Below are positions 1 through 64,000 of a DNA stretch of 64,000 bases, piece by piece. The translations under genes and the position numbers were made by a program. This DNA is from Cordylochernes scorpioides (lineage: Eukaryota; Arthropoda; Arachnida; Pseudoscorpiones; Chernetidae). Position 1 is the stretch's first letter; each line of letters opens with the position of its first letter. The stretch lies in contig CP092879.1 of NCBI GenBank assembly GCA_030710605.1, positions 43,526,344-43,590,343 of the forward strand. The letters are read 5' to 3'. The notes below the pieces were generated by a model that saw only the letters and a list, made by a program, of their open reading frames with translations, did not search any database and had not been told where the DNA came from.

Positions 1-775
1 TAGCCTGCTGCCGTCCATTTTCAGAATTCTAGTCCAGAATTTTGAAGTTAGTTTTTTCACTGTGATATCAAGAGAGTTTCCTCCTGTTTCGGCCCTCAAA
101 ATATAGCCCGGAGTATAGCTTGGAAGGCACAGAAAACGTCCGAGAAATGTATCTTGGATTCTATCTAAGATTAAGGCTTGATCATGTGCCCAGATTGGAG
201 CCGCATAGAGTAGGACTGTCAAGATCATAGAATCCAACAATCTCATACTTGCATGGAAAGATTTGAGCTTGGACTTCAATATAATTTCTCCCACAGCACC
301 CATCGCGGCCATGGTCCTGCCTCTATAATTTAAGGCAACTTGAGTGAAAGAAATCGAAGGTTTTAGCGGGTAGCCCAGGTACGTATATTTTGATGTAACA
401 CTTAAAGGACTTTGACCCCAATACCATCTTTCTGAACGCGCCACCTTTCCCCTATTACGGAAAACCATTGTTCATGGCTTGTTTTCGTTCAGAGTTAGTA
501 AGTTAGTTTCCAGATGGGTTTTCAGTATATTGATTTTCAATTGAAGGTTTATTTTAGAATCACCGATCAAAACAAAATCGTCGGCATATAGGAGGAGGTG
601 TATGTTTCCGAAGTTGAGTAAGTGTATTCCTGACAACCCCGAGTCATCAAATATTTTATTCAAATCATTAATAAAGAGTAGCAATAGGCATGGGAATAGT
701 GGGTCACCTTGGAGCACCCCCGAACGGTATTTTCACTGAATTCAGTGATAGAATTGTTCCAACGAACTGCAGCGG
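1..775 (-). mobile_element. LINE (non-LTR) fragment, copy 1, runs off the window
   Basis: Reads on the minus strand as the middle of a non-LTR reverse transcriptase. The piece at 472-717 contains the fingers/palm sequence GDPLFPCLLLLFINDL and the catalytic LLLYADDFVLIGD. Downstream minus-strand sequence (about 60-450) matches the thumb/connection part of the second copy at 25164-26673. It is broken by stops and frame changes. The 5'-truncation point (about 775) and the adjoining TGTTGTATATCAA are the same as in the second copy, so both descend from a single insertion that was later copied with its surroundings. The 3' end lies outside the window. Confidence 0.85.
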
Positions 776-1250
776 TGTTGTATATCAATATGAATTTGTA
801 AATATTAGGGATAATTATCACATATTTAACCTTTTTTGTGAATATATTTATGATTATCTTTCTAACCTGGAAGGATAAGGTTCCTAATATATCTTATTGT
901 TTCTCTTTTTTAAAATTAATTTTCTTGTATAATATGTTTATAACTGCTTGTGTTTAAAAGGTCGACGCAATTATCCCTAGCCGGGATATAGCGTTTTGTG
1001 TATTGAAAGGGTATAACATTTTTTTAAAGTATCGTAGGTTGAGTGGTAAGGTGTGCAGAATGGGATGCTCTCACGGGACAGTAAGGACAAAGTTTGGGAT
1101 CAAAAGGCGTTCTCCCAGGACGCTTCAAGGGGCACCAGGACCAGGGGGAAGTAGACGACTACCAGAGGGAGGTATAACAATTTTTATTTTTATTACAAAA
1201 TACATAATTAATAAAAAATTGCTTGAATTCAAATATGACATTTTTTAAAT
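776..1250. repeat. Array spacer, type with TCGACGCAATTAT block
   Basis: Non-coding spacer of the amplified unit. 776-960 continues the LINE-C-terminus relic seen elsewhere (compare 26674-26850 and 53340-53520). 960-1250 is nearly identical to 53523-53815, including a GC-richer block at about 1040-1170 (GGGATGCTCTCACGGGACAG and onward). No credible gene; the open frame across 1003-1248 is only partly kept in the other copy. Confidence 0.6.
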
Positions 1251-1452
1251 ACGATATAAGCAATTTGTTTTATAGGAAATGTTACAATCCTTTGTTCGAG
1301 TAGCTCTACAATTATTATTTAGACATGTAATTAAATATCAAGAAATACTAACAGAAATAATTGTACACAATCTTTAAAATATTTTTAAAATCAAATAATA
1401 TTAAGAGATTTTGTAAAAAATTTCTTGAAACGGTTGAAAATTTGCACAATTG

Positions 1453-1793
1453 TTAAATCCCGATGTTAGGATCAAAGGGGTTTAAAAAAACATCAAGTCT
1501 TAATTCCAATTTTAGCAGTTCGTTTATTAATCTGGTTTTAAAAAAATATTTCTCTGAGTTTTAACTCAATAGATCTATCCTCGAGATAACTGGACACATT
1601 CAGTATGCAAACCTTTACTATATTTTTTCTTGCACACCTGTAATCATTTTCTCTTTAACTTTTGAAATCTCACTCAAATTCTGATTATTCAACCCTTCTC
1701 TTACCCTCTTAATAAGTTGAGACATGTGTTTAGATAAACGAAGAATATCTGTCATCAATTCTATTTGTTCTTTTTTCTAATGACTCACTCATA
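1453..1793 (-). pseudogene. Family-2 small helical protein, decayed copy
   Basis: Aligns along its whole length with the intact family-2 gene at 52078-52416, including the start context (ATGAGTGAG preceded by GATCAAGCAAAT) and the C-terminal DPN-G region, but several indels and stops interrupt the frame (for example runs of A around 1485-1490 and 1535-1545). It is closest to the decayed copy at 62684-63022; these two form a sub-lineage. No product expected. Confidence 0.75.
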
Positions 1794-1950
1794 TTTGCTT
1801 GATCTAAGATATATCAAAAGGATGTTATCTTAGCTTAGAATTCCTCACGCCTTTTTGTATTATGGAATATATAGAAAATGGTAGAAATTTCTAAAAGAGT
1901 TCATTTATTTGCATATATATTATCAGATAATTTATTTTTTGCATAAATAT
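1794..1950 (-). promoter_or_regulatory. Family-2 promoter, partly decayed
   Basis: Same architecture as the intact family-2 promoter: proximal octamer-like site (minus strand TATATGCAAAT, 1908-1920), GATA palindrome TTATCTGATAA (1920-1930) and distal TATGCAAAA (about 1937-1943). The TATA box position reads CTAAAAGAG on + (1891-1899) instead of TATAAAAG, so the core box is lost. Confidence 0.6.
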
Positions 1951-2339
1951 ATACTATATATAATAAAAATTCTTTAAAATTTAAAAAAACCTTTTCAGTA
2001 TATAACTTAATGCTCAAGGTTTTTAAAAAATATTTTATAATAGTAAATCGCAATTTTCCTATATCTAAATATTATGCAAAATATATATATTTTTTCATTT
2101 CAAGGAAATTTATCAACGCAACTATTTTATGTTCAAACATTATTTGCATTTTCAACTCAGCAAACTGTTTTGAGTTAAATATACTCAATATTTTGAAATA
2201 TCTTATGAACTAAACTAAAATAAAACGGTGTTCAGAATGCTGCAAAAATAATCTGATTTAAATTTTTTATTGGGTGTATAAGGATATTATAGCAAGACTA
2301 AATATTAAATAAATAAAAAAAATACAATCAATATTTGGT

Positions 2340-2710
2340 ATCTCAATATACAATTAGAATTTTCTTCAGAAATATTATGAGGACTTTAGCTGTCACTTTG
2401 GCAAGGACATTCAAAACTCGAGACACCTAATGTGGGAATGCCCACTCTTCTTTAGCGCTAGACAACAATTAGTAAACAATGTTTTAGATTCATATGAATT
2501 TGTAAATACTAGGGATAATTGTCACAGATTTAAACACTTTGAAAATATATTCATGATTATCTTTCTAACCAGGAAGGATAAGGTTCCTAATATATCTTAT
2601 TGTTTCTCTTATTCAAAATTTATCTTCTTGTATATTATGTTTATAACCGTTTCTGTTCAAAAATATAAATCGACGCAATTATTCCAAGCCGATATATCGC
2701 GTTTTGTGTG
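2340..2710 (+). mobile_element. Relic of a LINE C-terminus (zinc-knuckle region)
   Basis: Plus-strand reading gives ..SRHLMWECPLFFSARQQLVNN.., the typical end of a non-LTR retrotransposon polymerase (C-x-C ... H ... C knuckle followed by a helical tail). Only about 120 codons' worth is present, with no catalytic part. The same relic recurs at 24660, 27290, 45425, 53190 and 63560, always downstream of a family-2 promoter, so it is part of the amplified unit, not six independent insertions. The second Cys of the knuckle is altered in this copy (GKDI context). Confidence 0.65.
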
Positions 2711-3238
2711 TTGAAATAAAATTTGAAAAATGTAAAATTATTATGATTTGAAAGGAATATATCTAGTGAATATATGTTTCAATTTTAAAAACGGAAGTGT
2801 TCAAATACATTTAAAAAAGAGCCTAATTCTCAATGGAATTATGTTGATGTGACTAAAGACAACAGTAAATACAAAAAAGGACAATGAATATAGCGTCATT
2901 AAAATATGATATTTTCACGCAACATTATTATGAATAGCTTAATATAAATTTTAAGCAATTATATGAACAGAAATCATTCAAAGATGACCTTCCACCCGCG
3001 GCGACATCCGGCGTGCATCAGCGCAGTCTGCTGACCAGTTGTCTTTTCCTTTATCCTCTTAATATGTTTTATTAAGTTAGTTCAAAGGAGATCTATACCC
3101 TCTCTATTGTCCTATTCAATGGTAAGTCTAAAATCCTTAAAACAGCCTACAATTAATCATCACTGCGGAGTTATTTTTATACCGAACTTCGCATTATTGT
3201 TTTATGAAGCAATTACCAATATTCGAACTTTTAAATAT
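2711..3238. repeat. Array spacer leading to the minisatellite
   Basis: Non-coding; matches 27690-28258 and 45800-46410 at high identity, including the block ending CGAACTTTTAAATAT that is interrupted here by element A. I see no gene. Confidence 0.6.
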
Positions 3239-3462
3239 TGTCGCGGAGATAAATAAAGCAAGGGTAAATTTGGGAATAAATAATTTATTACAAGGAGTAT
3301 TTGTAGGGAGAGAGAGTTTTGTACAACTTACCCAAGTTAAAAGTTAATCCTAATGAACGGCGTTAGCCACCGTCCCGTTTTCCTTATTTACATATCAGCT
3401 TCCCCCCTCCCGGGGTCCAGGGATGATTGACAGTTGTCCCATCTGGATGGAGCTATTTGACA
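3239..3462 (-). repeat. 3' LTR of element A
   Basis: 224 bp, + strand TGTCGCGGAG ... GCTATTTGACA. Three substitutions distinguish it from the LTR at 8269-8492, so the insertion is not brand new but still young. Confidence 0.93.
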
Positions 3463-3496
3463 TTACTCCCTCTTTAGAAAAACAGCGACCCGCTGA

Positions 3497-6400
3497 TTAG
3501 CTTGTCTCAGCCCTTGTTCTGGAAGGAAATCTATCACGGCCTGTGTTCCCTAGCAGAATGGAATGTTGTTCTTCAGGGTCCAGGTAGAGCTTCATCCGAA
3601 TGACATGAACGATATCCTTGGATTTCCGTGATCGGGGAGACGGGTCCACGGGCTCTACTTCATACGTAACTTCTGAAAGCTTCTTGGTCACCTTGTAGGG
3701 ACCGAAGTATCTCTTCAGTAGCTTTTCTGAGAGCCCTACTTTTCAGATGGGAGTAAAAACCCACACAAGATCATCCTTCTGGTAATAGACTGGAGTATGT
3801 TTCTGGTCGTAAAGTCTACGGTCTTTCGCCTGTGATTGTAGAAGGCGTGATCGGGAGAGTTGACGCGCTTCCTCAGCTCTGGTCACAAGTTCCCCAACGT
3901 AGTCGTCAGAGATCTCATCTGGTAGGTAGGGTAGTACGGCATCGATGTAGGTCTCGGCCTCGCGGGCGTGGACAAGAAAGAACGGAGTGTAGCCGGTCGC
4001 CTCCTGTTTAGCAGTGTTGTAAGCAAAAGTCACGTAGGGTAAAACTTGGTCCCAGTCCTTCTGCTCGACACCTGTGTACATGGACAACATGTCTCCCAGA
4101 GTTTTGTTGAACCTTTCAGTCAGGCCGTTGGTCTGGGGATGGTAGGCCGTTGTAAATCTGTGCACAATTCCGCACAGAGCATTGATCTCTTTTATTACTT
4201 GAGAAATGAAATTTCTTCCGCGATCTGTTATCATTTCTCTAGGAGCTCCATGCTTCAAGATAACATCTTCAACCAGGAACTTAGCTGTTTCGATTGCTCC
4301 TCCGTCTGGGATCGCTTTCGTTATGGCATACCTTGTCATATAATCGGTGCACACAGTGATCCAACGGTTTCCATCTTTAGAAACTGGAAATCTTCCAAGG
4401 AGATCGACCCCGACCTTATAGAATGGCTTTTCTACGGGCGGTATGGATACAAGTTGTCCAGCCGGACGTCGAGGTAATTCCTTCCTTCGTTGACACTCCC
4501 GACAATGGCTTACATATTGGCGAACAGTTCTATAAAGGCCAGGCCAATAGAATCGTTTCTTGACTTTGTCATACGTTCGGGCGAAACCCAAATGCCCAGC
4601 TGTAGGAGCGTCATGTAAATCTGCCATAACTTCCGATCTTAAGTGCTTAGGGATCATCATAAGCCAGGGTCTTCCAGTTGTGCTATAGTTTTTCTTGTAT
4701 AATATGCCGTCGATAATGCTGAATTCCTTTCTGGTGTAGTCCGAGTTTAAATTATCGATTATTTTAGCTAAATCCGGGTCTTTAGTCTGCTCTATATCGA
4801 CGTTGGTTAGTGACATCACAGCACTTGGTGGATAGTTCTCAAGCGGGCTCCTTGACAGACAATCGGCATCCTTATGTTTGCGTCCGCTCTTGTAGATAAC
4901 GGTCACGTCAAATTCTTGCAACTTCAGCGCCCATCTTGCCAAACGGACAGAAGGATCTTTCTGCCCTACCAACCAACATAGAGAATGATGGTCAGTGACA
5001 ACCGTGAATGGTCGACCAAACAAATATGGGCGGAATTTGCTAATAGACCAAACTACAGCAAGGCATTCTTTTTCCGTTGTAGAATAGTTATTTTCAGCCT
5101 TTGTCAAGCTTCTAGATGCATAAGCTATAGGCCGCTCCTTTCCACCTTGTATTTGTAGAAGAACAGCTCCAATACCATGTCCGCTTGCATCCGTGTGTAG
5201 ATGGGTATCAGCGGATTCATCAAAGTGTCCTAAGACAGGCTCTGAAATTAGAGCTGTTTTAAGGACTTCAAACGCTTTCTCTTGAGCTGCATCCCAATAA
5301 ATTGTTTTTCAGTCTTCAGTAGGTCATGCAAAGATCTAGCTTTGTCGGCAAAGTTCTCAATAAATCTTCGGTAATAGGAACATAATCCAAGAAAGCTCCT
5401 CAGTTCAGAGATATTCCTTGGCCTCGGAAATTTAGAGACGGCTTCAACTTTATCTGGATCTGATGAATTCCATTGGCGTCAACGAGGTGTCCCAAAATCT
5501 TTATCCTCCTTGATCCAAAAAGACACTTTTTGTGGTTCAAGCTTAGTCCAGCTTTCTGGATGCAGCTTAATACAAGTTGTAGACGACGTAGATGTTCCTC
5601 AAAGGTAGGTGCGTAAACTACGATGTCGTCCAGGTAGCAAAGGCACATGTTCCATTTAAGACTGCCCATAACACTATATATCATCCTTTCAAACGTTGCT
5701 GGAGCGTTACAAAGACCGAATGGCATTACTTGGAATTCATACAACCCATCTGGAGTGATGAAAGCAGTTTTCTCCCTGTCTTTTTCGTCCACTTCAATCA
5801 GCCAATACCCGGACCGAAGATCCATCGTGGAGAAGTAACTAGAGCCGGCTAAACTATCCAAGGCATCGTCAATGCGTGGCAGAGGGTAAACATCTTTTTT
5901 TTGTTATCTTATTTAATCGACGGTAATCTACGCAGAATCTCCAGGTCCCGACTTTCTTTCGAACTAGAATAACTGGAGATGACCAAGGACTTTCAGAGGG
6001 CTTCACGATGTGATTTCAATCATCTTGTTCACTTCATCTTGAAATAGTCGTCGTTCACTTGTTGCTACTCTATTGGGCCTCTGTTTGATAGGAGAGTGTT
6101 CTCCTGTGTTTATCTTGTGCTTCACAGTACTGGTGGGCTTAATAGAAGTACTCCCAAAGTCAAATATGTCGATAAACTCGTCAAGGCATGAAACAAGCTG
6201 TAACCTTTGAATTTCAGACAGCCCTGGATCTAGAGTAAGGTTTATCTTCTGTGACCATTCACGTGACTTTAGCTGCGTTTTTTGTAACTTATCGCTGGAT
6301 TCAATAAGACTGCAGATATTCCCATTCTCATAACTTTCCATGGTGCACATATTCATTCCTGATGGAATCAGTTGCGGCCAAGACGCTCCATTCGCCACCC

Positions 6401-7060
6401 AAATGCTACCTCGGCCGTGTCGAAATGTAACCAATGAGTTTGGTATAAGAACTCTTCTTTTCTTAATAATAAGTCCTTAGAAGTTGAGACTAAAACATCT
6501 CTAACACCGCATACTTCTTCGTTTATCACACTGATCTTCTTTATTGATTTAGGCGGGATGACAAAGTCGTCGGAAGCAAACAATCTCTGGTTTTCCTCCT
6601 CTCGAGATTCCAGGACGGAGGTTTCCCCGAGATGGAGTTCATTTCTGCCACAATCAATGACGGCTTCGGTGGCCTTGAAGAAGTCCCATCCGAATATGAT
6701 GTCATGGCTGCATTCCACCATAACAACGAATTCAAAGGATATCTTCAGACCATTAACTTCTATGTTCAGGACACATTTTCCTAGGGTCTCTATTAAATTT
6801 TTATTTGCGGCTTTAAGAATGGGACCTGGTTATTTGCAGAGAGGTGTCTTTAGTTCGCGTCGAAATTTGTCTGAAATAACAGAAAAGTCGGCTCCTGAAT
6901 CCACCAATGCTTTATTTTTGCGTCCATTTATTTCGACCATAACAATATTTTCTTTTAATTTAGCGGCGATATACCCTGGAGGATTTTCCTCAATGGCGAC
7001 CTCATCCCCGTTAGAAACCGCTCCACTTAGTTTTTCACATTCTGAGGCTTGGAAAAACGG
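3497..7060 (-). pseudogene. pol: Element A pol: protease, reverse transcriptase, RNase H, integrase (broken)
   Basis: Reading down the minus strand: protease with active-site DSGA (about 6890-6901); linker; reverse transcriptase with VDYRRLN near 5930, then DLRSGYW and the catalytic YLDD (about 5610-5625); RNase H with TEKECLAVV and VTDHHSLCWL (about 4975-5075); integrase with an HHCC zinc site (..HRECQRR C-rich end near 4490), catalytic Asp in GVDLLGRF, Asp in ITDRGRNF and Glu in TERFNKT. Breaks: a 1-nt gain in the T-run at 5895-5902 just after VDYRRLN, frame changes near 5445-5465 and near 5300, and an in-frame TGA at 3743-3745, after which the frame continues open to 3497 through the GPY-type C-terminal module. 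The longest open stretches are 3743-5107 and 5400-5861. Confidence 0.9.
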
Positions 7061-7163
7061 CTGAAACGACGGGTTGGCGACTAGGATTGTCTTCGGGCTG
7101 GCGACCTTGCGCGGCTTGGATGTGGGGAAGAGCTCTGGTAGAAGTACGTCGAGGTTTGGGGCG

Positions 7164-8264
7164 TTACATAGTCGTCGTCGGCGTCATATCTCGGGGGTCG
7201 ACATTTCTTCCTTCTCCGCCATTCCTTGTCCTGGCTTCAGCGAAGACCTGCCGTCGTTCCCTACAATAACGGACGACATGTCCGGGTCGTCCGCAGTGGA
7301 AGCAGATAGGTTTGTCGTCGTAGGTTCTCCAATGTTCCGTCTTCCTGGGTTGGGTTGGTCGGTCGATATTATAATAGGGCGTTCGTGGTTGTTGTTGTAC
7401 CACGTTGACTTGTGGTCTGGTAGGTTGTAGAGCACGGCTGACCTCTTCCCTCACAGTCTGTTCCAGGGCGTTCACCTCTCGGAGCGGATTGATCATTTCA
7501 GGTGCTGAGAAAACCTTTTGTATCTCTTCTCTAACGATGCGGCGAATTAAGCCGGCCAAGTCGTCTGAGTCGTCAACACGCGAAATGGGCATTACGTTTG
7601 ACAACCTGGCGAATTTCGTACGGCCGATCCGGCGCTGCTTGACGGTTGTCAGATGACGGCAGAACTTCAGGATCTCATCTACCGTCTGTATGTCTTTCGC
7701 CACCAATACCTGGTATGTGTCCTCCGAAATTCCCTTTATAATGTGAGCAACTATCTCACTTTCTTCCATGCGAGGGTTCACCTGGTGGCAGAGACTAAGA
7801 ATCTCCTGGATGTATGACTCGCTGGATTCTTCGGCCTTCTGTGCTCTTGACTTCAGAACTTCCTCGGCGCGTCGAGCAGAATCCTCCTGCAGTCCGAACA
7901 CACCGCGGAATGCGTCTTCAAAGCTTCTCCACGAGTTGAGTGATTCTTCGTTATTATCAAACCACCTTCCAGCAGTTCCGTTCAAGTAAAATACGACGTT
8001 GGCAAGCTTCATAATCTCGTCCCATCTGTTGTACTTCGAAACTCTCTCGTACTCTTTCAACCACTGTCCAGGGTTTATATTTCCATCTCCAGAAAAGGTA
8101 GATGGATCTCGTTGGCGTTGACAAGGGAGGTAGGATCCGTTAACAGTAGGTCTGTGGTCGTCTTCCATTTCTATTCGTTGTCGCAAAGGTTGAAGAATTG
8201 GTTCACGTCCCTGTAGACGTCGACTTCTTCGAAGTTCCGTCACGCTACCAAGCGTCTCCACCAT
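7164..8264 (-). CDS. gag: Element A Gag with one CCHC zinc knuckle
   Basis: 366 aa from the ATG at 8264-8262, which lies only 4 nt inside the 5' LTR boundary; an in-frame ATG further up (8297) is within the LTR. N-terminus is Arg-rich (LRRSRRLQG), the central part (DPSTFSGDG ... WFDNNEESLNSW ... ILSLCHQVNP) is the capsid-like UBN2/retrotrans_gag type, and the end carries CFHCGRPGHVVRYC, a canonical C-x2-C-x4-H-x4-C knuckle. It packages the element RNA in cytoplasmic particles. The frame is intact although pol is not, so this copy could still supply Gag. I chose the ATG at 8264 because it is the first outside the LTR and matches the start region of the gag relic at 48140. Confidence 0.88.
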   Translation of the reverse strand: MVETLGSVTELRRSRRLQGREPILQPLRQRIEMEDDHRPTVNGSYLPCQRQRDPSTFSGDGNINPGQWLKEYERVSKYNRWDEIMKLANVVFYLNGTAGRWFDNNEESLNSWRSFEDAFRGVFGLQEDSARRAEEVLKSRAQKAEESSESYIQEILSLCHQVNPRMEESEIVAHIIKGISEDTYQVLVAKDIQTVDEILKFCRHLTTVKQRRIGRTKFARLSNVMPISRVDDSDDLAGLIRRIVREEIQKVFSAPEMINPLREVNALEQTVREEVSRALQPTRPQVNVVQQQPRTPYYNIDRPTQPRKTEHWRTYDDKPICFHCGRPGHVVRYCRERRQVFAEARTRNGGEGRNVDPRDMTPTTTM

Positions 8265-8268
8265 AATA

Positions 8269-8492
8269 TGTCGCGGAGATAAATAAAGCAAGGGCAAATT
8301 TGGGAATAAATAATTTATTACAAGGGGTATTTGTAGGGAGAGAGAGTTTTGTACAACTTACCCAAGTTAAAATTTAATCCTAATGAACGGCGTTAGCCAC
8401 CGTCCCGTTTTCCTTATTTACATATCAGCTTCCCCCCTCCCGGGGTCCAGGGATGATTGACAGTTGTCCCATCTGGATGGAGCTATTTGACA
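8269..8492 (-). repeat. 5' LTR of element A
   Basis: 224 bp matching 3239-3462. Directly inside it on the minus strand is TATTATGGTGGAGACGC; the primer-binding site would have to be TGGTGGAGACGC by position, overlapping the gag start codon. I cannot name the tRNA. Confidence 0.93.
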
Positions 8493-8519
8493 ATATAAAT
8501 ATTTTATATATTCTTCCTC

Positions 8520-8935
8520 AGGGAAAAGGCACCCAGGTTGATTGGTATTGTGATCAGGGTGAACAGAAATATTTGATCTGCGCATTGGACAAGACAACAC
8601 CACCTTCAATCCAGAAAAGGACATCCAAACGGACAAGGGACTTCACTTGGCCGGTGTTGTGTTTAGGGTGCACGGAAATATCTAGATTTCCATGGACAAG
8701 ACACCACCACCACCTTCAATCCAGAAAAGGACATCCATACAGACAAGGCACCTCAGTTGGCCGGAATTGTGATCAGGGTGCATGGGCCGATTTGATATTC
8801 TCCATGGACAAGACACCACAAACACCAATTCAGAAAAAGACATCCATTCGGACAAGGCACCTCAGTTGGCCGGTATTGTGATCAGGGTGCATGGGCTGAT
8901 CTGATCTGTTCCATGGACAAGACACCACCACCACA
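8520..8935. repeat. Minisatellite, four ~105-112-bp units (array 1)
   Basis: Each unit carries a GGCACCTCAGTTGGCCGG block, a TGTGATCAGGGTGCA block, CCATGGACAAGACACCACC and AGAAAAGGACATCCATAC. It is GC-richer than its surroundings. Equivalent arrays lie at 28290-28710 and 46430-46700, each about 0.5-0.7 kb downstream (in gene terms, 3') of a family-1a gene. Function unknown. Confidence 0.88.
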
Positions 8936-9402
8936 TATATACTCTCCCTTAAAGTTTATCATATTTGTTTAAATGGCTATTAGCTTCGGTTATTTCCTTC
9001 AAAAGTTTAATAATTATATATATTGAACACACACAGCACAGGGCAGAAAATGATTTTTTTATAAACAGATGACAAAATGAAAAAATAAAATACCTATTTG
9101 AATGTACATATTATTAAGAAAATCATTCACATTTATAAAGAAATATCAAATTCAATTTATTTGTATAATAGAAAATATGAAAATGAGCTTAGATTTAAAA
9201 ATTCCAAAAATTTCGAAAAAATACAAATTTGAAAGTATTTAATAATTCAATGAATACAAATATCAAAATTACAGAACAATATCCTTGTAATATATTTTAT
9301 AAATTTTCAAACAATCATTATAACAAACTATCATAATTATATCGATTACTATTTTTCTAGAGAACTATTTCAACTGGAAGAATTTAAATAATTATTTTAT
9401 CT
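8936..9402. other. AT-rich spacer 3' of family-1a gene
   Basis: Shared with 28711-29175 and, less closely, 46700-47356. Contains the 3' flank of the minus-strand gene; no other feature seen. Confidence 0.5.
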
Positions 9403-9744
9403 TCAAAGATTAAGATTATTGAAATGGTTTAACAGATCCTTCACCTCTTTTTCCATGCTATCCAATTGAGTTTGATATTCCTCAGGTAAATTCATTAAAC
9501 CAGATCCACTATTCCCAAGGTTTTCTTGAGGTATATCCAAGATGCCACTTAGCACTTCCTGTAATGTTGTTTTTAGCCTATTCAATTTGTTGAATCTTTC
9601 AATTAATTTATCTCTTTCTTCTTTTGGAATCTGATTTGACTGAGCGAGATTTGTTCTTTGAATAATATCATCCACTTGTTGCAGAATAGGGAAAAAATCG
9701 TTAATTTCTTCTATATTTACTCTCTTATCTGAAGAGTGTGCCAT
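9403..9744 (-). CDS. Family-1a small helical protein, copy 1
   Basis: 113 aa, intronless reading frame, function not recognised. No signal peptide or membrane segment, so cytosolic or nuclear. Almost all predicted helix: an N-terminal helix containing LQQVDDIIQRTNL, a short turn at NQIPKEERD, a long helix (LIERFNKLNRLKTTLQEVLSGIL), a loop PQENLGNSG, and a C-terminal helix EYQTQLDSMEKEVKDLL with heptad-like spacing suggesting coiled-coil pairing. Start chosen at ATGGCACAC, preceded by TTCAGATCAAG as in the other copies. It differs from the copy at 29176-29517 by about 9 replacement and 5 silent changes (hand count), so constraint looks weak to moderate. Next gene upstream is the homologous family-1b frame at 10043-10384, 298 bp away. 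Confidence 0.75.
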   Translation of the reverse strand: MAHSSDKRVNIEEINDFFPILQQVDDIIQRTNLAQSNQIPKEERDKLIERFNKLNRLKTTLQEVLSGILDIPQENLGNSGSGLMNLPEEYQTQLDSMEKEVKDLLNHFNNLNL

Positions 9745-9866
9745 AGTGTCTTGATCTGAATGATATCAAAATAACGATCTGATATTGTAAATGTTGAACC
9801 TCTTATAAAAGGTAATTTTATTTGTATATATAGGAATATATAATATTCTACCTTTGCATATATTTG
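9745..9866 (-). promoter_or_regulatory. Family-1a promoter, copy 1
   Basis: On the minus strand: distal ATATATGCAAAGG (9852-9863), proximal variant TATATACAAAT (about 9821-9831, G to A in the octamer-like core), TATA box TTTTATAAGA (9801-9810), about 57 bp to the ATG. Spacing proximal site to TATA box matches families 2 and 3. Confidence 0.65.
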
Positions 9867-10042
9867 TGAATAAATGTAATATTAAAAATAATAATGAAAT
9901 TATGAAAATATGTAAATTGTGTATATTGTCGTTTGTACATTATACATTTATCTACAAGTTTTTCATCTCAATTTATAACTTTTATATTCAAATAAACAAT
10001 TGTTCGAAACAGACTTCTGAAAAAGATTCAAAGAATCAATCT

Positions 10043-10384
10043 TCAAATATTTAGTTCATCAAGACCATTCAATAGGTTATCCATGTTTGTTTCCGTGTTG
10101 CTCAATTCAATCTCATAGTCATTAAGTAAACTTGTTAATTTTGGTGTAAGATTTCCAGAGTTTTCTTGAGGCGAGTCTAAAAGAGCGCTTGACATTCTCT
10201 GCATCTATCCTTTCAGAAAATTCATTTCACTTGAACATTCACTTATTCGTTTTCGCACATCTGCTGGAATTTGATTTAATTGAGGTAGATTTAACCTTTG
10301 GATATTTCGATCTACTCGTTGCATTATGTTACGAAATTGATCTATTAGTTGTGTTTGGTTTGAATGGGCAGAAGGTTGCGTCAT
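10043..10384 (-). pseudogene. Family-1b small helical protein, TAG at codon 60 (copy 1)
   Basis: 342 bp, exactly 113 codons plus stop, same length as family 1a. Clear homology with 1a: NQIP followed by R..I.E...E.N.LK, then MQ..S..LLDSPQEN and a C-terminal helix ending LLNGLDELNI. Starts ATGACGCAACCT at 10384. The only interruption is TAG at 10207-10205 (codon 60); the remaining 53 codons stay open. The second copy (29817-30158) has the same TAG and is otherwise open; a fragment at 50611-50822 has TCG there. Hand count between the two full copies is about 11 replacement to 3 silent changes, as expected for sequence without protein constraint. Confidence 0.75.
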
Positions 10385-10560
10385 ATTATCTTGATATGTT
10401 TGATCTAAAGAATGGACAATTTGCGTTCTTCTCCCAATATGCTTGGTCTCTTTTTGATAATTATAGGTTTGATAGAATTTATATTATCTGCATATAGAGG
10501 AATGTAACACACATTAAATATTTGTTTTGCATATATATTTTAAATATCACAAGTTGGATA
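10385..10560 (-). promoter_or_regulatory. Family-1b promoter, degenerate
   Basis: Distal TATATGCAAAAC (minus strand, about 10528-10542) is kept; the proximal site reads TATATGCAGAT (about 10486-10497) and the TATA position reads CTATCAAA. Weaker than the other promoters, in keeping with the stop in the gene. Confidence 0.45.
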
Positions 10561-10631
10561 ATCACTTGGAATTATGAAATTATCAAAAAAAAATAAGTGA
10601 ATCGTGAGGCGAAGAGTTTATTGTATATATT

Positions 10632-10876
10632 AAGAAAAAAGCATCTCCTTATCGTGCAACTGAAAGTTGCTGATGGCTTGCGCCATCTATTGGAATAAAT
10701 ATAAACTATTCTCGTTGATTTCTTTTTTTCCAGAATGAAATAATTAATCAAAATAGGTGTTTGGCCAATTCTGGAATAATTAGAAATCAACGAGAATAGT
10801 TGACATTTATTCCAATATATGGCGCAAGCCCTCAGCAACTTTCAGTTGCACGATAAGGAGATGACTTTTTCTTAAT
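10632..10876. mobile_element. Foldback/MITE, about 105-bp inverted arms (copy 1)
   Basis: Left arm (AAAGCATCTCCTTATCGTGC...) and right arm (...GCACGATAAGGAGATGACTTT) are inverted copies around a roughly 35-bp centre; both carry ATTCTCGTTGATTTC inside. No coding capacity. A second copy at 30418-30670 lies at the equivalent place in the next unit, so it was carried along by the duplication. Confidence 0.8.
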
Positions 10877-10941
10877 TTATGCACCTTATTCCAGTACAAT
10901 ATCACATTTGTACTCTTTTTTCATATATATATATATATATA

Positions 10942-11310
10942 TGTTGTGATGTAGTCGATCCGGTAGGATGACGTAGTGTGGTTGGTTAAATGCAGTCTTT
11001 GTGGCCTCAATGTTCAGAGTGGTTTCAGGCGTGAATGTATTGCACCAAAGAACGAGACATTTTGGATGTCACCACAGAGATGGCGAGAGAGTAATGCCGA
11101 CACTGGTCAAGGCAGTTCTGTCAATCATCGTGTTTCGAAGCGGACTGATCTGTTTGAGCAAGAAGTGGGCACACCTGGTATCCCGACATGTTTTTCGGAG
11201 ACCTTCCTTCTGGATGGCGCCGACTGTAAATCAATCTAGCTTTATTATTTTGTTTTACATTACATGGTGGCCGCAATGGCGATTTGAATTGTTTTTACAG
11301 TTTTGTTTAT
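10942..11310. repeat. Dispersed repeat, possible solo LTR (copy 1)
   Basis: Begins TGTTGTGATGTAGTCGATCC right after a (TA)n run and is matched by 30795-31165. GC-richer than its flanks. Open frames inside (for example 11001-11408) are not kept in the second copy. The 3' boundary (near TTTTTACA at about 11301) is uncertain. Confidence 0.5.
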
Positions 11311-11382
11311 TATATTATATATATAAAAAAATTCCATCTATATTACATATGGTATATATTAGAATATATTGCAACATATATA

Positions 11383-11559
11383 TGTGGTATAATAAGGTGG
11401 GAAGATGAATAATATCCCGAGGTGTTAACTGACGGGCTCCAGTGGTCGCCCCCTTGGAAAGTCGCTGGTATCATAAGTGACCGGATTATACATTCCCGTC
11501 TCTCTCTGGGTTGTCTGTAGGTTGGCATTATTATTCCTGGAAGAGTATTTATTATGACA
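11383..11559. mobile_element. 177-bp solo-LTR-like insertion
   Basis: TGTGGTATAATAAGG ... ATTATGACA, with TG/CA termini, sitting inside an ATATATA tract. The paralogous locus near 31215-31230 reads straight through ATATATATATGTGG with no insert, so the boundaries are supported by an empty site. It has no coding capacity. Confidence 0.7.
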
Positions 11560-11759
11560 TATATATATATATGTGGTTATTTGTGATATTGGTTATAGTT
11601 ATGTAGTGAGTGGTAAGGACACACAGGAGACAGGATCCAGAAACAAACAAACAAAAAAAAACACTAAACATGCCCATTATTGATATGATATATAATGTGT
11701 TTTTAATAAAACTAAAGGTTTTGTATCTCCAAACCTTAAATATAGTATTTATCAAGTAT

Positions 11760-12399
11760 CAAGCTCAACGCTTCTAAAATATGCCTATTGTTTCATTATT
11801 ATTCATTTTGTACTCCTGTAGAAAGGCGGAAATTCCCGAAAGCTTGAGAATGCAATAATAAAAATTGAGAAAGAAACATCTCTAGAAACCTCTTGCATTA
11901 TTTAAATAATATCCAGGAGATTTACATCTATTGTCCAAATGGTAAATGCAAAATGTTCCTCTAGTAGAACAATATCTAGGCTTTATTTAATAGGCGATTA
12001 AAGAAACATTGACTGCAAATGTGAAAAAAAATAAAAATAACCATATTTTATGAAATATCTTGACTAAAATATATTTTGTAAAGTATTGACGAAACTATCA
12101 ATATTAATTGCTTGAATAAATACATAAATCTAATTATTTTTTTTTTTAGTTTTTACTATTTAGGAATTATCGTTTAGATTTAAAGATTGTATTATCTCAT
12201 TAAATATGAAAAAAAAAATTATTTTTTGCTTATCCCTAGTACACGCGGTACATTCCATGCTAATCATGGTGGGTAGTAGTAGGTGACTGTTTTTACTGTA
12301 AGTGCACCACATGTCTACACATGTGAAAATAATTTCGAATATATACTTACAAATGTGCCAGATCACCGTTTGGTTACACAATGACATTTATTGTAGGCA
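11760..12399. other. AT-rich intergenic DNA
   Basis: I see no gene. CCCGAAAGCTTGAGAATG with a following AATAAAAA at about 11833-11866 resembles the 3' end of a Penelope-like insert but is too short to call. The short open frame at 12160-12387 (minus) has no family features. Confidence 0.4.
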
Positions 12400-12565
12400 C
12401 ACGAGATAATCAAGTGTGAAAATTCGAAACTATTAAAGACGCCTTTGATTTTTCATGAAATTAAACAATTTCTACTGCCCTTACTGCAATGGAAAAATTA
12501 AAAAGAGGGCTATAATAGTTTCGAATTTCCATAACAGGTGGCGCGCTAATGCATCATAATACTCA
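12400..12565. mobile_element. MITE, GCGC-CATCTGTTATC family (copy 1)
   Basis: Inverted AATTCGAAACTATTA / TAATAGTTTCGAATT arms around a TTTCTACTGCCCTTACTGCA centre, ending AACAGGTGGCGCGCTAATGC. Related copies at 12785-12990, 23205-23345, 38183-39296 and 51414-51545. Confidence 0.65.
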
Positions 12566-12784
12566 AGTGTCAACAAAATTGCTTCTGTCTCCTTAAAGAA
12601 AAACAAAAGACGATGGCGACATTAAAGACTTGTCACTTCCTTAAATTCTGTCCATGAGTATATATTCTTCCCCTCACATCAAAATGGATAAGAGAACAAA
12701 TATAAATTTAAATAGTAAATTTGGTAAATCTCAATTAAAAACCTACCAAATAATTTCAAAAGTGTGTATGATAAAGATACTCTA

Positions 12785-12990
12785 ATATCAAAATTCGAAA
12801 CTATTATAGACGCGTATGATTCTTTTTAGAATAAAACAATTTCTACTTCCCTTACTGCAATAGAAAAATTAATGGGAGGGCCTTAATATTTCCATTGGTA
12901 GATATTGTTTTATTTTAAAAAGAATCATACGCGCCTATAATAGTTTCGAAATTTGATAACAGATGGCGCGTTAATGCATCATACTCTAAT
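12785..12990. mobile_element. MITE, same family (copy 2)
   Basis: Arms AAAATTCGAAACTATTATAG and its inverse near 12938-12957, with GATTCTTTTTAGAATAAAAC inside, right end GATAACAGATGGCGCGTTAATGC. No coding capacity. Confidence 0.7.
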
Positions 12991-13317
12991 ATTTGAAAAT
13001 CTTTAAATCTTCAATAAATTTTAATACCATTTAAATTCTTTTGAATAAGATTCCCCTCGTCCAGGCCAATCTTCAACGAACATTGTTTAAAAAAAAAACT
13101 GCAGAGAAAATCTAACTTTGAATAAAAAAATAAACATTTTACAGTTAGCATTCTATCTGAGGAGACAAATATATCAATTAAGTTATTCCAATCTTTAAAT
13201 AAAATTTTAGACAAGAATAAAATGTGTTCAAGGTTGGCAACAAAAACCTTAGGAACAGTAAGAAAATCGATCAAATATATGCCAATATATATATTCAGAA
13301 ACAGCTGAAAAGTACCT

Positions 13318-13983
13318 CTTTCCAGTACCTCTCTGCACCTTGGAAGACCTTTAAAAGTTCTCACAGAGTACAGGCAGTTGTAGTCGAGGCAGAGTGGAAA
13401 GCTTGGGAATGTCCACACACACAAAACGAAGAGACACAGCTGTAGTAGGAAAGTTCCATGAACAGATAGGAGTCGAGCTAAGAGCAAGATGGAGATATAG
13501 AGTTCTTACTGTTTACATGGTCGATGAGGTGGACCTGACTGCAACCAACAAGGGCTCACGCCGACGGTGAAGTGACTGACTGTCTAACTAACTAAGCTCG
13601 GCTAAAACCGAGGTTTTTATATACCATTCCCGAGGAGGGGGGGGGGGGGGGGGGGGGGGGGTTGGAGATGTCTGAGAATGTGGACTTTGGACGTCTGCGG
13701 CATTCTGCACCCTTAGATCTTAATGGCGACGGGCTGCCACATTCCTTTAGGGTTGTCTCGATTTTAGACGTTTTTGAACTTCTCAATCTTGCTTTAACTC
13801 AGCTCTTAATCTATTACATAGTTTTATTTATTCATCCTCAGTTTGTACAAAGCACATTACATATGGTGATGCAATGACACATGTCAATCATGCATATAAT
13901 TATTTATAGATGTGGTTCTATATACAACATGACAATCTTGTTATAAGTATTATACAATATAGGGTTGTTGGTTTAAATTATCA
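13318..13983 (-). repeat. Left LTR of element C (outer end truncated)
   Basis: Matches the right LTR from CCAGTACCTCTCTGCACC onward. Contains a run of 35 G at 13637-13671, against 11 G at the same place in the right LTR (18129-18139). The length may be a slippage or assembly matter. Confidence 0.8.
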
Positions 13984-13999
13984 TAGATGACCCCCGGGA

Positions 14000-15700
14000 G
14001 TGAAAGGGTTTATCCGGGTTTAAATGGGTAAAGCCTCTCTAACACAGGTAAGTAATTAAAATTTATTTTAATTAATTTAAACTGCGAGGGTTAAAAAGGG
14101 CGATAAAAAGATGTTTTGTTTGGATATATCTGAAAATTATAAAAATATAAATTATGTTTAATATTTATAAGTTATGATATTCATTATAAAAGAGAGCTTT
14201 AGATAAAACCTTTGTGTGATAAAAAAGTGATGATAAAAATTAAAATGATGTTCTAAGAGATTGTTGGCGGGCGTTGGAAAGGGTTAGAGGTTAAAGAATA
14301 TGCAATTGCAAGTATTACACAGACGATCAAATACTTAGGTCCAGTGCAAAGCGAGGATATAGACTTGTGCGTCTTCCTAGGCAATGTTTCACCTGTGATC
14401 CTGTATAAGGTTACAGTGCTTTGTCACAATTGTAGGGTTATTGGGTTGAAAAGTTGTTGAAGAAAAAGTTGTTCATTAATATGATTGAAAGGGGTGAAAT
14501 GGAGAATCATGCTAAAAGTAGAATTGTTGTAACGACAGTAGGTGATCTGACTTGACTTTAAAATCAATGGTTGATTGTGATCCGCTAGAGCTGAAAAAAT
14601 TGTGAGTTGTGAACGCTTTGTGTTTGCGTTGGTGATTATGCTCTAGGGATGATTGAAATAAACTTTTGAAACGTGTTCAGGCCAGAAGTTGGGATTTGTA
14701 AATCTGGGGAACTGTGTTCCAATAGTTTGTTGAAATTATGAAATAAAAAAAAAATTGTCAAGCAGTACTGTCGTTTTTCTATGTTGATGTGAAGCATTAG
14801 CTGAGAAAGATAGTAGTGAAGTACACTGAAGTGGTTAGAGAAATAGATTTTTGTAAACGATTGTTGTATGCCCGAAAGTTAATGATAACATAGTCATTTT
14901 ATATAAAGGTATAAAAACAAATATAAAATGAATAAAAATATAGAAATGTCATTGTGGTTGCATAAAGTTTAAGTGGATAAAATCAAACAATCAATATATA
15001 AAAGTAATAATATTGAAGAATTAAAGTGATTTTTGACAACAAATAAATCTTTTGTAATACTAAAATAATATTATGAAAAATAAAAGTAAAATTGATTTAA
15101 AAAAATAATATTGGATTAAAAACTTGTGATTATATAATTGATAGGTAAAAATAAAATATATATTTTATACAAAAACAGAATATAATTAAAGATTATTACA
15201 ATGAGTAGATGAAGGTTTAGTATTTCTTGTTTCATGTAGTAAAATGTGTGGAATAAAAGAATGTATAGGACACGGCCTTAATTTATTGGAGGCGAGTAAG
15301 GGGGGAGGGTGTCAATGCATTTAGTGACGCGGCATGGTCCCGAGTTGTTTAGTCTATAAATCCGGTATTTTTATGACTCTCTGTCTGGGAATTTGTGAAA
15401 TTCTCGAGGAAATATAGATGGCTGATGTGAAACACATGGCGGTCATTCTGATAGCGGATTTTTAGTTGACAGCTTTGCGGGCGGGGAGGGAGGCCGTTGT
15501 ATATTTTTGAAGGGGGGGATATGGAGGTTATCTACAGCACGTGTTTTAAATTCTTTCTTCTCTAGTTAGGATCTGGTGGGTTCAAAGAAATCTTTATATT
15601 GTATGAAATAGAGTAAGTGAGTAAGTAATACAGATCCAAATGGGTTGTTGTAGAGTATGTAGGTAGAAAAGGTTTGAATGTAACGGGAAATTTTCTGGCC
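14000..15700. other. Interior of element C, no surviving gene
   Basis: AT-rich, with many short stops in all frames; homologous to 33665-35350 of element D. I see no coding sequence. Confidence 0.5.
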
Positions 15701-15701
15701 G

Positions 15702-16424
15702 CTACTTGAGGTTTGTTTTAAAACGATCGATGTTAAATAAATCTGGATTTAAATGTAGGAATGGCTGGGAAGTTTGAGGCGGTATAATTCGGAATAGTTG
15801 CGTCTCGAAGATATCTGGAGTCAAATGTTTATCTTTTTTATGCTTATTTTGGGTACGAGAGCGTGCTATCTCTCCAGCTCTAGTTATTTCGGGGTATGGG
15901 TTAAGATGAGCTTTTAGATCTGGGGGGACAACATTGAACATTAAATAGATAGGTGGAAAACTTGTGACAGCGGGGTGTGTTATTAGAAATTTGCGGATTT
16001 TTCTGAGGTAAAAGCGGGCGCTCTGTCAGATAACAGATGTTTTGGAAATCCTTGTTGTAGTACAGTTTTGAGGGTTTGCATGTACGTTAGAGTACTGGTT
16101 TACTGGTTAAACTCTCTTTGAGAGTGGTGTAAGTTTGTTGGCAGTTTTATGGTCTATTTGAAAGATGTAGTTTTCTCGGTGTTCGTAAGTGTTGTGTTTC
16201 GACGTTGTTGTGGACTTAGTAAAAATGTTATTCAATGATGTCAGGTTTAGATGTGAGTAAAAGTGCGACTTTCGACGTGGACTAGCTTTGGGGTGAGAAG
16301 TGTCACAGGCATGTAGGCGTCTTTGTGGCCTGTTAAGTGAGAAAAATTGTGATTCGCTGTGTGACACGAGTGAGTGAATTGAATGGAAAGGTGTCACGTG
16401 AAGTCTTTGTCTTTGGTACAGCAT
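15702..16424 (-). pseudogene. Integrase C-terminal scrap of element C
   Basis: Minus-strand reading of 15702-15941 (..NPYPEITRAGEIARSRTQNKHKKDK..) lines up with residues about 1025-1065 of the element B polyprotein (..NTPYPDIDKARKIAHTRTQNKH..), followed by a piece like B's downstream spacer (HLNPDLFNIDRF). 16107-16424 is open but shows no recognisable domain; its counterpart in D is 35615-35836. Everything upstream of this scrap (protease, RT, RNase H) is gone. Confidence 0.65.
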
Positions 16425-17704
16425 CTAACCTGTTTCACCATGAACAACAAATTTACTAGTCATGGGTGGTGGCTGTCCAAAACAAATCGAAATATTTTGG
16501 CTGTTAGTGGATGTGGCACGTTTAGTGGCGACGAAATGGAGCTTGTGTGGCTCGAGATTGATTTGTTGCTAAGTCGCGCGCTAATAGATGGTGGCCAATT
16601 GGAGAAAGTGATGGGGAAGTGTGTTGGAGTTTGTTGAGAGAGATGTGTGGATGATTAATAATTATGCATGTAAAAATAAAAGGACGAGGGAGTGTAGCTA
16701 TGTTGGAATTTAACGATTGTAATAGTTTTGGAAGACTGTGACTTAATTTAGCTACTGGCGTGGTAGTTGATGGGAATTTTATTTTTAACTTGTTTTGGGA
16801 AAGATAGTTACTTTTCTAGTTGTGATTTTGAAGATATTGTATCTTTCGATTTTTGCAATTATAAAAATGCGTTTCACCTATGTTTATTAAAATTTGAATA
16901 TATTTTTTAAATCGTTGATTATGGTAGTGCGAAAATTATCCTTGTAAAAAGGGCAATGACGTGATAGTGACTTAAAATTTGAATGGGGCGTTTACATAAA
17001 ATAGTGAACATAACAATGATTTTTGCAAAGTTTTGAGTATTTGATTAAGAAATTGGTGTTTTGGTATAAAAATAAGATATTAAAAAAAAAAAACACACAC
17101 AAATAAGTCTAGACTTATCATTCGAGTTATTAAAAAATAATGATTTTTTTAAATGTAAAATTGAGAGTATTGCATTAAAATTATAAGTTGCTTAAAATAA
17201 AGTAAAAATTGATAAATGAGGGTGTACAAGATTTAAAATTTGAATTGAAATGATATAAAAAATGGTAAAAATTGATTTTAAAATGATTACAGTGAAAATA
17301 AACATTAAATTTATGGAGAATCAAGTTGTGAGCATGGGAAGAAAGTTATGTAGGTTTTTAAAAACTCACAGTTTTGAGAATTGTTCAGTCAGGAGACTGG
17401 GTCTTTAGTTGTCGTCCTGATGACGCGGAACACGTTCCAGGTAGGGCTTGTAGACGCTTGTGGCTTCTGTTTGGTGACCACGGCATGTTGCCTGGAAAGT
17501 GGTTGCGTTGAAAGGCCGAAGGTGGGGAACTTCTCACCGGCTTAGTTTGCGGGATTTTTGGTTGTGTCGTTGGGGGGAGATTGCTTGGTCGTTTCGTTGG
17601 AATGGCGTGCTTGTTCCTCCATCTTTGCTCTTTCTCGCTTCCATCTGAACAGGCTTCCTACCTTCTTCGTTGTGGTCTCCTTCGTTGTGGTCATCCTGTT
17701 GGCT

Positions 17705-17790
17705 CTAGCTGTGATAAAGGTCCTGTCGACTTATCTGTGATGAGGCATCCTGTCGACTTTAACTGTGATAAGATCCTGTCGACTCTCGCT
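17705..17790 (-). repeat. Triplicated primer-binding-site motif of element C
   Basis: Minus-strand AGTCGACAGGA occurs three times (near 17720-17731, 17747-17758 and 17773-17784), 26-27 bp apart, each followed by a variant of TTATCACAG. The motif is complementary to the 3' arm of a tRNA-Ser-like sequence as I remember such tRNAs, and sits at the LTR/interior junction, where a primer site is expected. Confidence 0.6.
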
Positions 17791-18461
17791 ATAGCTGTGG
17801 TAACCGAGGGTCAAACCTTTAGTAACAGTCAGGGCGTGGAGAGTTTTCCAGTACCTCTCTGCACCTTGGAAGACCTTTAAAAGTTCTCACAGAGTACAGG
17901 CAGTCGTGGTCGAGGCAGAGTGGAAAGCTTGGGAATGTACACACACACAAAACGAAGAGACACAGCTGTAGTAGGAAGGTTCCATGAACAGATAGGAGTC
18001 GAGCTAAGAGCAAGATGGAGATATAGAGTTCTTACTGTTTTACATGGTCGATGAGGTGGACCTGATTGCAACCATAAAGGGCTCACGCCGACGGTGAAGT
18101 GACTGACTGTCTAACTAACTAAGAGGGAGGGGGGGGGGGTTGGAGATGTCTGAGAATGTGGACTTTGGACGTCTGCGGCATTCTGCACCCTTAGACCTTA
18201 ATGGCGACGGGCTGCCACATTCCTTTAGGATTGTCTCGATTTTAGACGTTTTTGAACTTCTCAATCTTGCTTTAACTCAGCTCTTAATCTATTACATAGT
18301 TTTATTTATTCATCCTCAGTTTGTACAAAGTACATTACATATGGTGATGCAATGACACATGTCAAACATGCGTATAATTATTTATAGATGTGGTTCTATA
18401 TACAACATGACAATCTTGTTATAAGTATTATACAATATAGGGTTGTTGGTTTAAATTACCA
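17768..18461 (-). repeat. Right (5') LTR of element C
   Basis: Start placed approximately at the last primer-site copy; end at CCA 18461, followed by TATATATATT. Open frames inside on either strand are shared with the left LTR and with D only as DNA similarity. Confidence 0.7.
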
Positions 18462-18469
18462 TATATATA

Positions 18470-18905
18470 TTATTCTCTTGTTTTTTTATAATAGCCTGCT
18501 GAAGGGCGTCATAGTCTGAAAGATTGCCATCGTGGATTCACCACTGATTATACAAGCCCCCTTATTCAATAATTCCTATCATTGCACACACACTCAGTAA
18601 GGTCTTTAGTGAAAATATTTAATATGTGAAAATAAACACATTGCGAAAAATATTTATTACAAATTTCATAAATATTTTATTCAATTCGTGACTTAAAAAG
18701 AGAGAAACCTATCCCTGGAAGCCTGTTGTTTTCACCTCAATACAATGAAAGGAGTGGACTTCAGGAATTGGTTTAACCATGGAGATAAGCACCACCACCA
18801 CAATGAATTATTTTATTAAAAATATTTGTCCTTGTTTTATATTAATATTAGAACTTTATATAAAGGTTATTAAAAATATAGATTTAATACACTGTGTTTA
18901 TGCAT
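18470..18905. other. Intergenic DNA between C and the Tc1 element
   Basis: Contains GAAGGGCGTCATAGTCTGAAAG at about 18500-18521 and CACCACCACCACAATG at about 18790; neither matches a feature I can name. No gene seen. Confidence 0.35.
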
Positions 18906-18908
18906 ATA

Positions 18909-20402
18909 CACTTGTGTCCAAAAAATAAGAAACTTTTGTTTTTTAATGATATGTTTTAAAATATACACCGCTAAAAGCTAAAAAGTAATTTATTTAGGTA
19001 TTTCAAGTCGTAGAATTTATTTATCGCAACTATTCGATTCGGTAAAATTGAAAATATACAAATTTTTTGCTTGTCTTTATAAGGGTGCTATTTGGCGTGT
19101 CGTTTATCCCATCTAAGAATTGTCCAATTATAATTTTATTTAATCCTTAGTTAATTATGAGTTTACGAAAAATTTTAGCAGATGATTTAAAATGGAGAGC
19201 TGTTGGAAGAATGGAGGCAGGGCAATCACAAGTTGAAGTAGCAAAATGGCCAAATGTGAATAAATCTGTGGTCAGAAAAATATGGAAACAGTTCATTGAG
19301 ACAGGAACCATCAAAAGAAAAGAAGGTTCTGGTAGAAAAAGAAAAACAGCTACCTCTGAAGACCGTTATCTGGTCGTAACTGCCAAGCGCCATAGGGAGA
19401 TGACAGCTATCCAACTCTCTAATGAACTCTCAAGTGCTACTGGAACGAGAATTTCAAGACAAACTGTTTACCGAAGGCTTCACGAAGGTGTTCTTTATGC
19501 AAGACGACCAATGGTCTGTATCCCTTTAACCTCTGCTCACAGGAGAGCCCGCTTGAATTGGTGCTTGGAACATCACGCCTGGACTCATGATCAGTGGGCC
19601 AATGTTCTCTTCAGTGAGGAGTCAAGATTTAGTTTAAACACAGATTCTCGACGAGTTTTCATCTGGAGGGAGCCTGGAACCCGCTATCATCCCAGTAACA
19701 TCAGGGAAATAGACAGTTTTAGAGGGGGCAGTCTCTTAGTCTGGGCTGGCATCAGTTCTAGCAGACGCACACCCCTCCACATTTTTTCTGGGGGCACTTT
19801 AACTGCCCAAAGGTACAGGGACGAGATCCTTGAGCCCTATCTAAGACCTTATAGAGATAAAATTGGTCACAATTTAATTTTTATGGACGATAATGCTCGT
19901 CCGCATAGGGCTAGGCTAGTCAAAATGAATATCTCCAGAGTAAGAATATTCGAAGGATGGATTGGCCAGCCAGATCTCCGGACCTGAATTCAATAGAGCA
20001 TGTATGGGAAGCTCTAGGGAGGCGTATTAGAGCTCGTCACCCCTCTCCCAGAACCCTCGTTGAGCTAATAACTGCTCTATTGGAGGAGTGGGTTTACTAC
20101 CCCTGGACCTCCTCCAAAGCCTGGGAAACAGTATGAGGGCTCGCTGTTAGACCTTGATAGCTGTTAGAGGTGATCATACTCCCTATTGATATCTTATTTC
20201 TTTAAGATCTGGAACTTTAGCTTTGGGTATGTGGGTAATAATTTGCATATTTCATAATTTCAAATATTTTTTAAATTTTCATATAGCTAGTCAAATTCTA
20301 CATAGTTTAAACTATTTGTATACTAAATTTTATATTTGTTAATAAATTATCTTTTGAGAAATTTCAATATTAGTTAAGTTTCTTATTTTTTGGACACCAG
20401 TG
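18909..20402 (+). mobile_element. Tc1/mariner transposon, inactive
   Basis: Inverted termini CACTTGTGTCCAAAAAATAA (left, from 18909) and its complement at 20383-20402, flanked by TA on both sides (18907-18908 and 20403-20404). Length 1494 bp with one transposase gene on the + strand. Typical cut-and-paste element in size and target. Confidence 0.93.
19157..20136 (+). pseudogene. Tc1/mariner transposase, frameshifted, first catalytic Asp replaced
   Basis: N-terminal helix-turn-helix DNA-binding part (about residues 1-110, with SVVRKIWKQF and the basic GSGRKRKT linker), then the DDE domain. The first catalytic motif reads LFSEESRF where the family has an Asp before ESRF, so the first acidic residue is Glu; the second is intact (FMDDNARPHRA). 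The frame shifts around 19945-19960, and the third motif (SPDLNSIEHVWEALGRR) is read in the next frame up to about 20090, with a further shift before the stop region. Both lesions would disable it. Confidence 0.93.
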
Positions 20403-20519
20403 TATTTTTAATATTTCTTTAATATATCAATTGAAATTTTAGTTTTAAAAGATAACTGGTTTAAATATAAAATGTTATTGATGTTTATATGTAATAAGAA
20501 AAATCTTATTATTTCTTAT

Positions 20520-20850
20520 CTCCACACAATCATATTAGGGTATCAAGCTTGTAAAGCTTGAGATAATGACTGAGTGAAGTAGAATGCGTCTGCCTTTGTC
20601 ATTAAGACTGGGAGCACTACTCAGTGGCAGGCTGACTTAGCTCCAAAAGAAATGGCCGCCTCTGACATGAGGAACAGACGCCATGTGCAGTATGTACAAA
20701 CACTGCTGATCCTGATTCAGGAGCCCTTACAGGGTACTATCAGCCGGGCCAGCGGAGCCCTGTTTTTTTAGCAAGCTTGTTACTGCTCTTCCTCCTTCTT
20801 TTTCATCCGGGCTTGGAACTGGCAAAGGCGGAGTTAGAAAAATGTTTATT
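20520..20850. other. GC-richer island of unknown type
   Basis: About 330 bp distinctly richer in G and C than its surroundings; single copy within this window. The minus frame 20727-20909 reads PPLPVPSPDEKEGG.. but I cannot place it. Likely a fragment of another repeat. Confidence 0.3.
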
Positions 20851-21289
20851 TGTTGTATTGAAGGGATCCTATATTTTCCAACAACACAAAGCATTTCTGT
20901 ATGTCTCATTCATGTTATTATCAAAATGACGTATTATATATAGTATGAAGGATGAATTCTTAACCTTTTAAATTTGCATATTATTTATTCAGGGATACAA
21001 AACAAACTTGGTATATATGAAACAAAGACCAATAATTATTATATATAAGAAATCCTTTTCAAACACAAGAGCTCATTTTTAGCCACTGTGTAACGTTCCC
21101 CAAATGTTCAAATATATATTTCAAAATGAGATTGAAATAAAAAAATTATCAAATATAGGAAAATTGTGCTAGATATATTTTTCGAAAAGATCGAAAAGCC
21201 TTTCGTAATGAATCTATTTAGAAGAAACATATAGAATAAACTTATTGCTAAAAGTTTAAAGATATTTTATTTAAAAAAAAAACTTTAAT

Positions 21290-21560
21290 GTTGTACCGAA
21301 AGTTCATAAATATTTTATGAATATATGATTTATATTTTGCAAGTGTTTACGAACTTTTGAGACAACCTTGGTAATATTGGTAACCTTGGTAAAATTATAA
21401 CAGAATTCTTATAGAAGAATGATTTAATCTCTGATGTTTTCTATATCAAGGGTGGCCAATCAGCAGGTGGGCCAAGTTTCAGAACTACAACGATGTTCCA
21501 AAAGTTTGTAAACACTTGCAAAATATAAATCATAATATGTTTACGAACAACCTTGTATAT
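21290..21560. mobile_element. Small foldback/MITE
   Basis: GATTTATATTTTGCAAGTGT at 21328-21347 is repeated inverted at about 21509-21528, with GTTTACGAACTTTTG / CAAAAGTTTGTAAAC extending the arms. No coding capacity. Confidence 0.6.
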
Positions 21561-22306
21561 TGGAGAGTCTCGTGAATTGGAATTTCATGTATAAAAAAAA
21601 TCAGTTTACAACCTTTCAACAGGTCTAGCTCTCAATTTTAATAGGAGAATAATATACTCCAAAATATTTTAAATCAAAATAGAATAATGCTAAATAAGCA
21701 ACTTTCAATTTGGAAAATAGTTTTTAAAATTTAGATTAATTGGTAAGAAAACTGTTTATATATATTTTTAGAGATAATTTGATTTGAAAACAAACATTTG
21801 AAAACATATAAAAGGATGAATTATATATTAAAAATATTAATGAACTATTAAGATGAAAATATCCGGCTTAAATTGAGTTTAAAATTCGATCAAATAATAT
21901 CTTGTATCAATTTTAAAGTAAATTAATGAATATAGATGAACATTTTAGTATGAGAGAAATAAGACCATAAAAATATATTTTAATTTCTTTATTTAAATAT
22001 ACATATTTTAGAAGTAGAATATTTACATTTTCATCTTTCTAAAACTAATAAAATTCGGATTTTTTAGAGTTAAAATTTGTTTATAAAATTATTCGACATT
22101 TTGCTTAAATTTACACAAATTTTCCTTACGCTAATAAAGTTTATTTTTTCCTGAATATTATAAAGAAACTCTTCCTCCATTTGAAGCAATACTTAAAATC
22201 TGAAATTATATCAATATAAAAATTAATTCTCCAATATTTTCTTATAGATCTTTTATTTTTATTTAACTACCACACTCTTGCTTTGTGGACCTATTTCTTC
22301 TGAAGT
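21560..22306. other. AT-rich intergenic DNA
   Basis: I see no gene or repeat in this stretch; the end nearest 22300 is the 3' flank of the family-3 gene. Confidence 0.4.
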
Positions 22307-22639
22307 TTATACGATTATTTTATTGACAAAGCTTTGATATTTGTCTAAAAATATTTTCATTGTCTTTTCTGAATGATTGAGTGCGAATAGCAATATATCA
22401 AGTGCATTCATATAATATGGAGGTATTTTCAGAGAATCTAAATTGGTTACTCTCGTTAGAGAACATAGCAACTTTCGATTGAAGATTCCCAAGGTTCCAC
22501 CATTTTTTGTAATATCCAATATTTGTTGTTTTGCTTCTGATGAAATTTGTTCTTGCTTAATAAGCTCATCGAATGCTTGACCCAATCTCCTTTGAAGTTT
22601 ATCTATTCGTACAATGCTGCAACTGATTTTGTCGATCAT
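22307..22639 (-). CDS. Family-3 small helical protein
   Basis: 110 aa, single copy in the window, function not recognised. Helical N-terminal half (IVRIDKLQRRLGQAFDELIK, then SSEAKQQILD), a Gly-rich turn (NGGTLG), and a C-terminal half with IPPYYMNALDILLFALNHSE and KIFLDKYQSFVNKI. Size, layout and intronless frame parallel families 1 and 2, and I see only a faint resemblance to 1a (the turn, then a helix after P..Y). No signal peptide or membrane span. The link to the other families rests on its promoter, which is the clearest match of all. An out-of-frame ATG 35 nt upstream opens a short frame (MNRTQITKRNI) that may be the original N-terminus displaced by an indel, or a small upstream frame. 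Confidence 0.65.
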   Translation of the reverse strand: MIDKISCSIVRIDKLQRRLGQAFDELIKQEQISSEAKQQILDITKNGGTLGIFNRKLLCSLTRVTNLDSLKIPPYYMNALDILLFALNHSEKTMKIFLDKYQSFVNKIIV

Positions 22640-22840
22640 TATATGTTCCGTTTTGTTATTTGTGTCCGATTCATTTTTTTCCTAAAGAGATTTGTATTAT
22701 AAATTTTCTGATGTGAATTCGTTCAGTTTATATTATGTGAGATTCAGGAAAAAAAACTGCTAGAAAGAGATTTTATAAAAGTTAATTGATTTGCATATAT
22801 AAAAGGTAATTATTATTATTATTTTGCATATATTTTTTAA
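22640..22840 (-). promoter_or_regulatory. Family-3 promoter
   Basis: Minus strand: distal ATATATGCAAAATAA (about 22819-22833), proximal TATATGCAAAT (22790-22800), TATA box TTTTATAAAA (22771-22780). The stretch from the proximal site to the TATA box is almost the same as in family 2 (GCAAATCAATTAACTTTTAT against GCAAATAAATTAATTCTTTT). The GATA palindrome is absent. Confidence 0.7.
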
Positions 22841-22859
22841 TAGGTTGACTCTTTCATAT

Positions 22860-23640
22860 TTTTAGAATTTTTAAATATATTCTGAAAATATGTGTGGGGT
22901 ATCGGTTTCATGATTTGAAAGAAAACCAACATTAATAGAAATTTTAAACATATATTTAATATAATTTTGTGAAATTTTATAAACAAAGAAAATTAATCTT
23001 GGTTATAAATTATATTTGAAGAAAAAATCTCTAGAAATATTTATTTATCAGATAAACAGAAATAAATTGAACTTTTATATGCAGTATTTTCAAGAGATTC
23101 ACTCATTGTAAAATTAATTGTAAGGAACATATCAATGCAATAGAAGTGTAAATTTCACAACTAAAATATACTAAAAAAAAGTTGTATCAAGTAAATATAT
23201 TCACAGATGCATTAGCGTTCCATCTGTAAAAAATATCTGAAACTATTCATCACTGATGAACCAGGCCTTCCTATTATTTTATCAATGTGTTAGGGAAGTA
23301 AAAATTGTTATATAAAAGAAAATGCGTTGAAATAAGTTTCATTGTAAAGATATAGTATTTATAGTTTGTATTAAACGTTGCCACACACAATCATAAAATA
23401 TCATAAAATTGCGCTTAAACTATTTCATAGTTTATTTTATAATTGAATATAGGAGAAAATGGTTTAATTTATTTATCAGTAAATAGCATTGTGTTTTCAT
23501 GAAATTTCAATATTAAGACATTTGTAAATCCGGGTAAACCGACGAGTGGGTTGAAACAGTCGTAGGTTTTCTATAGTAAAAACTACTTCAAATATAAATA
23601 TTTTTATTAGAAAATACAAAATTGAAAAGAATTGCTTTAA
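22860..23640. other. AT-rich spacer with one MITE
   Basis: Matches 51330-51790 over its later part, including a MITE relic (23205-23345, CCATCTGT...CATCACTGATGAACCAGGCC). No gene seen. Confidence 0.45.
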
Positions 23641-23870
23641 TTAAAATAGGATATATTTCAATACGATAGGCAAATTTTGTATAAGCAACGTTGTTATCAT
23701 TTTTTGTTAGAGCAGCTTTACAATTATTATTTAGAATGTAATTAAATATCAAGAAATACTAACAGGAATATTTGTACGCAATTTTTAAAATAATTTTAAA
23801 ATAATAAAAAAAAAGAAATATGGTAACAAATTCTAAATTTTCTTGAAACGGTTGAAAATTTAAACGATTG

Positions 23871-24209
23871 TTAAATCCCAATGTTCGGATCAAAGAGTTT
23901 TAAAAAATTATCAAGGCTGATTTCCAATTTTAACAGTTCATTTTGGATTTTAGTTAAAAAATATATTTCTCGGAGTTTTAACTTAATAGAGTTATCCTCG
24001 AGATAATTGCATACAGTTTCTAAGCAGTCCTTTAACAAGAAATTTTCATCTGCACTTGCAATTATTTTCTTTTCACTTATTGAAATCTTATCCAAATTCT
24101 GATTATTTATTTTAATTACCCTCTTAATATGTTGATCGATTTGGTTCGATAAATCAAGAATTTCTAATATCAATTCTAATTGTCTCATTCTATTAAATGT
24201 CTCACTCCT
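23871..24209 (-). pseudogene. Family-2 small helical protein, start codon lost
   Basis: 112 codons plus stop, same length and about 90% the same protein as the intact gene at 52078-52416, but the start codon reads AGG (24209-24207). The next ATG is at residue 8 (24188), giving a possible 105-aa product. The frame is otherwise unbroken through the conserved middle (IDQHIKRV.KINNQNLDKIS, LEDNSIKLKLRE) to the end DPNIGI. Calling it dead is an inference; use of the internal ATG would keep nearly the whole protein. Confidence 0.7.
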
Positions 24210-24372
24210 ATTTGCTTGATCTGAAAGATATCAAAAGGATGTTATCTTAGCTTTGAATTCCTCACGCCTTTTTGTATTTAAGCAATAATAGAAAATGGTT
24301 GAAACTTTTTAAAAGAGTTAATTTATTTGCATATAAATATTATCAGATAATTCATATATTTGCATAAAAATA
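24210..24372 (-). promoter_or_regulatory. Family-2 promoter, TATA box damaged
   Basis: Proximal TATATGCAAAT (24325-24335), GATA palindrome TTATCTGATAA (24340-24350) and distal TATGCAAAT (about 24357-24365) are kept, while the TATA position reads CTTTTTAAAAG (24305-24315). Confidence 0.6.
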
Positions 24373-24659
24373 TATTTGAAGAATAACAATTTTGAACTTA
24401 AAATTTGTTTTTTAAAACAATATATTAATAAATTTTTCAGAATTTAATGAAAAGGTTTATAAAGAAACTCATTGTGCAAGGGTTTTTAATATTCTATAAT
24501 ATAAATAGCAATTTTACTATATCTAAATATCAAGTGAATTATATATATTTTTTATTACAAGGAAACTTATTGAGGCAATTAATTTTTGTGTTCAAATATA
24601 TTATTGCCAGTCTAAATATTGTATAAATTTAATTGTTAAAGTAAATTACAAACAATATT

Positions 24660-24797
24660 TGGTCTCTCAATATACAATTAGAATTTTCATTAAAATTATT
24701 ATGAGGACTCTATCAGTCACTGTGGCAAGGAAATCCAGGCCTCGAGACACCTACTGTTGGAATGCCCAAATCTTTAGCAAAAGACAACAGTTGGTAA
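24660..24797 (+). mobile_element. LINE C-terminus relic, interrupted
   Basis: Plus-strand TCHCGKEIQDSRHLLLECP, a C-x-C...H...C knuckle, followed directly by the insertion at 24798-25137; the relic continues after the LINE at 26687. Confidence 0.65.
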
Positions 24798-25137
24798 GTT
24801 TTATTCAGTTTTATTCTTGCTTTTGTCCTCGCCTCTAGTTTTCCGCCTTTTTCCCTTCATCCTAGGTATGCAGATTCTCTTAAATCTATATATTGTACAC
24901 TTTTCAAATGTTTTTACTACTGGCATGCAAATTTCACATTTTAATCTTTTATTCCTTGTTTAATATTTCTTATGCTAAACTGTCGCTTCTATATATAGCA
25001 TCTCCTTCTCATTCATGTCAATACCTGATGAAGGACGGCTGACGTCCGAAAGCTTGTATACTGCTCAATAAAGAAACTCACCACGTTCCTCTTAATCTCT
25101 CTCTCTACATTTCAAACGTGGCTATACCATGTCTAAA
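24798..25137 (+). mobile_element. Penelope-like short insertion with hammerhead-like motif
   Basis: 340-bp insert between 9-bp direct repeats AGTTGGTAA (24789-24797 and 25138-25146), missing from the five other copies of this spacer. Near its end is CTGATGA (25025-25031), a hairpin GGACG/CGTCC (25033-25047) and GAAA (25048-25051), then CAATAAAG. This CTGATGA-hairpin-GAAA order is the hammerhead ribozyme core found in Penelope-like elements. One extra A lies between CTGATGA and the hairpin, and I cannot complete stem III convincingly. Confidence 0.6.
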
Positions 25138-25163
25138 AGTTGGTAAACAATGTTGTATATCAA

Positions 25164-26673
25164 CAACAACAATAGCCTTTATTGGGCACACGTGCCATAC
25201 AGGATTCTCTCTGTAGGACAAAATAAATAAATAACAAATTAGCATCGTAGTTATATACAAATATTGGGTATTGACCTCGACCAATTATCGAGTTGGATCC
25301 AGTGTCTGTGCTAAATATTTTGATTGAGCTGATTTCCAGTATTTATAAAAATCGAATGCAAAGGGTCTGGATTTTACGACTTTTGCCATTAAAACATAAG
25401 GCGAATTTCTATTATAGCCGGTCTCTTGACGAAGAATTTCTCTTTCTTCTTCCATTGCCGTACAGTAGAACATGTAGTGTGGAAAATCGAGACTAAATTC
25501 ACCGTTGCATAAGGTGCATTTTATGGTCTTAGTTTTCAATAGTGAAACATGATTAGTTGTCTGTACTACAAAAAGGCTTCTTAATTGTACAATGATTCTC
25601 TTTAAGGTTGGGGAAATATTGTCATTCAGATAGCATTCCATTGTAGGTGATGAATGAAAGTATTTATAGTGAGAGTAGAGTACTGATTTTCTTATTCTTA
25701 CATAATCCAGCTGCAAGGACTGATCGGTTGCCGTTCTAATAATTAGGGGGATGTATCTTTGTAGAATATTGAAGTCTGTACATCCTACAAGCCATGAGAA
25801 GCCGGAGTTATTAAGTAACTCTGTTATACTTTTTACCAGTCCGATATTCTGTTTTGAAGAAATTGAAATGGGGGCCACAAATGTACCAAACATATTGAAG
25901 GTAGCCTGCTCCCGTCCATTTCCAGAATTCTAGTCCAGAATTTTAAAGTTAGTTTTTTCACTGTGATATCAAGAGAGATTCTTCCTGTTTCGGCCCTCAA
26001 AATAAAGCCCGGAGTATAGCTTGGAAGGCACAGAAAACGTCTGAGAAAAGTATCCTGGATTCTATCTAAGATTAAGGCTTGATCATGTGCCCAGATTGGA
26101 GCCGCATAGAGTAGGACTGTCAAGATCAGAGAATCCAACAATCTCATACTTGCATGGAAGGATTTGAGCTTGGACTTCATAATAATCTCCCCCACAGCAC
26201 CCATCGCGGCCATGGTCCTGCCTCTATAATTTAAGGCAACTTGAGTGAAAGAAATAGAAGGGGTTAGCGGGTAGCCCAGGTATGTATATTTTGATGTAAC
26301 ACTTAAAGGACTTAACCCCAATACCTTCTTTCTGAACGCGCCACCTTTCCTCCATTACGGAAAACCATTATTCTTGGCTTGTTTTCGTTCAGAGTTAGTA
26401 AGTTAGTTTCTAGATAGGTTTTCAGTATAATGATTTTCAATTGAAGGTTTATTTTAGAATCACCGATCAAAACAATATTGTCGGCATATAAGAGGAGGTG
26501 TATGTTTCCGAAGTTGGGTAAGTATATACCTGACAACCCCGAGTCATCAAATATTTTAATCAAATCATTAATAAAGAGTAGGAATAGGCATGGGGATAGT
26601 GGGTCACCTTGGAGCACCCCCGAACGAATTACAATGAATTCAGTGATAGAATTGTTCCAACGAACCGCAGCGG
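25164..26673 (-). mobile_element. LINE, 5'-truncated, copy 2
   Basis: Minus-strand non-LTR retrotransposon with 13-bp target duplication TGTTGTATATCAA (25151-25163 and 26674-26686) and a TTG-rich 3' tail. Reading frames, in order: 26719-26312 (GDPLSPCLFLLFINDL; catalytic motif LLLYADNIVLIGD, second Asp replaced by Asn), 26321-25833 (thumb; LLYAAPIWAHDQ) and 25893-25285 (C-terminal, with CTLC...HYMFYC knuckle), separated by frameshifts. Resembles I/R1-group arthropod LINEs. Inactive: 5' truncated, YADN, and frameshifts. Confidence 0.85.
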
Positions 26674-26861
26674 TGTTGTATATCAATATGAATTTGTAAA
26701 TACTAGGGATATTTATCACATATTTGACCTTTTTTGTGTGAATATATTCATGATTGTCTTTCTAACCTGGATGGATAAGGTTCCTAATATATCTTATTGT
26801 TTCTCTTTTTAAAAATTTATCTTCTTGTATAATATGTTTATAACTGTTTCTGTTTAAAAAT

Positions 26862-26920
26862 CTAAAAAAGTTAATTTATTTGCATATATATTATCAGATA
26901 ATTCATTTTTTGCATAAATA
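26862..26920 (-). promoter_or_regulatory. Orphan family-2 promoter
   Basis: Proximal TATATGCAAAT (26878-26890), GATA palindrome (26891-26902) and distal TATGCAAAA (about 26909-26918) are present, but a deletion ending near 26861 has removed the TATA box and the gene, joining the promoter to the tail of the LINE relic. Confidence 0.6.
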
Positions 26921-27289
26921 TATACTATATATAATTAAATTCTTTAAAATTAAAAAAAAACATTTTCAATATATAACTTAGTGCTCAAGGTTTTTAAAAA
27001 ATATTTTATAATAGCGAATCGCAATTTTCCTATATATAAATATTATGCAAAATATATATATTTTTTCATTCCAAGGAAATTTATCAACGCACAACTATTT
27101 TATGTTCAAACATTATTTGCATTTTTAACTCAGGAAACTGTTTTGAGTTAAATATACTCAATATTTTGAAATATCTTATGAACTAAAATAAAACGGTGTT
27201 CAGAATGCTGCAAAAATAATCTGATTTAAATTTTTATTGGGTGTATAAGGATATTATAACAAGACTAAATATTAAATAAATTTAAAAAA

Positions 27290-27690
27290 ATTACAATCAA
27301 TATTTGGTATCTCAATATACAATTAGAATTTTCTTTAGAAATATTATGAGGACTTTAGCTGTCACTGTGACAAGGAAATCCAGGACTCGAGACACCTACT
27401 GTGGGAATCCCCACTATTCTTTAGCGCCAGACAACAATTAGTAAACCATGTTGTAGATTCATATGAATTTGTAAATACTAGACATATTTGTCACAGATTT
27501 AACCATTTTGAAAATATATTCATGATTATCTTTCTAACCAGGAAGGATAAGGTTCCTAATATATCTTATTGTTTCTCTTTTTAAAATTTATCTTCTTGTA
27601 TAATATGTTATAACTGTTTCTGTTTAAAAATATAAATCGACGCAAATATTCCAAGCCGAGATATCGCGTTTTGTGTGTTGAAATAAAATT
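27290..27690 (+). mobile_element. LINE C-terminus relic in array unit
   Basis: Plus strand CDKEIQDSRHLLWESPLF; the last Cys of the knuckle is Ser here. Part of the amplified spacer. Confidence 0.6.
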
Positions 27691-28289
27691 TGAAAAATGT
27701 AAAATTATTTTGATTTGAAAGGCATATATCTAGTGAATATATGTTTCAATTTTAAAACGGAAGTGTTCAAATACATTTGAAAAAGAGCCTAATTATCAAC
27801 GGAATTATGTTGATGTGACTGAAGACAACAGTAAATACAAAAAAGGACAATGAATATAGCGTCATTAAAATATTATATTTTCACGCAACATTATGATGAA
27901 TAGCTTAATATAAAATTTGAGCAATTATATGAACAGAAAATAGTTTAAAATGGAAATTCACATCGGAAAGACGGCCAGACGACGTAACAGGAGACAGTAA
28001 TCATTCAAAGAAGCCCTTCCACCCACAGCGACATCCGGCGTGAATCAGCGCAGTCTGCTGGCCAGTTGTCTTTTCCTTTATCCTCTTAATATGTTTTATA
28101 AAGTTAGTTCAAAGGAGGTCTATACCCTCTCTATTGTCCTATTCAATGGTAAGTCTAAAATCCTTAAAACAGCCTACAATTAATCATAACTGCGGGAGTT
28201 ATTTTTATACCGAACTTCGCATCATTGTTTTATGAAGCAATTACCAGTATTCGAACTTTTAAATATAAATATTATATATATTCTTCCTT
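27691..28289. repeat. Array spacer with empty site for element A
   Basis: Matches 2711-3238 joined to 8493-8519. At about 28255-28275 the sequence CTTTTAAATATAAATATT runs uninterrupted, showing the pre-insertion state of element A's target. Confidence 0.75.
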
Positions 28290-28710
28290 AAGGAAAAGGC
28301 ACCTAGGTTGACCGTTATTGTGATCAAGGTGAACAGTAATATTTGATCTGCGCATTGGACAAGACACCACCACCATCGATCCAGAAAAGGACATCCATAC
28401 GGACAAGATACCTCAGTTAGCCGGTATTGTGATCAGGGTGTACGAACCTATCTGATCTGCGCAATGGACAAGACAACACCACCATCAATCCAGAAAAGGA
28501 CATCCATATGGACAAGGGACCTCAGTTGGCCGGTGTTGTGATCAGGGTGCACGGAAATATCTAGATTTCCATGGACAAGACACCACCACCACCTTCAATC
28601 CAGAAAAGGACATCCATACAGACAAGGCACATCAGTTAGCCGGTATTGTGATCAGGGTGCATGGGCCGATCTGATCTGTTCCATGGACAAGAAACCACCA
28701 CCACATATAT
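28290..28710. repeat. Minisatellite, four units (array 2)
   Basis: Same unit as 8520-8935 with small differences. Units are not in a constant reading frame relative to one another. Confidence 0.88.
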
Positions 28711-29175
28711 ATTCTACCTTAAAGTTTATCATATTTGTTTAAATGGCTATTAGCTTCGGTTATTTCCTTTGAAAGTTTAATAAAGATATTTATTCAACAC
28801 ACACAGCACAGGGCAGAAAATGAATTATTATAAACAGATGACAAAATAAAATAACGAAATACCTATTTGAATGTACATATTATTAAGAAAAGCATTCAAA
28901 TTTATAAAAAAATATCAAATTCAATTGATTATTTTTGTTTAATAGAAAATATGAAAATGAGCTTAAATTTAAAAATTCCAAAAATTTCGAAAAAATACAA
29001 ATTTAAAAGTATTTAATAATTCAATTAATACAAATATCAAAATTACAGAACAATATCCTTGTAATATATTTTATAAATTTCAAACAATCATTATAACAAA
29101 CTATCATAATTATATCGATTACTATTTTTCTAGGGAACTATTTCTACTGGAAGAATTCAAATAATTATTTCATCT

Positions 29176-29517
29176 TCAAAGATTAAGATTATTGAATTGG
29201 TTTAACAGATCCTTCACCTCTTTTTCCATACTATCCAATTGAGTTTGATATTCCTCAGGTAAATTCATCAGATCAGATCCACTATTCCCAAGGTTTTCTT
29301 GAGGTGTATCCAAAATTCCACTTAGCACTTCCTGTAATGTTGTTTTTAGCCAATTCATTTTGTTGAATCTTTCAATTAATTCATCTCTTTCTTCTTTTGG
29401 AATCTGATTTGACTGAGCGAGATTTGTTCTTTGAATAATATCATCCACTTGTTGCAGAATAGTGAAAATATCGTTAATTTCTTCTATATTTACTCTCTTA
29501 TCTGAAGACTGTGCCAT
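29176..29517 (-). CDS. Family-1a small helical protein, copy 2
   Basis: 113 aa, same layout as 9403-9744: NIEEINDIFTILQQVDDIIQ helix, turn NQIPKEERDE, long helix, PQENLGNSG loop, C-terminal helix ending LLNQFNNLNL. Replacements relative to copy 1 include H3Q, F17I, P19T, K46E, L54M, R56W, I71T, G82D and H107Q. Frame intact, promoter intact. The homologous 1b frame lies 299 bp upstream. Function not recognised; cytosolic or nuclear by lack of signal or membrane segments. Confidence 0.75.
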   Translation of the reverse strand: MAQSSDKRVNIEEINDIFTILQQVDDIIQRTNLAQSNQIPKEERDELIERFNKMNWLKTTLQEVLSGILDTPQENLGNSGSDLMNLPEEYQTQLDSMEKEVKDLLNQFNNLNL

Positions 29518-29645
29518 AGTTTCTTGATCTGAATGATTTCAAAATAACGATCTGTTATTGTAAATGTTGAAGCTCTTATAAAAGGTAATTTTATTTGTAT
29601 ATATAGGAATATATAATATTCTACTTTTTGCATATATTTGTGATA
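29518..29645 (-). promoter_or_regulatory. Family-1a promoter, copy 2
   Basis: Distal CAAATATATGCAAAAAG (29625-29640), proximal variant TATATACAAAT (about 29593-29605), TATA box CTTTTATAAG (29574-29583), 57 bp from the ATG. Near the start codon is ATTCAGATCAAG, a motif shared with family 2 (TTTCAGGTCAAG), which could be a 3' splice site of a 5'UTR intron. Confidence 0.65.
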
Positions 29646-29816
29646 AAATGTAATATTAAAAAAAAAAAAAAATTGAAAATATGTAAATTGTGTATATTGT
29701 CGTTTGTACATTATAAATTTCTCTCTAAGTTTTTCATCTCAATTTATAACTTTTATATTCAAATAAAGCAATTGTTTGAAACACACTTCTGTAAAAAGGA
29801 TTCAAAGGATCAATCT

Positions 29817-30158
29817 TCAAATATTTAGTTCATCAAGATCATTCAATAGGTTATCCATGTTTGTTTCCGTGTTGCTCAATTCAGTCTTATAGTCATTAAG
29901 TAAACTTGTTAATTTTGGTGTAAGATTTCCAGAGTTTTCTTGAGGCGAGTCTAAAAGAGTACTTAACATTCTCTGCATCTATCCTTTCAGAAAATTCATT
30001 TCACTTGAACGTTCACTTATTCGTTTTCTCACATCTGCTGGAATTTGATTTGATTGAAGTAGATATAACCTTTGGATATTTCGATCTACTCGTTTCATTA
30101 TGTTACGAAATTCATCTATTAGTTGTGTTTGGTTTGAATGAGCAGAAGGTTGCGTCAT
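29817..30158 (-). pseudogene. Family-1b small helical protein, TAG at codon 60 (copy 2)
   Basis: 113 codons plus stop, start ATGACGCAACCT at 30158. The same single TAG (codon 60) as copy 1; everything else is open. About 14 differences from copy 1, spread on both sides of the stop and mostly amino-acid changing. Either a pseudogene born before the duplication or a stop that is read through. Confidence 0.75.
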
Positions 30159-30315
30159 ATTATCTTGATATGTTTGATCTAAAGAAAGGACAATTTGCGT
30201 TCTTCTCCCAATATGCTTGGTCTCTTTTGATAATTATAGGTTTGATAGAATTTATTTTATTCGCATATAGAGGAATGTAACATTATATATTTGTTTTGCA
30301 TATATATTTTAAATA
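30159..30315 (-). promoter_or_regulatory. Family-1b promoter, degenerate (copy 2)
   Basis: Distal TATATGCAAAAC (about 30292-30305), proximal TATATGCGAAT (about 30268-30279), TATA position CTATCAAA. Confidence 0.45.
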
Positions 30316-30417
30316 TCACAAGTTGTATAATCACTTGGGATAGGAAATTATCAAAAAAGAAGTGAATCGTGAGGCGAAGAGTTTCTTGTAAGCTTTTTCT
30401 CAAATAGATATATATAT

Positions 30418-30670
30418 ATATTAAGAAAAAGGCATCTTCTTATCGCGCAACTAAAGTTGCTGATGGGTTGCGCTATCTATCGGGATAAATATCAACTATT
30501 CTCGTTGATTTCTAATTATTCCAGAATGTAATAATTAATCAAGAATAGGTATTTGGCCAATTCTGGAATAATTAGAAATCAACGAGAATAGTTGATATTT
30601 ATTCCAATAGATGGCGCAAGCCCTCAGCAACTTCCAGTTGCACGATAAGGAGATGCCTTTTTCTTAATTT
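30418..30670. mobile_element. Foldback/MITE (copy 2)
   Basis: Same element and same relative position as 10632-10876; arms share ATTCTCGTTGATTTCTAATT and its inverse. Confidence 0.8.
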
Positions 30671-30794
30671 ATTCACCTTATCCCAGTACAATATCACATT
30701 TGTTCTATTTTTTCAGATATATATTAAAAATAAAGAAGGCATTTCCTGACCACGAGCACAATTATTTACTATGGTTTTTTCCTATATATATATA

Positions 30795-31165
30795 TGTGTT
30801 GTGATGTAGTCGATCCTGTAGGATGACTAGTGTGGTTGATAAAATGCAATCGTTGTAGCCTCAATGTCCAGAGTGGTTTCAGGCGTGAATGAATTGCATC
30901 AAAGAACGAGAAATGTTGGATGTCACCAGAGAGATGGCGAGAGAATGATGCCGACACCGGTCATGTCAGGTTTGCCAATCATCGTGTTTCAAAGCAGACT
31001 GATCTGTTTTAGCAAGAAGGGGGCACACCTGTTACATCGACATGTTTTTTGGAGCCCTTCCTTCTGGATGGCGCCGACTGTCAATCAATCTAGCTTTATT
31101 ATTTATTTTACATTACATGGTGGCTGCAATGGCGATTTAAATGGTTTTTACAGTTTTGTTTATTA
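30795..31165. repeat. Dispersed repeat, possible solo LTR (copy 2)
   Basis: Counterpart of 10942-11310, again starting just after a TATATATA run. Confidence 0.5.
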
Positions 31166-31399
31166 TATCTATATTACATATGATATAAATAAGTACATTT
31201 TAGATTATATTAAAACATATATATATGTGGTAATTTGTGGTAGTCGTAATAATATATAGTGAGTGGTAAGGACACACAGGAGACAGGATACAGAAAAGGA
31301 CAACTTCACATTATTGTAAAGTGAGAATTTTATTTGAGAAAACGCGTTAATATAGAATAATATCATTAAAAGTGAATTTATTACCAAGAATGTTCAACA

Positions 31400-32370
31400 A
31401 GCATCTTTAGTGTGTGTGCAACGTTCAAAATATCTGTGGAAATAAATGTCCTTAAATTACTTATGAATTAACAATCTGAGCTTGCAAACAAATTGTTGGG
31501 GAAAATTAATGTTTCGCAGAAGAGAAAGAATGCTGATAATTACGAAGATCCTTTATAATTTAAAGGTATTCAATAAACAATAAGGAGGGACAATAGATTA
31601 AATAAATTTAACTAGATCAAATAATATGTACTCCAGCAGCTCACGCCTATCAGCGGCCTATCCTATCCAATAAGCGCTAACCAACTAAAACAATCTAACA
31701 AAGCTGAGATTGTAGGCAGAGATACAAAGACAATAGACAATACTAAGACACTATGCAAATAACAAGAGTATTTTATCGTATAAATATCCCGGAATTGTCA
31801 CTTTCAAGACAAATATCTTGGAAAACTCATAATGTTAAATATAAATTATTTTAGTATCCTTAATTATGGACTTGTTTTGAAGTTATTTGTTCGTATAGAA
31901 GTTTTAAAGTTCAAAGTTAACGATCAGATCGAGTTATATTACATGTTAAATAATCAATCTAGGAAGCACTTACATTTATAATGATGTAGAATTGTAAAAG
32001 CCGATAGTTATGATTATTTTTAAAATAAAATGTATTTTTTAACTTGTATTATTTAACAATCTTTAGATTGCTGAAAAAAATATTCGAACATTTTTTAAGA
32101 AAATCTAAATTTCTATAGAAAATTACTACTTCAAATATATAATTTTATTTTTATTACAAAATACGAAATTTTAAAAATATTTTGCTAATATCATAGGATA
32201 ATTTTCAATACGATAAGCAAATTTGGTATAAGGAACGTTGTTACCATCCTTTGTTAAAACATCTTTACAATTATTATTTAGACATGTAATTAAATATCAA
32301 TAAATCTTAACAGAAATATTTGTACACAATCTCTAAAATATTTTTAAAATCACATAAAATAAACATAGAG
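31400..32370. other. AT-rich intergenic DNA
   Basis: Little stands out: no gene, no obvious repeat up to about 32100. From there it matches the 3' flank of other family-2 copies (compare 23600-23860 and 51790-52070). Confidence 0.4.
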
Positions 32371-32480
32371 AATTTGTAAAAATTCTAAATTTTCTTGAAA
32401 ATATTGAAAATTTAATCGATTGTTAAATCCTGATGTTCGGATCAAAGAGGTTTAAAAATCATCAAGGCTTGTTTCCAATT

Positions 32481-32759
32481 TTAACATTTCGTTTTGGATT
32501 TTGGTTTAAAAAATATTTCTCTGAGTTTTAACTTAATAGAAATATCCTCGAGATAACTGGATACGGTTTCTAAGTAGTTCTTCAACAATAATTTTTCATT
32601 TGCACTTTCAATTATTTGCTTCTCACTTAGTGAAATCACAATCAAATCTTGATTATTTATTTTCATTACCCTCTTAATATGTTGATCGATTTGGGTCGAT
32701 AAATCAAGAAATCCTGATATCAATTCTAATTGTCTCATTTTATCAAATTTCTCACTCAT
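32481..32759 (-). pseudogene. Family-2 small helical protein, C-terminus frameshifted
   Basis: Starts at ATGAGTGAG (32759-32757) and follows the family sequence to LKLREIFF, then a small indel near 32505-32512 shifts the frame and ends the protein at 92 aa (..KPKSKTKC), about 20 residues short. Its promoter is split: TATA box and proximal octamer-like site are here, but the GATA palindrome and distal site are now at 45100-45135, beyond 12.2 kb of inserted elements. Confidence 0.7.
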
Positions 32760-32819
32760 ATTTGCTTGATCTGAGAGATACCAGAAAGATGTTTTCTTAG
32801 CTTTGAATTCCTCACGCAT

Positions 32820-32895
32820 TTTTGTATTATGGCAAATATAGAAAACGTTGGAAGCCCTATAAAAGAGTCAATTTACTTGCATATATATATATATA
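32820..32895 (-). promoter_or_regulatory. Proximal half of a split family-2 promoter
   Basis: TATA box CTTTTATAGG (about 32856-32866) and TATATGCAAGT (about 32875-32886), followed by a (TA)n run into which element D has inserted. Confidence 0.6.
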
Positions 32896-33663
32896 TGTCT
32901 GGTAGCCTCTGCAGAATCCTGTCGACTATCTGTAATGAGTTGAGTTACTGTTGACTCTCGCTATACTGTGTTGACCAAGAAGGAACAGTCAGGATGCGGT
33001 GAGTTTTCCAGTACCTCTCTGCACCTTGGAAGACCTTTAAAAGTTCTCACAAAGTACAGGCAATCGTGGTCGAGGCAGAGTGGAAAGCTTGGGAATGTCC
33101 ACACAAAATACGAAGACACAGTTGCACTAAGAAAGTTCCGTGAACAGATAAAAGTTGAGCTAGGAGCGAAAAATGTGGAGATAGAAGTTTCTTACTCGTC
33201 TACATGATGGATGGACCAGAGGTACAACCGACGTGGGCTCGCACACTAACTGTCAAGTGACTGTAAAGTGACTGTATTTATAGGTTAAGACGGGGGCCTT
33301 ATGCGACAGGGGCCGTTTCTGAGAAAGGGGGCTTTGCATGTCACCAGATGTGAGAGGGGGCTTTGCATTCCACCAGATGTGAAGAGTGTGGGTGGTCTGG
33401 TCCATTTTTAGACCTTGTTGTGGGAATTCCTAAATCTATCTCGATTTTGACGTTATGACTTCTATCTCTTGCTTAGCTCAACTCTTAATCTATTACAGAT
33501 TTTTATTTATTTATCCTCAGTTTGTACAAATTGCATTACATATGATGATGTAAAGACACATGTCAATAATGCGTATAATCATTTACAGATGTGTTTCTAT
33601 TATACAACATTAAAATCTTGTTATAAGTTATATACAATATGGGTTTGTTGGCTTAAATTACCA
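32896..33663 (-). repeat. Left LTR of element D
   Basis: Starts TGTCTGGTAGCC, ends AAATTACCA. Near its outer end are two primer-site-like motifs (ATCCTGTCGACT and a variant ACTGTTGACTCT on +). Contains GGGGGCTTTGCAT twice (33330-33375), an internal short repeat. Confidence 0.75.
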
Positions 33664-34798
33664 TAGATGGGCCCTGGGAGTGAAAGGGTTTATCCGGGTT
33701 TAGGCGGGTGAAGCCTCTCTAACACAGGTAAGTAATTAAAATTTCTTTTAATTAATTTAAACTGTGAGGGTTAAAAAGGGCTATAACAAGATGATTTGTT
33801 TGGATATATAAAAGTGAAATAAAAATGACATTTTTGTTTGATTTAAAAAAAATGATTAAAATAAAATTATGACATAAAAATTCACATTCTAAGAGAATAT
33901 TGGCGGGCGTTGGAAAGGGTTAGTATTGGAAGAATATCCAATTGTAAGGAGTGCACATGTAAACCAAATACTTAGATCTAGGTGGAAAGCGAGGCTATAG
34001 ACTTGAGGGTCTTCCTTGGCAATGTTTCACTTGCGATCCTATATAAGGGTTACAGTGTTTTGTCACAATTGTAGGGTTATTGGTTTAAAAGTTGTTGAAG
34101 AAAAGTTGCTTATTAATATGATTTAGAAAGGAGTGAAATAGAGCCATGCGATAAGTAGAATTGTAGCGACAGTAGGTGGTCTGACTTGACTCGAAATCAA
34201 AGGTTGAATGTGGTCCGCTAGAGCTGATAAAAAAAGTTGAAAGTTGAAAAAAGTGAACGCTTTGTGCATGCGTTGGTAATTGTGCTCTGCGGATGAAATT
34301 AAATAAACTCTTGCAACGTGTTCAGGCCAGAAGTTGAGATTTGTAAATCTGGGGAACTGTGTACAAAGAGTTTGTTGAAATATGAAATAAAAAAATAAAA
34401 AATTGTCAAGCAGTGCTGTCGTTTTTCTACGATGGTTTGAAGCAATGGCTGAAAAGATAGTGATGATAAAGTTTAGGGAATTGTGTGTGTGTGTGGTTAA
34501 AGAATATGATTGTTGAAAACGATTGTTGTATGCCCGATAGTGGATGATAAACATTGTCAGATAATAAAGGTATTTAAACAAATAAAATATAGTGAATAGA
34601 AATATAGAAATATGATTGCGGGTACAAAAAGTGTAAGTGGACAAAATTAAACATGTAATATATAAAAGATATAATAAATAATAAAATAAAAATATTTTTT
34701 GAAACAATTAGATGTTTTGCAATACTAAAATAATATCATGAAAAATAAAAGTAAATTTGATTAAAGATTTTATACAAAAATTATAATATATATATATA

Positions 34799-34833
<35 letters not shown>

Positions 34834-37374
34834 TAAAGGTCATTAATGATTGAATAAATGTTAATTAGTGGAGAATTGAACAATATTCTCGTTTATCTAA
34901 AAAGGTGATATGTAGATAATTATATCTCTTTTCCATTATAAAGTCTATATCAGACTTAACCAAATTGTTTTAATTAGTGATTATTTGTAAAGTTTTTATA
35001 AATAATGAGGTCACGTTGTTGATCGCATAATTGCGACATACAACTGTTTGGCAGCTGAACATTTTTTTCTAGTGGTTGAATAATAGAAATTGTTTAGACG
35101 CTGGGTTTTTAAGAAGCACAGTGAAATATGAATATAAAATAATTGTATTGTACCAATAATAAATTGTGATGCGCTGTTTGTGTGTGTCGGTTGTATAAAA
35201 GAAATTTCAGAAGCGCAATTTATTGGTTGGATTGGTTACTAATATATTATGTATTGTGATCTCCATTAACATGAAAATGTTTGATATGTGTGGTGTGGTT
35301 AAGGAGTTTGTGAGATTCTCGAAGAAATCTAAATGATTAGTGTGAAACATGTGTTTGACATGGCGATCATGAAGCTAGCGGTCAATAACATCTGCCTTGA
35401 GCGGGGACATGTAACCGAATTAGATTCGGGTGATCCTATTACTGGCGGTCACTCCTCCTGTTTTTCACGGGATCGTCGTGGGTGGTCAATCATGGGGGAT
35501 GTTTGTTATTTTTGTCGTTTACTTGAAACTGATTTTCTTTCTTTTGTTGAAGTTGGCAATTTTCTTGCCTATTTGAAATTATAGTTTTCTTGATGTTCAT
35601 AAGTGGTTGTGTTTTCAAAGTTGTTTAGACTTAATAAAAATGTTATTCGGTGATGTCAGGTTTAGATGTGTGGTGAAAGTGCGACTTTCGACGTGGACAC
35701 GCTTTGAGGTTTTATGTGTCACAGGCATGAAGGCGTCTTTGGCCTGAAAAGTGAAAAGGTTTTGTGGTGTGGCACTGTGACACGAAGTGAGAAATGTGAA
35801 TGAAAAGGTGTCACGTGAAGTCTTAGTTTGGTACAAATCTAACCTGTTTCACCATGGATAACAAATTTAATAAAGTCATGGGTGGTTGTTGTATGAAACA
35901 CATCGAGAGAATATTTGACTGTTAGTGGATGTGGCACGCTTAATGTGAAATTATTTTATTGTGGCGACGAGATATAGAGCTAAGTGGAGGCTTGTGTGGC
36001 TCAAGATTTGGATTTGTGTGTTAAGTCGCGCACTAAAAATTGTTGCCAATTGGATAAAGTGATGTGTGAGTGTTGTAACGTTTGTTGAGAGAGATTTGTT
36101 GATTATTAAATACGCATGTAAAAGGAAAGATGAGGGAGTGTATTTATCCTCGAATATTAACTATTGTAATCGTTTTGGAAGGCTGTGACTTAAATTAGCT
36201 ACTGGCGGTGAAGTGGAGTGAATCTTTATTTTTAACTTGTTTTGGGAAAGATATTTGTTTTCCCTAGTGGTGTTTTTGAAGATTTTGTATCTTCCGATTT
36301 TTGCAATTAAAAAAAATGCGTTTCACCTATGTTAATTTATATTTAAAATTTGAATATATTTTTTAAATCGTTGATTATGGCAGTTAAAATGATTCTTGTA
36401 AAAGGGCAATGTCGTGAGAGTTACAAATAATTTTAATTGGGCGCTTACTTAAAATGGTGAACATTACCAAATTTTAAGAATTGATAAAGATATTGGTCTT
36501 TTAGTATAAAGATAACTAATGAGTAAAACAAAAATAAGTTGAGGATTATAATGAATGAGATTTTTTTTTAATAATAATAATGATTTTTTTTCAAGTTGTA
36601 GCTTTGGATAATGCCATTTTAGGTAAATTTAGGAAAGGCATGTAAGATTAGTACATTAGTAAAAATGCGTGATGGGCGAAATTTTTTAAAGTAAAATATA
36701 GAGTAATAACTTGAAATTTATAATCTGATTAAAAATTAAAGTAAATTTGATCAATGAGAATGTGAAAGTTTTAAAAATTGAATTAAAAATGGTCTATATA
36801 TAAAAAGGTAAAAATTGATTTTAAATGCTTAAAGTGAAAATATAAATACAAAATTTATGGGGAATCAAGTTGTGAAGTTGAGGATAAGGTGTGGTAGGTT
36901 TTTAAAAACTTACAATTTGGATGAAAGTTCAGTCAGGAGACTTGGTCTTTGGTGGTCGTCCTGCTGTCGTGGAAATCGCTCCATGTAAAGCTTGTAGAAG
37001 CTTGTAACTTCTGCAAAGTTGTTTGTGGCTTGTTGCCTTGAGCATTGTCTCGACGACGTCAGGTCGAAGGTGGAGAACTTGTCACTGGGTTTGCGTACAT
37101 CGCTGCTCGGTTTCCATGACTTGCGGGAATTTCGGGGTTGTCGCTGGCGCGGTCACCTTGCTCCCGGCGTTGGCGATCGGTGTTAGCGGGTCTGCGGAGG
37201 TCCCTTGGGACGGCGTTTCCTCCTAAAATATCGTCTCTTGTTGGGGGGAGAGATTGCTTGGTTGTTTCGTTGGACTGGCGGGCTTGTTCCTCCATCTTTG
37301 CTCGTTCTTGCTTCTATCTGAACAGGCTTCTTACCCTCTTAGTTGTGTCATCCTTCATTTTGGTTATCCTGTCG
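33664..37374. other. Interior of element D
   Basis: AT-rich and degenerate. The 194-codon open frame at 34123-34707 (minus) is not kept in C and is low-complexity Leu/Phe/Ile/Tyr; I do not call it a gene. A (TA)n tract lies at 34790-34840. Confidence 0.5.
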
Positions 37375-38167
37375 ACTATAAAATGTAGTGAAGTTCTGGT
37401 AGCTCTTGTAGAATCCTATCGACTAACTTTGTGATGATGAAGTGTTGAGTTACTGTCGACTCTCGCTATACTGTGTTGACCAAGAAGGAACAGTCATGAT
37501 GTGGTGAGTTTTCCAGTACCTCTCTGCACCTTGGAAGACCTTTAAAAGTTCTCAAATAGTACAGGTAGTCGTGGTCGAGGAAGAGTGGAAAGCTTGGGAA
37601 TGTCCACACAAAAAACGAAGACACAGTTGCACTAATAAAGTTCCTTGAACAGATAAAAGTTGAGCTAGGAGCGAAAGATATGGAGATAGAAGTTTCTTAC
37701 TCGTCTACATGATGGATGGACCAGAGGTACAACCGACGTGGGCTCGCACACTAACTGTCAAGTGACTGTAAAGTGACTGTATTTATAGGCTAAGACTGGG
37801 GCCTTATGCGACAGGGGCCGTTTCTGAGAAAGGGGGCTTTGCATGTAACCAGATGTGAGAGGGGGCTTTGCATTCCGCCAGATGTGAAGAGTGTGGGTGG
37901 TCTGGTCCATTTTTAGACCTTGTTGTGGGAATTCTAAATCTATCTCGATTTTGACGTTATGACTTCTATCTCTTGCTTAGCTCAACTCTTAATCTATTAC
38001 AGATTTTTATTTATTTATCCTCAGTTTGTACAAATTACATTACATATGATGATGTAAAGACACATGTCAATAATGCGTATAATCATTTACAGATGTGTTT
38101 CTATTATACAACATTAAAATCTTGTTATAAGTTATATACAATATGGGTTTGTTGGCTTAAATTACCA
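37375..38167 (-). repeat. Right (5') LTR of element D with repeated primer-site motifs
   Basis: LTR start about 37389. On the minus strand AGTCGACAG(GAT) or a close variant occurs near 37368-37379, 37410-37420 and 37455-37464, the same kind of junction multiplication as in C and B. Confidence 0.7.
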
Positions 38168-38182
38168 TATATATATATATAT

Positions 38183-39285
38183 TACGATGTACTAGAGCGC
38201 CATCTGTTATCAAATTATAAAACTATTTTAGAGGCGTAATATTCTTTTTAAAATAAAACAATTTCTACTGTCCTTACTGCGATGGAAAAATTAAAGGGAG
38301 GGCCTGGCTGATCAGTGGTAAACCCTCCCAGCGGTTTCGCCAGTTTAATCTACCATACCGCTGTTATATTGCATTTTTAGAACTTCCTTTTATAGGTGAC
38401 TGTTGTAAGACTCTTGGAATGGGTATTTTAGAAGAACTATGGAAATAAGCTTTTAGGACAGCAGAATGGAGATAGAAGTTTCTTACTCGTCTACATGATG
38501 GATGGACCAGAGGTACAACCGACGTGGGCTCGCACACTAACTGTCAAGTGACTGTAAAGTGACTGTATTTATAGGTTAAGACTGGGGCCTTATGCGACAG
38601 GGGCCGTTTCTGAGAAAGGGGGCTTTGCATGTCACCAGATGTGAGAGGGGGCTTTGCATTCCACCAGATGTGAAGAGTGTGGGTGGTCCGGTCCATTTTT
38701 AGACTAAAATACCCATTCCAAGAGTCTTACAACAGTATATAATATTTCTAATTATTTTTATTGTTCCAATATTTCGAGGGGCAACTCGCCTCTCTTTATC
38801 GAGGATGTTTGTGTTTTTTCACTAGAACATGCGCGCACGCGTACACCACTCTCGTTCTACAAGGCCAATGAAAGAATTTTAAAAAAATATTACGCCTCTA
38901 AAATAGTTTTATAATTTGATAACAGATGGCGCTCTAGTACTTCGTAACATTATTGTTCTAATAAAAGAAACAATTTTAATATTTGCGGAAGAGCGATTGC
39001 TCGAAGCATATTATATATTTATAATTATATTTAATTCTGCTGTCCTAAAAGCTTATGTCCATAGTTCTTCTAAAATACCCATTCCAAGAGTCTTACAACA
39101 GTCACCTATAAAAGGAAGTTCCAAAAATGCAATATAACAGCGGTATGGTAGATTAAACTGGCGAAACCGCTGGGAGTGTTCACCACTGATGAGCCAGGCC
39201 CTCCCTTTAATTTTTCCATCGCAGTAAGGACAGTAGAAATTGTTTTATTTTAAAAAGAATATTACGCCTCTAAAATAGTTTTATA

Positions 39286-39296
<11 letters not shown>
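38183..39296. mobile_element. Complex foldback element F carrying an LTR fragment
   Basis: Left arm 38183-38467. Its inverse occurs twice: a short one at about 38880-38949 (ATTACGCCTCTAAAATAG ... GGCGCTCTAGTACTTCG) and a long one at 39033-39296. Between them, 38466-38706 is a 240-bp piece of the element C/D LTR (matching about 37677-37915), and 38745-38880 is a block repeated at 39346-39478. The arms belong to the same MITE family as 12400-12565. Confidence 0.7.
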
Positions 39297-39316
<20 letters not shown>

Positions 39317-39329
39317 ATTATTTATAAAA

Positions 39330-39480
39330 AAGATGCTTATATTGGATTTCTAATTATTTTTATTGTTCCAATATTTCGAGGGGCAACTCGCCTCTCTTTA
39401 TCGAGGATGTTTGTGTTTTTCACTAGAACATGCGCGCACGCGTACACCACTCTCGTTCTACAAGGCCAATGAAAGAACTG
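39330..39480 (-). repeat. Possible Penelope-like 3' end, repeated at 38745-38880
   Basis: On the minus strand: hairpin GAGGCGAGTTGCCCCTC followed by GAAATATTGGAACAATAAA, an arrangement like Penelope-like 3' ends. Too short to be sure. Confidence 0.35.
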
Positions 39481-39662
39481 TATCTTTGACTCAACTATTA
39501 CCTTCAGTTTATATACAGCAAATAATTATATTTATATTTAATATTATAGATTATTATTTTATCTATGGAAGATATAGAGATTTATATACAACACAGTGTA
39601 ATTGTAAAAAATTGTGTTTACATATTAATTCTAAATTAAAATTAAAAAAATATATATATATA

Positions 39663-40169
39663 TGTAGTATATTTTGAGTTATATGGGTTCACAACCTTCT
39701 TCTGATATTCATTATATAACCCCATATCTATATATTAAAATATGTATCGAACAATGTAAGTGACAATAAAACAAAGAGGAGGTAGACCAGAGACGACAAA
39801 GACCAGACGAAAAACAACCTGGCGCCAGAAAGTGACGTGATCACAGTAGCCAATCAGGAATCGCCACATATGCGGCGTCCAGAGTTATATAAAGAGCCCA
39901 GAAATGGGACAAAGGCAGTTGTTTAGTTAGTTGTTTTCAGAGCGACGCCGTTATACGGTCAGTGGGATCTCTCACCCCCCTTCTATCCGCGATGTAGGCT
40001 TCGGGCATCCGTGACGCCCGTGGTTCGACTGCCTTCGTCCGTGGTCTACCTCTACCTTCTTAGAGCTACCATCTAGACCTGCCTCTGTCTCTTGCTGTCC
40101 CAGTGCGGGAATCCCATCACGCACCCACTACCACGACTGCCCAGCACATTCCACATCGGGATTACTACA
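39663..40169 (+). repeat. Left (5') LTR of element E
   Basis: 507 bp. Carries a credible core promoter: TTATATAAAGAGCC at about 39886-39899, followed by CAGTTGTTTAGTTAG, and an upstream CCAATCAGGAAT. Confidence 0.85.
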
Positions 40170-40190
40170 GAACCCGTTAAAGTCGACAGG

Positions 40191-40442
40191 ATGACTGAGG
40201 ACAAGCAGAGGATGACGGAGGTCGAAGACGAACACGTCGCGGATGCCCTCACCAACATGCAGCCCCACTGCGAAGACCTAGTAAGCCGCCTAAATGACGC
40301 CATTCGGGGACTAGCCGTGCCTCGTGCGGAGGAAGCCATCATCTCCCTTTTCGACGGATCCCACGCAACAAGCAGCCTTCTTCCAAACAGCCATCTCCAG
40401 AGATCAACTCCAGCCAGCATCAGCCATTTCAAGGTACTTTAA
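40191..40442 (+). pseudogene. gag: Truncated Gag of element E
   Basis: ATG at 40191. The stretch NDAIRGLAVPRAEEAIISLFDGS parallels residues around 40-70 of element B Gag (NQLSTLLTRV..GAESAIPPFDGT). After FDGSHAT a 1-nt shift separates the frame from the expected Phe-Phe-Gln continuation and it stops at 40442. Only the N-terminal fifth of a Gag remains. Confidence 0.65.
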
Positions 40443-41207
40443 ACTTTGTTTCTGCCATTTTCCCCATAAATTTTTATTCTTATATTTTCACTTAAGCATT
40501 TAAAATCAATTATAACCTTTTTTTATAGCATTTTTATTCAATTTTTAAAACTTTCACACTCTCATTTATCCTTTTTACTTTATTTTAATCAAATTATAAA
40601 CCTTAATTCATCATTTTCAATTTTATTTTGAAAAATATTCAATCACACATTTTTGCCAATTTATTAATCTTACATGCCTTTCTTAAAGTCACCTAAAATG
40701 GCATTATCCAAATATGCAACTTTCAATTTTACATAAAAAATCATATTATATTTTAATTACTCGAATCATATTTTCTAAACTCATTTGTGTTATTTTTTTA
40801 ATACCTTATTTGCGGCCATAGATTTAATAATTAAATTTATTACACTCTTTATTTTAATTGACCTATTACTATTTCAATTGATATTTCTCAATATTTAAAA
40901 GTTTTTAAAAAACTAGTCCTAGATTTGTATTTTTCATAAGTATCAATTTTAAATTATCTCATCTCATAATGTGCCTCCCATTTTTCCCACAATTACAAAT
41001 ACAACTATAAATGTAATATGCGAAAACTTAATATCATACCATAAAATTTACATATCTCATTACATTTCATTCCTGCCTGTGTTAAATTGTTAATTACGAA
41101 TCTCTACCGAATGTTGTACCCACGCCATAACCGTTTCTCTTAGAAAAATTTCGTAAATTCATTATTTTATAATCCTAATCACCGCTAATAATCTCCAATC
41201 TAACAAT

Positions 41208-41290
41208 TTGTCTGAACATCTTAACGCAAAACTTACTGAGAAACTAAGGTTATTTCACCTAGAGAATCCCAGAAGCTCGAGAAACCATTC
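41208..41290 (+). pseudogene. Integrase scrap of element E
   Basis: SEHLNAKLTEKLRLFHLENPR lines up with CERLNATLTGKLRLLHLENPK of element B, that is the segment right after the catalytic Glu; here the Glu itself is kept (SE). Shows that E descends from a B-like element by internal deletion. Confidence 0.75.
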
Positions 41291-41429
41291 GGCACAGCGG
41301 TCGTTATCCCCTGTTTGTTTTTATTACCGGCGCGGTGTGTCATCCACAGCCCCCACAATGGCGGCCATATTGACATCTCTAATTTCAGTATACACGTGCT
41401 CCAACTCGCAGGACAAAGAGATTACATAA

Positions 41430-44400
41430 GATAGTGGCATACCGGTATTCTAGACTTCGTGTCCACCAAACAACCTGCCAGATTAAAACGGATAGGAAAA
41501 TTATATAAAACCCCTTTTATAGCAAATCTTATTTTTATAATGTTATAGGATATTTTATCGTTTTGTCAACCCGTTTGAAAATTCCCCCTATCAATACTAG
41601 AACAAAACATCTTCGCCAATGCCATCCATCAAGCTATCACCTTTTTTATATTTGTATGCTATATGGCTTTATTTTATTTTTTTATACCTCGACCACTCAG
41701 CCATTAGAAACAATCCAAGCCAACATTATTATATAGTTATTATTATCATTGGTCATTATATTTAGAATATTCGACCATCAGCAATCATTTGGAATACTAC
41801 TATTCGACTATTTTTTCATCTGTCAGCATATATAGATTCTAAAACGTCACAAATTCACGCTTTTTAAACATCATTTGAGTTTTTTATATAACATTTATAT
41901 ATTTTTAAAAATACCTTAAGATCGTCTTATTTCTGATATCATTGTTTTTTATTAGATTATTATTATTTTCTCATATTGACGCCTCTCTCTCTCGATCCTA
42001 TCTTCCCATCCTATACCACTTATTCACACCTCCTTAACCCACCTCCTCTCAACCTCATAGTCTCCCATAGGGTTCCTGTTGCCACCCATTTTTTTTTTTT
42101 TATTAATTCATCTATTGGGCCATCCTTCCTCGGTATACAATTCCCGATAACGAGATCAGGCAATCCAAAGATTATTTCTTTTTTTTTTTATCCATCACCG
42201 ACAACATCATTCATTACATTCAACTATGTCGGGTTGTTCAATCATCATTGGCAACAGTACCCTTTACCTTCCTTACCTTCCATATTTCCCGCAGTCAAGA
42301 GTCTCCTGATCGCCAAACAAACTTTTATTTTTTTAAATTTTGATTCAACCAGCTGGCTCTACCTTCCTCACTGTACATTTCCCAACAATGAGTTCAGGCG
42401 ACCAGTTCGAGTTCTTTTTGTTTTTGTTTTTTTTCAACGCTCGGATCATCATCACAACCATCATTTTACCATTTTATTACTTTTTTTTTCAAACTTTTAA
42501 TCCGAGCTCAATCATCATTGGCAACAGACAACTCTTGACTCCACCTTTCCCATTTCTACTCTTTCAACTTACCTACCTTCCCATCTGATCTAATGCTACT
42601 TACTGAACATCTTGAGATTGCTGAACCCTGAAAACAATACTTCGCTTCTAAGCTCGTATTGCAGGGCAGGACTCCTGAGATGTCCTATGCAGAAACCAAT
42701 TCAGACCTTCTTCCTTTATTCCTCACTGCGTCACTACCTATCGCAAACCTTTTGCTTAAGTCAATTTTCTTTTATATTTTATTTGACTTTTATTATTTCT
42801 ACTTCTCCTCCTTCCTGTATTACATCCCTGAAACTATGTTGTAGATATTCAAGGCACCTTAAGTAACAAAAAACTATAAATAGTATACCAACTTTCCCAA
42901 ATATTTACTTTCGCTATTGTGTGTGTTTACTTTAAATTTATCCTTCCTATGTACTCCTCTTATATATTTTTTGTAGTTTTATAATATTATATCAGTGTGT
43001 CACCACTACTCCCCTTTTTCTTTATTTCTATTCTAGTAACTAATTTTTTTGTGCCCCAAATTATTTCCCATTTAATAGGTTTACTAGCTTTTCTCTCATT
43101 AATTTGTAAATAGACTTACAGTTTACCTAGTTTTGTGGTGTTGGACTTTGATTTTTAACTTACAGATGTAGATAAAACATTTCACTATTAATCGATAATA
43201 TCATTTTGTTTATTATTGATCAACATTAATGCCTTAAACTACCAATCAACCCTTTATATATTATTACCTTCAATATTTTTATTTTATTCTTTTTTTTTAA
43301 TCATGTTTAGACTTAGCATTTTACAACTTCAACTATTTTAGGCACCATTTTAAAAAACCTACACCTAACAATATTTATAATATTTCTTAAACAGATAAAA
43401 CATTTATCATTTTATTTTTCTTAATAGATTTTCAAAATGTTATTTTTGACGCTTCCCTTACAACCTCTTAACTCTATCCCATGAACCTTTCCTCCCAACT
43501 TTTTACATCCATCAAGAGATTATTGTTCATCAGCCATTTTCTTTTTTTTTTTTTATTAAACTAACTAGAAGACCCTTCCTCGCTGTACATTTCCCAACAG
43601 TGAGCTCAGGAGACCCAGTTAGATTTTTTTTTCTCATCGTCCGGCTCATCATTTTTTCATTTTTCAACATTTCTTTTCATCACACAAGCCGGACACAATC
43701 AAAATGACAGCAATAAATCTCTTACATCCACCTCTCCTTTCCCACATCCTTCAAACCTCCAACTACCTTCCAAGGGATTCCAGTTCGCCGAACAATTTTG
43801 TTTTTTTTTCATTGATTAATCCGACTGGAGCAATCCTTCCTCGTTATACCATTCCCAATAATGAGTTCAGGATATCCAGCGCGATCTTTTTATTTTATTT
43901 TTCTCATCGCCCGACTCATCATATCAATTCACCATTTTTTCAACTTTTCACTTATTTTTTCATAATTCAACCGGGCACAATCATTATGGCCAACAGGGAT
44001 CCCTCTTACCCCTCTTTACTCTACCTCTCCCTTTTACCTCCAACAATCTTCCCACCTCTTTTCACTGTCTGAACTAATGATGCAGACGGGATATCTTGGG
44101 CCTTCTGTTAATGAAAACAATGCCTCACTTAAACAAGTTCGCATTGCATTGCAGAATGCTTGGGATACTACTTTGCCGAAACATGCTCAGATACCCCCTT
44201 TCCCTTTTTCAACCAATATATTACCAACAAATATATAACCATTATATGTTCAACCAATAAACTAACTTTTTCTCCGCTCATCTTTTATGCAATAAGATAT
44301 TATTTTACTTGTACGATTCATTTTACCACATTTACCATTTTGTATTATATACTTTCCCTTAATCTTTTATCATTCATTTTGTGCGTTTTTATTTTTATAA

Positions 44401-44588
44401 CCTTGATTTTTTTTTCATTGATACACCACCATTACAACATCTTTCTCTTTTTAACTTGTAGCTTAATAATAATTTTAACTAATTTGTATACAAATTATTT
44501 CTTTTATTTTTTTTATAATAGGTTTGTTAGGTTATCATTCATTACATGTCATTCCCCCAACCAAACCTTCATCACCGGGGGCACATTC
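41430..44588 (+). other. Pyrimidine-rich interior of element E with four ~40-bp repeats
   Basis: Long T/C-rich tracts. A motif TTCCTC-G-TATACA-TTCCCAA-A-TGAG-TCAGG recurs at about 42126-42165, 42363-42402, 43575-43614 and 43838-43878, each with a T-run before it. Hydrophobic open frames (41976-42500, 44160-44603) follow from the T-richness; no gene is supported. Confidence 0.5.
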
Positions 44589-45095
44589 TGTAGTATATTT
44601 TGAGTTATATGGTTCACAACCTTCTTCTGATATTCATTATATAACCCCATATCTATATATTAAAATATGTATTGAACAATGGAAGTGACAATAAAACAAA
44701 GAGGAGGTAGACCAGAGACGACAAAGACCAGACGAAAAACAACCTGGCGCCAGAAAGTGACGTGATCACAGTAGCCAATCAGGAATAGCCACATATGCGG
44801 GCGTCCAGAGTTATATAAAGAGCCCAGAAATGGGACAGAGGCAGTTGTTTAGTTAGTTGTTTCCAGAGCGACGCCGTTATACGGTCAGTGGGATCTCTCA
44901 TCCCCCTTCTATCCGCGATGTAGGCTTTGGGCATCCGTGACGCCCGTGGTTCGACTGCCTTCGTCCGTGGTCTACCTCTACCTTCTTGGAGCTACCATCT
45001 AGACCTGCCTCTGTCTCTTGCTGTCCCAGTGCGGGAATCCCATCACGCACCCACTACCACGACTGCCCAGCACATTCCACATCGGGATTACTACA
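44589..45095 (+). repeat. Right (3') LTR of element E
   Basis: 507 bp, ending ACTACA before TATATATATATATGATCAG, which is the continuation of the family-2 promoter interrupted at 32895. Confidence 0.85.
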
Positions 45096-45140
45096 TATAT
45101 ATATATATGATCAGATAATTCATTTTTTTGCATAAATATT
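45096..45140 (-). promoter_or_regulatory. Distal half of the split family-2 promoter
   Basis: TA tract, GATA palindrome remnant (ATCAGATAATTC on +) and distal TATGCAAAAAAAT (about 45123-45135). Joins logically to 32820-32895. Confidence 0.6.
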
Positions 45141-45424
45141 TATATTTTAAAAATCACAATTTTGAACTTGAAATTTATTTTTTGAAACATTTTCATTTCA
45201 ATAAATTCTTCAGAATTTAATAAAAGGTTTTATTAAGAATCCTATTGCGCAAGGGTTTTAATATTCTATAATATTAATAGCAATTTTTTTGAATCCAAAT
45301 ATTAAGTTAAATATATATATTTTTTTCATTACAAGAAGACCTATTGACGCAATTATTTCATGTGTTCAAATATATTATTGCCAGACTAAATATTGTATAA
45401 ATTTAATTGGTAAAGCAAATTACA

Positions 45425-45800
45425 AACAATATTTGGTCTCTCAATATACAATTAGAATTTTCATTAAAAAAATTAAAAGAACTCTACCTGTCACTGTGGC
45501 AAGGAAATCAAGGACTTGTGACACCTACTGTTTGAATGCCAACTCTTCTTTTTCGCTAGACAACAGAGAGTAAACAATGTTGTAGATCTATATGAATTTG
45601 AAAATATTAAAAATAACTATCTCAGATTTAACCGCTTTTGTAAATATATTTTTATGATTATCTTTCTTACTTTGAAGGATAAGGTTCCTAATATATCCTA
45701 TTGTTCATATTTTTTTCAAATTTATTTTCTTGTATGTTTATAACTGCTTCTGTTTAAAAATATAAATCGACGCCATTATTCCAAGCCGAGATATCGCGTT
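45425..45800 (+). mobile_element. LINE C-terminus relic in array unit
   Basis: Corresponds to 2340-2710; frame altered around the knuckle. Part of the amplified spacer, not a new insertion. Confidence 0.55.
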
Positions 45801-46429
45801 TTGTGAGTTAAAATAAAATTTGAAAAAATAAAATATTATGAAAATGAAATGCATATATCTAGTGAATATATGTTTCAATTTTCAAATGGAAGTGTTCAAG
45901 TACATTTAAAAAGAATCTAATTCTAAATGAAATTTTGTTGATGACTAAAGACAACAGTAAATACAAAAAAGGACAATAAATATAGAGTTATTAAAATATT
46001 CGATATTTTGACGTTAACATTCTGGTTAATAGCTTCATCTTATTTTAAGCAATTATGCCTATATAAACATAAAATAGTTGAAAATGGTAATTCACTTCGG
46101 AACATCGGCCATACGGCGTAACAGGGGACAGTAATAATTCGAAGACGCCCTTTCACCCTCGGCGACCACCGGCGGGAATTAGCAAAGCGTAGTCTGCTGA
46201 CCAGTTTTATTTTCCTTTGTCCTTTTGATATGTTTTATAAAATTAGTTCAAAGGAGATCTATACCCTCTCTATTGTCCTAATCAGTGATCTGTCTAAAAT
46301 CCTTAAAACAGCCTACAAAGAACCATCACTGCGGAATTTTTTTATACCCAACTTCGCTTGTGAATCATTTACCAGTTTTTTCTTTACAGTATTCAGATTT
46401 TCAAATATAAATATTATATATATTCTTCT

Positions 46430-46700
46430 TCACGGAAAAGGCACCTTGGTTGACCGGTATTGTGATCATGTGCACAGAAAGATTTGACCGGTCCATGGAC
46501 AAGACACCACCACCACCATCTATCCAGAAAAGGACATCCATACGGACGAGGCACGTCAGTAAGCCGGTATTGTGATCAGGGTGCACGGACCTATCTGCTC
46601 AATGGACAAAACACCACCATCAAGAAGAGGACATCCATTCAGAAAAGGCACCACAGTTGGCCGGTCTTTCCATGGACAAGACACCATCACCAAATATATA
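46430..46700. repeat. Minisatellite, about three units (array 3)
   Basis: Shorter version of the arrays at 8520 and 28290, with internal deletions in the second and third units. Confidence 0.82.
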
Positions 46701-46872
46701 TTCTTCCTTAAAGTTTATCATATTTATTTGTTTAAATGGCAATTAGCTTAGGTTATTTCCTTTGAGAATTTAATAAAAATATGTATTCAAATGTTGAGCT
46801 ATGTGATATATTAATTTTGTTCAACAAATTTTATCATTTCCCTATATTCTTGGTTTAGAAATTTTAAAGATC

Positions 46873-46895
46873 AGAGAGAGAGAGAGAGAGAGAAG
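46873..46895. repeat. (AG)n microsatellite
   Basis: About eleven AG units. Sits in an insertion (about 46795-46960) not found in the matching spacers of the other units. Confidence 0.8.
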
Positions 46896-47356
46896 ATTAT
46901 TTCTATTATATAAAATAATTCTAGAGTAGCAAAAAAATCGTGCACTTTATGTGTTGAACATAATAAACTATCAACACACACAACACTGGGCAGAAAATGA
47001 ATTATTATAAACAGATGACAAAATAACATAATGAAATACCTATTTAAATGTACATATTATTTAGAAAATGATTCAAATTTCTAAAGAAATGTCAAATTCA
47101 ATTATCATTTTTGTATAATAGAAAATGTGAAAATTAGCTTAAATTTAAAAATTCCGAAATTTCACATTAATTATGGAAACATATATTATTTTAAATGTAT
47201 ATATTATATTTAAATGAAAACAAATATCAAAATTGCCGAACAATAACCTTATAATTTATAAATTCTCAAACAATCATTAAAACAAACATTATATGTTTTT
47301 AATTGGCTTCTATTTTCTAGACAACTGCTGGAAAAATTTAAAGGATTATTTTATCT

Positions 47357-47665
47357 TCAAAGATTAAAATTATTGAATTGGTTTAACAGTTCCTTCACCT
47401 CTTTTTCCTTGCTATCCAATTGAGTTAGATATTCCTTCAGGTTTTCTTGAGGAATATCATAAATGCCACTTAACACTTCCTGTAATGTTGTTTTTATGCT
47501 ATTCATTTTGATGAATCTTCCAATTAATTTATCTCTTTCTTCTTTTGGAATCTGATTTGACTGAGCGATATTTTTTCTTTGAATAATATCTTCCACTTGT
47601 TGCAAAATTATGAAAATATCGTTAATCTCTTCTATTTTTACTCTCTTATCTGAAGACTGCGCCAT
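47357..47665 (-). CDS. Family-1a small helical protein, copy 3, shorter loop
   Basis: 102 aa from ATGGCGCAG (47665). An in-frame ATG 8 codons further up exists, but the shared start context (GATCAAG then ATGGC) favours this one. Same fold outline as the other copies; the loop after PQENL lacks the GNSGS-LMNLPE segment (11-12 residues), joining NL directly to KEYLTQLDSKEKEVKELL. The frame is intact despite the in-frame deletion and several substitutions (V10K, T31K). Function not recognised. Confidence 0.7.
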   Translation of the reverse strand: MAQSSDKRVKIEEINDIFIILQQVEDIIQRKNIAQSNQIPKEERDKLIGRFIKMNSIKTTLQEVLSGIYDIPQENLKEYLTQLDSKEKEVKELLNQFNNFNL

Positions 47666-47790
47666 ATTTCTTGATCTGAATGATTTCAAAATAACGATTT
47701 GTTATTGTAAATGTTGAAGCTCTTATAAAGAGTAATTTATTTGTATATATAGGAATATAAAATATTCTACTTTTGGCATACATTTTTAAA
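47666..47790 (-). promoter_or_regulatory. Family-1a promoter, copy 3
   Basis: TATA box CTTTATAAGA (about 47720-47729), proximal variant TATATACAAAT (about 47738-47750), distal site decayed to TGTATGCCAAA (about 47773-47783). Confidence 0.55.
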
Positions 47791-48105
47791 TAAATGTTAT
47801 ATTAAAAAATAATAATAAAATTTTGAAAATATGTAACTTATGTATATTTTCAAGTAGCTCTACAATCCAGGGAAGCTCCATGGAAAACCTGTCAATCATC
47901 GCTGGACTCAGCTATGAGGTGACCAGATGTTCCTGAAATCTTATCGTCAGATAAGAAACGAGACGTCGCGGTGGTCAAACACTTGTTATTATTATCTTGA
48001 TATAAGTTGTTTTCATATTTAAAATAAACTGATTCTCTTTCCAAATATATATTGTATATAATTTTATTGGAGGTCTTAAAAAGGTGAATACTACATAATT
48101 TGGCT

Positions 48106-48780
48106 TTGCTTTATTTATCTCCGCGACATATTTTGGCGGAGTGGATGGGTAACCTAGCGGAACTTCGAAGAAGCCGACGTCTACATGGATGTGAACCAAT
48201 TCTTGAATTTTTTACACACCGAAGAAAAATAAAATTGAAGAAAACCAGAGACAGTTAAGGGATCATACCTATCGTGTAAGCGCCAACGAGATCATCTTCT
48301 TTTCTGGTGATTGAAGTATGAAACCTGGATAGAGGTTGAAGGAGTACTAGAGAGTGTCGAAATACAACAGATGGGACGATACCATGAAGCTTGCCAACGT
48401 CGTCTTTGACTTGAACGGGACTGTTGAAAAGTGGCTTGATAATAATGAAGAATCACTCAACTCGTGGAGAAGCTTTGAAGACGCATTCCACAGTGTATTC
48501 GGACTGCAGGAGGATTCGGCTCAACGCGCCGAAGAAGTTTTTAAAGTCAAGAGCACAGAAGGCCGAGGAATCCATTGAGTCATACATCCAGGAGATTCTT
48601 AGCTTCTGCCACCAGGTGAACTCTTGCATGGAAGAAGTTTTGATGGTTGCTCACATTATAAAGGGAATTTCTGAGGACACATACCAGGTATTGGTGTGGA
48701 AAGACATACAGACGGTAGATGAAATTCACCATTTTGCCGTCATCTGACAACCATCAAGCAGCAAAGGATCGACTGTGGGA
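48106..48780 (+). pseudogene. Gag relic of an element A relative
   Basis: Plus-strand sequence starting with the LTR end CTTTATTTATCTCCGCGACA (48109-48128), then a gag resembling element A: YNRWDDTMKLANVVF, NNEESLNSWRSFEDAF, SYIQEILSFCHQVN, HIIKGISEDTYQVLV. Frame shifts near 48540-48560 and stops near 48746; no zinc knuckle and no pol. An independent, older insertion in the opposite orientation to A. Confidence 0.85.
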
Positions 48781-49026
48781 TCAGCCGTGAAGGATCTGTT
48801 TCCTCTGTAATAGAAGCGCAAATATTCCAATTCCGCGCCTTGTTGGATAATTAATGAAAAATAGTATTTGCAGAATTACAAATTGAAATTTGGAGAGAGA
48901 TAACTAAATATAATATATTAAAAATAAAGTGTACATTAAAAGTTTTAAAATTATAGATTTACCTTTACATATTTATACAGAGTTAAAGGAAGTCGTTTAT
49001 ATGTGTAGCTACATTAATTAATATAC

Positions 49027-49225
49027 AAACACAGCTTTATTAAGACCGCCAGTCTTATACAGTTCACTACAGTAAAGAAGCATAGATGGAGCTCCTATAC
49101 TCCAGACAGCGCACATCCCAACAAAAGCCTCCAGGTCAGACGCATGTCTAGTGGCCACAGATTCGACCATGCATACGTCAAGGTTAGCGTATCACCGAAA
49201 AGGCGAGTATGGAATCAGTCGCGTT
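49027..49225 (-). repeat. ~190-bp dispersed repeat with AATAAAG end (copy 1)
   Basis: Matches 49905-50085: AGGTTAGCGTATCACYGAAAA, GCATAGATGGAGCTCCTATA and a minus-strand AATAAAG near the end. Could be a short retroposon; no coding frame seen. Confidence 0.5.
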
Positions 49226-49388
49226 CTAGTCTTCGCTTTCCTTATCCAATATGGATTGCAAGCTAGCAAGTGCATCCAATTCATTGGTTGTAAGATTTCT
49301 TGTGTAGTCTTGTCTTTTTACTTCTGATAGCATTTTCCAATGAAGGTTTCAAGATATCAAATAATTGTTTCTTTACTTCTGTTTCCAT
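49226..49388 (-). pseudogene. Short broken reading frame, unrecognised
   Basis: Minus strand starts METEVKKQLFDILKPSLEN, then after a 1-nt frame change continues as SEVKRQDYTRNLTTNELDAL and stops at 49226. About 54 codons in total. Helical and charged like the array families, but no octamer-like promoter lies upstream and I do not recognise it. Confidence 0.3.
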
Positions 49389-49904
49389 GATTTTCCTAAA
49401 ATTTGATTTACCTAAAAAAAATTAATTTACCTCTCCAAAATGTTTTACATGCTTTACTATACATTCTCAAGTTTCCGAATTATCTTAATATATTTCAATA
49501 ATATTACATTTTCATTTGTATTTTGATAAAATTGAAAATATCTTTGATATAAAATCAAAGCTAAATTTGTTTTATTTCAAGCTAGATAAACGTAAATCTC
49601 AATTACTTGTAATTTAGAAGTTCACGTTAAAGTCTTCATTGGTTTGAAATAAAGTTTGTCTGATTTAGATTATTTTTATCATTGCCGAAGTTAAATGATA
49701 TTCTACAGAGAGCAGATATAGAAAAAATATTTTGTTTGCTAAATTTCACTTTAACATTATAAATATCTACAGAATGTATACAATAAATTTCTTTAGAATT
49801 ATGCTAATGAACCTGTTCATATAATTCTGAGGGGTTAAAGTTTGGAAATTCTAGTTATATGATTCAATAATTTAGAGCTATTAAAAAACACATACACACA
49901 TACA

Positions 49905-50085
49905 ACTTTATTTAGATCACCGATCTTATACAGATTTACCACAGGAAGGAAGCATAGATGGAGCTCCTATACTCCAGGCAGCGTAGAACCCAACAACAGC
50001 CTTCATAGCCAACATAGGTCCAGCGGCCAAAGATTCCACCGTGCATACATCAAGGTTAGCGTATCACTGAAAAGTATGAAATCAA
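49905..50085 (-). repeat. ~190-bp dispersed repeat (copy 2)
   Basis: See 49027-49225; roughly 80% alike by eye. Confidence 0.5.
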
Positions 50086-50605
50086 TTTTTTTCTAATAAA
50101 TAAAACTACGAAAAATCACCATTAGCGACACAATTATGATCATTCTTAAATTAGTGAAAAAGCTTAAAGAGAGAAATTTATTCATTAATTCAAAAATTAA
50201 ACTTTGCAATAAATAAAATATTTAAACTATTCAATTATCAAAATTCTTTAAAATATACATTTGAATATATACATACCGTATATGTCCATTTTTCAAGAGA
50301 AGCAAAATATTTAACTTACTATATACATATCTAAATTCAAATTTAGGAAATTTTCTTTAAAATTAATTTATAAAATCTCCTATATTATGTTGAGAATTTA
50401 AACATTATAAAATTCTCTCTACATTTATGAACTAAATTTAGAATTTTTATATTGAATTCTAAAAAATCATCAATACTATATAGAGCCATTTTTTCCTTTG
50501 AGTGCTACTTTTTATAAATACTGTAAATTTAGTTTCTCGTAGTTCTATGCTTGATTGGCTACTATTTATTTAAAACACACTTCTTAACAATAGTCTCAAA
50601 GGATT
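50086..50605. other. AT-rich intergenic DNA
   Basis: Nothing recognised. Confidence 0.4.
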
Positions 50606-50610
50606 AATCT

Positions 50611-50822
50611 TCAAATATTTAGTTCATCAAGATCATTTAATAAGGCGTCCATGTTTTTTTCTGTGTTGCTCAATTCAGTCTTAAAGTCATTAAGTAAACT
50701 TGTTAGATTTGATGTAAGATTTCCAGAGATTTCTTGAGGCAAGTCTAAAAGAGCACTTAACATTCTCTGCATCGATCTTTTCAAAAAAAATCATTTTACT
50801 TGAAGATTCATTTCTTCGTTTA
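50611..50822 (-). pseudogene. Family-1b fragment
   Basis: Matches the C-terminal 60% of the 1b frame, ending in the same LNDLDELNI-type terminus. At the position of the TAG of the other copies it has TCG, but a 1-nt gain in the adjacent T-run breaks the frame, and homology stops near 50822. Useful as outgroup: the TAG is derived or polymorphic among copies. Confidence 0.65.
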
Positions 50823-52070
50823 CTATCTAATTATTTAAGTATGGATTGCTCTATTTTCAGAACAAATATATACATATATATATATATTTGTGTGTGTGTG
50901 TGTTTGCGAATTAAATTTTATCTAACAAAAAATTTTCAATTAAAACCTTCCAATGTTCCTGAAAAATTAGAGGATTCAACACCTATCAAAATGATATTTT
51001 TTTACTGAAGTTATTAATCTTTTGTACAGGATTCACATATACCGAACAGAAAGATAACCATACTAAATAATATCTGCAAATGTATAGCTTACCAAAGCTT
51101 ACCATATGCTTAAATTTAATATATTTACCTTTATATGAGTGTACATATATTTTATAAAAGGTAAATTGTTATATTTTATTTTAAAATTTAGCTTCATATT
51201 AATGAACGTTACTATTTTGATATTTACATAATATTTGCATATCATTGTCTCTTCACAATTAAATGGTGTGTAAACAAGGATTATTTTGAACCATATGCAA
51301 CAAAACAGATTCACTAATTTTAAAGATAATTGAAAGGAACATATCAATGCAATAGAGGTTTAAATTTCACAAAAAAAATTTACTAAAAAAAAGTTGTATC
51401 AAGTAAATATATTAACATGATGCATTAGCGCTCCATCTGTTAATAATATCTGAAACTATTCATCACTGATGAACCAGGCCTTCCTATTATTTTATCATTG
51501 TGTTAGGGCAGTAAAAATTGTTTTATTTATGAAATGCGTTTAAAATAGTTTAATTGTAAAAATATAGTATATATAGTTCGTATTTTATATGTTGCCACAA
51601 TAAAAAAATATCATAAAATTGTGCTCAAATTATTTCATAGTTTATTTTATAATTAAATATATGAGTGAATGGTTTCATTTATTTATCAGTAAATAACTGT
51701 GTTTTCATGAAATTTCAATATTAAGACATTTGTAAATCCGGGTGAACCGACGAGTGGGTTTAAACAGTCGTAGGTTTTCTATAGTAAAAACTACTTCAAA
51801 TATAAATATTTTTATTACAAAATACAAAATTGAAAAGAATTGCTTTAATAAAAATAGGATATATTTCAATACGATAGGCAAATTTTGTATAAGCAACGTT
51901 GTTACCATTCTTTGTTAGAACAGCTTTACAATTATTATTTAGAATGTAATTAAATATCAAGAAATACTAACAGGAATATTTGTACACAATTTTTAAAATA
52001 ATTTTAAAATCATAATAAAATAGAAATATGGTAAAAATTCTAAATTTTCTTGAAACGGTTGAAAATTTAA
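50823..52070. other. AT-rich spacer, one MITE
   Basis: Contains a TG/TA microsatellite (50868-50902) and a MITE copy (51414-51545, GATGCATTAGCGCTCCATCTG..). From about 51330 on it matches 23080-23860. Short open frames here look accidental. Confidence 0.45.
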
Positions 52071-52077
52071 ACGATTG

Positions 52078-52416
52078 TTAAATCCCAATGTTCGGATCAA
52101 AGAGTTTTAAAAAATCATCAAGGCTCATTTCCAATTTTAACAGTTCGTTTTGGATTTTAGTTAAGAAAAATATTTCTCTGAGTTTTAACTTAATAGAGTT
52201 ATCCTCGAGATAATTGCATACAGTTTCTAAGCAGTCCTTCAACAATAATTTTTCATCTGCACTTGCAATTATTTTCTTTTCACTTATTGAAATCTTATCC
52301 AAATTCTGATTATTTATTTTCATTACCCTCTTAATATGTTGATCGATTTGGGTCGATAAATTAAGAATTCCTGATATCAATTCTAATTGTCTCTTTCTAT
52401 TAAATCGCTCACTCAT
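52078..52416 (-). CDS. Family-2 small helical protein, intact copy
   Basis: 112 aa, the only family-2 copy that keeps start, frame and stop together. Charged N-terminus (MSERFNRKRQLELISG), helix IDQHIKRVMKI, connecting SISEKKIIASADEK, long helix LLLKDCLETVCNYLED, KLKLREIFFLTKIQNELLKL, and C-terminal DDFLKLFDPNIGI. Strongly helical with heptad-like hydrophobics; no signal peptide or membrane span. An in-frame TGA 10 codons upstream fixes the start at 52416. It resembles family 1 only in length and in the ID..I.R helix near residue 25-30. Function not recognised. Confidence 0.75.
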   Translation of the reverse strand: MSERFNRKRQLELISGILNLSTQIDQHIKRVMKINNQNLDKISISEKKIIASADEKLLLKDCLETVCNYLEDNSIKLKLREIFFLTKIQNELLKLEMSLDDFLKLFDPNIGI

Positions 52417-52580
52417 ATTTGCTTGACCTGAAAGATATCAAAAGGATGTTATCTTAGCTTTGAATTCCTCACGCCTTTTTGTATTATAGCAAATATAGAA
52501 AATGGTGGAAGCTTTATAAAAGAATTAATTTATTTGCATATATATTTTATCAGATAATTCATTTTTTTGCATATATATAT
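52417..52580 (-). promoter_or_regulatory. Family-2 promoter, best-preserved copy
   Basis: Minus strand, distal to proximal: ATATATGCAAAA (52566-52578), GATA palindrome TTATCTGATAA (52547-52557), TATATGCAAAT (52531-52542), TATA box CTTTTATAAAGC (52511-52522), about 95 bp to the ATG. TTTCAGGTCAAG just before the ATG could be a 3' splice site. Confidence 0.7.
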
Positions 52581-52757
52581 TTAAAAAATCGAAATTTTGA
52601 ACTTGAAATTTATTTTTTTGAAACATTTTTATTTTAATAAATTCTTCAGAATTTAATGAAACGTTTTATTAAGAAACTTATTGTACAAGCGTTTTTAATA
52701 TTCTATAATATAAATAGCAATTTTACTAAATCTAAATATCAAGTGAATTATATTTTG

Positions 52758-53072
52758 ATGAGGCACAATTTGGATTGTAGATTATAAACACAAGAAAGAG
52801 GAAATATAAATGATATTTATAGATATTTTTTAAATTATATTTGAAAAAAATTTCTAAGAATATTAATCAGCAGGTGTTTACCCATCTGTTTATCAGATAA
52901 ATATCTTCTTATCTGTTATCTTGTTTACACACTTGATAACAGGAACTATTTAAAAGCATGCTGTGGTAAAATTCTCTCATTCAGTACTTTTGTCTGAAGA
53001 TGGTAACAACGCTGTTACCGAAACGTCACACACTATTTATTTATTTGGATTTGGTCTTATTACCTTGTGTTT
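52758..53072 (+). mobile_element. Penelope-like short insertion
   Basis: 315 bp between 15-bp direct repeats GTGAATTATATTTTG (52743-52757 and 53073-53087); absent from the paralogous spacer at 24535. Near the end, CTGAAGATGGTAACA ACGC TGTTACC GAAACGTC: a 7-bp hairpin between CTGAAGA and GAAACG, as in Penelope-like 3' ends. Confidence 0.65.
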
Positions 53073-53189
53073 GTGAATTATATTTTGTTTTCATTACAAG
53101 TAAACCTATTGACGCAATTATTTTATGTGTTCATATATATTATTGTTAGGCTAAATATTGAATAAATTTAATTGTTAAAGTAAATTACA

Positions 53190-53522
53190 AACAATATTTG
53201 GTCTCTAAATATACAATTAGAATTTTCATTAAAATTATTATGAGGACTCTACCTGTCACTGTGGCAAGTAAATCCAGGACTCGAGACACCTACTGTTGGA
53301 ATGCCCAAATCTTTAGCGCTAGACAACAGACGGTAAACAATGTTGTAGATCTATATGAATTTGTAAATACTAGGGATAATTATCACAGATTTAAACCTTT
53401 TGTGAATATATTTATGATTATCTTTCTAAAACCCCTGGAAATATAAGGTTCCTAATATATCTTGTTTCTCTTTTTCAAAATTAATTTTCTTGTATAATAT
53501 GTTTATAACTGCTTGTGTTTAA
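53190..53522 (+). mobile_element. LINE C-terminus relic in array unit
   Basis: Plus strand TCHCGKxIQDSRHLLLECP-type reading with the knuckle; the following helical tail (ARQQTVNNVVDLYEF) is read in the neighbouring frame. Confidence 0.6.
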
Positions 53523-53815
53523 AAGGTCGACGCAATTATTCCTAGCCGGGATATACCGTTTTATGTATTGAAAGAGTATAACATTTTTTAAAAAAGTATC
53601 GTAGGTTGAGTGGTAAGGTGTGCAGAATGGGATGCTCTCACGGGACAGTAAGGACAAAGTTTGGGATCAAAAGGCGTTCTCCCAGGATGCTTCAAAGGGC
53701 ACCAGGGCCAGGGGGAAGTAGACAACTACCAGAGGGAGGTATACAATTTTTATTTTTATTGCAAAATAAATATTTAATAAAAAATTGCTTGAATTCAAAT
53801 ATGACATTTTTTAAT
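53523..53815. repeat. Array spacer, TCGACGCAATTAT type
   Basis: Near-identical to 960-1245. Ends at ACGATATATA, the target of element B; the empty version ACGATATAAGC is at about 1250-1260. Confidence 0.7.
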
Positions 53816-53816
53816 A

Positions 53817-53851
<35 letters not shown>

Positions 53852-53855
<4 letters not shown>

Positions 53856-54795
53856 ATATGATGATATTGTTGTTATTACACTATAATATTTGATGTATTA
53901 CACTGTTGTAGAATCCTGTCGACTTAACCGTTCTGTGGCAATATCGTTGCGGGGTTTCTTGTTGTTGGATGCGAATGGTGAGATTTGGTTGAAGCGCAGT
54001 CGTTGAGTGGTAAGTGAAGCACACAGTTAGGAATAATCAGGACACATGATGAGGTTTGAAAATAAAAGGCAACTGGGTTGGAGGGAAGAAAGCTTGAGAA
54101 GAGTTGAGCGATTTGACTTATTAATTAGTTGATCACATGGCGATGATGGGATTTAGATGAAATGAGCGGAGAGAGAGATCTCTAGAGTAGATGTTACCTT
54201 GTTGGAAGCGAAGGAGCAACTCCACAACTGTAGGTGTTGTTCCTATGAGAGCGAAAACGTAACTACTCATTCTTGTTTTCCGATTTAACACCAAGCCTCA
54301 GTTTCTCTCTGATTGGTCGAGAGATGTCACATGATCTTTTCCTATTGGTTGACCTACTTAAGGTACTGTCTTTTGATTGGCCCGCGGTTTCCTTTGATAT
54401 TAGTTACGCCCGGCTTGGGTCAGGAAGTCTCGTGTTTATTTGACTTTATTTACTTCCGCGGCTATCAAAATACATCCTGCTTTGTCAGGAAGTATTGAAT
54501 GCTAGCTTTAACATTTATAACTTCTGGTCATTAGAGACGTCCTGTTTTGTCAGGAAGTATTGAGTGTATCTTGGCTAAAATAACTTCTGCGGTCACTAGA
54601 GACGTCCGGTCTCTGCCCCTGCAATATTGACACAGGGGTGCCCAGAATAGTCGTGCCAGCCTTAGGTCTACTTCCTATATCTTAATGCTACTTGCTTCCC
54701 TCCAGTTACCTTGTTCTTTATTAAGTCTTCGAAAATCATACATGGTACATACATAGTGGGTCGGGGTTGCATTTAATTATATACAAATTATGACA
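53852..54795 (-). repeat. 3' LTR of element B
   Basis: 944 bp, + strand TGTAATATGATG ... AAATTATGACA. It includes its own copy of the primer-site motif (near 53913-53924). Confidence 0.95.
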
Positions 54796-56558
54796 GATGC
54801 GCCCCCTACATGTGAAGAATTCAAGAAGGGGTTAGCCTGAGAGAATTCTGTAAAATGGAAAATAATTTTGTGGGAAAATTAGTTGTGGGTATTGAGGGGC
54901 TATATACAAGCATTGCTGGTGACATAAAAGTAAGATAGAATGGGGTTGATGATATAGGTTGAGTATAATTAATAGAAATCAAAAAATTTTTTAATTGTAA
55001 GAAATCAATGAATGTTATGGTACATAGTGGGCAAAAAGAAAATGCGCCTAAACGAATTCTACTCGAGATAAGAAATGATATCGAGGGAGTTCTATTAAGG
55101 CTTTGAAATCAAATAAAAATAATATAAAAATAGTTGAATGAAATCAAAATTGAATGTGTTTGGTTGAAAAAGAAAAATATTTTGTTGCATGATGACAAAG
55201 ACAACTGCTTAGTTACTTTTTTGCTCGACTTTTGAGAAAAGAAATCGAGGAAATTTCATAAGGCGCTTTGAAATCAAAACAAAATAAAATAAGAGTAGTT
55301 GAATGAAATCAAAATTGAATGTGTTTGGTTGAATGGTGAGAAAAAAAAAAGAAAAATGCCTAACCATATTCTAGCTCGAAATTGGGAATGAAATCGAAGG
55401 AATTCTATTAGGTCTTTTGAGAAATCAAAAATAAAAATAAAATAAAAGTTTTTTGAGCGAAATCAAAGTTGAGTGCTTGGTTGAATGGTGAAAAAAAAAA
55501 AAAAAAGGAAAAATGCCTAATTACTTTTTTGCTTGAATTTTGGAAAGGAATTCGAGGAAATTTCATAAGGTCTTTTGAGAAATCAAAATAAAAATAAAAA
55601 TAAGAGTTGAACGAAATCAAAGTTGAGCGTTTGAAAAAAAAAAAAAGAAAAATAAAAAGGTTTCAACAACAAAGGGTGATTTAATGTTTTTAGTTTAATC
55701 GAAAACCAGTGGGTTTTCGTTGATAATTGAGTTGTGGCAATATAAGTCAAGTGGTAAATAGAATGATAATTGATAAGTGAAAATGATAATATAAACTAAT
55801 TGGTAAATAAAATGATAGTTAATGATTAAAATTGATAATAAGTTGAATAAATTGATAAATTGATTAAATATTTAAATTTTAATTGAGAGAAAATAATGGA
55901 AATGATTGATATGAAAAATAAGGTGTATTGGTTTGAACCCTATGGTATCTACATGCCCTGATCTACATGTATTGGTTGCTCCATTTTGCCCTATAAATGT
56001 TTTACTTGCTCAATTATGCCCTATAAATTTTTTGTCTCATCTGTAGTGACACTTAGGTGAAAAACGTGATTCTAGCCCTCAAGTGCGTTTATGCTGTGTG
56101 TACAGGAGACATGGAAATCTATATAACCTTTATGTGTAATTTTTTGTCTTTGTGTGTGTGTTGTGAAAAATGTTAGAAGTCGGTTGTGTAAGAGATGTGT
56201 GAGCTAGTTCTGGGTGTTGTTTCGTGGATGTGTAATTGGGTGGTAAAAATCGATATGTAGACTCGAACTGGAATCAAAACCGGTGGCATAGTGAGGTTCC
56301 CAGTCGACCTCAATAGGGGATCTTCTCCTTGTAATTAGAGATACGGAAGTGGGGTGTGTCGGGCAAACGAGAGGGAATGAAATTGGAGATCGGACGAAGG
56401 CGTTCCGCTTTGTTTACAGAGGCCGAATTTATCGCCGCGGACTACACTCCCTGTCGCGGTGTCTCAAAATTCCCATTTCCTGCCGTCTATTTATTTTGGG
56501 GTGTGGCTCGGGTCTTGTTTTTGGAGTATGATTTCTCCGACATTGTTTGGTCATCTTT
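54796..56558 (-). other. Long 3' untranslated region of element B with four ~150-bp AT-rich repeats
   Basis: Between the pol stop and the 3' LTR. Degenerate tandem units at about 55045-55170, 55220-55340, 55370-55490 and 55540-55640, each with TCGAGGAATTTCATAAGG-like and GAAATCAAAATTGAATG-like blocks and a poly-A run. No reading frame of note. Unusually long for a Ty3/Gypsy element that has no env gene. Confidence 0.7.
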
Positions 56559-59500
56559 TCAGTTACTGCTATCTCTTCGGAGTTTATTTAGATTTTCTGC
56601 GAAGATGGTTCCTAAAATTATGAGAAGTTTTATAAATGTTTGTCCACAATGAAGAACTGCTTGTCCACAATGAAAAATTGTTTGTCCAAAATTAAAAACT
56701 GCTTGTCCTAAATTAAAAACTACCTCTTGTAGTTCGAAGATTTTCTGAGCGGGCATGGCATAGATAAACAGGTAATTAATGAATAAAATTGGGATACAGT
56801 TGTACGGTAGAACTAATAAACAAAGGATAAAAATCAGATGAAAGATAGGATATTGCCCCATGTTCGTCCACATTTTTGTAACTGGGGACTCTGAAATATT
56901 TGCTTGAACCTTATGAATTGTAGAATTTGAATGATTGGTAGGTTCGCAGTTCTCTTGTTTGATATCTTTAGGGAGTGGTGTGATATGATTGAACTGGTTG
57001 TCAGGTTTACAGTTTTTAACATCGGGGAAGAGTGATGTAAATCGTCTTGTTGCAAAAATGGCAGGGTCTAAATGCTTGAAAGGTTCGCTGCTGGTGGGTT
57101 TGAACCTTAATGACTCTGTTGGGAATAATTCGGGTGTTAAATGTTTGAAAGGAAACGTGTAATTGGGGTTGTGCTTTATATGATAGGTGTTAACGGCGGG
57201 TGGTGATATATAATGGATTTTTTCTGTATACAGTTTAAGTTTGTTGACGTGGATTGTGTCAGTGTCTCTTTGAAGTGGTTGATTTGGTCGATCTATGCGG
57301 ACCACATTTGGTGAAATAATTTCTAATATTGTGTGAGGTCCTGTGAAATATGGCGCAAGTTTCCCTGTATTTGGGTGGTGATATAATTTTACTAATACTA
57401 TATCACCTACTTCGAAATGTGGTTGCTTGTGTCGTTGGTCATAAGTGTTTTTGTCTTGTAAATGTTTGTTTTGTGTGCGTGTGTGTGCAATTTTTCTAGC
57501 TTTGTCGATATCTGGGTACGGTGTGTTATGATTAAAGATTTCTGGAGGTAGGATACCAAACATTAAGTATATGGGTGGAAAACCTGTGGTAGAGTGGGGT
57601 GTCTTGTTATATATAAGTGTAACCTTCTTGACCAACTTGGTCCATGCGACCTTAGGATTTTCTAGGTGTAATAACCTAAGTTTTCCCGTGAGGGTGGCGT
57701 TTAGGCGTTCACATAGACCGTTGGCCTGTGGATTGTTGCTGGCTGTGAGCAATGGGTGAATATTTCTATTAAGTAGGAAACTACGAAATTTGGGTGAAGT
57801 GAAGGCAGGGGCTCTATCCGTAAGAAGGCGTTTTGGAGAACCATCCTGGAATACTCGCTTAAGTACCTGTTGGTAGGTGGTGGTACTGGTGGATTTAGAT
57901 GGAAAAGCCCACGCGTAGCGTGAAAAATGATCGACTACCACATGGAGGTATATCTTGGTGTTGCCATATTTGGCAAATCCTGCTATGGTGTCCAGAGATA
58001 AGAGGTCGAAGGGTTCTTTAGATTCCGGAGGTTGACTTAATTCTCCGTAAGTGGGTCCTACTGGACGTTTTGTTAATTGGCAGGTGGGACAGGTCTTAAC
58101 TTTTTGTTTAATATCTTTTGACATACCTTGCCAGTAATATTGTGTGGAGATAATTCGTGACATTTGGGAAATACCGGGGTGATTGTATTGTGTGTGTACT
58201 GTTTGTAAGAGTTGTTGTATGAGTGGTTTTGGAAGTATAATCTTGGTTACACCTTTTCGGGAAACTGTATGTAATCCATTATGATCAATGGTCAAACTAG
58301 ACTCTTTCGATGGAGGAGATTGGTGGGTCTTGATAAGGGTGGCGTCCAAGAATCCACAAAACGGGTTACGGGACAAGAGATCTGCTTCATATTGTAGTTT
58401 TCCCTTTATGTAGCGGATCTCATATTCGTAACTCGATAGTCGTAAACTCCATCGAAACAGTCTACCGGACGGGTTCTTGATGGTTTTCAACCACTGCAAT
58501 GCGTGATGGTCAGAAAATATTGTAAATTTTCTGCCCATAAGATAGATGCGAAACTTCTCCACACTCTCAACGATTGCTAAGCACTCAAGTTCAGAGATGG
58601 AGTAGTTTTTCTCGTGTGGGCGCAATGTTCGGCTGAAATATTGAACTGGATATACGTTTCCGTCAGGGTGAACTTGTTTGAGAATGCCTGCTATACCGAG
58701 GGTGGATGCATCGCAATACACTTGGCATGGCAGACCTTCTTTGTAAAGGTGTAAAATGGGGTGTTGTGTGAGGTTTCCTTTCAGGTCAATGAACGCCTCT
58801 TGACAAGCTTCATTCCAGTTCCACACGACGTCCTTTTTGAGGAGATTGTTGAGGGGTGCTCGCAAGCGAGCGTATTCCGGAATGAATTTGTTATAGACGT
58901 TCACAGCGCCTAAGAAGGATTGTAGTGTTTTTCGGTTGTGTGGTTGTTTTATGGCGTGGATAATGTCGGTGTTACGTGTGAGTGGTGTGATTGTACCAGC
59001 TGTGATGGTGTAACCTAGAAAATTTATGGATTGCTTAAAAAATTCGCATTTTGCGAAGTTAAGTTGTAACTTCTCCGCTTCGCAAAAGGCGAAAAATTGT
59101 CGCAGGTGGTTTTGATGTTCCTCCAATGTGTTGGAGTAAATGATGAAATCATCAAAGTAATGTGCCACACAGTCAAGTCCGTGTCTCTGTAGGACCTGAC
59201 TTATGGCTCGTTCGTAAATCTGAGGACTGGTTTTTAACCCGAAAGGTAATCGAGTGGGTTGGTATAATCCTTCAAAGGTGGCAAATGCTAACAGTGGTCG
59301 AGAATCGGGGTGTATTGGGACTTGCCAATACGCGGAGGATATGTCGGCCGTGGAGAAATATTTGGCTTGTGCGAGGCGGTCTAGGATATCCTCGATTCTC
59401 GGGAGGGGATGGACATCAGAGCTGATTAGCTCATTCACCTTCCTATAATCGATACAAAACCGTTTGGTCTTGTCGCGCTTAGTGACGAGGGTGACAGGGC

Positions 59501-60638
59501 TCGAGAAAGGTGAAAAAGATTGCTCTATGATGCCATTCTCCAGCATTTGTTGTATTTGGTTACGGATTTCTTGTTGGTCACATATCGGAACACGATATGG
59601 ATGTATGGTGATTATTTTTTCGGAATTCGTGGGTATTTTTACTGGTGGAATCCGTAAGCATGGTACGTCGAATTTGTCCTGTGAAAAAATGTGAGTGTAC
59701 CTTTGTAGAAGTGTTGTGAACTGTGGTGTATAGTGAGTGTTAGGTGTTGTGTTGTAGTATGCATGTGGTAAAGGGTTTTGTTGTGTATTAGTGTGAGTGT
59801 CGAGTTCGTTGTGTGGGTTGGTCATGTGAGAGTTGTGCAACGGTGTGTGATCACCTATGTTTTTGGTATGCGAGTTATCCCGCTGTGTGGGTGCGTTTTG
59901 GACAGGTTCATAAGTTGAAGTTGTTGTGGTTTGATTATTTGAGGGCATGTAAAAAGGGCAATTGGCTTTAGTGAAAAAGGGGCATGTAGATAAGTGGGGT
60001 TTTCTCAATGAATGCACGCAATGGTTGTCATAGGCGGAAAGTTGGGATGTGGGGAAAATTTTTTGTGACATCGCCTGACATTGCCAGTATGTGCATACAT
60101 TGGACACATGATTAAAATGGTAGGAAAGGGTAGACAATGGGGCGCCCAGCTGGAGTATAGTGCATTTATTAAAATCTATGGTTAATCTGAATTTATGGAG
60201 GCTATTGATACTAAGAATTCCGAATGGTAATGGTGCATTTACTACATGGAAATACTCCTTTCGTGATATTTGTCCTATTGTCAGTGGGATAGCTAGTTTA
60301 CCCATGGTTTTTGCAAATCCGTTTAGGGTTTGGAGGTGTAGTGACTGTCCCTCAAGGGTTAAATTAGGCAGGTGGGTTTTTAGCATATGATAAATACTAT
60401 ATGGCACTATACTCAGGCTGGCGCCTGTATCAATTAAAAAGGGGCATGATACATTAGGGGCTAGAAAGAGTTTGACAGTCAGTTGGTTTAGGGATCCTAC
60501 CTCAGTCTCGAAAGGGCTGCTCGGCTGGGGTGTCCCTGGCTTGACTTGGTTGTTGTGGAATCGGGGCTGGTTGTTTTGGGACTGTTCGCACCGTCCGCAC
60601 TTTTTCGTGGATCGTCGGGACTGGTCGACGTCGGCCAT
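56559..60638 (-). CDS. pol: Element B Pol polyprotein: protease, RT, RNase H, integrase, plus a membrane/heptad C-terminus
   Basis: 1359 codons without a stop, in the -1 frame relative to gag and overlapping it by about 140 nt; expressed presumably by -1 frameshifting (an A5 run at 60605-60601 lies in the overlap), so the first ATG is not meaningful. Domains by residue: aspartic protease DTGA 70-73; RT about 330-560, with FCIDYRKVN near 394-402 and catalytic YFDD 494-497; RNase H about 638-760, with D643, E685 and D710; integrase zinc site H815/H820/C850/C853; catalytic D883, D941 and E977 (35 residues between the last two); GPY/F-like module near 1085-1140. After about 1250 comes an unusual tail: a hydrophobic span 1263-1295, then four heptads each containing GQ (1311, 1318, 1325, 1332) and a second short hydrophobic stretch. 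All catalytic residues are present. Confidence 0.93.
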   Translation of the reverse strand: MADVDQSRRSTKKCGRCEQSQNNQPRFHNNQVKPGTPQPSSPFETEVGSLNQLTVKLFLAPNVSCPFLIDTGASLSIVPYSIYHMLKTHLPNLTLEGQSLHLQTLNGFAKTMGKLAIPLTIGQISRKEYFHVVNAPLPFGILSINSLHKFRLTIDFNKCTILQLGAPLSTLSYHFNHVSNVCTYWQCQAMSQKIFPTSQLSAYDNHCVHSLRKPHLSTCPFFTKANCPFYMPSNNQTTTTSTYEPVQNAPTQRDNSHTKNIGDHTPLHNSHMTNPHNELDTHTNTQQNPLPHAYYNTTPNTHYTPQFTTLLQRYTHIFSQDKFDVPCLRIPPVKIPTNSEKIITIHPYRVPICDQQEIRNQIQQMLENGIIEQSFSPFSSPVTLVTKRDKTKRFCIDYRKVNELISSDVHPLPRIEDILDRLAQAKYFSTADISSAYWQVPIHPDSRPLLAFATFEGLYQPTRLPFGLKTSPQIYERAISQVLQRHGLDCVAHYFDDFIIYSNTLEEHQNHLRQFFAFCEAEKLQLNFAKCEFFKQSINFLGYTITAGTITPLTRNTDIIHAIKQPHNRKTLQSFLGAVNVYNKFIPEYARLRAPLNNLLKKDVVWNWNEACQEAFIDLKGNLTQHPILHLYKEGLPCQVYCDASTLGIAGILKQVHPDGNVYPVQYFSRTLRPHEKNYSISELECLAIVESVEKFRIYLMGRKFTIFSDHHALQWLKTIKNPSGRLFRWSLRLSSYEYEIRYIKGKLQYEADLLSRNPFCGFLDATLIKTHQSPPSKESSLTIDHNGLHTVSRKGVTKIILPKPLIQQLLQTVHTQYNHPGISQMSRIISTQYYWQGMSKDIKQKVKTCPTCQLTKRPVGPTYGELSQPPESKEPFDLLSLDTIAGFAKYGNTKIYLHVVVDHFSRYAWAFPSKSTSTTTYQQVLKRVFQDGSPKRLLTDRAPAFTSPKFRSFLLNRNIHPLLTASNNPQANGLCERLNATLTGKLRLLHLENPKVAWTKLVKKVTLIYNKTPHSTTGFPPIYLMFGILPPEIFNHNTPYPDIDKARKIAHTRTQNKHLQDKNTYDQRHKQPHFEVGDIVLVKLYHHPNTGKLAPYFTGPHTILEIISPNVVRIDRPNQPLQRDTDTIHVNKLKLYTEKIHYISPPAVNTYHIKHNPNYTFPFKHLTPELFPTESLRFKPTSSEPFKHLDPAIFATRRFTSLFPDVKNCKPDNQFNHITPLPKDIKQENCEPTNHSNSTIHKVQANISESPVTKMWTNMGQYPIFHLIFILCLLVLPYNCIPILFINYLFIYAMPAQKIFELQEVVFNLGQAVFNFGQTIFHCGQAVLHCGQTFIKLLIILGTIFAENLNKLRRDSSN
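56628..56735 (-). repeat. 21-bp tandem repeats encoding the GQ heptads
   Basis: On + the unit is roughly CTTGTCCACAATGAAAAATTG, present about four times; each encodes one FxxGQxx-type heptad of the Pol tail. The copies differ but keep frame. Confidence 0.8.
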
Positions 60639-61405
60639 TCGCTATGCCAGTGTCTCGCGCCGCAGAACTTGCAATTGGACGGCGGAAGAGGTGCATTCCA
60701 TGCACCTGGGCGTCGGGGTGTGCTGTGGTACGGACCCGACATTGTGGGTGGTTGATCTCCTCTGGATCGCGTTGCCGGTACACTGGGCCCGTGGATCCGC
60801 TGTACCAGGCGGAACCATTCTCCTAGGTTCTCGGGAGGTACTACGCGGACTAGGCGCTGGTCGTTGAATGGCAGTCCTTCTGTCAGCGTCTCGAGGATCA
60901 CCTCTTGTGGAAGTCCTAGTTGCAATCCCATGGCGGTTTTCTCCCGGTAGTAGGTCTCTAAGTTGGCTTGTCCAGTGAGTTTCATGGCGAAATATTTCGT
61001 AAAGGACGCTTCGTTTGACTCAGGGTAGAGATCTAGGAGGATTTGTCTCACCTGGAAATAACTCCGGTCGGCCAGCCGAAGTTTCCTGAAGAGTTCCAGG
61101 GGTTGTCGCACCAGGTAGTTTGGTAGGCGCAGTAATTTTTCTTGTTCTCCCATGGATGCGTCTTCCATTTTTCGGTCGAACGTCTGGAAAAACTGTGTCG
61201 CGCTGTATGTGCCGTCGAAAGGCGGGATCGCCGATTCCGCTCCATCAGAAATTTTTACCCGGGTCAGAAGCGTTGACAGCTGATTGACGGCGTCTGCTAG
61301 GGGCGCAGTTGTCTCGCTCGTCTCTCTTACTTCCTGCCTCCCTTCCGTTGTTGTTTCCATCGGGCCGTCCGACTTTACGCCTGTGGGATCCTGATTTAAT
61401 TCCAT
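60497..61405 (-). CDS. gag: Element B Gag
   Basis: 302 aa from ATGGAATTAAATC (61405); an in-frame ATG at 61444 would add 13 residues (HHHITQ..) but lies inside a duplicated LTR-end/primer-site block, so I prefer 61405. Regions: acidic Thr-rich N-terminus, capsid-like part beginning ESAIPPFDGTYSATQFFQTF and running to about residue 215, Pro/Arg-rich linker, and a knuckle-like CKFCGARHWHSEW. In related Gags the last position is Cys (C-x2-C-x3-H-x4-C); here it is Trp, so the fourth zinc ligand is missing. Packages the RNA; -1 frameshift into pol near the end. Confidence 0.88.
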   Translation of the reverse strand: MELNQDPTGVKSDGPMETTTEGRQEVRETSETTAPLADAVNQLSTLLTRVKISDGAESAIPPFDGTYSATQFFQTFDRKMEDASMGEQEKLLRLPNYLVRQPLELFRKLRLADRSYFQVRQILLDLYPESNEASFTKYFAMKLTGQANLETYYREKTAMGLQLGLPQEVILETLTEGLPFNDQRLVRVVPPENLGEWFRLVQRIHGPSVPATRSRGDQPPTMSGPYHSTPRRPGAWNAPLPPSNCKFCGARHWHSEWPTSTSPDDPRKSADGANSPKTTSPDSTTTKSSQGHPSRAALSRLR

Positions 61406-61502
61406 CTCACTATCCTGTCGACTCTGTGTAATATGATGATGCAATTGTTATTACACTATAATATTTGATGTATTACACTGTTGTAGAATCCTGTCGACTC
61501 TG
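61406..61502 (-). repeat. Duplicated LTR-end and primer-binding-site block of element B
   Basis: AGTCGACAGGAT occurs at about 61415-61427 and again at 61490-61501, separated by a ~75-bp near-copy of the LTR's inner end (TTCTACAACAGTGTAATACA and onward). A third copy with the same follow-on sequence is inside the LTR itself (61563-61575). The functional primer site should be the one next to the LTR (61490-61501). Confidence 0.8.
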
Positions 61503-62442
61503 TGTAATATGATGATATTGTTGTTATTACACTATAATATTTGATGTATTACACTGTTGTAGAATCCTGTCGACTTAACCGTTCTGTGGCAATATCGTTG
61601 CGGGGTTTCTTGTTGTTGGATGCGAATGGTGAGATTTGGTTGAAGCGCAGTCGTTGAGTGGTAAGTGAAGCACACAGTTAGGAATAATCAGGACACATGA
61701 TGAGGTTTGAAAATAAAAGGCAACTGGGTTGGAGGGAAGAAAGCTTGAGAAGAGTTGAGCGATTTGACTTATTAATTAGTTGATCACATGGCGATGATGG
61801 GATTTAGATGAAATGAGCGGAGAGAGAGATCTCTAGAGTAGATGTTACCTTGTTGGAAGCGAAGGAGCAACTCCACAACTGTAGGTGTTGTTCCTATGAG
61901 AGCGAAAACGTAACTACTCATTCTTGTTTTCCGATTTAACACCAAGCCTCAGTTTCTCTCTGATTGGTCGAGAGATGTCACATGATCTTTTCCTATTGGT
62001 TGACCTACTTAAGGTACTGTCTTTTGATTGGCCCGCGGTTTCCTTTGATATTAGTTACGCCCGGCTTGGGTCAGGAAGTCTCGTGTTTATTTGACTTTAT
62101 TTACTTCCGCGGCTATCAAAATACATCCTGCTTTGTCAGGAAGTATTGAATGCTAGCTTTAACATTTATAACTTCTGGTCATTAGAGACGTCCTGTTTTG
62201 TCAGGAAGTATTGAGTGTATCTTGGCTAAAATAACTTCTGCGGTCACTAGAGACGTCCGGTCTCTGCCCCTGCAATATTGACACAGGGGTGCCCAGAATA
62301 GTCGTGCCAGCCTTAGGTCTACTTCCTATATCTTAATGCTACTTGCTTCCCTCCAGTTACCTTGTTCTTTATTAAGTCTTCGAAAATCATACATGGTACA
62401 TACATAGTGGGTCGGGGTTGCATTTAATTATATACAAATTAT

Positions 62443-62446
<4 letters not shown>
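61503..62446 (-). repeat. 5' LTR of element B
   Basis: 944 bp, same length as and apparently identical to 53852-54795. Followed by a (TA)n run of about 45 nt and then AAGCAATTTG, as in the empty site. Confidence 0.95.
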
Positions 62447-62492
<46 letters not shown>

Positions 62493-62683
62493 CAATTTGT
62501 TTTATAAGAAATGTTACAATCCTTTGTTAGAGTAGCTTTACAATTTTATTTAGACATGTAATTAAATATCAAGAAATACTAAAATAAATATTTGTACACA
62601 ATCTTTAAAATATTTCAAAAATCACATAATATTAAGAGATTTTGTAAAATATTTCTTGAAACGGTTGGAAATTTATACGATTG

Positions 62684-63022
62684 TTAAATCCTGATGTTAG
62701 GATCAAAGAGGTTTAAAAAATCATCAAGTCTTAATTACAATTTTAGCAGTTCGTTTTGTAATCTGGTTAAAAAAATATTTCTGAGTTTTAACTCAATAGA
62801 GCTATCCTCAAGATAACTGGACACATTCAGTATGCAAACCTTTACCATGTTTTTTTCATTGCACACCTGTAATCATTTGCTCATTACCTTTTGAAATCTC
62901 ACTAAAATTCTGATTATTCAACCCTTCTGTTACCCTCTCAATAAGTTGAGACATTTGTTTCGAAAAACAAAGAATATCTGTCATCAATTCTATTTGTTAT
63001 TTTTTTTTAATGACTCACTCAT
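62684..63022 (-). pseudogene. Family-2 small helical protein, decayed copy
   Basis: Starts at the family context ATGAGTGAG (63022) and ends at the family stop, with indels and stops between (for example AAATAACAAATAG-type changes after the start and the T-run at 62850). Closest to 1453-1793. Confidence 0.75.
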
Positions 63023-63190
63023 ATTTGCTTGATCTAGGAGATATCAAAAGGATGTTATCTTGGTTTTGAATTCCTCACGCCTTTTTGTATTATGACAAAT
63101 ATAGATAATGGTAGAAGTTTATAAAAGAGTTCATCTATTTGCATATATATTATCAGATAATTCTTTTTTTTTTGCATGAATATACATTAT
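63023..63190 (-). promoter_or_regulatory. Family-2 promoter at the right end
   Basis: TATA box CTTTTATAAAC (about 63116-63127), proximal TATATGCAAAT (63138-63150), GATA palindrome TTATCTGATAA (63150-63160) and distal TCATGCAAAAA (about 63168-63180). Intact although its gene is dead. Confidence 0.65.
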
Positions 63191-63539
63191 ACATAATATA
63201 AATTCTTTAAAATATAATAAACATTATCAATGAATAACTTATTGCGCAAGGTTTTTAAAAAATATTTCATAATAGTAAATCGCAATTTTCCTATATCTAA
63301 ATATTGTGTAAAATATATATATTTATTCATATCAAGGATATTTATTAACGCAACTATTTTATGTTCAAACATTATTTGCATTTTCAACTCAGGAAACAGT
63401 TTTGAGTTATATATACTAAATATTTTGAAATATCTTATGAACTAAACTAAAATAAAACGGTGTTCAGATTGTGAAAAAAATCTGATTTAAAATTTTCATT
63501 AGGTGTATAAGGATAATATTTCCAGACTAAATATTGAAT

Positions 63540-64000
63540 TAATTTAATTTTTAAAGCAAATTACAATAAATATTTGGTCTCTAAATAAACAATTAGAATT
63601 TTCATTAAAATTATTATGAGGACTCTACCTGTCACTGTGGCAAGGAAATCCAGGACTCGAGACACCTACTGTGGGATTGCCCACTCTTCTTTAGCGCCAG
63701 ATAACAATTAGTAAACAATGTTGTAGATTCATATGAATTTGTAAATACCAGAGATATTTGTCACAGATTTAACCATTTTGAAAATATATTCATGATTATC
63801 TTTCTAACCAGGAAGGATAAGGTTCCTAATATATATTATTGTTTCTCTTTTTTTAAATTTATCTTCTTGTATAATATGTTTATAACTGTTTCTGTTTAAA
63901 AATATAAATCGACGCAATTATTCCAAGCCGATATATCGCGTTTTGTGTGTTGAAATAAAATTTGAAAAATGTAAAATTATTATGATTTGAAAGGCATATA
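63540..64000 (+). repeat. Array unit continuing beyond the window
   Basis: LINE C-terminus relic (about 63600-63800) followed by the spacer seen at 2680-2770 and 27650-27720. The array therefore extends to the right of the window, and a further minisatellite and family-1a gene would be expected there. Confidence 0.6.

Follow-up and report, generated by a model that had tools for sequence, protein, structure and literature searches.

The window, by which we mean the whole 64,000-nucleotide stretch of Cordylochernes scorpioides DNA that was analysed, holds 12 copies or remnants of small genes, all of them on the minus strand: three each of families 1a and 1b, five of family 2 and one of family 3 (Table 1). 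The array of small genes described in an earlier note on this DNA is confirmed, and the count agrees with the ten or more minus-strand copies given there. All five frames that the note had named as intact (the three of 1a, the family 2 gene at 52078 and family 3) run from ATG to a stop codon on the minus strand. The order 2, 1a, 1b, also pointed out there, occurs three times; outside it lie the family 2 copies at 52078 and 62684 and the lone family 3 gene.

Table 1. Genes, pseudogenes and promoter elements in the window
Feature	Position	Strand
Family 2 diverged pseudogene, several stops and frameshifts (upper bound approximate)	1453..1792	-
Octamer upstream of family 2 pseudogene; partner 30 bp off	1908..1917	-
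Family 1a copy A, 113 aa, intact	9403..9744	-
Octamer TATATGCAAA, 118 bases upstream of 1a copy A; then degenerate octamer and TTTTATAAG	9853..9862	-
Family 1b pseudogene, stop at codon 60	10043..10384	-
Octamer upstream of 1b	10526..10535	-
Family 3, 110 aa, open	22307..22639	-
Family 3 promoter: octamers 22823-22832 and 22790-22799, 33 bp apart, then TTTTATAAA	22772..22832	-
Family 2, open frame, start codon AGG	23871..24209	-
Octamer upstream of family 2; partner 33 bp off, TATA box degenerate	24326..24335	-
Orphaned family 2-type promoter remnant, then reverse-transcriptase-like sequence, no gene	26879..26888	-
Family 1a copy B, 113 aa, intact	29176..29517	-
Octamer upstream of 1a copy B	29627..29636	-
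Family 1b pseudogene, identical codon-60 stop	29817..30158	-
Octamer upstream of 1b	30295..30304	-
Family 2, frameshifted, frame closes early	32420..32759	-
Family 1a short form, 102 aa, intact; 33 bases shorter, in frame	47357..47665	-
Family 1b, 3' fragment only	50611..50790	-
Family 2, 112 aa, intact; 339 bases identical to the copy at C17:43448633-43448971	52078..52416	-
Promoter of intact family 2 gene: octamers 52566-52575 and 52533-52542, 33 bp apart, then TTTTATAAA	52513..52575	-
Family 2 diverged pseudogene (upper bound approximate)	62684..63022	-
Octamer upstream of family 2 pseudogene; partner 33 bp off	63138..63147	-

The window is part of a tandem array of ~275 kb on C17, within a eukaryotic genome of 2.62 Gb. 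Multiple homologous copies lie at this single cluster, which is made largely of ~98%-identical blocks; intact and pseudogenised copies adjoin within it, and at least one family (1a) is under purifying selection. Block duplication, with intact copies beside dead ones, bears out the birth-and-death evolution that had been suggested.

The locus is rich in repeats, and the frames might be passengers of a transposon or of an endogenous virus. Pfam recognised retrotransposon and Tc-type transposase sequence in the window (belonging to elements that we take to be gypsy, jockey and Tc1), and one promoter remnant leads into reverse-transcriptase-like sequence. However, the genome search matches of 1a (at least 19), family 2 (at least 23) and family 3 (at least 4) all lie within a single 265-kb segment of C17; among the matches listed, families 1, 2 and 3 are confined to C17:43.42-43.69 Mb. 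Since a mobile element would be dispersed, transposon cargo is unlikely; this single locus also speaks against membership of a known transposon, which the earlier note had held would undo its proposal. Furthermore, none of seven window proteins gave a Pfam match, and 1a has neither a relative among the viral contigs searched nor a viral fold match. Passengers are therefore largely refuted as an explanation, and we consider it very improbable.

Octamers upstream of the genes

A single promoter type had been proposed for the families. Families 2, 3 and 4 carry paired upstream octamers (ATGCAAA/ATGCAAAT) 30–33 bp apart, a spacing of roughly three turns of the helix; TATAAA follows the pair after 11–13 bases in family 3 and the intact family 2 gene, and the distance from TATA box to ATG is 65–140 bases in 1a, 2 and 3. 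Octamers on the coding strand upstream of the genes exceed chance. In the window, TATATGCAAA occurs 12 times, always on the minus strand (shuffles predict 0.65), and over 324 kb it occurs 38 times on the minus and 4 times on the plus strand, 34 of the 38 preceding a family member, dead or alive. Pairs 31–35 bp apart number 12 on the minus strand, 11 of which precede families 2, 3 and 4, and one on the plus strand, against a total of three in ten Markov sequences of equal length; pairs at 30 bp are also present in the array DNA examined (five, minus strand). When frames of at least 75 aa were considered, ATGCAAA was found within 300 bases upstream of 18/24 family frames and of 9/172 other frames. 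Families 4 and 5 were themselves uncovered, left of the window, by listing the frames that lie behind octamers.

A uniform octamer spacing with a TATA box was not found across all families, 1b and 5 being the failures. The octamer pairs of 1b are 39 bp apart in two copies, and family 5 has a single exact octamer, whose best candidate partner, in one copy, lies 27 bp off and contains a mismatch. In 1a the second octamer carries a mismatch, and of the eight copies examined among the nine, three (that at 43486987 and two short ones) lack an exact octamer in the 300 bases upstream. Families 4 and 5 and a number of family 2 copies either lack TATAAA or have it in degenerate form. A shared promoter type, as proposed, is supported, if not a uniform one.

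These elements also bear on whether the frames belong, as individual exons, to larger spliced genes. In 1a and most aligned family 2 copies the stretch TTCAG-ATCAAG directly precedes the ATG, and its TTCAG could be read as an acceptor. Nevertheless, in 1a, 2 and 3 octamers and TATA boxes precede the ATG by only 65–190 bases, every frame begins with an ATG and ends in a stop of its own, and the stretch is absent from families 3, 4 and 5, so that spliced exons appear to us decidedly unlikely.

Retained and decaying copies

Family 1a is open in all three window copies and in 8/9 copies found genome-wide. Its omega was estimated at 0.35 (likelihood ratio 7.3, P = 0.007; six distinct sequences from eight in-frame copies, two identical ones having been dropped), which is not the dN/dS of 1 across all copies that the earlier note had regarded as fatal to its proposal. 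The tree length of the same nine copies was 0.137 for the coding part and 0.317 for the flanks. In neutral simulations, eight or more of nine 1a copies stayed intact in 0/3000 runs when frameshifts were included and in 6/3000 runs when only stops were counted. Judged by its sequence, 1a is a real protein-coding gene under purifying selection. The description of the system as rapidly evolving fails for this family, which changes at under half the rate of its flanks; the only copies that look unconstrained are the decaying ones and perhaps also family 3.

All nine 1b copies or pieces found genome-wide are dead. Family 2 is intact in 2/14 copies found; in the window one copy is intact (52078), one is open with an AGG start and three are broken. 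The three other genome copies of family 3 end after residue 106, and in four of six pairs (2–4 silent changes per pair) amino-acid change proceeds at about the silent rate, so the status of family 3 rests on its four open frames and its promoter.

This state of affairs could be that of a dying array, in which one or two once-functional genes decay under relaxed constraint and are amplified by recent block duplication. The loss of 1b in 9/9 and of an intact family 2 frame in 12/14 copies would fit, as would the lack of clear constraint in family 3, and part of the open copies arose by recent duplication and differ little. On the other hand, the long and short forms of 1a have stayed open, at the omega given above, although their flanks have diverged by 17–24%. 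The two family 4 genes are identical and those of family 5 differ by two silent changes only; open relatives of family 5 lie on three further chromosomes (C1, C12 and C2), those on C1 and C12 at 35–39% identity. From their frames, families 4 and 5 look to be kept as well. We therefore find general decay unlikely, if somewhat less so than spliced exons.

Kinship, protein properties and proposed explanation

The homology between 1a and 1b asserted in the earlier note holds, with 39–41% identity. Families 1 and 2 are probably homologous as judged by profile comparison (E = 0.006 over 102 columns; 0/60 column shuffles scored as well), for which HHalign gave a probability of only 6.4%. Kinship of family 3 to family 1 is only hinted at by protein sequence (1/60 shuffles equally good), and none to family 2 was seen by protein profile (41/60 as good). 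Profile comparison did not establish kinship of families 4 and 5 to 1 and 2 (HHalign E = 0.065 and 0.28; 0/60 shuffles as good against 1, 44/60 against 2).

The encoded proteins are small (102–130 aa), with no obvious signal peptide. Family 1a is predicted to form a three-helix coiled-coil bundle (three helices in the fold model, mean pLDDT 73.5, pTM 0.55), in agreement with the helical make-up expected for it; the family 3 model was poor (pLDDT 50). No match at the curated cut-off was obtained in Pfam for nine proteins, seven of them from the window. Searches with 1a gave six PDB rows by sequence (best E = 0.1), five pattern matches in viral contigs with none confirmed, and no fold match in Foldseek (best E = 1.0 in PDB and 0.18 among viral folds), and the protein database yielded nothing for family 2 (18 candidates) or 1a (4 candidates). 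The view that no named family corresponds to these genes agrees with the Pfam, protein, PDB and fold searches made. The parts of the literature that a search brought up contain nothing on such a family or such a promoter. Fourteen PDB rows for family 5 (headed by designed pentatricopeptide repeats, best E = 2e-7) were rejected as spurious, since no single stretch passes alone. Family 1 presumably resembles Mediator subunit MED9 in size and helical layout; no Mediator family appeared for the nine proteins at Pfam E values up to 10 (filters drop most above 0.1), and any homology to MED9 would be weak and remote.

The explanation we favour, and hold to be probable, is a eukaryotic tandem family of small single-exon genes with their own promoters, duplicated in blocks, of which 1a is retained. 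The genes are apparently intron-free, with one promoter apiece. Blocks of tens of kilobases would have been duplicated repeatedly, probably via unequal exchange, so that copies multiply; most 1b and family 2 copies would then decay, and 1a would be retained, probably because several doses of the protein are useful. The octamers may bind a POU factor, which would confine expression to one cell type. The proteins would be intracellular and, more doubtfully, might act by self-association or as small adaptors.

Lineage-specific families of tandem genes that evolve by birth and death form a known general class, and the array is like them in its block duplication, its mixture of intact and dead copies, its single locus and its shared promoter elements. 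It differs in that no signal peptide was seen and no known domain is present, and in that promoter elements are common to families whose proteins can hardly be aligned. In C. elegans, aqp-8 is reported to have an octamer-driven promoter with the POU factor CEH-6 (PMC2841177), and its octamer ATTTGCAT/ATGCAAAT is the point of likeness; here, two octamers stand 30–33 bp apart in three families, with a POU factor as their putative binder. A selected protein family was unrecognised by the libraries searched, and its promoter signature yielded two more families. Short signatures of this kind may lead to unannotated small genes, so that the existence, in large repeat-rich animal genomes, of co-regulated orphan gene sets overlooked by homology-based annotation becomes testable.

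Octamer pairs across the genome

Genome-wide, the 33-bp octamer pair was found 781 times, against 19–36 expected from background octamer frequencies (19 from those of the plus strand, 36 from those of the left 79 kb, both strands); the expectation rises to 238 if the frequencies are taken from the array's minus strand, which is rich in octamers. A reversed control, which contains CG, gave 18, too low a yardstick. The pair might mark a genome-wide programme, with hundreds of promoters co-activated by a candidate POU spaced dimer, a large share of which would serve short single-exon orphan genes like the present ones; we advance this with considerable reserve, as a minor possibility. Nine of the 781 pairs sit in the examined part of this array. 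Among 100 of the 781 pair sites listed, seven fall in two clusters of <1 kb (C1, C2), which are likely to be short tandem repeats.

Extent and make-up of the array

The array is a genuine tandem gene family that has partly decayed; one of its member families is clearly under selection, and the shared promoter is unusual. Arrays of this type are familiar. The window occupies C17:43526344-43590343 (C17, contig CP092879.1) in a 2.62 Gb genome of 24 contigs, and its DNA is eukaryotic, since it contains reverse-transcriptase, integrase and Tc-type transposase domains. A tblastn search of the window with the frames named in the earlier note gave 12 copies or remnants of the small helical-protein genes, all on the minus strand (three of family 1a, three of 1b, five of family 2 and one of family 3), and the five frames which that note had called intact are indeed so. 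The array extends beyond the window, and the region examined covered 324 kb (C17:43326344-43630343 plus C17:43676344-43696343). Genome-wide, at least 19 matches to 1a, at least 23 to family 2 and at least 4 to family 3 were obtained, lower bounds in which 1b and split pseudogenes are counted; all fall at 43.42-43.69 Mb of C17. Long blocks recur at ~98% identity, for example 405.9-411.2 versus 456.3-461.6 kb and 423.9-456.2 versus 553.6-586.0 kb (C17, past 43 Mb), and other duplicates are 89 to 95% identical. From low to high coordinate, units 1 and 2 read 5, 4, 3, 2, 1a, 1b, 2, 1a-short (33 bases shorter in frame), 1b fragment, 2; later units comprise parts of this order, without families 4 and 5. 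The 1359-aa frame and the 944-bp repeats on either side of it (see table) are a very recent LTR retrotransposon insertion within the array. Tandem 109-bp units also occur, and two similar, strongly hydrophobic frames may be membrane-protein exons in a tandem pair.

Features in and around the array and family 5 relatives elsewhere in the genome
Feature	Location	Strand	Remark
Family 4, 118 aa	C17:43415246 and 43465402	minus	open frame behind octamer
Family 5, 130 aa	C17:43409325 and 43459720	minus	open frame behind octamer
Family 5 relative, open	C1:5970859		39%
Family 5 relatives, open	C12:22410369 and 22441873		35%
Family 5 relatives, weak	C2:168897770, 168903786; 174792482, 174798357	plus; minus	E 8e-5 and 0.007
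1359-aa frame, reverse transcriptase + integrase domains	window 56559-60638	minus	between 944-bp direct repeats
944-bp direct repeats	window 53852-54795 and 61503-62446		identical
109-bp unit, tandem arrays	window 8522-8934 and 28285-28703		bordering duplicated 1a/1b block
Hydrophobic frames, 142 and 102 aa	starts C17:43339140 and 43343212	plus	4 kb apart

Copy states and selection

Eight of the nine 1a copies are open, one of them having lost its normal stop and reading on to 109 aa; the ninth is frameshifted. For six distinct sequences from the eight in-frame copies, on a tree fixed by hand, omega was 0.35 (likelihood ratio 7.3, P = 0.007), with values of 0.11 to 0.57 for non-identical pairs. 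Tree length was 0.137 for the coding part versus 0.317 for the flanks. Of 19 distinct gap intervals in the flanks, 17 have lengths not divisible by three. The coding sequence has two gaps, one of 33 bases in frame and one of a single base, the latter in the broken copy. When neutral decay was simulated on the flank tree, at least eight of nine copies stayed open in none of 3000 runs, and in 6 of 3000 when stops alone were counted.

The other families differ in state. No 1b copy is intact among six full-length copies and three fragments (a TAG at codon 60 is common to four copies and a TAA at codon 29 to two). Family 2 has 14 copies: two intact and mutually identical, one open with AGG for ATG and 11 broken; between the intact and AGG-start copies pN is 0.049 and pS 0.073. 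All four family 3 copies are open, three ending after residue 106 instead of 110, without clear constraint because pN is close to pS in four of six pairs (lower in two) and silent changes are few (2-4 per pair). Families 4 and 5 have two copies each in the 324 kb, all open. In blocks differing by 1.4-2.2%, the two family 4 copies are identical to each other and those of family 5 show two differences, both silent, which is suggestive of constraint, with few changes to judge by.

The 1a model, built from five sequences, has three helices (residues 11-30, 41-69 and 88-110; mean pLDDT 73.5, pTM 0.55), and the structure search gave no confident fold match. Absence of cysteine and, by eye, of a signal-like N-terminus point to a predicted intracellular protein. 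Our best guess at its role, self-association or an adaptor function, is tentative, and we would sooner expect it to fail than to hold. Within what could be searched, the array proteins are unrecognised.

Octamers at the array

The promoter signature is the part of the array most worth following. The window has 12 occurrences of TATATGCAAA (0.65 expected), all on the minus strand, and a family member lies no more than 200 bases from 11 of them. In the 324 kb this octamer is found 38 times on the minus versus 4 times on the plus strand, and a family member, alive or dead, lies behind 34 of the 38 (counted by hand); octamer copies arising through duplication are non-independent. Among 196 frames of at least 75 aa, ATGCAAA lies no more than 300 bases upstream of 27, made up of 18 of the 24 family frames and 9 of the 172 others. 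The 18 include two families beyond the original observation, 4 and 5, and these two are homologous (29% over 107 residues); judged on sequence, their protein kinship to families 1-3 is unproven.

Octamers also occur in pairs (at most one mismatch in both together). Minus-strand pairs are spaced at 33 bp in nine places and 31 bp in two; five 30-bp pairs each precede a family 2 copy or remnant, two 39-bp pairs precede 1b and one of 27 bp precedes family 5. These counts therefore give 30-33 bp for families 2, 3 and 4. A 29-bp pair has no gene, and a 34-bp pair (C17:43546625) has no family gene behind it, a Tc-type transposase frame lying nearby (window 19157-19987). The 1a promoters share this 30-33 bp layout, the second octamer being degenerate ~32 bp on. 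In intact family 2 and in family 3, TATAAA stands 11-13 bases past the second octamer, and no TTTATAA stands at the corresponding place in families 4, 5 and 1b. Elsewhere the octamer is an established POU site (PMC2841177), and we infer that those of the array are POU sites.

Relatives and octamer pairs elsewhere in the genome

Family 5 relatives on C1, C12 and C2, other contigs of this genome, indicate that the wider family extends outside the C17 array. Those on C2 form two mirrored pairs separated by ~5.9 Mb, which could stem from an inverted duplication or from the assembly. Among the matches listed, no octamer pair adjoins the C1 or C2 relatives.

ATGCAAA-N26-ATGCAAAT (pattern ATGCAAAN{26}ATGCAAAT, 33 bp) has 781 genome matches, where 19-36 are expected from octamer frequencies in background DNA of the array region; the reversed pattern, which contains CG and is too low as a yardstick, has 18. 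Nine of the 781 lie within the 324 kb, each on the minus strand and upstream of a family 2, 3 or 4 copy. Clustering was assessed on 100 of the places, covering C1 and part of C2 (95 after close ones were collapsed): 20 neighbours lay within 200 kb versus 4.2 expected, chromosome lengths being assumed. Genome-wide, the pairs may be promoters; alternatively they may belong to a repeat or to duplicated blocks. One divergent couple of pairs is found at C1:183688439(-)/183688820(+).
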